From the NCBI GenBank assembly GCA_002011125.2, contig MTMF02000018.1:1-37034 (forward strand): a stretch of 37,034 nucleotides of DNA. The letters are read 5' to 3'. Below the pieces are notes generated by a model, which saw only the letters and a list, made by a program, of their open reading frames with translations, did not search any database and was not told the origin of the DNA. How positions within the stretch are numbered: the first letter of the stretch is position 1; each line of letters begins with the position of its first letter. This DNA comes from Candidatus Hydrothermarchaeum profundi. GTDB lineage: Archaea; Hydrothermarchaeota; Hydrothermarchaeia; Hydrothermarchaeales; Hydrothermarchaeaceae. The position numbers and the translations under genes are program-made. Of this stretch, positions 1 to 37,034 are shown one piece after another.

Positions 1-15
1 CTTTTTTTTTTTTTA
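1..15. repeat. Left terminal homopolymer cap
   Basis: The left end reads C followed by 13 T and then A. Read on its own 5' strand, the right end also starts with C followed by 14 T and then A. The identical cap on both 5' ends is a very short inverted terminal repeat. It could be a true telomere of a linear genome, the apex of a hairpin end, or a tail added in library preparation. Beyond the cap the two ends share only AT-richness. Confidence 0.6.
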
Positions 16-102
16 CTAATGTTTTATAATATTTTCTCTATACTTATAAATTAAGTGTTTTAGTGTAATAGTATTTATTTTATACATTTCCATAAATCCC
101 AT
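16..102 (-). CDS. 28-aa peptide with MGFM N-terminus
   Basis: Tiny ORF starting MGFMEMYKINT, with a Shine-Dalgarno GGTGA 6 nt before the ATG. The TAG stop directly abuts the terminal T tract, so coding runs to the genome end. Its first residues match four other left-end proteins (starts at 810, 1051, 1915, 2245), which is the main reason to believe it. The body is Lys/Ile-rich with no known domain. Function is unknown. Confidence 0.6.
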   Translation of the reverse strand: MGFMEMYKINTITLKHLIYKYRENIIKH

Positions 103-108
103 TTCAAT

Positions 109-324
109 TCACCTTGGTATCATGTAACCGTGTTCTAAATAATCCAGAAGTAAGTGCGTAAAAGCTGCCGATACCAATGCAAATGCCAGTGAAAACCGCA
201 ATTTCCATCCTGTGGTAATATGATGGCATATTAAAGATAATTGCGATACCGTCAAATATATCGAGTAATACACCAATAAGCCCACTAATCCAGAAAATAT
301 GAAATGGGTTAATGGGTCTGGCAT
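109..324 (-). CDS. Small membrane protein resembling the YdjM/DUF457 family
   Basis: 71-aa hydrophobic protein beginning MPDPLTHF and ending in FTHLLLDYLEHG. The pairing of an N-terminal (P)xxTHF with a later THLLLD is reminiscent of YdjM/DUF457 membrane-bound metal-dependent hydrolases, but this copy is less than half the usual length. A GGAGG lies about 11 nt upstream. A competing frame (start 331, end 104) has better Shine-Dalgarno spacing and an ATGA overlap with the upstream gene, but it uses ATT for Ile where the genome prefers ATA and lacks the His/Asp motif. The frame choice is therefore not certain. Confidence 0.5.
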   Translation of the reverse strand: MPDPLTHFIFSGLVGLLVYYSIYLTVSQLSLICHHITTGWKLRFSLAFALVSAAFTHLLLDYLEHGYMIPR

Positions 325-327
325 TGT

Positions 328-609
328 TCATGATTCCTCCTCGATTTCATTCATCGCATCTTCTCCTATTTCTTCTGCTTTCCTCAAGCAGTATATTAAG
401 AAGTTTGCACCTATTTCTTCTGGAGATACTCCTTCTGGTGCTGTTGTATACATTTCTACAAAATTTTTAATTACATCGGTCGCGTTGTCTGCCCATTTCT
501 GGTAGAACATCTTTAGCATTTTTTCTGTGATTTCTTTTGGTTGTGCGTTTAAGTCTGCTAGTCTTTCTACTACTTCGTCTTCTATTTCAAATTCTATACT
601 TATTTTCAT
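328..609 (-). CDS. Hypothetical acidic helical protein (93 aa)
   Basis: Starts MKISIEFEIEDEVV after a clean GGTGAT ribosome-binding site, and ends in an acidic tail (NEIEEES). The first part is strand-like and resembles the N-terminal arm of RHH-type proteins; the rest is predicted helical. No catalytic motif is visible. It overlaps or abuts the next small membrane gene, as expected for an operon member. Function is unknown. Confidence 0.75.
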   Translation of the reverse strand: MKISIEFEIEDEVVERLADLNAQPKEITEKMLKMFYQKWADNATDVIKNFVEMYTTAPEGVSPEEIGANFLIYCLRKAEEIGEDAMNEIEEES

Positions 610-615
610 ATAGCA

Positions 616-810
616 TCACCTTGTTTCTAATGATTCTTTTAATCGTTTTAATTCTGATTCTGTATATACTGTTTCCCCTCCTACTATTTTATATAATTTT
701 TCTCCGAATATATTTTTTCCTATATATCTGTATCTGTCTTGAAACTTTACACCTGTAATTTCATATTGTATCTTCATTCTCTTTTTTATTTTCTTATCCA
801 TGAATCCCAT
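616..810 (-). CDS. Basic 64-aa protein with MGFM N-terminus
   Basis: The start is placed at ATG 810 (MGFMDKKIKKRM), 4-5 nt after GGTGAG, rather than at a GTG that would lie inside the Shine-Dalgarno. The protein is Lys/Arg/Tyr-rich. It belongs to the left-end group sharing M-(G/S)-F-M plus a basic stretch. No known domain. A short, possibly nucleic-acid or membrane-binding protein is a guess from charge alone. Confidence 0.75.
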   Translation of the reverse strand: MGFMDKKIKKRMKIQYEITGVKFQDRYRYIGKNIFGEKLYKIVGGETVYTESELKRLKESLETR

Positions 811-838
811 TTTACTCACCTTGCTAAGTATTTTTATT

Positions 839-1051
839 TCACCTTTCTTTTTCCATGTAACATTCCCATTCTTCGGTTATCGTATTTAGGTTACACTTTA
901 TTACTGCGTCGCATTTTTCACATATATATTTTTTGTAGTCCCACTCATCATCCCAGAGTTCTATTTTGCCTCCGCATATTGGACACTCTGTATAAGGCCA
1001 TGGAGGAACTTTTATTGGTCTTTTCTTTTTCTTCATGTCCATGAAACTCAT
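839..1051 (-). CDS. Zinc-ribbon protein with MSFMDM N-terminus
   Basis: 70 aa. After the shared N-terminus (MSFMDMKKKKR) come CPICGG and, about 22 residues later, CEKC: a standard four-Cys zinc ribbon seen in many archaeal nucleic-acid-binding proteins. A third cysteine group (CNLNTITEEWEC) is unlikely to bind the same ion. GGTGA lies 6 nt upstream. Probably a small DNA/RNA- or protein-binding factor; the target is unknown. Confidence 0.8.
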   Translation of the reverse strand: MSFMDMKKKKRPIKVPPWPYTECPICGGKIELWDDEWDYKKYICEKCDAVIKCNLNTITEEWECYMEKER

Positions 1052-1057
1052 TTTGTG

Positions 1058-1246
1058 TCACCTCACAACCTTTTCTTTTTCAAGTATTACATATGCTATA
1101 CCGTTATTGTTTAACTCGTTTAGTATGTATTCATCTGGTTCTTTTACTGTAACACCGTATTTACTTATTATTACCTGTTTGCTGTGTTGTGTGATTGTCA
1201 TTATTGGTAAATCCCAATAATTTGCTGACTTGATTCTGATAAGCAT
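1058..1246 (-). CDS. Hypothetical protein (62 aa)
   Basis: ATG 1246 (MLIRIKSANYW) is preferred over GTG 1255 because GGAGAG lies about 10 nt upstream of the ATG but would touch the GTG. The gene overlaps the 3' end of the transglutaminase-like gene by 46 nt. The predicted fold is mixed alpha/beta. No family recognised. Confidence 0.6.
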   Translation of the reverse strand: MLIRIKSANYWDLPIMTITQHSKQVIISKYGVTVKEPDEYILNELNNNGIAYVILEKEKVVR

Positions 1247-1743
1247 GTTGGACACTCTCCTATATACATATAATCGGTATATTTTGATTCAACCACGTAT
1301 TCTTCAATACTGTCTGTCGTTAGTACTGCGTTGTTATCGAATACGTAGTATGCATTTTTCCTGTCACAGTAGAAGAATGTTACTATATGTGCTATCGGAG
1401 TATCGTTATACATAATCATCATTGATGGTTCTATACCTATATATGCTAAAAGACTTGCAGATAGCACGCTTAAGTCTTTACAGTCTCCATATCCTCTTTT
1501 TAGTGTAAGTTCAGGTGACTTTATGTCGTCTACTGTATCTTTTCTGTATTCAATTTGAGTCATTACATCCATGACGTCTTGTAGTGACTGTACTCCAAGT
1601 AGTTTACCTACAGATGGGTCTATGCTGTGATATGCTGTTATTAGTATGTATTTTAGTTCAGCTTCTTTAGTTTGTTTCGATGGGACAAGTATTTTGTATG
1701 TTGCATAAGATAGTATTGCTAGTGTAGCCAGTGTAAATAACAC
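1201..1743 (-). CDS. Membrane-anchored transglutaminase-fold cysteine protease-like protein
   Basis: 180 aa with an N-terminal membrane helix (residues 2-20) and a transglutaminase-like core. The triad is visible as Cys88 in GYGDCKD, His119 in AHIV and Asp136 in VFDNN. Transglutaminase-fold enzymes of archaeal viruses and pseudomurein peptidases use this Cys-His-Asp set to cleave or form amide bonds. The start is GTG 1743, after GGAGGTGA. A second protein of the same layout is encoded at 18298-19245. It probably acts at the cell surface or in the virion, for entry or release; the substrate is unknown. Confidence 0.8.
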   Translation of the reverse strand: MLFTLATLAILSYATYKILVPSKQTKEAELKYILITAYHSIDPSVGKLLGVQSLQDVMDVMTQIEYRKDTVDDIKSPELTLKRGYGDCKDLSVLSASLLAYIGIEPSMMIMYNDTPIAHIVTFFYCDRKNAYYVFDNNAVLTTDSIEEYVVESKYTDYMYIGECPTCLSESSQQIIGIYQ

Positions 1744-1747
1744 TATT

Positions 1748-1915
1748 TCACCTCCATAGTTTACCTATAACTAATCCTATGGCAAACCATGTTAGTTTTC
1801 TAATTGCTTCACTTTCTTCGTATGCACGTCTATACTCTTCTGCTGCTGTTTTTGTGGTTGTTACTACTTCAGCTGCTATTGGTTTAGCCAGTTTTTTCAT
1901 TTTCATAAAGCCCAT
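1748..1915 (-). CDS. 55-aa tail-anchored protein with MGFM N-terminus
   Basis: Begins MGFMKMKKLAKPIAAEV, continues as a charged amphipathic helix, and ends with one hydrophobic segment (WFAIGLVIG) before KLWR. The GGAGG of the next gene lies in its last codons, giving tight coupling. It is one of five left-end proteins with the shared N-terminal motif. Function is unknown. Confidence 0.7.
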   Translation of the reverse strand: MGFMKMKKLAKPIAAEVVTTTKTAAEEYRRAYEESEAIRKLTWFAIGLVIGKLWR

Positions 1916-1918
1916 TTT

Positions 1919-2245
1919 TTACAACCCCCTTAGCATTTTTTCTAACCTATTAAATTCTGCTTTTAACTCTTCCAGTGTTCTCTTTTTTAGTGGTACTATT
2001 ACTCCAGTAGGTGCTATAAAGTATGATGTTTCTGGGTGAGTTTCTTCGTACTCTTGTATGTTCTTCATTACTCTTATTGTTTTCATCACGTCTGCTCTTG
2101 TCATATCACGTAGTTTTTCTTTGCCTGTTACTATTTTTACTAGGTCTATCAGGTCATGGTAGTTCATGTCAAGTGTTCCTGCTATTTCATGCATTACTTG
2201 TTTAAGTTCTTTCTTTGTCATTTTTCTCATATCCATAAATCCCAT
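1919..2245 (-). CDS. Helical protein with MGFM N-terminus (108 aa)
   Basis: Starts MGFMDMRKMTKKELKQ, 5 nt after GAGGTGAT. The protein is mostly helical and highly charged, with a central strand-like TSYFIAPTGVIVPL segment and a C-terminal helix. It is the longest member of the M-(G/S)-F-M group. No known family. Confidence 0.8.
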   Translation of the reverse strand: MGFMDMRKMTKKELKQVMHEIAGTLDMNYHDLIDLVKIVTGKEKLRDMTRADVMKTIRVMKNIQEYEETHPETSYFIAPTGVIVPLKKRTLEELKAEFNRLEKMLRGL

Positions 2246-2250
2246 TTATA

Positions 2251-2421
2251 TCACCTCTGTTGTTCTATTTTGCCCCATTTAAATATTTCTGTTGTTAACC
2301 ATACAGCTCCTCCAGCTAATACTCCGTAAAATGCTGCATCTGATATTTTTTCATCTTCTTTGAATCCATATAGAGCGCCACCAACCCCAGCAGCTATTAT
2401 TATAGCGTCTCTTAGGTTCAC
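2251..2421 (-). CDS. Small glycine-rich membrane protein (56 aa)
   Basis: GTG start with GGAGGTGG 5 nt upstream. The protein has two short hydrophobic glycine-rich segments (IIIAAGVGGALYGF and FYGVLAGGAVWL) separated by a charged loop, consistent with a two-helix membrane hairpin. It sits between the 175-aa gene and the MGFM cluster with no gap. A holin-like or virion membrane role is possible but unproven. Confidence 0.65.
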   Translation of the reverse strand: MNLRDAIIIAAGVGGALYGFKEDEKISDAAFYGVLAGGAVWLTTEIFKWGKIEQQR

Positions 2422-2949
2422 CTATACCACCTCCGCATAACCTTTTTCTTTTAGTAATTTTTTAAATACTTCATCTGGAGTAAGGTATCTATATTTTGGT
2501 TGTTTTGCTGTTGGTTTGTACCTAGCCCAGTCAACGTTTCTTGTTAAACAGTCTCTTATTGTTGAGTCTGGTATGTTTTCTATTAAGTGTTCGTCATTGT
2601 CAGCTGTAATTAGTTTTATGATTGAGTTACAACATATTTTTGTGTTTCGTGATAATCTTACTCGTCTTGTTGGTTCATCATCTATTTTTTCGAATCTCAT
2701 AGTTTCTTTATTATACATTATTGGTTGTACTACCGCATATACATATCCTCTACTTATTAGTGTTTTTCCTTTTAGTTTTGGGCATACAGGGTGTCTCTGA
2801 CCTTCTCTTATCTCATAGTAGTATTGTAGTTGTTCCTTTAGTTTTTCTATCTTCTTCTTTCTACGCCATTTACTTATTGTTGGGTCGTACATTGTTTCAA
2901 GTATTTTGTCCAGTATTTCGTCAAGTTTTCTATCTGCCCATTCTCTCAC
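2422..2949 (-). CDS. Hypothetical protein, helical N-terminus (175 aa)
   Basis: GTG start with GGTGG about 6 nt upstream. Residues 1-50 form a strongly charged helix or coiled coil. The rest is mixed and contains several Cys (CP, CC, CL) in no regular zinc-binding spacing. It overlaps the upstream tail-anchored gene by 4 nt. No family recognised; the context suggests a late or virion-associated protein. Confidence 0.75.
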   Translation of the reverse strand: MREWADRKLDEILDKILETMYDPTISKWRRKKKIEKLKEQLQYYYEIREGQRHPVCPKLKGKTLISRGYVYAVVQPIMYNKETMRFEKIDDEPTRRVRLSRNTKICCNSIIKLITADNDEHLIENIPDSTIRDCLTRNVDWARYKPTAKQPKYRYLTPDEVFKKLLKEKGYAEVV

Positions 2950-3410
2950 TTAGTACCACCTTTTCTAAATGCTGGTACAATTAGGTATACCGCTAGTGCT
3001 GTTAAAGTTATATACCCAGCGTATTTTATGTACTGTTGTATTTCTTCTGGTAGTGTCTTTGGTGGAGGTCTGTATGTGGTGTCAAGTGGCACTGTTCTTG
3101 AATCTACTACTTTTTCAGTTAGACATGCAGTTAGTATTTGACCTTCTTTTAGTGTTATTACTGCATACCAGCCACTATTGTAGTTGGTGTAGTAAAGGTC
3201 TGTTGATACAGTGACACATTGCTTTACGTATGTTTCTAGTCCTTCAAATTTATATCTATCTATGATGTTGTCGTCTTCGTCATATATTTCTACTGTTGCC
3301 CATACAGGACATGCTACATCTATTACAGACCTAACATCACATGCTGTTAGCCATACAGTTAATACTCCTGTTCTTTTCACCGAGAATCCTGCTGATTCTA
3401 TATATGCCAT
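2946..3410 (-). CDS. Beta-rich protein with C-terminal membrane anchor (154 aa)
   Basis: Predicted beta-sandwich ectodomain with four or more cysteines, then a Pro-rich linker (YRPPPKTLPEE) and one C-terminal TM helix ending in the basic tail FRKGGTK. There is no N-terminal signal peptide. ATG 3410 shares a base with the stop of the upstream gene. It has the same design as the next two upstream products, so the three probably form one surface or virion complex. Confidence 0.75.
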   Translation of the reverse strand: MAYIESAGFSVKRTGVLTVWLTACDVRSVIDVACPVWATVEIYDEDDNIIDRYKFEGLETYVKQCVTVSTDLYYTNYNSGWYAVITLKEGQILTACLTEKVVDSRTVPLDTTYRPPPKTLPEEIQQYIKYAGYITLTALAVYLIVPAFRKGGTK

Positions 3411-4420
3411 CAATCACCACCCCTTTTAGTAGCTGCTAGTGCTAGTCCTATTATTGCACCAGCTCCGATTAAGTATGGTGTATAGTTTGGTGGTTTTCTT
3501 TCTTCATATCCCGGTATAACTCCGGGTTTTTGGTTAATTACTGTTATGTCTTTCTCGAGTGTTACTGATTCATTTGTTATTGGGTCTATGTATGTAAATT
3601 GTGCAGTTACGACGTCTGATACTATGTCAGCGTCTTGTATTTCTACCTCTGATTGAAGTGATGCTGATTGTTTAGGTTCTAGCATTATATCGTCAAGTCT
3701 GTTTGGAGATACTGAAACTTTTAGTGGGTTGTGTTTTATACGGAAGTATCCCGGTACTGATACGTTACCTGTGTTTGTAGCTCCGATTTGTAGTTGTATT
3801 GGTACGAATGCGACTCCACTTATACTGTCTGGTGCAGATAGTGATACCGAAACTTTTGCTGGTTCTGGAGTTATTGTTTTTATTAAGTTACCTACAATTA
3901 CTTCAAGTGTTTTGCCGCGGTATTCTCCAGATAGTAATACTTTACCCATACCAAGTATTGTTGTTTTGTCTGTTGCTATTAGTTGTCCTTGGTACATAAC
4001 CTGTATGTTTGTTTCACACGGTGGTTTTGTTTGTATAACTATCGCAAAGTCTGTTAGTGTTTTTGATGGTTCTATTTCATAAGTGAAGTCAGTTAGTATG
4101 CATGGTTGAGGTGTTATGTCTTCTGCTAGTGTAAAGCTAGCACATTTTTCAGCTTTAGATGGGTCTGTTATTAGTACATTGCCCATTGATGCACATATAG
4201 TGTAGTTACCAGCTGGGAAGTTCATATATCCACCTATATACTCGTTTACACCTGTAGATAGACTTAATGTTCGTGAGTATGTCTCTATAAGCGTACTATC
4301 TCTGAATAGAGCTATAGATATTGGTGTAACCGTGTTAGATTCGGAGTATATCTCTACTGTAAATGGTACTCCAGCGTATGGAACGTTGTCAGATACTATT
4401 ATTTTTCGTATATAGGGCAT
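3410..4420 (-). CDS. Ig-like surface protein with C-terminal membrane anchor (336 aa)
   Basis: Several Ig-like beta domains are suggested by repeated strand patterns with NxT/S sites and phrases such as NTGNVSVPGYF, typical of archaeal adhesion and S-layer-associated proteins. The C-terminus has a Pro-rich stretch (KPPNYTPY), a TM helix and the basic tail TKRGGD. There is no recognisable signal peptide at the N-terminus. GGTGAG precedes ATG 4420. Likely a virion spike or surface protein. Confidence 0.75.
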   Translation of the reverse strand: MPYIRKIIVSDNVPYAGVPFTVEIYSESNTVTPISIALFRDSTLIETYSRTLSLSTGVNEYIGGYMNFPAGNYTICASMGNVLITDPSKAEKCASFTLAEDITPQPCILTDFTYEIEPSKTLTDFAIVIQTKPPCETNIQVMYQGQLIATDKTTILGMGKVLLSGEYRGKTLEVIVGNLIKTITPEPAKVSVSLSAPDSISGVAFVPIQLQIGATNTGNVSVPGYFRIKHNPLKVSVSPNRLDDIMLEPKQSASLQSEVEIQDADIVSDVVTAQFTYIDPITNESVTLEKDITVINQKPGVIPGYEERKPPNYTPYLIGAGAIIGLALAATKRGGD

Positions 4421-5454
4421 TACTTCTCACCTCTTTTTGCATACAATATTACTGCACCTGCTACTGCTGCAGCACCAAGTACATACGGTAGTTTCGATGG
4501 CTTCGGTTTTTCTTCTTCTGGTGGAGGAGGCGGTGGAGGTGGAGGCGGCGGTGGTGGCGGTGGAGGAGGCGGTGGAGTTATTATTTCTGGTGGTGTTATT
4601 GTTATTGGCTTACACATTACTGAACCCGGGTATGTTTCCTGTTCGCAGTTGAATATGTTGCCAATACTTACACCTACAATAACTTCTCCACCGCCCATTT
4701 CAACTGTTTCTTTTATCGTTTTAATTGACCAGTCATTATCGTTATAATGGAATGTGAACGTGTTTTTGCCTATATTTATGTCTGGGTACACTAGTTGGTA
4801 TAGTCTACCTAAGTATCCTTTGGTTGGGTGCTTCATTATAAGATTGAATATTTTACTTTCACCGCAGTCTGACTGAACGTCAAACTCGAGGTCGAAAGTA
4901 CCTGCGTCTATGTTCAGGTTTTTGACTCTTATATCGGTTATATATGTCTTACCTGAACATCTTGAGCCAGTAACTATCTTGTCAAGGTACAATGTATCAA
5001 CACCGTCTGTAACCATTATGAGTATAGCAAATTTTTGGTTGATAAATGCTAGGTCATCGTATCGTATTTTGAACTTAAACGATAACACTTTTGTCGCGTG
5101 AGGTGCAAGTATTTCTGTGGTATTAAACGACCATACCTTCCAATCTGATGGGTCAAGTGATACTATTTTTGGGACCTCTCCTCTTGCATTAAAGTAACTA
5201 CGTGCAGTTAAATCGCATATATCAAGTATCCAGTATGATTTTCCATATATGTAATCCGATTCTCTGAAATAGCCCCATACATTTCCTCCTTGACCGCATC
5301 TTCCGTTTGTATGTACATCTCCAGCAGCTACTATACCTTTTATTGTTATTAGTCTTGTTTCATCGCTATCGTTTGTTATTTCGAGTGGTATTGTATTTTC
5401 TATCGGTTCGTATGTTGGTTGTATTATAGTTACTGGCAATATGTTTGCTATCAT
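4420..5454 (-). CDS. Surface protein with 19-proline stalk and C-terminal anchor (344 aa)
   Basis: The N-terminal ~265 residues are beta-rich, with several Cys. An uninterrupted run of 19 prolines (nt about 4520-4576) follows, then EEEKPKPSK, a TM helix and the tail YAKRGEK. The proline run is encoded by mixed CCA/CCG/CCT codons, so it is maintained at protein level and is not recent codon slippage. It probably acts as a rigid stalk lifting the head domain off the membrane. It is translationally coupled to the downstream Ig-like gene. Confidence 0.8.
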   Translation of the reverse strand: MIANILPVTIIQPTYEPIENTIPLEITNDSDETRLITIKGIVAAGDVHTNGRCGQGGNVWGYFRESDYIYGKSYWILDICDLTARSYFNARGEVPKIVSLDPSDWKVWSFNTTEILAPHATKVLSFKFKIRYDDLAFINQKFAILIMVTDGVDTLYLDKIVTGSRCSGKTYITDIRVKNLNIDAGTFDLEFDVQSDCGESKIFNLIMKHPTKGYLGRLYQLVYPDINIGKNTFTFHYNDNDWSIKTIKETVEMGGGEVIVGVSIGNIFNCEQETYPGSVMCKPITITPPEIITPPPPPPPPPPPPPPPPPPPEEEKPKPSKLPYVLGAAAVAGAVILYAKRGEK

Positions 5455-5459
5455 CTACA

Positions 5460-5777
5460 TCACCATATCATTCCTAATAGTATTGATAGTACAAATGCAC
5501 TAAACGAGCCAGTTATTGCTCCTATTATAGCGGCTTTAACCTCCGATATATACTCTTTCGTATTTGCTTCGTTTTCTTTATGATAATTTAAATGGCTAAT
5601 TAACGTTTCACTTAAATCGGATACGTTTTCTTCGAGTCTTATTGTTCTCTCAGTATACTCGTTCTGTTTTTTAGACATGTCATGTAGTTTATCTATGATT
5701 ACCTTTGACTTGGCTGATAATTCACCTATTTGTTCTTTTATTTCCATTACCGCATTTATAAGCTGCTCGTTGTCCAT
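5460..5777 (-). CDS. Coiled-coil tail-anchored protein, XhlA-like layout (105 aa)
   Basis: Residues 1-75 are a heptad-rich coiled coil; the last ~25 form a single TM helix (IIGAITGSFSAFVLSILLGMIW). This order matches phage XhlA/hemolysin-type proteins, which sit beside holins, but the similarity is one of layout only. It lies directly beside a small multi-TM protein (5782-6060), as XhlA does beside holin. Possibly membrane remodelling or egress. Confidence 0.75.
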   Translation of the reverse strand: MDNEQLINAVMEIKEQIGELSAKSKVIIDKLHDMSKKQNEYTERTIRLEENVSDLSETLISHLNYHKENEANTKEYISEVKAAIIGAITGSFSAFVLSILLGMIW

Positions 5778-5781
5778 TATA

Positions 5782-6060
5782 CTACCTCACAAGTGCTCTC
5801 TTTAATATCTTTAGTATATTTTCAACCAGTGCAACAAGACCTGCGTACGCTATGAACTGGTTCTGGAAGCTTTCCTCTGTAATAGGTACTCCACTCATGT
5901 GCATTACAGCGCCTACTATTGCTCCAACTACAACTGTCGAAGAGAATTTTACTGTATCGAAATCTTGTGGTTCTTCAGTGTTTATTGCTTTCTTTATGTA
6001 CATTGACATAGAGTACACTATTGCAGCTAGTACTGCAGTTAGTATCGTTTCTACTGCCAT
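5782..6060 (-). CDS. Small multi-pass membrane protein, holin-like (92 aa)
   Basis: Three hydrophobic segments (about residues 5-20, 40-57 and 68-85) are separated by short polar loops, and it ends in the basic tail KRALVR. GGAGGTGAT precedes the ATG. Size and topology fit a holin or a small virion membrane protein. The neighbouring coiled-coil tail-anchored protein and HExxH protease strengthen a membrane-lysis or envelope role, but sequence alone does not prove it. Confidence 0.7.
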   Translation of the reverse strand: MAVETILTAVLAAIVYSMSMYIKKAINTEEPQDFDTVKFSSTVVVGAIVGAVMHMSGVPITEESFQNQFIAYAGLVALVENILKILKRALVR

Positions 6061-6555
6061 TTATATCACCTCCCCTTTTATTATAAATTCGACCGTTTTT
6101 CCTGCATATATTATCAATGCTATTACAAATCCTATGAAATATGCTGGGTATTTTAGTGAGTAGTATATGTTGTCGTATACACCTAAAAATAAACCTTCTA
6201 CCATTGAGTAGAATAAGTTTGCAAATGCAACTATCAGAGAGCCTAGTTCTAGTGGTACAGTATTATTCGTTGGGTATATCCATATCATGAACCATATAAG
6301 TATCATTACTCCAAACGTACCAAGACCGCCTATAAAGTATGCCATTCTATCTGTGACATTGTCGTATGTCCATCCTTTTAAACCGAAGAGGTCTCCATAC
6401 TGAACTATTGCATCGTATCCTTTATAATATGCGTATGCCCAGTGGAAGTATTCGTGTATCTTTGTTGATAGGAATATGAATATGAATACAGTTAGAAGTA
6501 ATGTTATTATTCTTACTGATTTTCGTCTGTATAGTTTCTCATCTAACTCGTTCAT
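6061..6555 (-). CDS. Integral-membrane HExxH metalloprotease-like protein (164 aa)
   Basis: Multi-pass protein with an HEYFH motif (His34-Glu35-x-x-His38) just after the first TM helix, the arrangement of membrane zinc metalloproteases (gluzincin/M50-like or DUF3267). Four to five TM segments follow, with a GG-GTFG turn. The third zinc ligand is not clear. GGAGG lies 8 nt before the ATG. It could process the tail-anchored surface proteins encoded next to it; that link is inference. Confidence 0.7.
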   Translation of the reverse strand: MNELDEKLYRRKSVRIITLLLTVFIFIFLSTKIHEYFHWAYAYYKGYDAIVQYGDLFGLKGWTYDNVTDRMAYFIGGLGTFGVMILIWFMIWIYPTNNTVPLELGSLIVAFANLFYSMVEGLFLGVYDNIYYSLKYPAYFIGFVIALIIYAGKTVEFIIKGEVI

Positions 6556-7223
6556 ACATATGCCTCCACTAATGTTCTTACAGTAGGTATGTTAACTGAA
6601 ATATCTATACCTGATAAGTTTGCTATCGATGCGTGGAATAGGTCTGTATCTACACCACTTCCACTTGGTAGATTACTTGTTATACTTCCAATGTAACTAC
6701 CGTTTACATAGAACTTACACTCATTACCCGGTATGAATTCACATTCCAATATATAATCAGTACCACTGACTCTCGTGTCTGCAACTAGTTGTAAGTTGCT
6801 TTGATTTGTTCCATCTCCAACTATGCCATATAACACATAACCAGTTAGTACAAATCCTATATGTTCTGATGTATTATTAGTGCTGGTGTAAGACGATACA
6901 CCACCGTTTACGAGGTATACTATTTGAGATGGAGTCGTGTTATCAACACTTACGTTGACAGAGAAGTAGTGTCTAACTGTCCATGGCGGTGGTACACTGA
7001 CACTTGCTAGCTGACCAAAAGCCATTTTAAATATAGCAGCGTAACTACTTACTGTTGTTCCTGTTGACAATGTAACATAATCTTGAGTCCATGTAACAGA
7101 ACCAGTACCACCAGTAACTGATGTTAGTAAATTACTAGGCCACTCGTTTATAAATAGAAAACTACCTCTAAACTTCTGTATCTCTTTCAGTACGTTAGTC
7201 TTTTTCTTTATAGTCATTGTCAT
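6552..7223 (-). CDS. Concanavalin-like virion/fibre protein (223 aa)
   Basis: Basic N-terminus (MTMTIKKK), then an all-beta domain rich in Thr/Ser/Asn/Gly with the strand pattern CKFYVNGSYIGSI typical of LamG/concanavalin lectin-like jelly rolls. No membrane segment. GGGAGGA precedes the ATG. It lies at the downstream end of the virion operon, so it is likely a fibre or host-recognition protein. Confidence 0.7.
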   Translation of the reverse strand: MTMTIKKKTNVLKEIQKFRGSFLFINEWPSNLLTSVTGGTGSVTWTQDYVTLSTGTTVSSYAAIFKMAFGQLASVSVPPPWTVRHYFSVNVSVDNTTPSQIVYLVNGGVSSYTSTNNTSEHIGFVLTGYVLYGIVGDGTNQSNLQLVADTRVSGTDYILECEFIPGNECKFYVNGSYIGSITSNLPSGSGVDTDLFHASIANLSGIDISVNIPTVRTLVEAYV

Positions 7224-7759
7224 ATTTTATCCTCCCACCAAATTATACGTATTGACATATTTGCAGCAGAACCACTTTCGTTGGTATATATAATTAATAA
7301 ATCTGTATCGTTTGGTGGCATAATAACAGACTCACCAACTTCAGCTATATCTCCTGTCGCATGGACTCCTGTTCCACCGGGAGCTACTGTTTCTTGAAAC
7401 AATGTAGCGCCTGTTATATCATACGTACCGCTGTGTTCTACATTAGCTATTGAAGTGTTAGTACTGCCTAGGTTTAAATTTACTGGTGTTATAGTAGTCC
7501 CAGATGATGACACGCTTACACCTGTATATATATCAACAGTTCCTTGTGCTTCGCTGACACATCGTATAAGTATAACGTATATATTTCTACCACTACCTGA
7601 TGGATTCTCGAAGTACATTTCGGCAGTTGAACCACTAGCTACAGCAGTAAATCTTTTAGATGCCATAAATCCGTATCCATCACTAATCTTTTTCAACAAC
7701 CTCTGATTAAATATTCCTGTTCCGTCTGTAAATCTCAATATCGATTTCTGTAACCTCAT
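7220..7759 (-). CDS. Beta-rich virion protein (179 aa)
   Basis: Begins MRLQKSILRFTDGTG, then alternating Ser/Thr/Gly-rich strands and turns, ending IRIIWWEDKI. Composition and neighbours suggest a fibre or baseplate-like beta-sandwich. Its ATG overlaps the next start by 4 nt. No specific family can be named. Confidence 0.75.
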   Translation of the reverse strand: MRLQKSILRFTDGTGIFNQRLLKKISDGYGFMASKRFTAVASGSTAEMYFENPSGSGRNIYVILIRCVSEAQGTVDIYTGVSVSSSGTTITPVNLNLGSTNTSIANVEHSGTYDITGATLFQETVAPGGTGVHATGDIAEVGESVIMPPNDTDLLIIYTNESGSAANMSIRIIWWEDKI

Positions 7760-7760
7760 T

Positions 7761-8057
7761 TCAACCCTCTACGAACCTATATATTATTCTTGCTGATTGT
7801 GAAGTACCGTCTGACTTTAACAAGACAATCGGCTTACCTTTTGTAGTAAATGGTTCATCTTCAAACGTATCTTCAGTTGCTATGTCTATCCACGTTTCAC
7901 CCATATCAAATGAAACGTATAGTGTATCTGTAGTAGATTTGTTTTCTACTATAATACTATAAACTGGTTTGTTGAAAATTACTGTAGTTATCTCTCCTGC
8001 TGTACTTGAAGTAGTTATGTCTTTTTGTTTCGGTACTCCAACTTTCACTTCTACCAT
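7761..8057 (-). CDS. Small beta-sandwich virion protein (98 aa)
   Basis: All-beta protein with a Gly/Thr-rich core (STTDTLYVSFDMGETW). It resembles small proteins in the same operon at 10880 and 11984 in length and strand pattern, including a TDxLYxSxD-type strand shared with the 104-aa protein at 10880 (SSTDDLYISYES). These may be paralogous fibre or spacer subunits. GGAGGTG lies about 10 nt upstream. Confidence 0.75.
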   Translation of the reverse strand: MVEVKVGVPKQKDITTSSTAGEITTVIFNKPVYSIIVENKSTTDTLYVSFDMGETWIDIATEDTFEDEPFTTKGKPIVLLKSDGTSQSARIIYRFVEG

Positions 8058-8734
8058 TAACCTAACACCTCCACAAGAGTTTCTCTACTAATATCAGTTT
8101 TTGTAACATCTGTAAGTGTGCCGTTGTTTTTGTATTGACTTAAATCATACCATGTGCCTGCTGAAGTGTCAATGGTGTTTCCAATTAGCCATAATACTAT
8201 TGAGTCGTAATCTACAGGGTCGTAAGGGTTATGATATATATGACTAATCTCTGAATCAGTGAGTTTTTTGTCATATAATATAGTTTCTAAAATAAAACCG
8301 TTGAGAAATTCAGTAGTAGATGAACCTGCTCCAACTCTAAAAACTGATGGGTCTACACCATCTTTATTTTGTACAGATATTGTAGTTTTGTTTGTATTTA
8401 AAGTTATATCAACAGAATCCCTATTTTTAGATATGACAATAAAGTTCCATTTGCTCGACAACGCATATAAACCTGATGTTGGATTATCCGACGTATTATC
8501 ACTATACTTTATCTGACCTTGTATTTCAAAAGTATTTGGTTCTATCCAGAATCGTGTTGGAACTGTGTTGAATAGCATTAGAGCATTACCAGCTGTATTT
8601 TTACCAGACACTTTAACCCACATTACTACTGTCCATTTAGATGAAATAAAAGTATCGCTAATTGACGATGAATCTGAAATAACAACGATACTACTACTCC
8701 CATTAAAACTACCTGCATAACCGTACTGAATCAT
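8057..8734 (-). CDS. LamG-like fibre protein, paralogue 3 (225 aa)
   Basis: LamG/concanavalin-like domain. N-terminal YAGSFNGSSS matches the family's opening strand, and the C-terminus contains DTSAGTWYDLSQYKNNGT, a motif shared with the two adjacent genes. Such domains bind glycans in phage tail and archaeal adhesion proteins. GGAGGTGG precedes ATG 8734, which overlaps the stop of the upstream paralogue. Likely a receptor-binding fibre subunit. Confidence 0.85.
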   Translation of the reverse strand: MIQYGYAGSFNGSSSIVVISDSSSISDTFISSKWTVVMWVKVSGKNTAGNALMLFNTVPTRFWIEPNTFEIQGQIKYSDNTSDNPTSGLYALSSKWNFIVISKNRDSVDITLNTNKTTISVQNKDGVDPSVFRVGAGSSTTEFLNGFILETILYDKKLTDSEISHIYHNPYDPVDYDSIVLWLIGNTIDTSAGTWYDLSQYKNNGTLTDVTKTDISRETLVEVLG

Positions 8735-9450
8735 CCAACAACCACCTCCTGTTCACGTGCAATGCTTGTCTTTGTCATACCGTATATTGTTCCGTTATTT
8801 TTGTATTGAGATAAGTCATACCATGTACCTGCTGAGGTGTCTATTGTGTTACCAGTTAGCCACAGTACAATTTTGTCTTTTTTAGGTGGGTCGTATGGGT
8901 TGTTATATGCTTTTTTGATTTGAGAGTTAGATAGTATATAATCATTCCAGATAATTACTATCGCAATAAGTCCATTGAAAACATTTATAGAGTTATTAGT
9001 TGGGTTTACTCCTATTCTTAGTGGTGATGTATCAGTATACCACTCACCGATAAGTGTAAATGATTTATCTATCTCACCATTTATATATATACCGTTATTT
9101 GTTACAGTTATACACTGCCATAACATTAGTTGTACATTTGATGACGACTCATTAGCCTCGTACGAAGAGCCATCACCGTGCACAAACAGAATAGTTCCAT
9201 TGGCAGTAACACCTAACCTATAGTTTGCTGTCGGCCATGCAGATGTAGGCGATTTTACAACTATATCTCTTAGTGCATCTCCATAATATTTAGGATAAAT
9301 CCATGCCATTATAGTTATTTTATTAACTAGTCTTAAACTACTATCGTCAGATATGTTTGTATAATCGCTTGTACCATTGAAACTCCCCACATAACCACTG
9401 TAAAATGGTATCTTCTGTTCTCCGTGAACTACTCGTTTTGTCTTTATCAA
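8731..9450 (-). CDS. LamG-like fibre protein, paralogue 2 (239 aa)
   Basis: The product starts with TTG 9450, placed 8 nt after GGAGGTGA. The domain opens YVGSFNGTSDYTNIS and closes with the same DTSAGTWYDLSQYKNNGT motif as paralogue 3. The C-terminal halves of these two are the closest pair, pointing to a recent duplication. Glycan-binding fibre role inferred from family and position. Confidence 0.85.
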   Translation of the reverse strand: MIKTKRVVHGEQKIPFYSGYVGSFNGTSDYTNISDDSSLRLVNKITIMAWIYPKYYGDALRDIVVKSPTSAWPTANYRLGVTANGTILFVHGDGSSYEANESSSNVQLMLWQCITVTNNGIYINGEIDKSFTLIGEWYTDTSPLRIGVNPTNNSINVFNGLIAIVIIWNDYILSNSQIKKAYNNPYDPPKKDKIVLWLTGNTIDTSAGTWYDLSQYKNNGTIYGMTKTSIAREQEVVVG

Positions 9451-10151
9451 TATACTGTCACCTCCTCTTGACCAACTGTTTGTAATGTAGCACCGTAATT
9501 TGTACCGTGATTTCCGTTACCTGACAAATCATACCACTTTCCAGCACTTGTGTCAAATGAACCTGCGTCTAACCAGAGTACAAGTCCGTCTGTGATTGGT
9601 GTTCTATTTTTTGTAATCTTACTAACTTCTGAGTCGTTTAACTTTCTATTATATATATATACTTTAGCTATATATCCGTTAAAATACCATGTAAATCCTC
9701 CATTATTACCTATAAACATGTCATTAGCTGTTGATATTAGAGCACCATCTGCTGCTATTGTCTGTACACTACTACCGTCCACATAAAACTTACCACCGTC
9801 GTTCATATTGTATGTTAGTCCAAGGAAATGCCACTCGTTATTTGGCATGTAATATCCTGTATCATTTACTGTCCAGTAATTATTTGTATATAAAGCCCAC
9901 CATACATACCTTGTTGGACCTTTTATTAGTATCTCATAAGCAAATCCTTTTAATAGTAAAGATTCGTGAGCTGCTCCGCTAGCTCCTTTTGAATATGCAA
10001 GAACAAAAACACTCAACTCATCTGTCATACCTAAACTATTGTCGTGTGATACAGACACACGGACAGAACCACCACTAAAAGATGGGACTTGATATGGTAT
10101 TCTACGTAAATATTGTTTAGTTTCGACGTCCAAGTCTATTATAGCGGACAG
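9447..10151 (-). CDS. LamG-like fibre protein, paralogue 1 (about 234 aa)
   Basis: LamG-like domain with the C-terminal motif DTSAGKWYDLSGNGNHGT, the most diverged of the three tandem copies. The start is uncertain. TTG 10133 has no ribosome-binding site near it, whereas the strong GAGGTGATA lies 3-5 nt upstream of an in-frame CTG at 10151, giving (M)SAIIDLDVETKQ. I prefer the CTG extension, but ordinary predictors would call 10133. Confidence 0.75.
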   Translation of the reverse strand: MSAIIDLDVETKQYLRRIPYQVPSFSGGSVRVSVSHDNSLGMTDELSVFVLAYSKGASGAAHESLLLKGFAYEILIKGPTRYVWWALYTNNYWTVNDTGYYMPNNEWHFLGLTYNMNDGGKFYVDGSSVQTIAADGALISTANDMFIGNNGGFTWYFNGYIAKVYIYNRKLNDSEVSKITKNRTPITDGLVLWLDAGSFDTSAGKWYDLSGNGNHGTNYGATLQTVGQEEVTVY

Positions 10152-10163
10152 AGTATCACCTCT

Positions 10164-10646
10164 TTACTGGATTGCTAATGTGTAGCTGTTTTCAGCACCA
10201 GCACCTGCGTTGTTAAATCTTACGTTTGAACCGTCAGAGAATACTAACCCAATACCACCTGCTGATATTAAAGTTACCCATGTAGTACCACCGTCAGTTG
10301 AATACTCAACAGTAGTATTAGCTCCACATCTTACATAGTAAACACCTTCGGATATAACCTGTGTTGAACCTGCTCCAACGTTAACAGTAGTTTCCGATGT
10401 AGCGAGAACAACTTTTATCTGTCTGTATTGTAGTGCGTCATCAGCAAGTGCATCAGCACCTCCGTAAGCATGTCTCGAAGCATGAGAAGATAGCTGTACA
10501 CCACCAGCGTCTTTTACTGAAGTAGTATCTGCTTCCAGTAGTACTGTATTCGTTGTCTCGTTAACTATCTCAACTTCACCACTTGTAGTTTCTCTTAAAG
10601 TAAATTTGTTTCCTGATGCTCCTCCGTCAAAACTTATTTCAGCCAA
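10164..10646 (-). CDS. Tail-fibre-like protein with HASRHAxGGADAL motif (160 aa)
   Basis: TTG start 4 nt after GGAGGTGAT. Residues ~52-68 read SSHASRHAYGGADALAD, a signature found widely in phage and archaeal virus fibre/tail proteins (H-x-x-R-H-x-x-G-G-x-D). The rest is all-beta with Gly/Ala/Thr turns. It probably forms a trimeric fibre segment together with neighbouring proteins. Confidence 0.8.
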   Translation of the reverse strand: MAEISFDGGASGNKFTLRETTSGEVEIVNETTNTVLLEADTTSVKDAGGVQLSSHASRHAYGGADALADDALQYRQIKVVLATSETTVNVGAGSTQVISEGVYYVRCGANTTVEYSTDGGTTWVTLISAGGIGLVFSDGSNVRFNNAGAGAENSYTLAIQ

Positions 10647-10883
10647 TTAAATCACCTCCAATTTACCTTTAACATACAAATTTCCTTGAACGTAAACATT
10701 ATCCGGTATTATTAGTTCTTCATAGGATGGTATTTCGTATGTGAAACCAGATACTATAGTTAGCGACGTTCTAAATCCTGATTGTCCTGTTACTCTTTCA
10801 GTGTATACCTTTCCAAGATTACTATTCCATATACTTTCTAATATATCTCTAATCCTGTCAAGTATGCCTCTTTGTCCTGTCAT
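10647..10883 (-). CDS. Fibre-associated protein (78 aa)
   Basis: Helical N-terminus (GILDRIRDILESIWN) followed by strands ending in VYVQGNLYVKGKLEVI, a repeat style common in beta-helical fibre tips and collar proteins. GGTGAG precedes the ATG, which overlaps the upstream gene by 4 nt. Likely a virion adaptor or fibre component. Confidence 0.75.
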   Translation of the reverse strand: MTGQRGILDRIRDILESIWNSNLGKVYTERVTGQSGFRTSLTIVSGFTYEIPSYEELIIPDNVYVQGNLYVKGKLEVI

Positions 10884-11194
10884 ACTCTCACCACATTAAC
10901 TATTCCTCTGTATGAAACTGATGCAGCACCTCCTAATATCCAGAAGAACGCTATTGTACCTTGGTGCGTATGTATACCTAATGGCTCTATTGTTTCGTAT
11001 GTAGATGGAGTAGATTCGTATGAAATGTACAAGTCGTCAGTGGATGATAGATTCTGTATCTTTACGTATGTCATTAGATTACCTGCTGGTGGTGTAACCG
11101 CTACAGGAACAGTGTTATTTGCTGTACCAGAAACTGGATATGGAGTACCTAGTGGTATCATGTATACCCAGTCTGTCTGACTATACATCGTCAT
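10880..11194 (-). CDS. Small beta-sandwich virion protein (104 aa)
   Basis: All-beta with an SSTDDLYISYES strand similar to that of the 98-aa protein at 7761, and a hydrophobic Gly/Ala C-terminus (FFWILGGAASVSYRG). GGAGGTG lies 9 nt upstream. Likely a fibre or capsid-decoration subunit. Confidence 0.75.
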   Translation of the reverse strand: MTMYSQTDWVYMIPLGTPYPVSGTANNTVPVAVTPPAGNLMTYVKIQNLSSTDDLYISYESTPSTYETIEPLGIHTHQGTIAFFWILGGAASVSYRGIVNVVRV

Positions 11195-11757
11195 ACTGGA
11201 ACACCTCCGTATATTGATATACCACCGACACGTATACCTGTATCTTCATATAACTGCTTTATACTGTCCTTGAACATTTCCTCGTCATCTATTAGTATCA
11301 TAGCCAATGCATAGCCATATACATACGCACTACTGCTGCTTGAAGTTGGTCTTAGCCTTGCTGATATTACCCATTTACTTTTAAATGGTATTGGATACGC
11401 CGGAGAATACACTAATGAATAGTAGTCACTCACTGTACCACTCTGAGTTTCAAATGAGTTTATGTAAGAAGCTACCCATACAGCAAAGTTATTCGGATTA
11501 GTACCTATAGAACTGTTTACAGAGTACGGTGAAAACGTTGTTTCGTTACCATCTATTTCAAAAATTATGTCGAGGTATTTGTCGCTGACAACACCAGTAC
11601 CTCCTAGTACCCATCCCTTACCTTCATCGCTTTTAAGTATCTCTGTTCTATCTGATTTATTTATTGTTTTACCGACATAGCCTTCGTCTATATAATCAAA
11701 TACTTCTGCGTGATACTTCCATCCTTCTAACAGTGGTAGCATTTCAAACAAGTTCAT
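11191..11757 (-). CDS. Virion protein of unknown fold (188 aa)
   Basis: The start is set at ATG 11757 (MNLFEMLPLL) because GGGTGG lies about 5 nt upstream and the ATG overlaps the previous TGA. Mixed sequence with Tyr/Ser-rich strands and a C-terminal helix (DSIKQLYEDTGI). No family recognised; a structural role is inferred from the operon. Confidence 0.7.
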   Translation of the reverse strand: MNLFEMLPLLEGWKYHAEVFDYIDEGYVGKTINKSDRTEILKSDEGKGWVLGGTGVVSDKYLDIIFEIDGNETTFSPYSVNSSIGTNPNNFAVWVASYINSFETQSGTVSDYYSLVYSPAYPIPFKSKWVISARLRPTSSSSSAYVYGYALAMILIDDEEMFKDSIKQLYEDTGIRVGGISIYGGVPV

Positions 11758-11978
11758 AGTTCCACCCAAATACCAACTACAGCGTTCTTTATCTTTCTTG
11801 CTAGTGCATCATTAAATTTTGTACGGTCACTTACTGAAACAGCGCCTTTATCTATCTTTATGCCGTCGTTTTCAGTGACATCCACCGTAAAGTATGTCTC
11901 ATCAGGACCTCTAATTACCAACCTAGCCATACTTTTATCTGTTGCTATAGCGTATCCTACGACTTGATACTTAGTCAT
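11754..11978 (-). CDS. Small virion-operon protein (74 aa)
   Basis: Compact alpha/beta protein (MTKYQVVGYAIATD... with a C-terminal helix DALARKIKNAV). GTGAT precedes the ATG and the stop overlaps the next start (ATGA). No known domain. Confidence 0.75.
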   Translation of the reverse strand: MTKYQVVGYAIATDKSMARLVIRGPDETYFTVDVTENDGIKIDKGAVSVSDRTKFNDALARKIKNAVVGIWVEL

Positions 11979-11983
11979 TTACA

Positions 11984-12310
11984 TCACTGCTCGTAACCAC
12001 CTATTGTTATACTTGAACCGTTTGTGTATGAACTTACCTGAGCAACTACAGAGGTAGCAAACTCAGGACCATTTCTTATGTCAGTAATAGCTTTCGTATC
12101 AGTAGCTGGTACCTGAACAACCAGCATTTTTGTTCCTGTAGCACTAGCACCATCCCATATAGTTACTGTAACTGCAGAACCTTCTTTATTAGCAACGATT
12201 ATATCAGTTAATCTGAACGTCCTACCTGTACTTACCGTATAAACTGTCTTATCGGTATTAGCTGCTGTGAAGTCAGCTTCGGCAGATTTAGGAGCACCAT
12301 CTCTCTTCAT
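11984..12310 (-). CDS. Beta-sandwich virion protein (108 aa)
   Basis: Thr/Ala/Gly-rich with a regular strand pattern (TGRTFRLTDIIVANKEGSAV), as in small jelly-roll decoration or fibre-base proteins of tailed phages and archaeal viruses. GGGGTGAT precedes the ATG. Structural role inferred. Confidence 0.75.
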   Translation of the reverse strand: MKRDGAPKSAEADFTAANTDKTVYTVSTGRTFRLTDIIVANKEGSAVTVTIWDGASATGTKMLVVQVPATDTKAITDIRNGPEFATSVVAQVSSYTNGSSITIGGYEQ

Positions 12311-12831
12311 TATTGAATCACCCCTATTGGTATGTTAGTATATTTACCCGGTTTTGAGTCAAGTTTATTTAATTTGAACTTGTACCCAAATACCACTACT
12401 CTATTTCTACTTATCGATGACTGAGTTGGGTTGTATATATCTACATATACCTTCTCATCCCTATATGTATAGAATTCTGTACTCTTCAGTGTTTCATCTA
12501 TGAGTTCCGTCATCAATGATACGTTAACAGGTACACCGTACTTAAGAGAACCCCTCTTAAGCTCTTTACCTAGCTGAGCCAATCTGACTTCAATGTCATC
12601 AAGTACTTTCATACGCCATTGAGCCATTTCACTGTCCTGTACATAGACTTCCTGAAACTCGTTACCCCTTGACCAGCTTTCTGACGATATTGTAACTGCA
12701 AAATCCTTTATAATATATCCTACAGGCTCTACATGCGTTACTTCAAAATACCCGTATGTTTTTGTTGAGTCGAATATTCTTACGTTCATTTCAGGCTGAA
12801 CTACCGGTTCAAAGTCTTTCATAAAAGGCAT
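12310..12831 (-). CDS. Virion-operon protein (173 aa)
   Basis: Starts MPFMKDFEPV after AGGAGGTGG. Mixed beta/alpha, with a central helical segment (MAQWRMKVLDDIEVRLAQLGKEL) and a C-terminal strand region. The N-terminus loosely recalls the M-x-F-M start of left-end proteins, but with no basic stretch. Possibly a connector or minor capsid component. Confidence 0.7.
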   Translation of the reverse strand: MPFMKDFEPVVQPEMNVRIFDSTKTYGYFEVTHVEPVGYIIKDFAVTISSESWSRGNEFQEVYVQDSEMAQWRMKVLDDIEVRLAQLGKELKRGSLKYGVPVNVSLMTELIDETLKSTEFYTYRDEKVYVDIYNPTQSSISRNRVVVFGYKFKLNKLDSKPGKYTNIPIGVIQ

Positions 12832-12909
12832 AGTCCACCTCCTTTAATTATTTTAAAAGAAAAGTTTTTTACCCTTTCTATCTGTCTCGGGTACATTCAC
12901 AACACCTAA
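12832..12909 (-). other. 78-nt intergenic spacer in the virion operon
   Basis: One of the few gaps in the virion operon. It holds the ribosome-binding site of the 173-aa gene and a run CTTTTCTTTTAAAATAATT on the coding strand that could cause partial termination. No convincing TATA box and no clear hairpin. Confidence 0.4.
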
Positions 12910-13119
12910 CTATTCAACTATCTCAACGTCCTCTTTACTCTCAAGTGACTTGATTGGTTTACTGGAATCTACCAGCACGTAGCCCTCAGTAACAACGTAT
13001 GTTAGTATAGGGTCAACTTTACCAGTCTTTTTGTCAACGTTTATCTTAAACTTGTACTTTGGTTTCATTGGGTCATCCTGAGTACCTGAACCAACTGTTG
13101 GTACTTTGTATACAGGCAA
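12910..13119 (-). CDS. Virion-operon protein (69 aa)
   Basis: The start is set at TTG 13119 (MPVYKVPTVG), 5 nt after GAGGTGATAGAG, in preference to an upstream TTG at 13146 lacking a site. Lys/Asp/Val-rich with alternating strands and an acidic C-terminus (SKEDVEIVE). No family recognised. Confidence 0.65.
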   Translation of the reverse strand: MPVYKVPTVGSGTQDDPMKPKYKFKINVDKKTGKVDPILTYVVTEGYVLVDSSKPIKSLESKEDVEIVE

Positions 13120-13129
13120 CTCTATCACC

Positions 13130-13417
13130 TCAGTATCCAATCGCAATTACTGTAACGTTCTTTGCACTACTTTCAACTGAGTTAGCAGCTGAAGCGTGGT
13201 TAGTTACAACCACCGATACAGTTCCGCTGCTAATTGAAGTTATAGCAGCACTGTTTGTTGGTAAAGAAGTACCGGAGTTTATCACAGTTGCAACTGCATA
13301 ACTTACAGTAGAAAGTCCAGTTGTAACGTTACCAGTCCCTGTAATCGACGTAGTTGTACAAGAAAGCTTGTAAGTTCCTCGTCCTAAAGTCCTTGGCAGA
13401 TTCGCTATCACAGCCAT
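13130..13417 (-). CDS. Ser/Thr-rich beta protein of the virion (95 aa)
   Basis: Almost entirely short strands rich in Thr, Ser, Val and Gly (TSISSGTVSVVVTNHAS), a composition typical of capsid-decoration or fibre-shaft proteins. It directly follows the beta-rich capsid candidate. GTGAT precedes the ATG. Likely an abundant virion component. Confidence 0.75.
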   Translation of the reverse strand: MAVIANLPRTLGRGTYKLSCTTTSITGTGNVTTGLSTVSYAVATVINSGTSLPTNSAAITSISSGTVSVVVTNHASAANSVESSAKNVTVIAIGY

Positions 13418-13430
13418 TGCACATCACTCC

Positions 13431-14048
13431 TTAAGGACTAGCAGCAATAGTTTCACCGACTTTCTCGCCGATTAGAGCAAATAGTCCAACAAACTTGTCA
13501 GCAGAAGTCTTGAAATTCATTTCAATTTCAATCTTGTCGTTCTGACCGTAGATTATTGCGTATGGCTTGTATGTACCATCCTCTGGGTCATACCTAAATG
13601 CCATTCCTCCAATTTCATCACTGTAAGCGTAGCATTGTTCGACTTCCCAGAAGTCAAGAACTCCAGAGTCACCCCTCTTGAACCTAATCGCAGTCAGGTC
13701 AGAACCTCCGGGAGTCAGGTCGAAGAATCCGAAGAATCCAATAACCTTGTTGTCTGGTACAGTCTCTCCAGCAGTAAGTATCGAGGACAAATCACCTGCA
13801 GTTATGTCGCTGGAATCCTCAGCCCAAAACTCCTGACCAGTTGTTTGTGCAGTTTTGAAAGTTATATCAACGAAGTCAGTAACGTTACTTGCAGTTGGGT
13901 CACCCGGTACCAAGTCTCTTACAACAGCCTCACTGTAGTTTTTAATTATACCACTGTCTTTCATCTTTTCAAGTATAAGCCTCTCACATTCCTGTCTAGC
14001 ATTAAGTTTATATTCCCTTGGCAATTCAGCAAGTGGTACTATAGGCAT
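13431..14048 (-). CDS. Candidate major or minor capsid protein, beta-rich (205 aa)
   Basis: Third gene of the virion operon, with an excellent GGAGGTGAT site. A helical N-terminus (~45 residues) precedes an all-beta domain with aromatic-rich strands (VIGFFGFFDL, AFRYDPEDGTYKPYAIIYG) compatible with a jelly roll. More GC- and C-rich codons than the operon average suggest high expression. It may be the capsid protein, or a major coat partner of the helical protein encoded at 14483. No HK97 or double-jelly-roll signature is recognised. Confidence 0.6.
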   Translation of the reverse strand: MPIVPLAELPREYKLNARQECERLILEKMKDSGIIKNYSEAVVRDLVPGDPTASNVTDFVDITFKTAQTTGQEFWAEDSSDITAGDLSSILTAGETVPDNKVIGFFGFFDLTPGGSDLTAIRFKRGDSGVLDFWEVEQCYAYSDEIGGMAFRYDPEDGTYKPYAIIYGQNDKIEIEMNFKTSADKFVGLFALIGEKVGETIAASP

Positions 14049-14054
14049 TCACAA

Positions 14055-14471
14055 TCACCTCCCAACACTTTTACCTCTCAATGGTAGTCTTTTTCCAATG
14101 CCAGTACTAACCTGACTCTGTACCTTGACAGTCGGTTCTCTTATAATTCTGACTCCACCAACAACCTGACCTAGCTTTTCGTCAGCAAAGTCAGCTATTG
14201 GCATAGCTGCTATAGTAGCGGTAGCAAGTCCACCATATCCGAGTATTTCGGACATAGCACCAGTAGTCTTTTCAGAAGCGTAGTTAGCGAGTGCACTGCC
14301 ACCAAAACCTATACCAAGCTGTATAAGTCTCTGATTCCTCAAATCAGGTGTAACCTTCGAAACAATCGCTGGTAATCTCCTTCCAGCCATGATACCTAAA
14401 GTTATAGCCAGTGCCTCCTTGATGTTAGTATAAGAAATAACTGAATTTATGGTCCTTTTTATGTCAACCAT
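14055..14471 (-). CDS. Glycine-rich hydrophobic virion protein (138 aa)
   Basis: Two to three hydrophobic Gly/Ala-rich helices (ALAITLGIMAG; QLGIGFGGSALANYA; GYGGLATATIAAMPIADFA) with GxxxG-type packing, then a basic C-terminal tail ending LPLRGKSVGR. This could be a membrane-embedded virion protein or a helical coat protein with a nucleic-acid-facing tail. GAGGTGA precedes the ATG. Second gene of the operon. Confidence 0.7.
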   Translation of the reverse strand: MVDIKRTINSVISYTNIKEALAITLGIMAGRRLPAIVSKVTPDLRNQRLIQLGIGFGGSALANYASEKTTGAMSEILGYGGLATATIAAMPIADFADEKLGQVVGGVRIIREPTVKVQSQVSTGIGKRLPLRGKSVGR

Positions 14472-14482
14472 TGGTAGTCACC

Positions 14483-14926
14483 TCAGTATACAGTAGGCAT
14501 CAACTTTGCAGCAGCTACTATCTCTTTAGCCTCTGGCTTAGTCATCAATCCATAGTAGTGAGACGCACTTGCAACTATTTCAGCAATAGTCTTTTCAAGT
14601 CCCTGCTTTGCAGATTTTGTTGGCATTATACCATAACTTCCGTCTAAGTATCTAACAAGAGACACTCCGTAAGTATTTGCATGTTCCTTTGAAATCTTTA
14701 TAGCGTTCTTAAGACCAGATGCTAATGTACCTTTATCTCCTTTATAGTTTTCAGCAATCTTCCAGAATTCGTCTCCCTTTATACCCTTCCAAGGCGCTGC
14801 TTTCCTAATGTAAGTCCTCAACCCAAATCTACCGAATGGGTTGTATGAAACACTGTAGTCTTTGCTAGCCGCTATCTCCATTAATTCTTTAATGGAGAAT
14901 TCTCTTACATTCACAAATAGAGACAC
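14483..14926 (-). CDS. Helical candidate coat protein, first gene of virion operon (147 aa)
   Basis: GTG 14926 (MSLFVNVREF) sits 5 nt after GGAGGTGGTC; upstream in-frame starts fall in the promoter. A basic aromatic arm (YNPFGRFGLRTYIRKAAPWKG) follows a short helix; then three or more helices and an ending AAKLMPTVY. A basic arm plus helix bundle of this size is the layout of coat proteins of rod-shaped archaeal viruses (Adnaviria), but no sequence match can be claimed. Placement directly behind a dedicated promoter suggests high expression. Confidence 0.6.
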   Translation of the reverse strand: MSLFVNVREFSIKELMEIAASKDYSVSYNPFGRFGLRTYIRKAAPWKGIKGDEFWKIAENYKGDKGTLASGLKNAIKISKEHANTYGVSLVRYLDGSYGIMPTKSAKQGLEKTIAEIVASASHYYGLMTKPEAKEIVAAAKLMPTVY

Positions 14927-14963
14927 TCTCAGACCACCTCCGAACAAATATATGAAAATAGAG

Positions 14964-14973
14964 ATATATATAA
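14964..14973 (-). promoter_or_regulatory. TATA box of the virion operon
   Basis: The minus strand reads TTATATATAT, preceded by a purine-rich GAGAGAAAG (BRE-like). Expected initiation about 25 nt downstream leaves a short leader holding GGAGGTGG before GTG 14926. Confidence 0.6.
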
Positions 14974-14986
14974 CTTTCTCTCGATT

Positions 14987-15018
14987 GATATACATCTATG
15001 TATATGATATATATATCA
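14987..15018. promoter_or_regulatory. Two dyads upstream of virion promoter
   Basis: GATATACAT-CT-ATGTATATG (14987-15006) is followed by the overlapping perfect palindrome TGATATATATATCA (15005-15018). The first has the same half-sites (ATATACAT/ATGTATAT) as the operator at the RHH gene (33575-33593). Its location just upstream of the BRE/TATA fits an activator site or a repressor blocking access. Confidence 0.6.
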
Positions 15019-15609
15019 ATCTTTCTTTTTATATTTCTCATTTATATAATCTACTATATCTAAAGGATTTACACCATATACATTTATAAGTGTATCTATT
15101 AATGACCTCATTTTTTCTACAGACGATTGCTGTTTAAGTGCATATATACGTATAGCTGCTACTGTATACAAAACTCTTATTCCATCTATATTAGGATTAC
15201 CATCTTTTTCATGATAAGTTATAGCACTAAGTAACTCACTACATATACCATAATCATTACGTATAGTTATAATAGATTTAAGTATTTTATCAAACCTACT
15301 ACCATATTTACCAGTAGTATCACCTGTAATCTTAAAATCATATCTATTTAATAAATCATTATACCCAAACTGAAAGTCACCAAAATCAGCAAGTTTTATT
15401 ATACCAGCAGAAATTAAAATAGTTAACGGCTTTATATAATATATATTTTTATACCTATAATATAGTGAACATAACAAACATGGAGCGTTTTTTCTATAAG
15501 CTTTATTAAGCAACAAAGCATTAAGCCCATCTCTATCTACAATATATTCCATCTCTCCAGATATTGGATATAGTATATCAAAAGCTGTTATTTCCTGTTC
15601 TTCCACCAT
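15016..15609 (-). CDS. Hypothetical protein (197 aa)
   Basis: Alpha-rich with many Tyr and Ile; starts MVEEQEITAFDILYP after GAGGTGAT. Its 3' end overlaps the dyads of the virion promoter. AT-rich codon use (ATA, TTA) is stronger than in the virion genes. No domain recognised. Confidence 0.75.
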   Translation of the reverse strand: MVEEQEITAFDILYPISGEMEYIVDRDGLNALLLNKAYRKNAPCLLCSLYYRYKNIYYIKPLTILISAGIIKLADFGDFQFGYNDLLNRYDFKITGDTTGKYGSRFDKILKSIITIRNDYGICSELLSAITYHEKDGNPNIDGIRVLYTVAAIRIYALKQQSSVEKMRSLIDTLINVYGVNPLDIVDYINEKYKKKD

Positions 15610-16067
15610 TCGTTAATCACCTCAACTATACTATCAATAAAGTCTTTATCTATACCCTTAAAATGCTTATTAATATCTCTTAAAGCTTTCTCAGTATCGT
15701 TATAATAATTAGCAAGTTTCTCTACTAAAAATAACCTAAACGATATATAGTTAGTAAACACTGCACCTAAATTAAAAGAAAACCTACCAATATTTTCATC
15801 ATGTAAGTCATTAAAACCTTTTGGTATATCACGAATACCTTTACGTGCTATATTAACAACTTCTCTTATCCATGTACTAGGATTATCTATTTCAGGTATA
15901 CTGCTTTCTATATCTTTAGACTTACGAGTTCTTCTCTTTTTACGTGGTTTTTTTGTTATAGTACTAACATCTAATTTACCTTTAGTATCATCAGACTCAT
16001 CAATCTTTAAATCTTTATTATCGTCAATGATTTTCTGCTTATTTTTAAACTTACTTAGTACACCCAT
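15588..16067 (-). CDS. Hypothetical basic/helical protein (159 aa)
   Basis: The N-terminal half is disordered and very basic (KKPRKKRRTRKSKD), suggesting nucleic-acid contact; the C-terminal half is helical with aromatic residues. GGTGAT precedes the ATG. It overlaps the next gene by 22 nt. Possibly a DNA-condensing or assembly protein, by charge only. Confidence 0.75.
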   Translation of the reverse strand: MGVLSKFKNKQKIIDDNKDLKIDESDDTKGKLDVSTITKKPRKKRRTRKSKDIESSIPEIDNPSTWIREVVNIARKGIRDIPKGFNDLHDENIGRFSFNLGAVFTNYISFRLFLVEKLANYYNDTEKALRDINKHFKGIDKDFIDSIVEVINEWWKNRK

Positions 16068-16077
16068 ATAATCACCG

Positions 16078-16536
16078 TTATATGACCTTATTTATTATTG
16101 CTATCAAGTCTTCAGCTGTAAGCTCTTTTTTCCTTAATTCCTCTACACTTTTCTTAAACTCACTAACACTCTTTATAGCGTTAGTATACTCAGTCAGCTT
16201 TGCAACCGACTTTGGTTCTTTTTTAATGAGACCATCAATCTTTTCAAGTACTCTTGTCGCCTGTTCAGCAACAGAAATAACATCCTCTGGTCCTCCACCG
16301 GTACTGATTACATAATGTGCCATGCATTTAACTGCAAACTCTGGTACAGTTATACCGTAGCTAGCACATACAGAATCTAATGCCTCTATAGGGTCTACCG
16401 ACATCCTAGGAGCTCTCTTTTTTGTAACTTCTTTATTCAGTGCTTCTTCTACAACACTAAGTATGTCTTCTTTAGTTACTGTCTCCTTTTTTCCATCATC
16501 CTTCTTAAAAAACCTACTCAGTATTGGTATCTTCAT
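16078..16536 (-). CDS. Hypothetical helical protein (152 aa)
   Basis: A Lys-rich N-terminus (LSRFFKKDDGKK) is followed by an all-helical body with a central segment SVDPIEALDSVCASYGI and a C-terminal charged coiled-coil region. GAGGTGG precedes the ATG. Function is unknown; it sits among possible assembly or scaffolding genes. Confidence 0.75.
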   Translation of the reverse strand: MKIPILSRFFKKDDGKKETVTKEDILSVVEEALNKEVTKKRAPRMSVDPIEALDSVCASYGITVPEFAVKCMAHYVISTGGGPEDVISVAEQATRVLEKIDGLIKKEPKSVAKLTEYTNAIKSVSEFKKSVEELRKKELTAEDLIAIINKVI

Positions 16537-16921
16537 CCTTTACCACCTCTATAGTTAATATACCGTTACTTATATATACATCTATACTACTTTTATCTAC
16601 CCTACCTACATTATATTTATCAACGTTATCATCGTATTTAACGTATATAACACCTTCAGACTCCCTATAAATCACCTCTGGTTCAGTATCTATTCCCACT
16701 TCCTGTATTATCTTTATCTTGTTTCCCTCGTATATCATCTCCTTCATCGGCTTCTTCTCTGGTGCTATCGTCGGAAACTTCAACATTTTCGAGTTCTTCA
16801 TATTCTTCAGTATCTCCGTCTCCTTCGCTATCTTCCACAACTTGTCCGCCTCCGACATTATCACTCCCATCGTCTCCATGTACTCCTTCACTCTCTCCGG
16901 TAGAGACTTCTTCTTGGTCAA
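16514..16921 (-). CDS. Hsp20-like small protein, overprinted gene (135 aa)
   Basis: TTG start (MTKKKSLPERV) 6 nt after a perfect GGAGGTGA. The N-terminal ~80 residues are encoded inside the 3' end of the upstream gene in another frame. The C-terminal half (IDVYISNGILTIEVVKDE) matches the closing strands of alpha-crystallin/Hsp20 domains (xNGxLxIxxxK); the domain is short, so this is tentative. A chaperone role in assembly is possible. Confidence 0.75.
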   Translation of the reverse strand: MTKKKSLPERVKEYMETMGVIMSEADKLWKIAKETEILKNMKNSKMLKFPTIAPEKKPMKEMIYEGNKIKIIQEVGIDTEPEVIYRESEGVIYVKYDDNVDKYNVGRVDKSSIDVYISNGILTIEVVKDEDTNTE

Positions 16922-17450
16922 TATGTTTCACCTCCTCAGCAGCTTTAACTCTATCTTCTAATTCTGCTCTAACCTCATTAAGTAAAACAACCAACTCATC
17001 AGTCGATATTTCAGATAAATTTAAAGTAGGTGGCTCATTACCCTTTTGCTCAGCAATTTTATCAATCGGACTTTTAGTACTATCTACAATATTTTTTAGT
17101 AAACTTACAACAAGACTATCTAATTCTTTATCTATACCAGATTCGTCACCACGAAGTGCATCCCTAACCTCTTTTAGCTCTGTAACAATATCTTTAAGAC
17201 TTCTCTTGTTTCTCATAGCATGTACGTTCAACCTACTTTCGAGTATCTCTTCCATAAGCGGTGAAACGTCTGACTCAGAAACCTCTTTTAGAAGTCTATA
17301 AGCATACAATCCCATAACTGTAGATGGCTCTTCACCGTTCTCCTTACACATTTGAACAAAAACCTTATACATCGGTAGATTTTTCATCTTACCTACTTCA
17401 ACTAGTCTTTCACCAGCTGTTGCTATTAGCATTCCATCTTCGTAGTCCAT
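16683..17450 (-). CDS. Helical protein with acidic disordered tail (255 aa)
   Basis: ATG 17450 is chosen because GGTAGGTGA lies 5-6 nt upstream. Residues 1-170 are helical; from ~175 onward the protein is a low-complexity Glu/Asp/Gly/Ser tail. That tail overlaps the Hsp20-like gene for 239 nt in another frame and is fully open across it. Acidic tails of this kind occur in scaffolding, DNA-mimic and chaperone-binding proteins. No family recognised. Confidence 0.75.
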   Translation of the reverse strand: MDYEDGMLIATAGERLVEVGKMKNLPMYKVFVQMCKENGEEPSTVMGLYAYRLLKEVSESDVSPLMEEILESRLNVHAMRNKRSLKDIVTELKEVRDALRGDESGIDKELDSLVVSLLKNIVDSTKSPIDKIAEQKGNEPPTLNLSEISTDELVVLLNEVRAELEDRVKAAEEVKHIDQEEVSTGESEGVHGDDGSDNVGGGQVVEDSEGDGDTEEYEELENVEVSDDSTREEADEGDDIRGKQDKDNTGSGNRY

Positions 17451-17459
17451 ATCACTCAC

Positions 17460-17663
17460 CTACCTATAACTGCAGTTTGAATATACAACATAATCCTCAT
17501 CTGTAAACGTACGCGTTGAAGCAGTTTGTGATTCCCACCGCTTCCAAGGTGTTATAGGGTCGACAATCCTAGGCCTGTAATAGTCTCTCTTCTCGTTATT
17601 AGCACACCTACCACATTTAATCGGGTAGCTAGTACACACATCTTTATACCTACACTTTACCAT
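17460..17663 (-). CDS. Cys-rich putative zinc-binding protein (67 aa)
   Basis: CRYKDVC ... KCGRC near the N-terminus gives four to five cysteines in a compact cluster, followed by a basic, Tyr/Trp-containing tail. GGTGAT precedes the ATG. Likely a small zinc finger that binds nucleic acid or protein; the target is unknown. Confidence 0.75.
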   Translation of the reverse strand: MVKCRYKDVCTSYPIKCGRCANNEKRDYYRPRIVDPITPWKRWESQTASTRTFTDEDYVVYSNCSYR

Positions 17664-17668
17664 TTATA

Positions 17669-17851
17669 TCACCCCATACTAGATATACTTATTGTCACAT
17701 ACGGTACAGGTTTTATCTCACCTGCACTACGACCACACCAAGGACATTTCTTAACCCCGATGGTCATTGGAGCAGTCATACTATATTGACAATAATCCAC
17801 GTCAAACTGGTCAAATTCTCCTCCACAACTTGGACACTTATACCTTGCCAT
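17669..17851 (-). CDS. Zinc-ribbon protein (60 aa)
   Basis: ATG 17851 (MARYKCPSCGG) is 5 nt after AGAGGTGA; upstream ATG and GTG codons fall within the ribosome-binding site. CPSC and CPWC about 30 residues apart define a two-knuckle zinc ribbon. One of many such small proteins here. Confidence 0.75.
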   Translation of the reverse strand: MARYKCPSCGGEFDQFDVDYCQYSMTAPMTIGVKKCPWCGRSAGEIKPVPYVTISISSMG

Positions 17852-17856
17852 CTTCA

Positions 17857-18108
17857 TCACCTCTCAACTTTTATATCTAAACGTTTTCTCATGACACCAG
17901 CCATACCTAAACCTCTCCTTGCTGCTCGTTCAATCTTACTTAAATCTTCTCTTGAGTTTGCCTTTATTTTCAAAACAACACTATTATCAAGCTTTATTAC
18001 CTCAACTTCTGTAACACCATACTCATCTCTCATCGTTGTACCTATCCACTGCATTATTCTATCCAGACCAACTAAATTAGCAAGACCTCTAATCATATCC
18101 CCTGCCAT
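17857..18108 (-). CDS. Hypothetical alpha/beta protein (83 aa)
   Basis: Begins MAGDMIRGLANLVGLDRI. A beta-alpha-beta-like segment (EVEVIKLDNSVVLKIKANSREDLSKIERAARRG) follows, with a basic C-terminus (MRKRLDIKVER). GGAGATGG precedes the ATG. Overlaps the RHH gene upstream by 16 nt. Function is unknown. Confidence 0.7.
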   Translation of the reverse strand: MAGDMIRGLANLVGLDRIMQWIGTTMRDEYGVTEVEVIKLDNSVVLKIKANSREDLSKIERAARRGLGMAGVMRKRLDIKVER

Positions 18109-18236
18109 TTTTCCATCTCCTCATCAAGTTTTTTCCTTACAAATCTACTTAAGTTAATCGACCTATCAAGTATAAACTTTTCATGCTTCTTTTCGATTAA
18201 CACGCTTTTTTGTATCAGCCTTTTCACACTATACAT
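18093..18236 (-). CDS. Short RHH-type regulator candidate (47 aa)
   Basis: MYSVKRLIQK... with the pattern LDRSINLSRFVRKKLDEEM, as in RHH proteins (strand, helix, helix). The start is set at ATG 18236 because a TATA box lies ~40 nt upstream; a longer in-frame extension would start before the promoter. The start codon lies inside the dyad at 18230-18245. Probable DNA-binding regulator. Confidence 0.6.
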   Translation of the reverse strand: MYSVKRLIQKSVLIEKKHEKFILDRSINLSRFVRKKLDEEMEKWQGI

Positions 18237-18245
18237 GTATGTATA
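18230..18245. promoter_or_regulatory. Dyad operator at the RHH gene start
   Basis: TATACAT-GT-ATGTATA, perfect 7-bp arms with a 2-bp spacer, covering the start codon of the 47-aa gene. The same half-sites occur at 33575-33593 and 14987-15006. The position downstream of TATA fits autorepression. Confidence 0.6.
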
Positions 18246-18276
18246 ACATATATATATATGTTTCTCCAGAGGACTT

Positions 18277-18284
18277 TTATAAAT
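18277..18284 (-). promoter_or_regulatory. TATA box before short RHH gene
   Basis: The minus strand reads TTTATAAA. The expected start of transcription is near 18252, giving a leader of about 15 nt. It lies just past the stop of the transglutaminase-like gene. Confidence 0.55.
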
Positions 18285-18297
18285 TAAAAAATATAAA

Positions 18298-19245
18298 TTA
18301 GGAAATTTTAATTCTTGCCCATATATGTTCGTATCCTGTAGCCTCATCTTCAGGTGTTAACATCGCTACTGCTCTTTCTTCGTCCCACCCAGCTTTATGG
18401 TATCGCGAAAAGTCAACCATGTATACAGTTCCATTGATTTCAACACTTCCCCAAATGTGACCATAGCCTTGCTTGAGTCCAAGATATAACCATACGTTAC
18501 TATATCCTTTCTCTACGAGTATGCGCACTACTAAAGGATTTATGTCATCACAATCTCCTCTCAACTCATTGTGTATAAAGTACGATGGGTTCTGGAACAC
18601 ATCTAACTTATAGAATTGCTCCCTGTCGTCCATATAGATAAATGTCACTTCTTTCCTAGTATCTTTGTATACCAACAAGTATGTTCCATCATCCTGTATT
18701 ACAAAGTCTACTACATTAACGAAGTCGGTGACTAATTGATGGTCTTCCATAAGGAACTTCTTGAATCCTCTTGCGTATTTCATGTAGTCTCCGTCCCAGC
18801 TAACAGGAAATCTCTTTAACTCTACACTATACTTTGACAAGTCTAAAGGTATTTTCTCTGGTTTATTTACTTCAGCTAATAACTCATCATACTTCTCAAC
18901 TAGCCATTGATTTTCCGTTAGTACATCGTTTAACTGTTGCTTAGTTGTATTTAGCTTTTCTTTTGCGTTGTTAAGCTCTAACCTTGTCTGCTCAAGAGTA
19001 ATACTTATCACGTCTATCCTGTTTCTCAGTTCTTGATTTTCTGCAGTCAAATTGTAGTTAATACGCTGTAACTCTACTATAGTTTGTCTGTAACTATTTA
19101 CTTCATCACTCAAGTTATAATAGTCGTACACTAGGTCATTATACTGCCTTACCAACTGGTAGTTTTCGTATGTAACATACACTACTAAAGACACTGCAAC
19201 CAGACACAACGCAATAAATACCTTAGTCCAGCTTTCTTCTTTCAC
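18298..19245 (-). CDS. Membrane-anchored coiled-coil transglutaminase-fold protein (315 aa)
   Basis: N-terminal TM helix (residues 8-25), a long coiled coil (~35-130), then a transglutaminase-like domain with Cys232 in RGDCDD, His263 in YGHIW and Asp278 in MVDFS. The triad layout matches cysteine peptidases of this fold, including archaeal virus enzymes acting on cell envelopes. The coiled coil would hold the catalytic domain away from the membrane. GTG start after GGGTGATA. Probable role in entry or egress. Confidence 0.8.
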   Translation of the reverse strand: MKEESWTKVFIALCLVAVSLVVYVTYENYQLVRQYNDLVYDYYNLSDEVNSYRQTIVELQRINYNLTAENQELRNRIDVISITLEQTRLELNNAKEKLNTTKQQLNDVLTENQWLVEKYDELLAEVNKPEKIPLDLSKYSVELKRFPVSWDGDYMKYARGFKKFLMEDHQLVTDFVNVVDFVIQDDGTYLLVYKDTRKEVTFIYMDDREQFYKLDVFQNPSYFIHNELRGDCDDINPLVVRILVEKGYSNVWLYLGLKQGYGHIWGSVEINGTVYMVDFSRYHKAGWDEERAVAMLTPEDEATGYEHIWARIKIS

Positions 19246-19478
19246 TCTATCACCCAGTACCTTTCTCCTATATTTGCTTTGTTAACTAACCATAACCCTC
19301 TTTTATGTGCAGTATCTACATCGTTGCTGTAAACAACCACAATGTAGTCAAACTCATTTATGTACTTTGACTCATATATCTTATACCTAAATGTATCGTC
19401 TTTCTCTGCAATCTCCATTAACTTCAGTGAAGCACTTTCGTAATCTTCTTCAAGTATACCTATACACGTTTTAGCCAT
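19242..19478 (-). CDS. Hypothetical protein (78 aa)
   Basis: ATG 19478 (MAKTCIGILEEDYE) with GGGTGAT upstream. Alpha/beta mixture, acidic middle, ends GERYWVIE. The stop overlaps the GTG of the transglutaminase-like gene. No known domain. Confidence 0.75.
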   Translation of the reverse strand: MAKTCIGILEEDYESASLKLMEIAEKDDTFRYKIYESKYINEFDYIVVVYSNDVDTAHKRGLWLVNKANIGERYWVIE

Positions 19479-19479
19479 A

Positions 19480-19617
19480 TTAATCACCCTCGTTATCTAC
19501 CATACCGAAAAGAAATGCTCCAATAAGCCCACCAATAGCAACACCAATAGGTCCAGCAATCACACCACCAATAGCCATTCCAAATATCATACCAGCAAAA
19601 GCACTAGCCTCGTTCAT
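19480..19617 (-). CDS. Glycine-zipper membrane peptide (45 aa)
   Basis: MNEASAFAGMIFGMAIGGVIAG... is a single long hydrophobic stretch with GxxxG and GG repeats, ending in the acidic VDNEGD. An alternative ATG lies one codon upstream; GAGGTG is 3-6 nt before. Glycine-zipper peptides oligomerise in membranes and occur as holins, pinholins and pore formers. It sits two genes upstream of the membrane-anchored transglutaminase-like enzyme, suggesting a release module. Confidence 0.65.
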   Translation of the reverse strand: MNEASAFAGMIFGMAIGGVIAGPIGVAIGGLIGAFLFGMVDNEGD

Positions 19618-19855
19618 CATAAACACCTCTATATTTCTGTTGTAGTTTTAATGTACATTTATCACAAAAACCCTGTTGCTCATAGTACTCACAAAAATCG
19701 ATTTCTTCCATACACTCGTTACAGTACATAACCGGTAGTTTAAGCTTTCTAACAGCTCTTTTTATATCATCAGCTATATAGAAGTAATCACCAGTATCCC
19801 TAGACATTTCAAGTGCTTCCATCAACCTCATAGCTATACTAATACTAGTTTTCAT
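19604..19855 (-). CDS. Cys-rich zinc-binding protein (83 aa)
   Basis: Helical N-terminus, then CNEC ... C ... CDKC over ~25 residues (zinc finger), ending in a basic/charged tail. GGAGGATTGA lies 8-13 nt upstream, a wider spacing than usual. Probable small zinc protein. Confidence 0.7.
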   Translation of the reverse strand: MKTSISIAMRLMEALEMSRDTGDYFYIADDIKRAVRKLKLPVMYCNECMEEIDFCEYYEQQGFCDKCTLKLQQKYRGVYDERG

Positions 19856-19861
19856 CTAATA

Positions 19862-20017
19862 TCAATCCTCCTCAAGTATTGTAGGCATACCCAAACAATA
19901 CTCAACATCTTTTCTTACCTTCTCCCACTCCTCTTCTAAATGTGGTACATCTTCGTACGGCATTAATATCATTGCCCGGTTGTCTTTAAGTATACCAACT
20001 ACAATAGCTGTACCTTC
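19862..20017 (-). pseudogene. In-frame continuation downstream of TGA, or gene with atypical start
   Basis: Fifty-one sense codons follow the TGA at 20018-20020 in the same frame as the upstream gene: EGTAIVVGILKDNRAMILMP, then an acidic helix. No ATG, GTG or TTG start with a ribosome-binding site is found; AAGGTGAGAAGG lies 6 nt before an ATT. The coding character is good, so it is either the severed C-terminus of the 20233 gene or a separate gene with a rare start. Confidence 0.5.
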
Positions 20018-20233
20018 TCACCTTGACTTACCAAGTAAATGAGTTGTCATATTTTTTCTCCCCTGAAAAGGTACTAACAATATACACCCACGTAAAGCAC
20101 TTCCATATAAAGACGTCTTTGTATTAATATGCACCGAAATTGGTCTAACGCCTTTCTCTAAAAACCTTGCAGTCTGTTCTACACTTAGCTCATACTTCAT
20201 ACACTTACCCAATATTTTTTTCAACCACCTCAT
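20018..20233 (-). CDS. Hypothetical protein, possibly truncated by TGA (71 aa)
   Basis: MRWLKKILGKCMKYELSVEQ..., with a weak GGAG about 10 nt upstream. Contains a helical segment then strands (GCILLVPFQGRKNM). Ends at a TGA after which the same frame stays open for 51 codons to 19862. Either two genes or one interrupted gene of about 123 codons. Function is unknown. Confidence 0.55.
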   Translation of the reverse strand: MRWLKKILGKCMKYELSVEQTARFLEKGVRPISVHINTKTSLYGSALRGCILLVPFQGRKNMTTHLLGKSR

Positions 20234-20246
20234 TTTAACTCAACTC

Positions 20247-20390
20247 CTAAATCGGGATATTATACAACACTGGTACAGCATAAGCTCTAGGCTTACATCT
20301 TTTACCATCTCTTAATCGTATACATCCTATAATAGACGTACTATATCTACCTCGTCTAACCATAGCATAGCAGCAATTTAAACATATCAT
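20247..20390 (-). CDS. Small Cys-rich protein (47 aa)
   Basis: ATG 20390 (MICLNCCYAM) with GGAGGTG about 8 nt upstream; the longer frame starts inside the previous gene. CLNCC, then C and C about 20 and 28 residues later, suggest zinc binding. Arg-rich. Function is unknown. Confidence 0.65.
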   Translation of the reverse strand: MICLNCCYAMVRRGRYSTSIIGCIRLRDGKRCKPRAYAVPVLYNIPI

Positions 20391-20394
20391 CACA

Positions 20395-20799
20395 CTAACA
20401 CCTCCTCTTACCTTTTCTTGCTGGAAAGTTCCAGAATGGTAACCTAAACAGCCAGTCATCATCTAACCTTTCTCTACTATACCACTTACCATTTTTAAAT
20501 TTATAGTCGAACAGTACATCATCAACATAACCAGAAATCCTACTCCTCATCTCTGATAACTCCACTCTTGTTTGGTCATCTCCTAACGCTAGTCTATCAT
20601 ATATATCACTCTTAACTCCTCTAATAATGAGATGATACCCTCTATCAGTTTCATATACCTCCGGTACTTTACCAAACCTATGTATCATATTGAAATAGGT
20701 TTTAATCAACTTAAGTTGTGACTTATTATCCAAATCTATACCTATTTTATTAGATAAACACTCAAACCCATCTAACTTGCTTACCGAATCTCTTTTCAT
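20395..20799 (-). CDS. Hypothetical protein with RGYH motif (134 aa)
   Basis: ATG 20799 (MKRDSVSKLD) is 5 nt after AGGAGGTCAGG. Residues ~46-55 read YETDRGYHLIIRG. RGYH strands of this type occur in archaeo-eukaryotic primase-polymerases and some replication proteins, but the Asp catalytic pair is not evident and the protein is short. Ends basic. A remote primase relationship is only a suggestion. Confidence 0.65.
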   Translation of the reverse strand: MKRDSVSKLDGFECLSNKIGIDLDNKSQLKLIKTYFNMIHRFGKVPEVYETDRGYHLIIRGVKSDIYDRLALGDDQTRVELSEMRSRISGYVDDVLFDYKFKNGKWYSRERLDDDWLFRLPFWNFPARKGKRRC

Positions 20800-21496
20800 A
20801 TCCTGACCTCCTTGCCATTTTATTAAACTTTTTACAAGCAGTAGGATAATCATATAAATACTCTGAAGACAATTTAAACTCGTCGTACCATCTCCTTAAT
20901 TCAAGTTTTCTATTATCAGAACCATTATCCCATATCTCCATATACAGCGGAGCTTCCTCATACAGGTCCCAAAACTCATCATAGTCCATCCTTTCAAGCT
21001 CTTCTATACCTGAATACTTAAAATTGGCTGACTCAAGCATTGGAGTGTCATATCCTTTACTCTCTTGATATAAGTACATCAACCTAAGTATAAAATCACC
21101 CATATTATCTATGTCATCGCAAGTTAGTTCACTAATTTTATCAACATCGCCTGTTACACTTCTATCAGAAGGTACCCATATAATACTTCGTATTTCAAAA
21201 TACCTTCTCCTCCAGCTCTCACCAGTTGTAACTAACGATAGTGAAATTAAATATTTAACCATCTCAATTTCTGGTGGTGGAGGTACAACAGGTACAACTC
21301 TTTCGTATCTACCAGCTAGTACATCTCTATATATACTAAACGCTAAAGCTCTGGTTATTCCTAAATCACGCATCAATTTTTCAAATCTATATCCTGAAAT
21401 TTGTCCAGTAGCGTACCTGTATACAGTACGCTCTATATCTCTGAACTTACTTTCATCTACCTCATATCCAGATGAAAAAAACCTTATGACCGCCAC
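20762..21496 (-). CDS. Hypothetical protein with proline linker (244 aa)
   Basis: GTG start with a weak GGAG/GGTAG site. Residues 1-65 are a basic helical region, possibly HTH-like (FEKLMRDLGITRALAFSIYRDVL). A PVVPPPP linker follows, then a Tyr/Asp-rich helical C-terminal domain. The N-terminal HTH plus linker suggests a DNA-binding protein. No family recognised. Confidence 0.7.
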   Translation of the reverse strand: MAVIRFFSSGYEVDESKFRDIERTVYRYATGQISGYRFEKLMRDLGITRALAFSIYRDVLAGRYERVVPVVPPPPEIEMVKYLISLSLVTTGESWRRRYFEIRSIIWVPSDRSVTGDVDKISELTCDDIDNMGDFILRLMYLYQESKGYDTPMLESANFKYSGIEELERMDYDEFWDLYEEAPLYMEIWDNGSDNRKLELRRWYDEFKLSSEYLYDYPTACKKFNKMARRSGYEKRFGKQVRWV

Positions 21497-21723
21497 TAAC
21501 TACCACTCTCCTTAATACAGTAAATTACCGATAACGTATATACTACACCGTTTATACATAACACTACTAAACCAGCTACTATAAGCATTATTGGTATTGC
21601 AAGTACATAGTTACCTTTACTTATAACAACGTCTATAAAGTATATAGCAATCCACATGCCCGACAAACTAAGTAATATCAACATAATACCATAAACAAAT
21701 TCACCAAGTAAACTCAGCTTCAC
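21496..21723 (-). CDS. Two-TM membrane protein (75 aa)
   Basis: GTG 21723 (MKLSLLGEFVYG) with GGTGG 5 nt upstream, overlapping the methyltransferase stop in GTGA. Two TM helices (about 10-30 and 40-65) with a short loop. Function is unknown. Confidence 0.7.
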   Translation of the reverse strand: MKLSLLGEFVYGIMLILLSLSGMWIAIYFIDVVISKGNYVLAIPIMLIVAGLVVLCINGVVYTLSVIYCIKESGS

Positions 21724-22556
21724 TTCATCCACCTACCTAATCCTATATTACTAACAGCTTCAGATGGGTCGTAATTCATCCACAAGACCTCAGTAGCAGA
21801 ACGTCTTTCCTCTACAAGACTTGCCTTAACAGTAAAGTCTTTTTCTTCTACATACCAGTCAGACAGCATTTCGTCATACAACTGATTATGGTATCCCGAA
21901 ATCATCACCTTACCTTTAACACTCTTAACCACATTAATCATTCTTATGTGCTGATTAACTGTCATTTCGTGAACATAACCTTTACCACCGGTCCTTGAAC
22001 TCATAACGTACGGCGGGTCTAAATAGAAAAAAGTTTTCTTTGAGTCATACTTAGGTATTACTTCCTCGAAGCTCATATTCTCGATTATCACTGTCCTCAA
22101 TCTGTGTATGACTTCATACAGTCTATCTACCTTATTAGCCCATTTTAACGCTTTCCTATCCGTAGTAGATATTCCAAAAGTGTTTCCGAAAATGCCAGAA
22201 AATGACTGTTGTATTCCAACGAAAAACCTTCTTGCCCTTTCTATGTCGTCTCCTTCATCAGGATTAGTTTTTGCTTCAGTATGCTCATCTCTCGAATACG
22301 GTGTTAGTATCAACTGTTCTATTAGCTTCTCCCTCTTCTCTTCATCCCTTAACACTCTAAAGAAGTTTGCAACTCTTTTATCTATATCATTGTACACCTC
22401 AACCCTGCTTGGATACTTAGCAAATAGAAAAGCACCTGAACCACCGAACACTTCTACGTAACAATCGTGCTCTGGCATATTCTCTATTAACCAATCAGTC
22501 ATATAGCTCTTTCCACCATAATACGTAAATGGTGGTTTTATACCAGTACTACTCAT
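21720..22556 (-). CDS. dam: D12-class (Dam-like) DNA adenine-N6 methyltransferase (278 aa)
   Basis: N-terminal FTYYGGK (SAM-binding loop of the alpha class), VEVFGGSGAF motif I at ~34-43, and DPPY catalytic motif IV at 180-183, in the order and length of Dam/DpnM enzymes. It transfers a methyl group from SAM to adenine N6 in a short DNA site, often to protect viral DNA from host restriction. No restriction enzyme is evident beside it, so an orphan, protective or regulatory role is likely. Target site unknown. Confidence 0.93.
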   Translation of the reverse strand: MSSTGIKPPFTYYGGKSYMTDWLIENMPEHDCYVEVFGGSGAFLFAKYPSRVEVYNDIDKRVANFFRVLRDEEKREKLIEQLILTPYSRDEHTEAKTNPDEGDDIERARRFFVGIQQSFSGIFGNTFGISTTDRKALKWANKVDRLYEVIHRLRTVIIENMSFEEVIPKYDSKKTFFYLDPPYVMSSRTGGKGYVHEMTVNQHIRMINVVKSVKGKVMISGYHNQLYDEMLSDWYVEEKDFTVKASLVEERRSATEVLWMNYDPSEAVSNIGLGRWMK

Positions 22557-22863
22557 TTAGGCTACCCCCATTCAAATATAACATGAACTTGTATCCATCG
22601 TACATCATAGCCATATTATACCACTTACCGTGCTCAAGATGCTTAATAGCTCGTTCTACCTCACGCCATGTCAACGCACTCCAATAACAACCACCAGACC
22701 TACGTAGACCACATATCGTACATATGTAGTCTTCTATAACTAGTCCATCGACTGTAAATTCGTCAATTTTAATCATAGTATACTTATCACACCTAGGACA
22801 GTACTCATCGCCAGTTTCTATTATGTCTAATATCCCTTCAAACTCTAAATCATTATCAGTCAT
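22549..22863 (-). CDS. Zinc-ribbon protein (104 aa)
   Basis: Acidic start, then CPRC and CTIC about 28 residues apart (zinc ribbon), then a helical C-terminus. GGAG and TGTGAT precede the ATG. It lies between the Cas4-like nuclease and the methyltransferase and overlaps both by a few nt, so it belongs to the DNA-processing operon. Confidence 0.75.
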   Translation of the reverse strand: MTDNDLEFEGILDIIETGDEYCPRCDKYTMIKIDEFTVDGLVIEDYICTICGLRRSGGCYWSALTWREVERAIKHLEHGKWYNMAMMYDGYKFMLYLNGGSLNE

Positions 22864-23405
22864 ACATCACACTCCTCCCTCACTTTACACCACTTACATT
22901 CCCAACTCCATCGTGGACTTTCCCAATACTCTATAAAAAGTTTAATATCGTCAGTTGTATATGGGTCTGTAACCTCGAACTCTCTATAACTGTATGGACT
23001 GAAATACCATATATATGCCTTCTCCTTGCCAAGTAACCACATATACATCCTCAGTTGCATTTTGTCGTGTTCTCTCGGTGAATCAGGTACCTTCAAAGTA
23101 GTCTTTACTTCTACTAAATCTCCATCGACTATATCTGGAGTACCTGCTATAGTATAGTTACCAGCTCTCTTTTTATAAACTTTTTTCCTTCCACCAAGTA
23201 TAGATTCTATACCTCTATCAACAAGTACACCCAATAACACTCTTGGCTCTTTTAGTGTTTCTTTTACACTTTCCTCTGTAACACCTAGTTCAGCTTTACG
23301 TTTACAGTAGCACAACTGCTTAGCATGTATACTATTTTCTGTCATTTCGTAGTCTTTTCTTACTACAGTATCCGTATATATATCTAAAAATTCATCAAGT
23401 CTCAT
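22860..23405 (-). CDS. Cas4-like PD-(D/E)XK nuclease with Fe-S cysteines (181 aa)
   Basis: RecB/Cas4 fold signature: Cys32/Cys34 (LCYCKRKAEL), GTPD (Asp91), EVK (Glu99-Lys101) and QxxxY (Gln117, Tyr121), then C-terminal Cys170, Cys173 and Cys179 that with the first Cys would hold a 4Fe-4S cluster. Archaeal virus homologues are ssDNA exonucleases/endonucleases used in genome replication and recombination. No cas genes or CRISPR are nearby, so it is viral DNA metabolism. Start coupled by ATGA. Confidence 0.9.
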   Translation of the reverse strand: MRLDEFLDIYTDTVVRKDYEMTENSIHAKQLCYCKRKAELGVTEESVKETLKEPRVLLGVLVDRGIESILGGRKKVYKKRAGNYTIAGTPDIVDGDLVEVKTTLKVPDSPREHDKMQLRMYMWLLGKEKAYIWYFSPYSYREFEVTDPYTTDDIKLFIEYWESPRWSWECKWCKVREECDV

Positions 23406-23713
23406 TCTTCATCCCTCAACGCTTTCTCAACTATAGTGTGCAAAGCATACATTTTATCGTCTGGAATACCTATTGTACATACTGGTACATCTTTATTTAC
23501 TAAACGACCAGACTTTTTTACCGTATCACATATTCTATAGTCTCCCGGATATACATGCAAACCCTCGTTTATAGCATACTTTATACAAGAAATAAAATTA
23601 GCTATATCCGACTCTCTCTCTGGGTATATCACTATTCGTTTACACAACCGTCTTATTACACTATCATCCTCTATAACATACTCCCAAATACTTTCAACCT
23701 CAAATACCTTCAT
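23402..23713 (-). CDS. Hypothetical protein (103 aa)
   Basis: MKVFEVESIWEYVIEDDS..., alpha/beta, with three Cys that are not in a zinc pattern. GAGGTAGAGG precedes the ATG. It is absent from the duplicated copy of this region at 24.1 kb, showing that it was inserted after, or lost in, one copy. Function is unknown. Confidence 0.75.
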   Translation of the reverse strand: MKVFEVESIWEYVIEDDSVIRRLCKRIVIYPERESDIANFISCIKYAINEGLHVYPGDYRICDTVKKSGRLVNKDVPVCTIGIPDDKMYALHTIVEKALRDEE

Positions 23714-24072
23714 TCCTCTACCTCCTCATACAGTCTTACACCACACTTCTCGCAAAAGTTCATATACCTCTCGATTGGATGACCGTTAGGACATCTACTA
23801 GGTTCAACCTTTACAGCGTACATCATTGAACCACACTTGTAGCAATACCTATGCCTAATATATGTTTTATTACCACACTCAGGACATAGCCAATCGTATT
23901 TATCTTCTATATATATGCTCAATGCCATCATTAAAACACCCAGACTAATAGAAATAGCGAACACTAATCCGTTTTGCATGATACCACCTATAATAGCTCC
24001 TCCACCAAACGCCAATACTCCTAAACAAAATATAATGAATGGATGCCTCCACCACCAACTATTCCTAGTCAT
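23710..24072 (-). CDS. Membrane protein with double zinc ribbon, copy B (120 aa)
   Basis: Two N-terminal TM helices after RNSWWWRHP, then CPEC/CYKC and CPNGH/CEKC zinc knuckles in the cytoplasmic tail, ending EEVEE. The last ~60 residues are nearly identical to copy A at 24155, also at DNA level, while the TM region has diverged. The zinc part may bind the replication proteins or DNA and tether them to the membrane. Confidence 0.8.
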   Translation of the reverse strand: MTRNSWWWRHPFIIFCLGVLAFGGGAIIGGIMQNGLVFAISISLGVLMMALSIYIEDKYDWLCPECGNKTYIRHRYCYKCGSMMYAVKVEPSRCPNGHPIERYMNFCEKCGVRLYEEVEE

Positions 24073-24158
24073 TTTACGTCACCTCCTTCTATAATACTTA
24101 TCCACCATTTTCTTACTACAGTATCTGTATATATATCTAAAAATTCATCAAGTCTCAT
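24069..24158 (-). pseudogene. Duplicated 5' fragment of the Cas4-like gene (29 codons)
   Basis: MRLDEFLDIYTDTVVRK is identical to the start of the nuclease at 23405; the DNA differs at one base in ~49. After residue 17 the sequence switches to a stretch matching the end of the 44-aa ORF at 24539, read in another frame (WWISIIEGGDVK). It is a duplication scar. The short ORF could still be translated because the ribosome-binding site is kept. Confidence 0.8.
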
Positions 24159-24532
24159 TCCTCTACCTCCTCATACAGTCTTACACCACACTTCTCGCAA
24201 AAGTTCATATACCTCTCGATTGGATGACCGTTAGGACATCTACTAGGTTCAACCTTTACAGCGTACATCATTGAACCACACTTGTAGCAATACCTATGCC
24301 TAATATATGTTCTATAACCGCACTTAGGACATAGCCAATCGTATTCCATAACTATCCACGAAAACACAATGAACCCTCCTCCAATTAGCACCATTACAAC
24401 AAGTGGTATCATCGAGTTCTCTATACCACGCTTCTCAAGTACAAGACTTATAATAGTACCACTAGTAGCTAGCACTAATCCTATACAAAACACAATAGTC
24501 GGATGTCTCCACCACCAACTATTTCTAACCAT
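24155..24532 (-). CDS. Membrane protein with double zinc ribbon, copy A (125 aa)
   Basis: Paralogue of 23710-24072 with the same RNSWWWRHP start, two TM helices and four zinc-knuckle pairs in the tail. TM segments diverged, tails nearly identical. GGAGGTGATG precedes the ATG. Followed directly by the truncated Cas4 fragment, which marks the boundary of the duplication. Confidence 0.8.
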   Translation of the reverse strand: MVRNSWWWRHPTIVFCIGLVLATSGTIISLVLEKRGIENSMIPLVVMVLIGGGFIVFSWIVMEYDWLCPKCGYRTYIRHRYCYKCGSMMYAVKVEPSRCPNGHPIERYMNFCEKCGVRLYEEVEE

Positions 24533-24538
24533 TTTACA

Positions 24539-24673
24539 TCACCTCCTCCTGTAGTATTTATCCACCAACTCCCTCTGCCATTCACTCAAGTCTCCATATT
24601 TTAGTATTCTTGCTTTCAACAACTTATACAACCTTTTTGCTTCTTTTCTTTCGTCGTCAAATTCCAATACCAT
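24539..24673 (-). CDS. Small basic helical protein (44 aa)
   Basis: MVLEFDDERKEAKRLYK..., a charged single helix or helical hairpin ending VDKYYRRR. GGAGGTG lies 8 nt upstream. Its 3' end is the other breakpoint of the local duplication. Function is unknown. Confidence 0.65.
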   Translation of the reverse strand: MVLEFDDERKEAKRLYKLLKARILKYGDLSEWQRELVDKYYRRR

Positions 24674-24699
24674 CCTTAACACCTCCTAAAACATTTTAC

Positions 24700-24876
24700 C
24701 TAGTCTAACAAATCACCTAAAGCACCAAGTAGCACACCCAACGGAAGTGCAATAAGTATAGATATAGACGCTATTAACCCGAAATACCTTGGAAACATAG
24801 ACACCATAGCATACACAAAAGACACATATCCTATAGCACCCATAAAAAACACAGCCAAACTTTTAACTAATCCCAT
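24700..24876 (-). CDS. Two-TM membrane peptide (58 aa)
   Basis: ATG 24876 (MGLVKSLAVFFMG) with AGGAGGGATTAG upstream; two hydrophobic helices and an acidic end (GDLLD). Coupled to the 41-aa TM peptide upstream. Function is unknown. Confidence 0.65.
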   Translation of the reverse strand: MGLVKSLAVFFMGAIGYVSFVYAMVSMFPRYFGLIASISILIALPLGVLLGALGDLLD

Positions 24877-24878
24877 TT

Positions 24879-25004
24879 CTAATCCCTCCTTAACTTCCAA
24901 GTATATACCAAACCTGCAGACACTATTATAGCATACGCTACAACAAATACTAACATATATAACACTACTTCACTTACATCGTACACCATAGTTTCAATTA
25001 TCAT
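24879..25004 (-). CDS. Single-TM peptide (41 aa)
   Basis: MIIETMVYDVSEVVLYM..., one TM helix, then the basic tail TWKLRRD. GGAGGTGG lies 6 nt upstream, inside the helicase 3' end (11-nt overlap). Function is unknown. Confidence 0.6.
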   Translation of the reverse strand: MIIETMVYDVSEVVLYMLVFVVAYAIIVSAGLVYTWKLRRD

Positions 25005-26484
25005 CCTCTACCACCTCCACCGCTTCTACAAACCAACTCGGAAACTGACTTTTATATCTAAACAAGAAACCAAAACTTTCATCAAGTATATACGTCTTAC
25101 ACCAATCGTCTTCAGCTCTAACACCTCTACCACAAGCCTGTACCAAATTTTTAATTGCTTGATACCTATACCAGTTCCACGCTTTCCTGTTATTTAGCAA
25201 CTCGTCTACTCTTATATCGTTTAAATCTGGATAAGGTACTTTTGTAATCACTACGTACCTACACATATCATATCTTAAATCAACACCTCTTTCAAATCCA
25301 ACTCCTATAAACACTCCACCGTCTCTAATCCACTCCTTAAACTTATCATTCCTATCAACTGAATTATGTGAAATATATTTAATATTCATCCAGTCAAGCT
25401 CTCTACATATACCTTCTTTCAGTTCATAACTATTGCAGTGTACTATTCCGTTATACCCTTCATTCTCTTTAACTATTTTAGCCACAACCTTTGCAATCTT
25501 ATTGTAGTTATCTTCTCTAACGTCTTTAGTCATCTTACATATAGGCATATAGTAAACTTTCCTATTCTCAACTGGAAATGTATGTGGTACCTTAATCATT
25601 ACCGTATCGTTTGCATCTAAACCCGTTGTTCTGCAAAACATTACTCTATCTATTATAGTAGCTGAACTAACTAACCTATATTCTCCTCTCGACCATATTA
25701 GCTCTTCAATTATCTGACCAGCGTTAACTGGCTTGACAATCAACCTTTTTCCATCTGAAGTAAATACCCAGTTTCTCTTATCTTCACTAACCTTATTTAT
25801 AAACGTAGTCAGTTTTATCTTATACTTAATTAGTTTATTTAAATCCCTTAAATCATCTCTACTAAGTTCATCCTTTTCCTCAATTTCTTTTATAACACCA
25901 CATACCTTCTTATAAGCAGCTTTAGCCCAAACTATAACATCATCAATATCATTAAACCTATTTTTTGTCCTAAACTTAAAGCTACCAAACTCTATTGCCC
26001 AATTTTCCAAATCATCACCTTCATCAACTATTAATAGTTCTCTGTCATCAAACCCTAATCCCTCCGGCACATACCTATCATATATCAAATACGCAAAACT
26101 CATAGCTGCTATAGTATGATACATAGCATCGTACTTCTTCCTCTTATATATACATTCCTCTACACATACATAATTCTTCTTCGTCATACATGGTCCTGTA
26201 GCACAACTTTTACTTTTGTCAGCAAGACATACATAATTACTCCTACCCTTAATAACCGCTATATCAAGTATTGGGTCACTTTCAATCTGATTAAGCAATG
26301 ATACCTGAGGAGTAGTATAAAATACACTACCCATATTCATAGTAAACCATTTAGCTATTACATAATTAACTATACTTTTACCAAATCCTGTAGGTGCATC
26401 AATTAACACGTTAGTATACCCATCTTCATATGCACCTATTACTTTCTGTACCACTTCTTTCTGGTACTTCCTCGGTTTAATCAT
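24994..26484 (-). CDS. XPD/Rad3-like superfamily 2 DNA helicase with Fe-S-type cysteines (496 aa)
   Basis: Walker A APTGFGKS at 30-37; five Cys at 86, 94, 99, 107 and 111 between Walker A and B, where XPD/DinG enzymes hold a 4Fe-4S cluster; DExx box VDEGDD at ~153-158; motif VI QACGRGVRAEDD near the C-terminus. XPD-family helicases unwind DNA 5'-3' using ATP. It is likely the replicative or repair helicase of this virus, next to zinc proteins and downstream of the promoter at 27450. Confidence 0.92.
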   Translation of the reverse strand: MIKPRKYQKEVVQKVIGAYEDGYTNVLIDAPTGFGKSIVNYVIAKWFTMNMGSVFYTTPQVSLLNQIESDPILDIAVIKGRSNYVCLADKSKSCATGPCMTKKNYVCVEECIYKRKKYDAMYHTIAAMSFAYLIYDRYVPEGLGFDDRELLIVDEGDDLENWAIEFGSFKFRTKNRFNDIDDVIVWAKAAYKKVCGVIKEIEEKDELSRDDLRDLNKLIKYKIKLTTFINKVSEDKRNWVFTSDGKRLIVKPVNAGQIIEELIWSRGEYRLVSSATIIDRVMFCRTTGLDANDTVMIKVPHTFPVENRKVYYMPICKMTKDVREDNYNKIAKVVAKIVKENEGYNGIVHCNSYELKEGICRELDWMNIKYISHNSVDRNDKFKEWIRDGGVFIGVGFERGVDLRYDMCRYVVITKVPYPDLNDIRVDELLNNRKAWNWYRYQAIKNLVQACGRGVRAEDDWCKTYILDESFGFLFRYKSQFPSWFVEAVEVVEDDN

Positions 26485-26681
26485 AAAGCATATCCCCTAT
26501 CTTCAACTAGCATATTATAAAACTTATCATACTCAGGCTTATTCTTACCGAAACAGCATACATTTCTTTTACCATTACTTTTATGTTCTACAATAATCCT
26601 AACATAACCCCTACCTCGTCTACGCCTCCACGTTAATATACCTTGTCTACCACACCTAGGACAATTAATCATTACTACCAT
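26481..26681 (-). CDS. Zinc-finger protein (66 aa)
   Basis: ATG 26681 (MVVMINCPRCG) with GGTGGTGAT upstream. CPRC at the N-terminus, then a very basic strand pair (WRRRRGRGYVRIIVEHK) and a CC motif. It resembles small archaeal viral zinc-finger proteins. Overlaps the helicase start by 4 nt. Probable nucleic-acid-binding factor. Confidence 0.7.
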   Translation of the reverse strand: MVVMINCPRCGRQGILTWRRRRGRGYVRIIVEHKSNGKRNVCCFGKNKPEYDKFYNMLVEDRGYAL

Positions 26682-27399
26682 TGTAATCACCACCGAACAT
26701 ACTTATAATTTCAACCAACTTTCGTGCCTCCTTTACACCTAAAAAACTTTTCAAATCTTTATCTTTAAGTTTATCACCATCGTATATCCAGTACCACATA
26801 ACTTTTCTTTTCAACGCCTCATAAAGATTACTAACGTATTCCTTAAACCTGTTCTCAACACCTTCAGATGGTATAAGTATAACCTCTGGCAATTTAACAC
26901 CTTCTACATCTTCTACTCTAGTTAGCCCAACTAAATAACACAACCTCAAACACTTTGAACGTGAAAACTCAATTTGTCTCACCAACACACTATTTACCCA
27001 TTCAATAAATTCCCAAGGTAGTCTCGACTGAAACATTCTATCACCAGAACTGAACTCAAATGACACACCTAAATCCTCTCCCATAGGAGCACTACTTATA
27101 ATCTCTAACCTATATAACAATGAATGTATTAAATCAATTTCTTTACCTGCTATATAATGATACAACCTACCTGCACCAAGTATACATACTTTCGAAAACG
27201 CCTTCCATTGAGGCATATTAAATGCACTTCCCAAACTTTTTAAAGAGTCGTATTCCATCCTAGATAACCCCCATATTTTAACGTTCTCCGTATCGCTCCT
27301 AGCTGTCATTTTGTCAAGTTTAGCATATATCACACCTAACTTTCCTCTCCTGCCATCTATCTCAAAGTCTTTCTTAAAATCTTTATACCAATTATCCAA
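26665..27399 (-). CDS. Hypothetical protein upstream of helicase (244 aa)
   Basis: TTG start with GGAGGTAA upstream. Alpha/beta protein with no recognised motif; mildly basic N-terminus and a C-terminal helix. First gene of the operon carrying the helicase, with its own TATA box. The position suggests an initiator or replication accessory role, but nothing in the sequence proves it. Confidence 0.75.
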   Translation of the reverse strand: MDNWYKDFKKDFEIDGRRGKLGVIYAKLDKMTARSDTENVKIWGLSRMEYDSLKSLGSAFNMPQWKAFSKVCILGAGRLYHYIAGKEIDLIHSLLYRLEIISSAPMGEDLGVSFEFSSGDRMFQSRLPWEFIEWVNSVLVRQIEFSRSKCLRLCYLVGLTRVEDVEGVKLPEVILIPSEGVENRFKEYVSNLYEALKRKVMWYWIYDGDKLKDKDLKSFLGVKEARKLVEIISMFGGDYNGSND

Positions 27400-27445
27400 T
27401 ATAATTTACCTCCTCACGTTGTAGCTGAAAAAAACAATAGAAACA

Positions 27446-27454
27446 TTTATATAT
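27446..27454 (-). promoter_or_regulatory. TATA box of helicase operon, with nearby dyad
   Basis: ATATATAAA on the minus strand, ~47 nt before TTG 27399. Just upstream (27459-27477) ACGAT and ATCGT form a 5-bp inverted repeat that may bind a regulator. The expected transcript start is near 27424. Confidence 0.55.
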
Positions 27455-27497
27455 CATGAACGATACACTACTCATCGTAGCCCTCCATTTTTATTTT

Positions 27498-27734
27498 TTA
27501 TGAAACACTATCCGATATTGGATATATCTCTATTTTATTATCATCTACCACAACTTTGACTTCTCCATTGATAGTACCATTAAACTGCTTCCTTACCCAC
27601 TTCGTTGGTATCAAAACAGAGACTCCACTCCCAGTCCTTTGAACTCTCTTTCTGTATATCTCCTGCATAATAATGTATAATAACGAAGGAGATATATAAA
27701 TCTTTCGACAATCCATTTTTATATTAACACTCAT
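27498..27734 (-). CDS. AbrB/SpoVT-type transcription regulator (78 aa)
   Basis: RTGSGVSVLIPTKWVRKQF followed by EVKVVVDDNKIEIYPI is the swapped-hairpin AbrB DNA-binding fold. The first ~25 residues are an extra arm. GGTGAT lies 8 nt before ATG 27734. These proteins dimerise on AT-rich or palindromic sites; the iteron/dyad element immediately upstream is the obvious candidate, implying autoregulation. Confidence 0.85.
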   Translation of the reverse strand: MSVNIKMDCRKIYISPSLLYIIMQEIYRKRVQRTGSGVSVLIPTKWVRKQFNGTINGEVKVVVDDNKIEIYPISDSVS

Positions 27735-27969
27735 ATAAAATCACCATCTTTCTATATATATTAGATATAATATATGTGTACCGGTGTACCGGTGTACCGT
27801 ATAGATACACCGGTACACCATTTTATTTTCATAATCTTATCAAATATAAATGAAATCATAGGCTCTATTTTAATAAATAAGGAAAATATTAAAATATTCG
27901 ACCACAATTTTTATTTCCAATATGCATTTAATATCACCCTAGTGTAAAAGTATAGTATTTATATTTACA
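27735..27969. other. 235-nt intergenic region between clamp and AbrB-type genes
   Basis: The largest non-coding internal gap. It holds the dyad/iteron element (27776-27819), two AT-rich TATA-like stretches (27753-27774) before the AbrB gene, and an AT-rich, gene-free part. It also holds a 12-codon mini-ORF with a perfect GGGTGAT at 27889-27927. A candidate origin or regulatory hub. Confidence 0.6.
27776..27819. repeat. Triple GTGTACCG iteron with inverted copy
   Basis: Three head-to-tail copies of GTGTACCG (27776-27799) are followed by ACACCGGTACACC (27807-27819), which pairs perfectly with GGTGTACCGGTGT (27783-27795). It is far richer in G+C than its surroundings. It lies 40-85 nt upstream of the AbrB start. 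Operator or initiator-binding site. Confidence 0.85.
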
Positions 27970-28680
27970 TCACTCTACAACGACGTACGGAGCTATCATA
28001 CTTTTAACTTCAAACCTCTCATTACCTGATTCCATCAACATTGGTTTATCGTCAGCAAGATGCAGTGTAACTATGTCTCCAACAACACTACCTAAAGCCT
28101 GTTCTATTAATTTTATCCTATAAGTTGATTTTGCTTCTACCACCTCCTCCATCATTATATCGGTCCTTGGTAACGAAAACTCAATACTGTCATTCCTATC
28201 TCCACGAGCCCAAAATAATATACCCGTCTTATTTACATCTATATGAACAAACTCACTAAGTATGCTACATGCTCTAATAGCAAACCTCAACGACTCTGTA
28301 CTCATTGTAAACCTAGCATTAAGGTCAATACTTGGCATTTTCGGTACCTTAATATCCATAGCTAACAACTTACATGAATAACTTGCCTTCTTCGACTTTA
28401 TCCTAATCTCGTCTTTATCTACCTCAACGTCCAACTTACCTGTCATATGCTTTATACCGTCGCTAATCTTCGTACTATCTATACAAAACTCTCCTCTACC
28501 TTCACATTTGTCTGTCCTAGCACTAACCGTTACCATATACACCTTACCCGAGTCCACGACTGATGAATTTATATACAAACCGTCTACACTGACCTTAATA
28601 TCTCCAACATAGGTCGAGTGTATCACCTTAAAAAAATCAGCAAGTAACTTTCTACTTATACTAAACTTAATCATCTTCAT
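27970..28680 (-). CDS. pcn: PCNA-type sliding clamp (236 aa)
   Basis: Two-domain clamp pattern: an N-terminal half ending in KVPKMPSIDL (interdomain connecting loop) and a C-terminal half ending KSMIAPYVVVE, with the length of archaeal PCNA (~245 aa). Trimeric rings tether polymerase, nuclease and ligase to DNA. No polymerase is encoded here, so it may recruit host enzymes or outcompete host PCNA. Start at ATG 28680 or 28674 (GGGTGGG site). An in-operon position links it to the RHH/SSB replication block. Confidence 0.88.
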   Translation of the reverse strand: MKMIKFSISRKLLADFFKVIHSTYVGDIKVSVDGLYINSSVVDSGKVYMVTVSARTDKCEGRGEFCIDSTKISDGIKHMTGKLDVEVDKDEIRIKSKKASYSCKLLAMDIKVPKMPSIDLNARFTMSTESLRFAIRACSILSEFVHIDVNKTGILFWARGDRNDSIEFSLPRTDIMMEEVVEAKSTYRIKLIEQALGSVVGDIVTLHLADDKPMLMESGNERFEVKSMIAPYVVVE

Positions 28681-29026
28681 CCCACCCTTTTATCTTACTT
28701 ATGATATTCCTGAAATACATTCCAGACTTTATAGCATCGTCCATCATATCAAGCGCTCTCCATACAGCACCAATAAACGCACCAACATCTATAGCACTCA
28801 TAAGTGATATATTCGTCAGCTTAATAACAGCTATAGCCTTAAGCAACCTATCCGTCGTGTCTCCATCATCAATCCACTCTAAAAACTTATCAGCAGACTT
28901 TACAACGTCTATCTCCTTATCAGCACCTAGTCCGACAAACCCTCCAAACTCCTTGAAATACTTATCCATTTTCTCCATATACTCTTTTCTATCTATACCA
29001 AGTATATCGTATATCATATCAAACAC
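28667..29026 (-). CDS. Hypothetical helical protein (119 aa)
   Basis: GTG 29026 (MFDMIYDILGIDRK), 5 nt after GGGAGGTGA; the longer frame has no site. All-helical, with hydrophobic middle segments (AIDVGAFIGAVWRALD) and an acidic C-terminus. Overlaps the PCNA start by 14 nt. Function is unknown. Confidence 0.7.
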   Translation of the reverse strand: MFDMIYDILGIDRKEYMEKMDKYFKEFGGFVGLGADKEIDVVKSADKFLEWIDDGDTTDRLLKAIAVIKLTNISLMSAIDVGAFIGAVWRALDMMDDAIKSGMYFRNIISKIKGWDEDD

Positions 29027-29297
29027 CTTCTTCACCTCCCAACACTTCATCAATAAAGTTAAAATACGCTTCGTGGTTTTCATACCCAAAACTACCAAGT
29101 ACCTTATAAGATACTTTAGCCACTAACACCTTCATCATTTCTCTACCATATTTATCTGCAAAGCGTAACAAATGGTAATGCTTCGGATAGTAACCACTAC
29201 CCAAGTTAGCACCTAGCTTATAATCTCCCTTCTTTATGTCATAACCACATATAGCACACGTCAAGTCCCTACGAGCTTTCATCACCCTGAACTCCAT
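29019..29297 (-). CDS. Zinc-finger protein, PARP-type spacing (92 aa)
   Basis: ATG 29297 (MEFRVMKARRDLTC) with GAGAGGTGA upstream. CAICGYDIKKGD then KHYHLLRF gives a C2H(x)C/H2-like zinc site similar to PARP-type fingers that bind DNA ends. Probable DNA-binding accessory protein. Confidence 0.75.
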   Translation of the reverse strand: MEFRVMKARRDLTCAICGYDIKKGDYKLGANLGSGYYPKHYHLLRFADKYGREMMKVLVAKVSYKVLGSFGYENHEAYFNFIDEVLGGEEGV

Positions 29298-29595
29298 CCT
29301 CTTCACCTCTCTCATTCAACTCATCAGCTTTGAAAGCCTTATTGAAAGCCTTATACCAATCAAGTTCAGTCTCTTTCACTAACCTCATCACGACATCCCA
29401 TTCTTGCTCATACCTCGTAATATCCACTTTCGAAAGTTTCTTCAGAAAGTCAATGAACTCATCTACCTTTACCTCACCGTATAACTCAAGATTCAGCATC
29501 ACAACAGGTATCTCATCCTCATCTCTAACTGACATCCCTTTAATTCCTACATCCATACCATATACTCTAAAAGATATTGTCAAACCCTCATTCAT
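29269..29595 (-). CDS. Hypothetical protein (108 aa)
   Basis: ATG 29595 (MNEGLTISFRVYGMD) with GGAGGTGA about 9 nt upstream. Beta-rich N-terminus, helical C-terminus, acidic end overlapping the next gene by 29 nt. No family. Confidence 0.7.
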   Translation of the reverse strand: MNEGLTISFRVYGMDVGIKGMSVRDEDEIPVVMLNLELYGEVKVDEFIDFLKKLSKVDITRYEQEWDVVMRLVKETELDWYKAFNKAFKADELNERGEEDGVQGDESS

Positions 29596-29794
29596 TTTCT
29601 TCTTCACCTCCAAATAACCTCTTCTCCTGCTCCAGTATGAGCTTATACAAATCTTCCTCTAACTCACGTATATACCTAGCAGTCTCGACATACCCAGCAA
29701 CAGCAAGTAATTGCCCAGCTTTTGATAGTGTCGCAAGTCCCACAGTTGCAGTAACTAAACCAGCTACTTTTTTAGCAAATTCTTTATCAGTCAT
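29588..29794 (-). CDS. Hypothetical helical protein (68 aa)
   Basis: ATG 29794 (MTDKEFAKKVAG) with AGGTGG upstream. A hydrophobic segment (GLVTATVGLATLSKAGQLLAVAG) may be a weak TM or packed helix, followed by an acidic coiled coil. Function is unknown. Confidence 0.7.
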   Translation of the reverse strand: MTDKEFAKKVAGLVTATVGLATLSKAGQLLAVAGYVETARYIRELEEDLYKLILEQEKRLFGGEEENE

Positions 29795-29803
29795 ATATAC
29801 CAC

Positions 29804-29998
29804 CTACATATTTTTTAACTCCCATATCGCAAAGTCTGGTAAAGTTTTAACCTTTCCAATGAAATCACTAAACATCTCTTGACAAGCAGTAACTAAAGGA
29901 CAGAACCTAGTAAAGTCTACCTCTATATCATCCTGCAACTTCTTTTTCGCCCAATCGCAAAACTCTTTAACAGGACACTTATCACAATCAACCTTCAT
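29804..29998 (-). CDS. Cys-rich protein (64 aa)
   Basis: CDKCPVKEFC near the N-terminus and later FCPLVTAC give up to five cysteines, compatible with zinc or Fe-S binding. GGTGG lies upstream, within the previous gene. Function is unknown. Confidence 0.7.
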   Translation of the reverse strand: MKVDCDKCPVKEFCDWAKKKLQDDIEVDFTRFCPLVTACQEMFSDFIGKVKTLPDFAIWELKNM

Positions 29999-30197
29999 CT
30001 ACAATCCACCTCACCTTACCTTTTATTACTTTCTCCAATACCCTACCTATTATCTCTCTACCACAGTTTATACATACCACCATATAATCCCCGAAATGTA
30101 CATACCTATCAAAATCGTCAGCGTAGAACATTCCTCCAACAGCAACACCGTCTTTCACTACAACATTCCCACACTTCTTACATTTAATCCTCAACAA
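29988..30197 (-). CDS. Zinc-ribbon protein (69 aa)
   Basis: TTG start with GAGGTGGTGG upstream. CKKC and CINC ~33 residues apart form a zinc ribbon, followed by a basic strand (KVIKGKVRWIV). Typical small archaeal virus zinc protein. Confidence 0.7.
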   Translation of the reverse strand: MLRIKCKKCGNVVVKDGVAVGGMFYADDFDRYVHFGDYMVVCINCGREIIGRVLEKVIKGKVRWIVDEG

Positions 30198-30255
30198 CCA
30201 CCACCTCTCTTACCCGCTATGCATTCTCCAAATCTTAACACGCTTAAAACTCACT

Positions 30256-30447
30256 TCAACCACCTGACCTAACAGCAAATACCACCGTGTTACTTGCAAC
30301 AAGATAACTGGCAATCACATCGTACTTCATCAGAACCTCAACAGCCTTTTTTATATCTTCCAGTTCTTCACGCTTAAAATTGCGTATAAGTCTAACACTT
30401 ACAACCAGCTTACTTCCGTCCGAACTTACATTAATTCTCCTATCCAT
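30256..30447 (-). CDS. Hypothetical alpha/beta protein (63 aa)
   Basis: MDRRINVSSDGSKLVV..., beta-strand pair, helix (REELEDIKKAVEVLMKY), strand. Excellent GGAGGTGAT. Immediately downstream of the structured RNA at 30464-30623, which forms its leader if co-transcribed. Function is unknown. Confidence 0.75.
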   Translation of the reverse strand: MDRRINVSSDGSKLVVSVRLIRNFKREELEDIKKAVEVLMKYDVIASYLVASNTVVFAVRSGG

Positions 30448-30463
30448 TTATATCACCTCCTTT

Positions 30464-30623
30464 AGAGCTCTCCCCCACTACCAGACGTACACTCATGCTG
30501 GAACGGGAGGATTTCGCAAACCACCACTATTAGTAAAGCTCACTGACTATCACTCTGGTACAATCATACACTGCGTGGTTCACGCCAGCACCAAGTATAC
30601 ATCTGATAGCGCTTAGGGGCTCT
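30464..30623 (-). ncRNA. Candidate 160-nt structured RNA
   Basis: GC-rich compared with its surroundings and free of a good ORF. On the minus strand the ends pair: AGAGC/GCTCT, then CCCC/GGGG, then a 16-bp continuous helix (30588-30603 with 30479-30494), then UGCUGG/CCAGCA, closing a loop with a CGTG-AAC-CACG hairpin and a GG(T)TT-GCGA-AA(T)CC hairpin. No tRNA, SRP, RNase P or known ribozyme core seen. It sits 10 nt before the ribosome-binding site of the 63-aa gene: an independent RNA or a complex 5' leader. Confidence 0.75.
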
Positions 30624-30885
30624 ATGCACCTACCACTTCTCTATCAGTTCTTACCTCTACATCGGTAATATATATAACTTCAAGCAAAGCACAATACTTA
30701 ATAATCTTTACCACCTTCGGTCCAAACATACCCTGTAAGCGTTCATCATCTACAATCTTATCTATGTACAACACCCTAACATCGCTAGCATTTGAACGAT
30801 ACTCCTCTACACGTTTAGCTAAACCATCCATAGTAACATCCTTGACTACCTCATACTTTCTTTTTATTTTCTTTCCTACCAACAT
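30622..30885 (-). CDS. Hypothetical protein (87 aa)
   Basis: ATG 30885 (MLVGKKIKRKYEVV) with GGTGGTGAT upstream; the longer frame begins in the previous gene. Alpha/beta, basic start, ends TDREVVGA. The stop overlaps the start of the structured RNA. No known domain. Confidence 0.7.
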   Translation of the reverse strand: MLVGKKIKRKYEVVKDVTMDGLAKRVEEYRSNASDVRVLYIDKIVDDERLQGMFGPKVVKIIKYCALLEVIYITDVEVRTDREVVGA

Positions 30886-31090
30886 CTTTATCACCACCAT
30901 AAAACATATTAACCCTATACCTCCTCCAAAAAACCTCGAGTACAACCAAAGGACCAAATAGAACTATCATAGCACCCAATAACACCAGCAGTATTGACGA
31001 AACACCTAACCCGTATCCAACAATCATACCGCCGTATGTAAAGCAACACGAAACGCAAACAAACTCTGCATCACGTCTACTCAGACCCAC
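30851..31090 (-). CDS. Membrane protein (79 aa)
   Basis: GTG 31090 (MGLSRRDAEFVC) with GGTGG and GGTGAT upstream; alternative GTG 31099. Two TM helices with Gly-rich packing, then the basic tail KENKKKV. Function is unknown. Confidence 0.65.
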   Translation of the reverse strand: MGLSRRDAEFVCVSCCFTYGGMIVGYGLGVSSILLVLLGAMIVLFGPLVVLEVFWRRYRVNMFYGGDKDVGRKENKKKV

Positions 31091-31847
31091 TATCACCACC
31101 TACAAACATCTTAACCAGTAATTTATCTACCTCCTTTATCCTAGCATACACATCTTTACCCCTATTCTTTCTTATTATCCCGTACCACCTCTTCTCATTA
31201 TTGCTTATCTCAACTCCCATATCTATGATAGTATCGAACTTCCTGAAAACCGAACTCTCTAATCTTTCCCTTGTCTTAGTATCACCTATCGGATGACTAG
31301 TACATATAAAATTGTATCCCAAATCTACCATATCGTATATAACTTTCAGCAAATCATCGTATAACTTATTATACGACTGCCACGGCAGTGTAAACGTATC
31401 ACTATCCGTTATATTAAACACTTTCTCTCCTATAACATAGTAGCCCTGTGAAATAAACTTACCCTCAAGATACCTCCTATGTAGCTCCATCACCTCGTTA
31501 ACACTATCAAGTACAATCAGGTCAGCATCACTCTTTATAACTTTCTTATAAGCCTGTCTAAACCCACCTCTATACATTCCGTCATCCACTTTCTCTACCT
31601 TACCATCATACCTTGGAGTTATTACCATCGTAATATTAGCTAACGACTCATCACTAATCTTTCCTGACTCATACAACGCAATTATCTCCTTCTGAGTACC
31701 ATACTCAGGGTCAATATATATTACCTTATCTCCTCTCTCTGAACATTTAGATGCTACCATCAAAGCACAATGAGTCTTCCCAGTACCTGTATCTCCTCTC
31801 AACAACACCTTATACTTCAACTGCCTTCGTATCGAATCAATTTTCAT
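31077..31847 (-). CDS. RecA-fold ATPase, Sak4-like recombinase (256 aa)
   Basis: Walker A GDTGTGKT at 18-25 and Walker B LIVLDS at ~109-114, followed by FICTSHP (sensor-like), in the length range of phage Sak4/AAA_24 recombinases that anneal ssDNA and work with an SSB. An SSB-like gene and a Cas4-like nuclease are present, completing a recombination set. GGAGGTATTAG precedes ATG 31847. Confidence 0.88.
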   Translation of the reverse strand: MKIDSIRRQLKYKVLLRGDTGTGKTHCALMVASKCSERGDKVIYIDPEYGTQKEIIALYESGKISDESLANITMVITPRYDGKVEKVDDGMYRGGFRQAYKKVIKSDADLIVLDSVNEVMELHRRYLEGKFISQGYYVIGEKVFNITDSDTFTLPWQSYNKLYDDLLKVIYDMVDLGYNFICTSHPIGDTKTRERLESSVFRKFDTIIDMGVEISNNEKRWYGIIRKNRGKDVYARIKEVDKLLVKMFVGGDSGSE

Positions 31848-31929
31848 CTAATACCTCCAACAGCTCATAATTACTAGCATAATTCCATCTCCAAACTTCT
31901 AACACTTCATCACACTTACACTTATTCAT
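31837..31929 (-). CDS. 30-aa peptide between ATPase and upstream gene
   Basis: MNKCKCDEVLEVWRWNYASN..., Cys-Lys-Cys start, overlapping the ends of both neighbours (ATGAATAA junction) with GGATGTG upstream. Fills an otherwise empty 74-nt gap. Possibly real, possibly chance. Confidence 0.45.
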   Translation of the reverse strand: MNKCKCDEVLEVWRWNYASNYELLEVLDEN

Positions 31930-32317
31930 ATGCAACACATCCTAACGTCTTCATTAACATAAGTCTATATCCACTTGGAGTCAGACTAGGACTTCTTTCA
32001 GAATACCTAACAAACATCCTAAATGCCTCATCTTCATCACTAGTTATAGTGCACAAAAACGGCAAACTCGGACCAGTAGGTGGTATCCATACCAGCATAT
32101 ACTTGTACACCACATCGTCAACTGCAATCTTTTTAGTACTTTTAGCACTCTCAATATCTACATAACCCTCAAGTATCTCCTCTAACCTAAGTATCATCTC
32201 TACAACCTGTCTCAACGCCTCAGGACCGCGACTCTCTAAAACTTTACCCATAGCATCATAGTTATCTGCAAAACTTCTCCTAGTATCAAACATACCTCCA
32301 CTCCATTCAACTTTCAT
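31922..32317 (-). CDS. Hypothetical protein (131 aa)
   Basis: ATG 32317 (MKVEWSGGMFDTR) with GGGGTGAT; the frame is open further upstream, but that part is the structured leader. Helical middle, aromatic-rich C-terminus (WIPPTGPSLPF). Its ribosome-binding site is partly paired in the proposed leader structure. Function is unknown. Confidence 0.7.
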   Translation of the reverse strand: MKVEWSGGMFDTRRSFADNYDAMGKVLESRGPEALRQVVEMILRLEEILEGYVDIESAKSTKKIAVDDVVYKYMLVWIPPTGPSLPFLCTITSDEDEAFRMFVRYSERSPSLTPSGYRLMLMKTLGCVAYE

Positions 32318-32319
32318 AT

Positions 32320-32411
32320 TATCACCCCATACCGCATGGGCAGCAGAAAAGGCACGGAGGGTGAATAAGTATGTATGGCACAATTCAACTGCCCATGTAT
32401 CGGCGGGTATA
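32320..32411 (-). promoter_or_regulatory. Structured 5' leader pairing with the ribosome-binding site
   Basis: On the minus strand UAUACCC pairs with GGGGUGAUA (the Shine-Dalgarno of the 131-aa gene), AUAC with GUAU, and AUGGGCAG with CUGCCCAU across a 45-nt loop. The element is GC-rich and non-coding. Such a fold would hide the ribosome-binding site until disrupted, as in riboswitches, thermosensors or protein-controlled leaders. Confidence 0.65.
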
Positions 32412-32420
32412 AAAAATAAA

Positions 32421-32440
32421 AGTCCAGCATTAGCTGGACT
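32421..32440 (-). terminator. Hairpin with following T tract
   Basis: AGTCCAGC-ATTA... perfect 8-bp stem with a 4-nt loop, overlapping the stop codon of the 99-aa gene, then TTTATTTTTTATA on the minus strand. Looks like an intrinsic terminator (or an attenuator) separating the SSB operon from the downstream structured leader. Confidence 0.7.
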
Positions 32441-32729
32441 TCGGAACTTTCTTAACTGCAATAGCCACTATACCATCTTTCTTGCTGGAAGCAGCTGCCT
32501 TTACCTCAATACCAGCCCTATCACAAGCCTCGACAAGCTTCACTTTAGAGTAGTAGTCCTTGTATTTTATATCGCTACCACTGTGAAACTCCATTATCTC
32601 TTCAAATGTAAAGTGGTATGTCCCGGGGCTGGTTACGTGCTCCTTGACATAGGAAACAAGCCCATCCATATCCCAAGCTCCTCTAGCCTTCAACTCAATT
32701 TTCAATTCGTCAGATACCTTCTTAGGCAT
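32430..32729 (-). CDS. Hypothetical protein following SSB gene (99 aa)
   Basis: MPKKVSDELKIELKARG..., charged helices then a strand pair (GIEVKAAASS...GIVAIAVKK). GGAGGTG lies upstream. It may be a winged-helix-like partner of the SSB, but this is not established. Ends at the terminator hairpin. Confidence 0.75.
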   Translation of the reverse strand: MPKKVSDELKIELKARGAWDMDGLVSYVKEHVTSPGTYHFTFEEIMEFHSGSDIKYKDYYSKVKLVEACDRAGIEVKAAASSKKDGIVAIAVKKVPKSS

Positions 32730-32740
32730 TTATACACCTC

Positions 32741-33247
32741 CTATAGTTCTATATCCAGTTCTTCAGCTTCAACAACACCAGCAAGCTTTTCCTCAATATC
32801 TGGTCTACCGGTGGTCCTATATGTCTTCACTTTCTTACCTCTCTCTCTGTACTCTGCAGGAGCGTCTTTCCACTCAACTCCTGCAATTGTAAACACTCTA
32901 CCTACAAGGTCAGATAAATCATTGAACTCTTTACCGTAGTCTCTCTTCAGTGCCACTACCATTCCCTGAGCAATTGTCTTGCTTATAAATAAATCAAAAT
33001 CGACGTCACTAACTTTACCGTCTTCAACTACATTTACCTTACAAACCCAGCTCTTCTCTATACCTCTCTCCTTCAGAGCATCAGCCTCAATCTTCTGTGG
33101 CTCGCTAGCAATTCTAACTGTCACAGCCTGTCCTATACCGGGCAACTGCAGTCTTCCACCAGCAGACGCCTTAACACTTGCCATCTTATTTAGTTTCTCC
33201 TCATCTCCCAAATCAAACTCCTCAATAAAGTCTTTCAAACCTGCCAT
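32741..33247 (-). CDS. ssb: SSB-like OB-fold protein with acidic tail (168 aa)
   Basis: N-terminal acidic/basic region, an OB-like strand set (AVTVRIASEPQ...), and a short acidic-hydrophobic C-terminus (EAEELDIEL), the architecture of single-stranded DNA-binding proteins whose tail recruits partners. Close to the Sak4-like ATPase and PCNA. GAGGTGAT precedes the ATG. The family assignment is by pattern, not by a strong signature. Confidence 0.7.
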   Translation of the reverse strand: MAGLKDFIEEFDLGDEEKLNKMASVKASAGGRLQLPGIGQAVTVRIASEPQKIEADALKERGIEKSWVCKVNVVEDGKVSDVDFDLFISKTIAQGMVVALKRDYGKEFNDLSDLVGRVFTIAGVEWKDAPAEYRERGKKVKTYRTTGRPDIEEKLAGVVEAEELDIEL

Positions 33248-33259
33248 ACATACATCACC

Positions 33260-33571
33260 TCACTTCACCTGTACTATCCTTTCTATACAGTACCTATCAA
33301 CACCTTTACTACTTAAATATGCACTGACAACACTGAAGACAGCATCGTCCATAGTTCTAAACCCAAGTTCCGCTTTAATCAACGATAGTGCCTGATGCAC
33401 ATCGTCATGAACATGAATCGTCCTAACTGGTTGTCCCCTATTCACCGAAGAATCAAACAACTCTCTCCTAACACCGAAATATTGCACTGCATCCCTGACA
33501 ACATCTGCATACTTCTTTCCAAAAATTCGCATCACCCTGTATGTCGCATCACTCACAACTATAGACTTCAT
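33260..33571 (-). CDS. RHH transcription regulator (103 aa)
   Basis: MKSIVVSDATYRVMRIFGKKYADVV: a strand then two helices in the RHH pattern, repeated after a linker (RTIHVHDDVHQALSLIKAELG), so the protein may contain two tandem RHH units. The start is set at ATG 33571; ATG 33595 is an alternative. The perfect dyad operator at 33575-33593 lies just upstream of ATG 33571, between the two possible starts. Likely autoregulator and, by operator match, controller of the virion operon. Confidence 0.8.
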   Translation of the reverse strand: MKSIVVSDATYRVMRIFGKKYADVVRDAVQYFGVRRELFDSSVNRGQPVRTIHVHDDVHQALSLIKAELGFRTMDDAVFSVVSAYLSSKGVDRYCIERIVQVK

Positions 33572-33574
33572 CCT

Positions 33575-33593
33575 GATATACATCATGTATATC
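33575..33593. promoter_or_regulatory. Perfect 19-bp dyad operator
   Basis: GATATACATCATGTATATC: two 9-bp perfect arms around one base. It lies downstream of the TATA box and just upstream of ATG 33571, the expected position of an autorepressor site. Related dyads are at 18230-18245 and 14987-15006. Confidence 0.75.
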
Positions 33594-33623
33594 ATATATA
33601 TATCTTTTTCGCTTTTGTATTTT

Positions 33624-33629
33624 TATAAA
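33624..33629 (-). promoter_or_regulatory. TATA box of RHH regulator gene
   Basis: ATTTTTATAAAAAT on the minus strand, ~30-50 nt before the possible starts. Confidence 0.55.
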
Positions 33630-33651
33630 AATAATAGAATTATAAATTTCA

Positions 33652-33861
33652 TCACTGACTTTCCTTGCCATTATCTATAACCCATTTCTGTCCACATGAC
33701 GGGCATTCATCAGTCTCAAGCTCAGCATCCTCATGCGATTCATCCATGAAAAATTCAAACCCGCACATACGACACCTTGCAACAACAACGCGTTTCTCAA
33801 ATATCTCAATTCCGACATGCCTAGGCGGTTCAGGAATCTCTCCCGGCAATTTCTTCGCCAT
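33652..33861 (-). CDS. Zinc-ribbon protein (69 aa)
   Basis: MAKKLPGEIPEPPRH... with CRMC and CPSC ~30 residues apart, the second inside DECPSCGQKW (a common archaeal zinc-ribbon form). GGAGGTGAT lies about 10 nt upstream. Small regulatory or nucleic-acid-binding protein. Confidence 0.75.
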   Translation of the reverse strand: MAKKLPGEIPEPPRHVGIEIFEKRVVVARCRMCGFEFFMDESHEDAELETDECPSCGQKWVIDNGKESQ

Positions 33862-33900
33862 TTCCCCATCACCTCCTCATTTTTTCAACAGAATTATAAA

Positions 33901-34170
33901 TCACACATAGTCATCGCACCACCTTGCAATACTTAAAGCGTCCGACGCTATAAGCGTCTTCTTTTTCTTACACCATATCCCCTCAGCAACCCTATACGTA
34001 TAATGCTCACAATAGTCATCTGGTTTCTTCTTTATCTTCACTCCTATACCTCGTCTGCACTCCCTTGCGGTCCTATGATAATACTTACACCCCCAGCACA
34101 CTCCAATAGAGTGATATACAAACTTGCTCCCATATCTGCACATAGCACAACTCTTTCTCTCGTCATCCAT
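33901..34170 (-). CDS. Cys-rich protein (89 aa)
   Basis: Eight or so Cys (CAMC, CWGC, C, C, C, C) with His and a basic middle: probably two zinc sites. GGTGGTGAG lies 6 nt upstream. Function is unknown. Confidence 0.75.
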   Translation of the reverse strand: MDDERKSCAMCRYGSKFVYHSIGVCWGCKYYHRTARECRRGIGVKIKKKPDDYCEHYTYRVAEGIWCKKKKTLIASDALSIARWCDDYV

Positions 34171-34314
34171 TCACTCACCACCTCTAACCAACCTACATTT
34201 CAAGCATTCAACTGGGTCTATCTCTCTCCACCCGCAACATACAACAGCTCTACCATCGTAATTTCTTCCAACCCTAGCCGAACACCACGGCAAATCTTTT
34301 AACTTAACGCTCAC
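34171..34314 (-). CDS. Small Cys-rich protein (47 aa)
   Basis: GTG start after GGTGATAAAA. MSVKLKDLPWCSARVG..., with C, CC, C and CLKC patterns. Ends GGE with the site of the next gene. Overlaps the upstream gene by 11 nt. Probable zinc-binding microprotein. Confidence 0.65.
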   Translation of the reverse strand: MSVKLKDLPWCSARVGRNYDGRAVVCCGWREIDPVECLKCRLVRGGE

Positions 34315-34711
34315 TTTTATCACCTTTATACAAAACTACATCTAGTATAACTCCCTTTAACTTATCCATCTCACTATCATGCCTCTCACTCAACAAACGC
34401 TCAGCTTTATCTAGTACAAAGTCTATATCCTCTCTAGCCCTCTCATGTAACCAATTAATCATTTCCTCATCATTCCAATTTTCCTGATTTAAATGCATCG
34501 TATCCTCCCAAAGCCAATCATCATGTAACCTTAGTCTATGCAACACCTCGTTAACACGCTTAAATACCTCAGCATCTCTAACATACTCAAGAACATAATG
34601 TCTACCAATTTTATTCATCGCCTCACCAAAATGCTTCTTATGGTCTACACAAGCAATCTCATAAGGCACTCCCCTATAAGTATACCTCTTTCTCCAAACT
34701 TCAGACGACAT
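34304..34711 (-). CDS. Hypothetical protein (135 aa)
   Basis: ATG 34711 (MSSEVWRKRYTY), with ATG 34714 and a GTG alternative; GGAGGTGAT lies upstream. A beta N-terminus (YTYRGVPYEIACVD), then long charged helices. No known domain. Confidence 0.7.
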   Translation of the reverse strand: MSSEVWRKRYTYRGVPYEIACVDHKKHFGEAMNKIGRHYVLEYVRDAEVFKRVNEVLHRLRLHDDWLWEDTMHLNQENWNDEEMINWLHERAREDIDFVLDKAERLLSERHDSEMDKLKGVILDVVLYKGDKSER

Positions 34712-34958
34712 CATTATCACCTCCTACCAACTCATAATCAGCCAACTCTTTTCCAATCATATATACCTTGTCATAATGCGGTAAGTAATACAACCCTGCA
34801 CCAATGCGTTTACCATCATCTGAATCTACTATGTACACCTCCTTATCTCCATCAAAGTAAGGCATAAAAGCTTCATCTACTATATTCACTAACTCTATTA
34901 CTACCCAGACCTCTCCGTATGCTAACACTCTATCTCCTATCCTAAACCTATGATTCAT
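34701..34958 (-). CDS. Hypothetical SH3/KOW-like protein (85 aa)
   Basis: MNHRFRIGDRVLAYGEVWVV: GDRV followed by alternating strands resembles the small SH3-like beta barrels of KOW-type proteins, as a weak guess. GTGAGGT lies upstream. Overlaps its neighbours by a few nt. Confidence 0.7.
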   Translation of the reverse strand: MNHRFRIGDRVLAYGEVWVVIELVNIVDEAFMPYFDGDKEVYIVDSDDGKRIGAGLYYLPHYDKVYMIGKELADYELVGGDNDVV

Positions 34959-35437
34959 ACCTCACACTCCGTTACCTTATACTCTCTGCATTCATAGTCT
35001 TCATATACACCAAGCGCCTTCAACACATTAATAACTCTTTTAACCCTATCACGGTGTAACTCTTTTATATCCACTTTATTAAACATTGCATCCCACTTAT
35101 CAGTTCTTACTCTAACAATAGCTTTTTCACCATCAAAAACATAGCACCAAACTTCGTCAATCTCAACGCTCCAACTATCATACTTCTCAACACTGCTAAT
35201 CACCTCTATATCATACTCTAAACCACGTACATATTTAGTCAATTCATCCAGCAACTCCTCTATTTCAACCAGTGGAGTAGTCCTAAATACCTCCTCATCT
35301 TCAAAATACACAACAAGCTCTTTATCATGTATAATACTCTTCGGTATACCAAGTCTCTTAAATAACTCTTCTCTATCTATACTTATACTTATTTTAGTTT
35401 CTATCTCATCCAATACATCCTTAACTCCAACTTCCAT
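34955..35437 (-). CDS. Hypothetical protein (160 aa)
   Basis: MEVGVKDVLDEIETK..., mixed alpha/beta, very acidic, Val/Ile/Asp/Glu-rich. AGGTGGAAGAGG precedes the ATG. No motif recognised. Confidence 0.75.
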   Translation of the reverse strand: MEVGVKDVLDEIETKISISIDREELFKRLGIPKSIIHDKELVVYFEDEEVFRTTPLVEIEELLDELTKYVRGLEYDIEVISSVEKYDSWSVEIDEVWCYVFDGEKAIVRVRTDKWDAMFNKVDIKELHRDRVKRVINVLKALGVYEDYECREYKVTECEV

Positions 35438-35529
35438 TCCTCTTCCACCTCCTTAACTTTCTTTACAATTTCTCTTCTCATCTCCTCAGTAATTGGAGGA
35501 GCTTTAAAATACTCAATATTGAACTTCAA
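35401..35529 (-). CDS. Small basic/acidic helical protein (42 aa)
   Basis: TTG start (MKFNIEYFKAPPIT) with GGAGG about 8 nt upstream. A charged helix ending LRMYWMR; 37-nt overlap with the downstream gene. Fills an otherwise 88-nt gap. Confidence 0.6.
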   Translation of the reverse strand: MKFNIEYFKAPPITEEMRREIVKKVKEVEEEWKLELRMYWMR

Positions 35530-35645
35530 AAACCGGACCTCCTCAGCAGTTCCCTTATAACGTCATCAATAGAAGTCATCCTCCATATAACCTTCAACTT
35601 CGTTAAATCCTTATGTACTTCATCGCTCAACCTTACTGTTTTCAT
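35526..35645 (-). CDS. Short RHH-type protein (39 aa)
   Basis: MKTVRLSDEVHKDLTKL...DDVIRELL is the full RHH pattern (strand-helix-helix) at minimal length. ATG 35645 has GGTGAT 5 nt upstream; the longer upstream frame lacks RHH character. Antitoxin- or repressor-like DNA-binding protein; no toxin gene is obvious beside it. Confidence 0.75.
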   Translation of the reverse strand: MKTVRLSDEVHKDLTKLKVIWRMTSIDDVIRELLRRSGF

Positions 35646-35751
35646 TTCTATCACCGTCCAAAAATCCATTAACATATCCATTAATCCAAGCCCTAAGCTC
35701 ATCAAATCCCATAGGCTCACTGTAAACATCTACACCTGCACTAGTATACAT
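35620..35751 (-). CDS. Overlapping 43-aa ORF
   Basis: MYTSAGVDVYSEPMGFDELR..., a soluble, codon-consistent frame bridging the 24-aa and RHH genes and overlapping each. Its ribosome-binding site is weak (GTGGGAC). Real only if the overlap is tolerated. Confidence 0.45.
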   Translation of the reverse strand: MYTSAGVDVYSEPMGFDELRAWINGYVNGFLDGDRNENSKVER

Positions 35752-35804
35752 GTCCCACGCCAGTACTTACATCCAGAAAAAACGCAAACCGCTTTATCAG
35801 TCAT
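35730..35804 (-). CDS. 24-aa Cys-containing peptide
   Basis: MTDKAVCVFSGCKYWRGTC..., three Cys; GGTGAT and ATGA coupling to the upstream zinc gene support translation. Its 3' part overlaps the 43-aa ORF. Confidence 0.45.
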   Translation of the reverse strand: MTDKAVCVFSGCKYWRGTCILVQV

Positions 35805-35926
35805 TCTCCATCACCAACCTCATAAGTAATTGGCTCACATTCGATACCACAATTAGGACACAAGCCTAGGACCGCATCCTCTGACTCCCATCCACAGCTT
35901 GGACATCGACCATAATTACCAGTCAT
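35801..35926 (-). CDS. Zinc-ribbon microprotein (41 aa)
   Basis: MTGNYGRCPSCGWES...LCPNCGIEC: CPSC and CPNC 15-20 residues apart form a compact zinc ribbon. GGGTGAC lies 6 nt upstream. Probable small regulatory or nucleic-acid-binding protein. Confidence 0.7.
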   Translation of the reverse strand: MTGNYGRCPSCGWESEDAVLGLCPNCGIECEPITYEVGDGE

Positions 35927-36159
35927 TCTCTGTCACCCAAAAAAGGTATCATATCATATATCCTATCCAACTCAAAACTCAGACCCACTAAAAATATCCT
36001 AACTTTCTCATCTCTGCACACATGAACCATGTCATTTATAGCATCTATTAGTATTCTTATCTCCTCAGCAACAACATCATTATCCCTAGCAATAGACTTC
36101 AACCTCTTATACGCTGACCACATTCTTTCAATCCTACTTTTGTCCATTTCTTCACTCAT
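35923..36159 (-). CDS. Hypothetical helical protein (78 aa)
   Basis: ATG 36159 (MSEEMDKSRIERM) is chosen over 36168 because GGAGG directly abuts the latter. All-helical, amphipathic. Its leader contains the hairpins at 36159-36218, with the Shine-Dalgarno in the internal loop. Function is unknown; control of its translation is likely. Confidence 0.7.
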   Translation of the reverse strand: MSEEMDKSRIERMWSAYKRLKSIARDNDVVAEEIRILIDAINDMVHVCRDEKVRIFLVGLSFELDRIYDMIPFLGDRE

Positions 36160-36218
36160 TTTTCTCATCCTCCTGTAGCCTGAGCATCTACTCAGGCTAT
36201 ATCAGTGAATGAGAAAAA
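36159..36218 (-). promoter_or_regulatory. Nested-hairpin leader around the ribosome-binding site
   Basis: Outer 10-bp arms (UUUUUCUCAU with AUGAGAAAAA) enclose an inner perfect 9-bp stem, UAGCCUGAG/CUCAGGCUA, with a 6-nt loop. CAGGAGG lies between the two 3' arms, and the outer 3' arm ends at the start codon. The fold could mask the site (thermosensor or protein-controlled). Confidence 0.75.
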
Positions 36219-36247
36219 CATATACAACAAAAAATATAAAAAAATAT

Positions 36248-36670
36248 TTATTCAATTATTTCAACTTTGTAACCATGTTTCTCAAGGTATGCTATCATTG
36301 CCTCTGACTTCCAGCTAACTTGCTTTCCATAGACTTCTTGAAACACTGTCTTTAATGAACCATTAACCACATTTCCATTTTTGTCTTTAACAACATATTT
36401 CTTTCGTCCGCCACCTGTTGAATTTCTCCGAGTCCTAAATAATGTATCTCTTATAAATTCTGGAATATCATTAAGTTCGTTTTCTCTCTTCTCTTTCAAT
36501 GTCCTAATTTTCTCCTGTAATTTCTGAATCTCTGAATCAATTTTCTTTACTGATTTTATTTTCTGCTCAATGTCATCAATGCTAACATTATTTTTAGCCA
36601 TCTCTACGAGATGGCTTAATGTCAATCCCAATTTTTCCGCTTTCTCTAATGTTTTTATATCTATCTCCAT
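36248..36670 (-). CDS. Coiled-coil putative DNA-binding protein (140 aa)
   Basis: ATG 36670 (MEIDIKTLEKAEK) is favoured by GTGAT upstream and the TATA box at 36730; ATG 36685 is possible. Helical start, coiled coil (~45-75), then GGGRKKYVVKDKNG and a C-terminal domain ending YLEKHGYKVEIIE. The coiled coil plus basic Gly-rich domain recalls H-NS-like layout, with no sequence proof. First gene at the right end, behind the tandem repeats: candidate early regulator or initiator. Confidence 0.75.
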   Translation of the reverse strand: MEIDIKTLEKAEKLGLTLSHLVEMAKNNVSIDDIEQKIKSVKKIDSEIQKLQEKIRTLKEKRENELNDIPEFIRDTLFRTRRNSTGGGRKKYVVKDKNGNVVNGSLKTVFQEVYGKQVSWKSEAMIAYLEKHGYKVEIIE

Positions 36671-36725
36671 TTTATCACACTCCATTTTTTTATCTTCATT
36701 AATATGTTGGTCCCATCCGAAACAA

Positions 36726-36733
36726 TATATAAA
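36726..36733 (-). promoter_or_regulatory. TATA box of right-end early promoter
   Basis: TTTATATA on the minus strand; expected initiation near 36705, giving a 20-35-nt leader for ATG 36670/36685. Confidence 0.55.
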
Positions 36734-36761
36734 TGTTTCCAACGTTATGTTTTTATCTGAA

Positions 36762-36845
36762 ATGTCTATAACATAGATTTATATGTCTATAACATAGAAT
36801 TACACATAAATAACATAAAATTACATGTCTATAGTACAAATAATT
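36762..36845. repeat. Four 21-bp-period degenerate repeats at right end
   Basis: Copies start at 36762, 36783, 36804 and 36825, core ATGTCTATAACATAGA; each intact core contains the dyad ATGT-CTATA-ACAT. Copies 1 and 2 match in 16 of 16 core bases; copies 3 and 4 drift. Two helical turns per repeat put all dyads on one DNA face, as expected for cooperative protein binding. Immediately upstream of the early promoter. Confidence 0.75.
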
Positions 36846-37019
36846 AAAAATAAGCTTCTCTATATCCAATAAATTAAATATCTATAACACATTATTAATA
36901 CTATCTATAAAACATCTCAAATATTTCACGCTGTTAAATCTTTCTTAATATAAAACTATCAAAATATTCATATTCCATAAAATAAAAAGATATAAGATTT
37001 TTTATAAGATTATTTTTAT
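36846..37019. other. AT-rich right terminal region
   Basis: Non-coding, with further weak TCTATAA-like copies (36880-36910) and no TATA-led ORF. Likely terminus or origin-proximal DNA. Confidence 0.5.
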
Positions 37020-37034
37020 AAAAAAAAAAAAAAG
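37020..37034. repeat. Right terminal homopolymer cap
   Basis: 14 A then G at the end, the inverted counterpart of the left C-T13 cap. See the left-end entry. Confidence 0.6.

Follow-up and report, generated by a model that had tools for sequence, protein, structure and literature searches.

Five of the nine leftmost genes in a 37,034-nucleotide stretch of archaeal DNA (the window), all on the minus strand with starts at 102, 810, 1051, 1915 and 2245, open with a common eight-residue tag. The tag is MGFMDMKK-like and follows the pattern M[GS]FM[DEK][MK][KRY][KI]. It is tentatively read here, by analogy with phage T4, as a docking tag for one common partner, the most likely purpose being to load small, mostly basic proteins into the virion; we give this reading somewhat less than an even chance. 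The steps envisaged are as follows. (i) The tag, present on several small proteins, would be recognized by one common partner. (ii) The small, mostly basic proteins that carry it would be loaded into the particle during assembly. (iii) The loaded proteins would enter the next host together with the DNA, as the T4 internal proteins IPI–IPIII do. Met1, being followed by Gly or Ser, would presumably be removed to leave GFM or SFM ends. We infer both the partner and the virion destination of the tag.

The source element

The window is one of 19 contigs in a 2.19 Mb archaeal genome bin, and an archaeal 16S rRNA gene sits on a different contig of the same bin. Its two ends (positions 1-20 and 37015-37034) read C-T13 and, inverted, C-T14. 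With these ends the window looks like a complete linear element and suggests a complete linear genome; the T runs could be an inverted terminal repeat made of a short homopolymer, or could stem from the assembly. Almost every probable gene is on the minus strand. The element encodes an XPD/Rad3-like helicase, a PCNA-like clamp, a Cas4-like nuclease and a RadB/Sak4-like ATPase, as well as a LamG-type protein and proteins with a C-terminal membrane anchor. The helicase is the sole ORF above 350 aa, and also the sole window protein with distant homologues (~31% to haloarchaeal tailed viruses). Searches with the window proteins found no close relatives of the virus in IMG/VR, INPHARED or ~394 archaeal genomes. 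The window proteins scanned against PHROGs and Pfam (a subset of the ORFs) include no recognizable terminase, portal, HK97-type capsid or prohead protease; the AF2 model of a capsid candidate at 13431-14048 has a pLDDT of 36 and is unusable. We infer that the element is an archaeal virus.

The tagged genes

The five MGFM/MSFM starts reported among the first nine genes by a first-pass annotation are all real and lie exactly where it placed them. The leftmost tagged gene, MGFMEMYKINTITLKHLIYKYRENIIKH (16-102, minus strand; tag codons 1-8 at 79-102), encodes a 28-aa peptide that begins MGFMEMYK-INTITL; AGGTGA stands 6 nt before its ATG, and its stop codon is near the end of the contig. A 64-aa basic protein (616-810, minus strand; tag 787-810; MGFMDKKI-KKRMKI) found no family matches in profile searches. 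The third gene (839-1051, minus strand; tag 1028-1051; MSFMDMKK-KKRPIK) encodes a 70-aa protein with a weakly Lar-like zinc ribbon, and the fourth (1748-1915, minus strand; tag 1892-1915; MGFMKMKK-LAKPIA) a 55-aa protein with a hydrophobic C-terminus. The fifth (1919-2245, minus strand; tag 2222-2245; MGFMDMRK-MTKKEL) encodes a 108-aa helical protein with a GemA-like segment from Met9. A ribosome-binding site, AGGTGA or GAGGTGA, lies 5-6 nt before the ATG in four of the five, and a poorer G-run precedes the gene at 1915. The same annotation had described the residues after MGFM/MSFM as mostly basic: a basic run is present, but before it four of the five have an acidic residue 5 (E, D, D, D) and one has K.

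Such a coincidence of starts is not expected by chance. Among 88 genes, 0.015 would carry [GS]FM at residues 2-4; the probability of at least five is 7e-12, or 5e-8 after a ×8000 tripeptide correction. N-termini were also clustered by BLOSUM score over residues 2-8 (threshold 17) and compared with 300 composition shuffles: the cluster in the window has five members, the shuffles at most three. The capsid-targeting sequence of the T4 internal proteins was recovered by the same test as a positive control, and at that threshold SIRV1, AFV3, ABV and ATV (Acidianus two-tailed virus) yielded only pairs. ATV encodes, at 24460-26862 and 28800-34622, two very large proteins with the common N-terminus MSSNYxxPDV.

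Behind the tag the proteins part company. After residue 11 no pair of bodies scores clearly above shuffles, the best value (Z 2.1, for 810 versus 2245, one of ten pairs) being marginal, so the earlier description of the bodies as unrelated holds. All evidence for the tag comes from one genome.

Selection, copying and start-site effects

Apart from the ribosome site and an A-rich spacer, DNA identity among the five genes is at background upstream, jumps at the ATG and drops after codon 8. Within the block, pairwise differences at codons 2, 3 and 5 number 8, 0 and 21 at the first, second and third positions (p 0.012 over columns, 0.037 within codons; ~0.05-0.06 for wider codon sets). This third-position variation, in five short sequences, is suggestive of protein-level selection on the tag peptide.

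The first-pass annotation had named a translation-start sequence bias as what would undo a targeting signal. Such a bias, acting only at the mRNA level through ATGGGNTTYATGGANATG, would account for a block that begins exactly at the start codon and for the in-frame ATGs, which fall at codons 1 and 4 and in most copies also at codon 6. It fits poorly with the excess of variation at third positions. Ribosome sites at least as good precede untagged neighbours in the same run, and tag-type starts are absent from the host chromosome and occur only as chance singletons in 296 other archaeal genomes. A pure start-site effect is therefore very improbable.

A more serious competitor, although still unlikely, is duplication of a start cassette. 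The ATG and about seven codons would have been copied onto several genes, or ancient duplicates would have diverged fully behind the tag, perhaps with no present function or as an expression aid only. The sharp onset at the ATG and the decay after codon 8 are what such copying would produce; the tag also seems to have been added before a native Met in 2245 and possibly in 810 (Met12), and tandem duplication does occur in the window (23710-24532). Against this, the five share no upstream DNA except the ribosome site, no residual homology is found in the bodies, and residues were kept while third positions diverged, which points to protein selection (p 0.01-0.06). The exon-like 5' cassette proposed in the first-pass annotation thus stands in part: the sharp start and the position of the tag ahead of the apparent native GemA-like Met of 2245 agree with it, but the upstream DNA is unshared and recent copying is not visible. 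Copying may be how the tag spread. It is compatible as the origin of a docking tag, and is the main rival to one if the tag is now functionless, in which case the five genes would illustrate clearly that viral orphan genes can have modular N-termini.

PspA and Vipp1 bind membranes through an N-terminal amphipathic helix. A tag of this kind would explain the hydrophobic FM followed by basic residues, and MGFMDK-type starts recur in bacteria, Streptomyces among them, on ORFs that are unrelated. Over residues 2-12, however, the helical hydrophobic moment ranges from 0.12 to 0.41, where N-termini across the window average 0.32 (sd 0.15), and it never exceeds that of 76% of shuffles. Two copies of the tag have Pro12, and residues 1-8 of the 2245 protein are non-helical in its AF2 model. 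The membrane variant of the shared targeting signal that had been proposed finds no backing here, and we consider an amphipathic helix improbable, to almost the same degree as a start-site effect. A targeting signal in the broader sense remains the best-fitting reading, given a tight block, unrelated bodies and the poor fit of start-site bias.

Gene neighbourhood

From the gene start at 12831 to the left end of the window, intergenic gaps are at most 30 bp. With such close packing, the tagged genes probably share transcripts with those for LamG and membrane-anchored, presumably virion, proteins. They form the distal end of this packed run, downstream of the probable virion genes. A possible sixth tag, MPFMKDF, begins a 173-aa protein within the probable virion module (12310-12831, minus strand; GGAGGTG before the ATG). 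This match is short and marginal: the frequency of the FM dipeptide predicts ~0.05 such starts in the remaining genes.

The neighbourhood bears on a further alternative, that the tag docks to a non-virion partner such as a host protein or a viral complex (membrane, replication or egress). The tagged genes lie among short proteins with hydrophobic segments (331, 1743 and 2421), and no feature links the tag specifically to capsids. The packed run contains probable virion proteins too, however, and the possible MPFM copy lies inside the virion module. We regard a non-virion partner as unlikely, a shade more so than the start cassette.

Several other proteins of the run have recognizable features. 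Three adjacent proteins at 8057-10133, possibly adhesins, look alike by eye, and two of them have a near-identical C-terminal stretch; the one at 9447-10133 has a LamG/concanavalin fold (Pfam E 5e-17). Three consecutive proteins at 2946-5454, possible envelope spikes, each end in a C-terminal hydrophobic anchor with a short basic tail, and proline-rich stretches are present in two. The protein at 1201-1743 combines an N-terminal hydrophobic segment with a transglutaminase-like domain (DUF553, E 1e-6), and by eye the C-terminal part of the 18298-19245 protein resembles it.

Occurrence of the tag elsewhere

In IMG/VR, DNA patterns for the tag, exact or anchored on the ribosome site, gave first one match, on a T4-like contig and in the wrong frame, and then 12 singletons, none of which sits on a contig with several tagged starts. 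In GTDB contigs the tag pattern again gave singletons, almost all bacterial among the matches listed and uninformative on archaeal viruses. The host phylum is represented by 23 genomes in the set searched; these and 296 further archaeal genomes contained only four chance singletons, and not one of the four coincides with a gene start preceded by a ribosome site. On the host chromosome, tag-type gene starts are absent.

Tagged cargo

Two of the bodies weakly resemble known phage proteins, and their likeness is suggestive of cargo of the host-takeover type. The 2245 protein matches phrog_286, the GemA family, over residues 4-64, which align with profile positions 2-62 (E 0.0036). Phage Mu GemA (PF06252) aligns with this profile too, its Met1 falling on position 7. 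Taken together, and read without gaps, the two alignments make Met1 of GemA correspond to residue 9 of the 2245 protein, the Met directly behind the tag; the tag is thus extra relative to Mu GemA, and the N-terminal segment alone matches. Longer N-termini occur in some GemA proteins, which makes an extra N-terminal stretch nothing out of the ordinary for this family. With a custom profile built from nine phage GemA proteins, the 2245 protein came out on top, ahead of every other ORF of the window and of 1000 shuffles (12.4 bits; best shuffle 7.2). BLASTP with Mu GemA gave no match to it, and its score against Pfam GemA (14.5 bits, E 0.067) is below the curated cut-off of 27, so the likeness is treated as a lead. 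Its single-sequence AF2 model (pLDDT 74) has no helix before residue 11, and structure searches with this model returned no clear match.

For the zinc ribbon of 1051, the restriction-alleviation protein Lar is the top match in NCBIfam (TIGR03655, E 0.002) and in PHROGs (phrog_6422, E 0.0054). The NCBIfam score, 18.4 bits, falls under the cut-off of 39.6. In Pfam the score is likewise below the curated cut-off (Lar, PF14354), and other ribbons (LysW, TFIIB) do equally well or better.

Comparison with T4 internal proteins

Phage T4 offers the closest parallel. Its diverse small anti-defence proteins, which include anti-restriction proteins, have in common only the capsid-targeting sequence that places them in the head (PMC3012670). 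IPI, IPII and IPIII of T4 thus resemble the tagged proteins in having a short N-terminal block common to small, otherwise different proteins, and by this analogy virion loading is plausible. The suggested cargo types and the place of the tagged genes in the packed run agree with it. The blocks themselves differ in sequence (MKTYQEFIAE versus MGFMDMKK), with nothing evident in common. T4 is moreover a tailed virus with a scaffold core and a prohead protease, neither of which is recognized here. Terminase, portal, HK97-type capsid and prohead protease all went unrecognized among the proteins scanned, so the T4 route of scaffold and cleavage has no visible counterpart. A literature search of partial coverage found no T4-like internal-protein address in archaeal viruses, and we know of no equivalent. 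It is possible, although we think it doubtful, that the element is an archaeal virus of an undescribed group with an independently evolved T4-like cargo-loading code, the tag sending several host-takeover proteins into the particle. Were this so, the tag would identify at once the orphan proteins that are delivered together, and it would offer a short peptide with which to load reporter proteins into virions of archaea.

Other paired N-termini in the window

Tandem duplicate genes at 23710-24072 and 24155-24532 begin MTRNSWWWRH and MVRNSWWWRH. Their membrane segments have diverged, and their zinc-ribbon C-terminal halves are near-identical. Another N-terminal style, hydrophobic and then basic, is found in the adjacent proteins with starts at 16067 and 16536, which begin MGVLSKFKNKQK and MKIPILSRFFKK.

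Follow-up and report, generated by a model that had tools for sequence, protein, structure and literature searches.

Three promoter-proximal dyads in a virus-like archaeal element are candidate operators of one element-encoded regulator

Introduction

Regulatory circuits are known for few archaeal viruses only, mainly those of Sulfolobales. AvtR, the gp29 protein of Acidianus filamentous virus 6 (AFV6, Betalipothrixvirus), has several sites in the viral genome, and F55 of SSV1 acts in carrier-state control (PMC5569661). In archaea, the TATA box lies at about -26/-27; sites downstream of BRE/TATA lead to repression, while sites upstream lead to activation (PMC4158304). Lrp-type activators bind within a few bp, just upstream of the BRE (PMC2995911). 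The DNA described here, from an element of a non-model archaeon, shows three candidate operators that share one geometry, together with a putative regulator and a virion promoter that is doubled.

Results

The window, that is, the whole stretch of 37,034 nucleotides, contains three dyads with the half-sites ATACAT/ATGTAT in common. The first-pass annotation had reported them at the following coordinates, and all three were found exactly there:

33575..33593, minus strand: site A, dyad GATATACAT-C-ATGTATATC, perfect, with arms of 10 bp when extended to 33574-33594
18230..18245, minus strand: site B, dyad TATACAT-GT-ATGTATA
14987..15006, minus strand: site C, dyad GATATACAT-CT-ATGTATATG, preceding the virion-like operon

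The spacer measures 1 or 2 bp among the three sites, a variation that is unusual for a rigid dimer. A motif search over the window showed the dyad to be more frequent than expected: ATACAT-N0-6-ATGTAT was observed 3 times vs 0.17 expected, and none of 100 dinucleotide shuffles reached 3. Simulated windows of Markov orders 2-5 contained on average ~0.16-0.20 matches, and 0 of 400 per order had 3. The three dyads in 37 kb are non-random, and chance is not a credible explanation. In the whole assembly of 2,186,281 bases, the dyad with spacers of 0-4 gave three matches, all within this contig; the reversed control pattern gave one match per strand. In a position-weight scan the three sites reached scores of 27.9, 26.1, and 22.6. 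They were followed by a dyad-like sequence at 15075-15096 with a score of 17.6; as this level is expected 0.26 times per random window, it was left uncounted as a fourth site.

All three dyads follow a TATA run, and site C is followed by a second one:

33594..33603, minus strand: promoter A, TATA run centred 27.5 bp before ATG 33571
18248..18259, minus strand: promoter B, TATA run embedded in the 18-bp palindrome AACATATATATATATGTT (18245-18262)
15007..15016, minus strand: site C, first TATA run (P1), as far from its dyad as the runs of A and B are from theirs
14964..14973, minus strand: site C, second TATA run (P2), 28 bp downstream of the dyad, measured between centres

Read on the minus strand, the arrangement common to the three sites is TATATATAT-N3-ATACAT-N1/2-ATGTAT. 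The N3 differs (GAT, GTT, CAT), but the step from TATA run to dyad is fixed at 3 bp, and this is the strongest single fact of the analysis. Other TATATATAT runs of the window are without dyad. The composite of TATA and dyad was found in none of 400 simulated windows at each of Markov orders 2-5 and, with a slightly looser pattern, in none of 22 other genomes of the phylum. In 257 Gb of prokaryote genomes, TATATAT-N3-ATACAT-N1,2-ATGTAT occurred in 17 stretches, with one match per record. Viral contigs (IMG/VR) gave three unrelated phages with one site each, which were set aside as chance.

Transcription starts were predicted from TATA spacing. The start codon follows the centre of the TATA run by 27.5 bp at A and, counted to GTG 18227, by 26.5 bp at B, as expected for leaderless archaeal transcripts; both transcripts would accordingly be leaderless, that of promoter A probably so. 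Dyads A and B would span ~-22 to -3 relative to such predicted starts, between TATA and predicted start, which is the geometry of autorepression. An inverted repeat in this position, present at several promoters beyond chance, is what an archaeal TATA-proximal repressor operator looks like. Earlier, two of the dyads had been placed downstream of TATA at gene starts; this placement holds, and the third dyad, at 14987-15006, likewise has a TATA run directly before it.

With few exceptions, the genes of the window are on the minus strand. Judged by the larger intergenic gaps with clear TATA runs and by the AT-rich right end, they probably form five units, all leftward:

Right end to 33.65 kb, leftward: first unit, at the AT-rich end
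33.57 to 27.97 kb, leftward: unit A, with the 103-aa gene, a Sak4-like ATPase and a PCNA-like clamp
27.73 to 18.3 kb, leftward: third unit, with an AbrB/MazE-like protein, a Rad3-like helicase, a Cas4-like nuclease and a Dam-type methylase
18.2 to 15.0 kb, leftward: unit B, with the small gene behind site B
14.9 to 0.3 kb, leftward: unit C, the virion-like operon

The dyad is present at three of the five promoters, and other repeats are found at the remaining two. Four features of these units bear on the question of the regulator and its targets:

33260..33571, minus strand: 103-aa basic protein (11.8 kDa, pI 9.4), candidate autoregulator
18093..18227, minus strand: small basic protein, 44 aa from GTG 18227, or 47 aa if from ATG 18236
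35526..35645, minus strand: 39-aa RHH-like protein within a 67-aa ORF (35526-35729), Pfam VAPB_antitox with E 1e-4
328..14926, minus strand: leftward virion-like operon downstream of site C

The product of the 103-aa gene had been annotated as RHH-type. Searches in Pfam, NCBIfam and PDB gave no match to any RHH family. Residues 49-78, however, align gap-free with the 39-aa protein at 35.5 kb, which has the Pfam support (z 7.7 in one comparison, 7.4 in another). The N-terminal half reached a z of 7.6 with an unrelated-looking protein of the window that carries no RHH annotation; a z-score alone is therefore weak, and we treat the C-terminal RHH alignment as a lead. Only part of the earlier assignment thus survives: an RHH-like C-terminal half is weakly supported by this alignment, and the N-terminal half is possibly a second RHH. 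The single-sequence model of the protein is poor (pLDDT 61), with helices at 56-69 and 74-88 and no strands. Foldseek and VIA-align searches with this model returned mostly haemoglobins, peroxidases and other unrelated helical chains. Some weak structural matches (Z 2.1-2.3) were to chains of the F-plasmid relaxosome. TraY, the accessory protein of this complex, is a tandem RHH; given the poor model, however, we attach no weight to these matches. An RHH profile that we built from archaeal relatives proved too narrow, as it missed the Pfam-supported RHH protein as well.

At site B, ATG 18236 lies inside the dyad and upstream of the predicted transcription start, which makes GTG 18227 (44 aa) the likelier first codon. 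The 47-aa product had also been called RHH-type, a label for which we found no support: profile searches gave no RHH or other family match. Its model is one 41-residue helix (pLDDT 96, single-sequence mode, without partner chain).

The third dyad had been described as lying upstream of the virion TATA. This is correct for P2, but not for P1, which precedes the dyad. Having its own upstream TATA, site C repeats the module of A and B and adds another promoter to it. The predicted start of P2 lies at ~14942, followed by GGAGGTGG and GTG 14926; this GTG is the likelier start codon for the gene that opens the virion operon. The operon encodes LamG-type proteins matching phage tail families, a transglutaminase-like protein, and proteins with a C-terminal membrane anchor, one of them proline-linked. 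The only PDB match of a 205-aa protein was a capsid-stabilising protein (E 0.013, not significant). The unit from 14.9 to 0.3 kb is likely the virion operon, and the 205-aa protein is a capsid candidate only.

We regard the 37-kb element as virus-like and undescribed, with a complete linear viral genome as a candidate reading. Its Cas4-like nuclease had matches within the phage collection in betalipothrixviruses only. Among viral contigs, no relatives of the 103-aa, 205-aa, helicase, Sak4-like ATPase or 83-aa proteins were confirmed. The 103-aa protein was found in none of 60 related genomes, the 205-aa protein in none of 22 other genomes of the phylum, and positions 1-25000 of the window showed no DNA similarity to phage records. 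In the host, MCR alpha and full reverse-gyrase matches were not found, so that it resembles neither typical methanogens nor typical hyperthermophiles; the host 16S gene runs to the edge of a contig.

Discussion

We propose, with a probability of roughly 0.6, that the three dyads are operators of one element-encoded DNA-binding regulator, most likely the 103-aa product behind site A. The choice falls on this product because site A lies at the start of its gene. At A and B, a bound protein in the gap between TATA and start would block recruitment of the polymerase, and such a block at A would amount to negative autoregulation of the 103-aa gene. Of the proposed circuit, negative feedback at A is the most probable component. 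At C, bound protein would repress P1 in the same manner; as the dyad lies just upstream of the TATA of P2, the latter might either be activated or be silenced by spreading. One protein of the element would thereby jointly set the expression of three operons, namely the one that holds its own gene and replication genes, the one with the small gene and the virion operon, while the promoters at the right end and at 27.7 kb (AbrB-like) would be left to other operators. Against this reading, with the 103-aa product as regulator, stand the lack of a family match, the poor model, the weakness of the z-score, the variable dyad spacer and the lack of relatives showing conservation.

The regulator might instead be another protein of the element, with the 103-aa gene only a target; we consider this possible, although clearly less probable than control by the 103-aa product. 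The stronger RHH match belongs to the 39-aa protein at 35.5 kb, which also resembles the C-terminal half of the 103-aa protein, but its gene is without dyad upstream. The site-B product is small and basic and has the same module in front; however, no DNA-binding family is detectable in it. The AbrB/MazE-like gene at 27.5 kb has different repeats, GTACACCGGTAC, before its own TATA, and these are the likelier operator for its product. Even with the 103-aa product as regulator, the 39-aa protein is a possible competitor for the same operator.

The first-pass annotation had read the sites as a switch from early to late genes. This remains conjecture, as one protein repressing replication and virion operons fits feedback or a carrier state equally well. 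In an elaborated version, the bound dyad would shut the operon of the regulator itself, the small-gene operon and P1, and at the same time recruit basal factors and turn on P2, so that one viral protein would close early and open late expression; the 35.5-kb RHH protein could then compete in a Cro/CI-like manner. We consider such a two-way switch unlikely.

Still less probable is the use of the dyads by a host transcription factor. Host RHH genes exist, and archaeal viruses rely on host RNA polymerase, TBP and TFB (PMC5569661). However, the 2.19-Mb assembly has no further copy of the dyad outside these three sites, which speaks against a host regulator and for an element-encoded protein, and its combination with TATA is missing from the 22 other genomes of the phylum. 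That the dyads are by-products of AT-rich, TATA-like promoter sequence, whose alternating T/A runs are self-complementary, with no regulator involved, is the least likely of all, since ATACAT/ATGTAT differs from the TATA repeat, the counts exceed those of shuffles and of Markov orders 2-5 and other TATA runs of the window are dyad-free, even though TATATATA is unusually common in the window promoters and two of the TATA runs, those at B and C, are palindromes in their own right.

The three sites most likely mark where a self-controlling repressor of the element binds. This would be a known kind of virus gene switch in an undescribed element, and a new example of archaeal virus-encoded operator sets, here with a doubled virion promoter. 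The circuit is small, and three short duplexes and a few small proteins suffice for an in vitro test.

SvtR, which had been named as the comparable system, is not the closest analogue. Like the regulator proposed here, it is encoded by a virus and represses a structural gene as well as the gene that encodes it, and it belongs to the RHH type, but it is a protein of 6.6 kDa with one RHH, and its main site at gp30, the structural gene, lies ~80 nt from TATA (PMC5569661), whereas the dyads described here lie directly behind TATA. ATACAT-N1/2-ATGTAT does not fit the SvtR consensus ATnnTTCAAnAnnnnnAAAATG either (PMC5569661). F55 of SSV1 is similar in that one viral RHH protein acts on several viral promoters and its own, with sites overlapping BRE or start (PMC5569661); its sites, however, are tandem direct repeats ATAGATAGAGT instead of a dyad.

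In size and apparent targets the 103-aa product seems to resemble AvtR more closely than SvtR, although homology was not detected. AvtR has ~100 aa (11.8-11.9 kDa for the two proteins) and targets, besides the gene that encodes it, a further gene with a predicted RHH product (PMC5569661). Two strand-helix-helix units of AvtR can be matched to the 103-aa sequence, collinear by eye; over the full length, however, the z of -0.1 is not above shuffles, at a distance where the reach of the tools is poor. The operators differ as well: the AvtR consensus ATnnTnnTAnnACnTT is unlike the dyad, which is absent from AFV6, and AvtR protects ~100 nt of DNA, whereas here each promoter has one dyad. A likeness in operator logic is found in Thermococcales. 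TrmBL1/Tgr are cellular sugar regulators with an HTH domain, unrelated in protein and sequence, but their TGM operators are single dyads that confer repression downstream of TATA and activation upstream of it (PMC4158304), and this is the logic that we propose for site C.

Repeats at promoters and contig ends

Other repeats were found ahead of two promoters of the element, and a weak dyad-like site near a third. The genes needed for reference are as follows.

27498-27734: AbrB/MazE-like gene
22860-23405: Cas4-like nuclease

Ahead of the TATA of the AbrB/MazE-like gene, GTACACCGGTAC repeats at 27753-27830 make up a 37-bp inverted repeat that is nearly perfect (89%), and the same interval holds three copies of the 8-bp unit GTGTACCG; these repeats are probably a separate operator. 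The last gene is preceded by an AT-rich stretch at the right end, where ATGTCTATAACATAGAATTAC is repeated in 3.4 copies (36762-36833) with a period of 21 bp, equal to two helical turns; these copies may be iterons or may serve the right-end promoter as an operator. A weak fourth dyad-like site (15075-15096, CATATACAT-N4-AAGTGTATC) was observed some 89 bp upstream of site C, the dyad preceding the virion-like operon; taken alone it is not above chance, and it lies where an auxiliary operator would be expected.

At its left end the contig reads C-T13, and at its right end an A run followed by a G, giving an exact 14-base inverted terminal match (1-14 and 37021-37034) that may reflect the ends of a linear genome or an assembly artefact.

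Gene content and ancestry

Four small genes at 616-2245 start with near-identical peptides (MSKMGFMDKK, MSFMDMKKKK, MGFMKMKKL, and MGFMDMRKM), perhaps a signal for virion targeting or processing that they have in common.

A zinc-ribbon gene occurs in two tandem copies (23710-24532), between which the first codons of the adjoining Cas4-like gene are copied; GATGAATTTTTAGATATATATAC is present at both places, accompanied by TATA-like runs at 23375 and 24128. This arrangement points to a recent duplication.

Judged by sequence matches, the element appears mosaic in ancestry, because the Cas4-like nuclease matched only betalipothrixviruses in the phage collection (26-31% identity), while the helicase is nearest to haloarchaeal tailed viruses (31%).

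Follow-up and report, generated by a model that had tools for sequence, protein, structure and literature searches.

Two strict bulge-helix-bulge elements directly ahead of genes in an archaeal virus-like contig, probable introns for host tRNA-splicing enzymes

The window analysed here is the whole stretch of 37,034 nucleotides, a contig that looks like a virus-like element and whose genes include a PCNA-like clamp, a Sak4-like ATPase, a helicase also present in haloviruses and a Dam-type methylase. The bin that holds it (2.19 Mb) is archaeal by 16S rRNA; the contig is linked to this host by binning only, with a similar GC (0.37 vs about 0.39-0.41 at three host loci). Two hairpins of the same design, E1 and E2, lie about 1.8 kb apart. 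Each occupies the gap between two genes, immediately upstream of a Shine-Dalgarno (SD) sequence and an ATG. Among the neighbouring genes, listed by hand, the median gap is 5.5 nt. The features of the two loci, with the evidence for them, are as follows:

30665..30678, minus strand: TATA-like stretch TTATATATATTA, about 45 nt upstream of E1 (sequence)
30622..30957, minus strand: 111-aa gene ahead of E1, without a family, whose TAG stop codon overlaps the base of the stem
30463..30624, minus strand: E1, a hairpin closed by a canonical hBHBh' motif (folding and scans)
30624-30619 / 30468-30463, minus strand: E1 outer helix, AGAGC/GCUCU plus a U-A extension (fold)
30618-30615 / 30475-30472, minus strand: E1 central helix of 4 bp, CCCU/GGGG (fold)
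30614-30612 (5' strand) and 30471-30469 (3' strand), minus strand: E1 bulges AAG and AGA, 3 nt each (fold)
30470..30612, minus strand: predicted E1 intron, 143 nt, with cuts at 30613/30612 and 30470/30469 (inferred from the cutting rule of PMC2738675)
30452..30460, minus strand: SD GGAGGTGAT of the gene behind E1 (sequence)
30256..30447, minus strand: 63-aa gene behind E1, matching phrog_11376 weakly (E 0.0016)
32323..32409, minus strand: E2, an 87-nt hairpin that likewise has a canonical hBHBh' closure (pairing and folding scans)
within E2, minus strand: outer helix UACCC/GGGUG, central helix GCCG/CGGU, inner helix of 10 bp (fold)
32400-32398 and 32330-32328, minus strand: E2 bulges AUA and AUG (fold)
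32329..32398, minus strand: predicted E2 intron, 70 nt, with cuts at 32399/32398 and 32329/32328 (inferred)
32321..32328, minus strand: SD GGGGTGAT of the gene behind E2, overlapping the outer helix on its 3' arm
31922..32317, minus strand: gene behind E2, 131 aa, ATG at 32317, no family
predicted exon junctions: CCCCTAA/AGCTCTAAAGG for E1 and CGCCGAT/GGGGTGATAATATG for E2
predicted circle junctions: GGGGGAG/GCGCTATC for E1 and GCGGTAT/ACATGGGC for E2

The pairing of the E1 ends is confirmed at 30464-30623, and reaches 30463-30624 with one extra closing pair. E1 is encoded on the minus strand, the strand of all genes here, and the minus-strand RNA folds with a minimum free energy of -67.3 kcal/mol (z -5.09), a value that none of 200 dinucleotide shuffles equalled. 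The plus strand gives a moderate fold only (-41.1, z -1.77, 9/200 shuffles as good), an asymmetry that arises because 12 of the 63 pairs are G-U on the minus strand; a plus-strand RNA, with its weaker fold and no bulge-helix-bulge (BHB), was rejected. Read from the dot-bracket, the minus-strand helices are 5(6) + 4 + 18 + 7 bp from the outside in, the inner helix being 18 bp uninterrupted in the fold and 20 bp by pairing alone. The long closing stem is the unusual part of E1, since the 85-nt interior taken alone folds no better than chance (z -1.37). GC is 0.48 in the E1 gap vs about 0.37 in the window. An earlier note on this DNA had described a GC-rich structured RNA here, its ends paired through 5 + 4 + 16 + 6 bp with small bulges, and had called for a randomised folding control; the structure withstands that control, and the helix count is right in substance. 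It overlooked the strand, the bulge-helix-bulge with its exact 3-4-3 geometry, and the other element, at 32323-32409.

Both E1 and E2 show two opposite 3-nt bulges with 4 bp between them, enclosed by outer and inner helices (hBHBh' geometry), and in both dot-brackets each strand runs from the 4-bp helix into a bulge on its 3' side, with the intron inside. Two 3-nt bulges around a 4-bp helix are the canonical target of EndA, the archaeal tRNA-splicing endonuclease (PMC4090602, PMC6379350, PMC7714728), which cleaves each bulge between its second and third nucleotide (PMC2738675). On sequence grounds E1 and E2 thus belong to the archaeal BHB introns: the helix closing a molecule for which the earlier note could name no RNA class carries the defining motif of that group. 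Taken alone, E2 is thermodynamically less extreme (z -2.6), and an Rfam search with it gave only weak chance matches, to neighbouring hairpins.

Two scans for BHBs were run, one by pairing and one by folding, and both demanded intron-type polarity. By folding both strands, the window yields no strict BHB other than E1 and E2, and none at all on the plus strand. The pairing scan gave about 25 matches to the bare pattern, mostly with inner helices of 6-8 bp; E1 is the clear extreme among them, and most of the others lie outside any minimum-energy fold. Across 23 dinucleotide shuffles of the minus strand a single BHB appeared, with helices of just 4 and 3 bp. Control virus DNA of about 247 kb together with two related-host contigs likewise yielded one BHB, a 30-nt hairpin within a coding sequence. 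The six viruses (HRTV-5, ATV, psiM2, PSV, HATV-3 and HCTV-5, some partial) serve as controls and not as a survey because they were chosen by hand.

We consider that E1, and E2 with it, are probably archaeal-type introns that lie within gene leaders or spacers of an archaeal virus-like element, the splicing being deduced from the motif. Host EndA would cut once in each bulge, and the host ligase RtcB would join the flanks, so that predicted excision shortens the gap from 174 to 31 nt at E1 and from 112 to 42 nt at E2, leaving an untranslated spacer of either length. The released RNAs of 143 and 70 nt would be circularised, like other archaeal BHB introns. The likeliest consequence would be that the downstream gene's mRNA passes through a maturation or control step, while a circular RNA, highly base-paired and resistant to exonucleases, arises as a by-product or second product; the virus might gain in translation spacing or control, in mRNA processing, or from the stable circle. 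The presence of a second, similarly built insert suggests that host tRNA-splicing enzymes are used by an archaeal virus on its own messages.

Transcription starting about 25 nt downstream of the TATA-like stretch would place E1 within a 5' leader. The earlier proposal of a functional RNA is supported, and E1 is probably a leader element. The E2 gap extends between a stop codon at 32430 and the start codon at 32317. A terminator-like hairpin (AGTCCAGC...GCTGGACT, 32410-32445, minus strand) with a T-rich tail marks where the gene 32729..32430 ends and immediately precedes E2; should it terminate transcription, E2 needs readthrough or a promoter of its own. Both predicted introns carry an anti-SD-like word, AUCCUCCC within 30470-30612 and UCACCCUCC within 32329-32398 (minus strand), and these could base-pair with the SD of the gene that follows, although with n = 2 chance is possible. 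Simple unmasking of the SD by splicing is not supported, as modelled SD accessibility shows no clear rise. Fusion of the flanking reading frames by splicing was rejected, because the upstream stop (TAG at E1, TAA at E2) precedes the 5' cut.

The bin, to which the contig is tied by binning only, encodes one RtcB and a single EndA of 169 aa; PDB relatives of this EndA over nearly its full length include that of M. jannaschii (1A79). A single EndA gene of such length implies the alpha4 form. Relaxed BHBs are removed efficiently only by heteromeric or composite forms of EndA (PMC6379350), and the strictness of both motifs therefore fits the implied alpha4 enzyme.

RNase III splits phage T7 mRNA into units with defined ends, and EndA could act in a similar way here, cutting the BHBs to segment a polycistronic viral mRNA whose flanks stay unligated and whose excised piece is waste. 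In its favour, both elements are intercistronic and lie directly before an SD, and EndA already frees rRNAs from their precursor in this manner (PMC7714728). We nevertheless find it unlikely, as archaeal EndA products are usually ligated (PMC7714728, PMC12558985), the bin has an RtcB, and an insert of 143 nt exceeds the need of a cut site. Still less likely is a structured cis-regulatory leader that binds a protein or ligand and acts on translation or stability, its bulges resembling a BHB by accident. Such a leader would account for a strong fold right before an SD, and a plain hairpin (AGCCTGAG...CTCAGGCT, 36169-36247) likewise directly precedes the GGAGG of another gene, 36168..35923. However, when shuffled sequence was folded, none of 4,047 pairs of consecutive helix interruptions had the 3-4-3 arrangement in either polarity, yet it occurs exactly and twice here.

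We regard as very improbable an independent viral non-coding or packaging RNA with its own promoter. The E1 insert of 143 nt is very stable and GC-richer than its surroundings, and the TATA-like stretch lies upstream of it; but the stem shares nucleotides with the upstream stop codon and is followed at once by the SD, the interior folds no better than chance, and no Rfam 15 covariance model matched E1 at the gathering threshold or at E = 10, so that Rfam families, packaging RNAs included, were rejected. Of the roles that the earlier note had offered, that of an independent viral RNA survives only for the excised, perhaps circular, intron; that of a packaging RNA finds no support in Rfam or in a position between genes, beside others of replication type. 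A tRNA intron was dismissed, E1 being flanked by the end of an open reading frame and an SD, and ARAGORN finding no tRNA or tmRNA in the window; the 5-bp/7-nt hairpin that would be left after splicing is there because any canonical BHB leaves one.

Introns spliced by EndA in protein-coding messages are very rare, and a 2020 report names just two, both of them cellular, namely cbf5 and a 5' UTR case of its own (PMC7714728). The latter, in the 5' UTR of HVO_1309 of Haloferax volcanii, is a strict hBHBh' intron cut by EndA in vitro, for which a circular RNA was found, and HVO_1309 is down-regulated on endA repression (PMC7714728). It resembles E1 and E2 in having the strict motif in an untranslated leader and a host EndA, but it belongs to a cellular gene and is a 46-nt intron inside a 192-nt UTR, whereas ours are two elements of 143 and 70 nt on a virus-like contig, immediately before the SD, with splicing predicted. 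The cbf5 pre-mRNA intron of Desulfurococcales and Sulfolobales (PMC2738675) is also a BHB-type intron in the mRNA of a protein gene; unlike the strict, non-coding E1 and E2, it lies within the coding sequence, has mostly relaxed motifs and is served by a heteromeric enzyme. Archaeal tRNA introns and the processing stems of 16S and 23S rRNA share the 3-4-3 motif, EndA and circular products, but the flanks of E1 and E2 are mRNA. In the openly licensed literature, one mention of putative archaeal-virus introns was found (PMC2738675). These introns, proposed in genes of an archaeal virus by Peng et al. as cited there, are 12 bp long and inside coding genes, their splicing is putative, and that citing account describes no comparable long BHB element.

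The setting of E1 and E2, in non-coding gaps of a virus-like genome and twice over, is the unusual feature. If our reading is true, a virus relies on tRNA splicing for its own mRNAs, archaea have a source of viral circular RNA, and a strict-BHB scan of non-coding gaps offers a route to more cases from sequence alone. A wider proposition, which we consider less likely than not, is that archaeal viruses place BHB introns before their own genes, so that host tRNA splicing matures the mRNAs and frees circular non-coding RNAs that act in infection. RtcB is annotated in the haloviruses HRTV-5 (L037, 38677-40038) and HCTV-5 (L042, 22390-23850); the parts of these two genomes that were scanned held no strict BHB. 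E1 and E2 may bear on why some haloviruses such as these carry an RtcB of their own.

Searches for relatives of the contig (blastn and tblastn against phages and plasmids, IMG/VR, and up to 394 archaeal genomes) returned only generic helicase and ATPase homologues, and in those same searches the E1 and E2 sequences and most neighbouring proteins were without relatives. The contig with the best helicase match (G075:C69) had no other gene in common in the part searched, and its single BHB-like match has a 1-bp outer helix. No CRISPR spacer matched the contig in the half that was searched.

Elsewhere in the window, an AT-rich gap of 235 nt (27735-27969, 25% GC) between the MazE/AbrB-like and PCNA-like genes contains tandem palindromic units of the GGTGTACC type that form a 17-bp hairpin (z about -4 on both strands), and it looks like a replication origin or operator. 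A recent tandem duplication at 23355-24567 (191 nt at 98%, plus 122 nt at 75%) has produced a near-identical pair of zinc-ribbon membrane proteins; a 56-nt repeat at 96% reaches into the neighbouring gene. Finally, an apparent 193-nt gap at 35730-35922 (minus strand) encodes, by eye, a zinc-ribbon-like peptide, CPSCGW...CPNCG, and is therefore probably an unlisted small gene.
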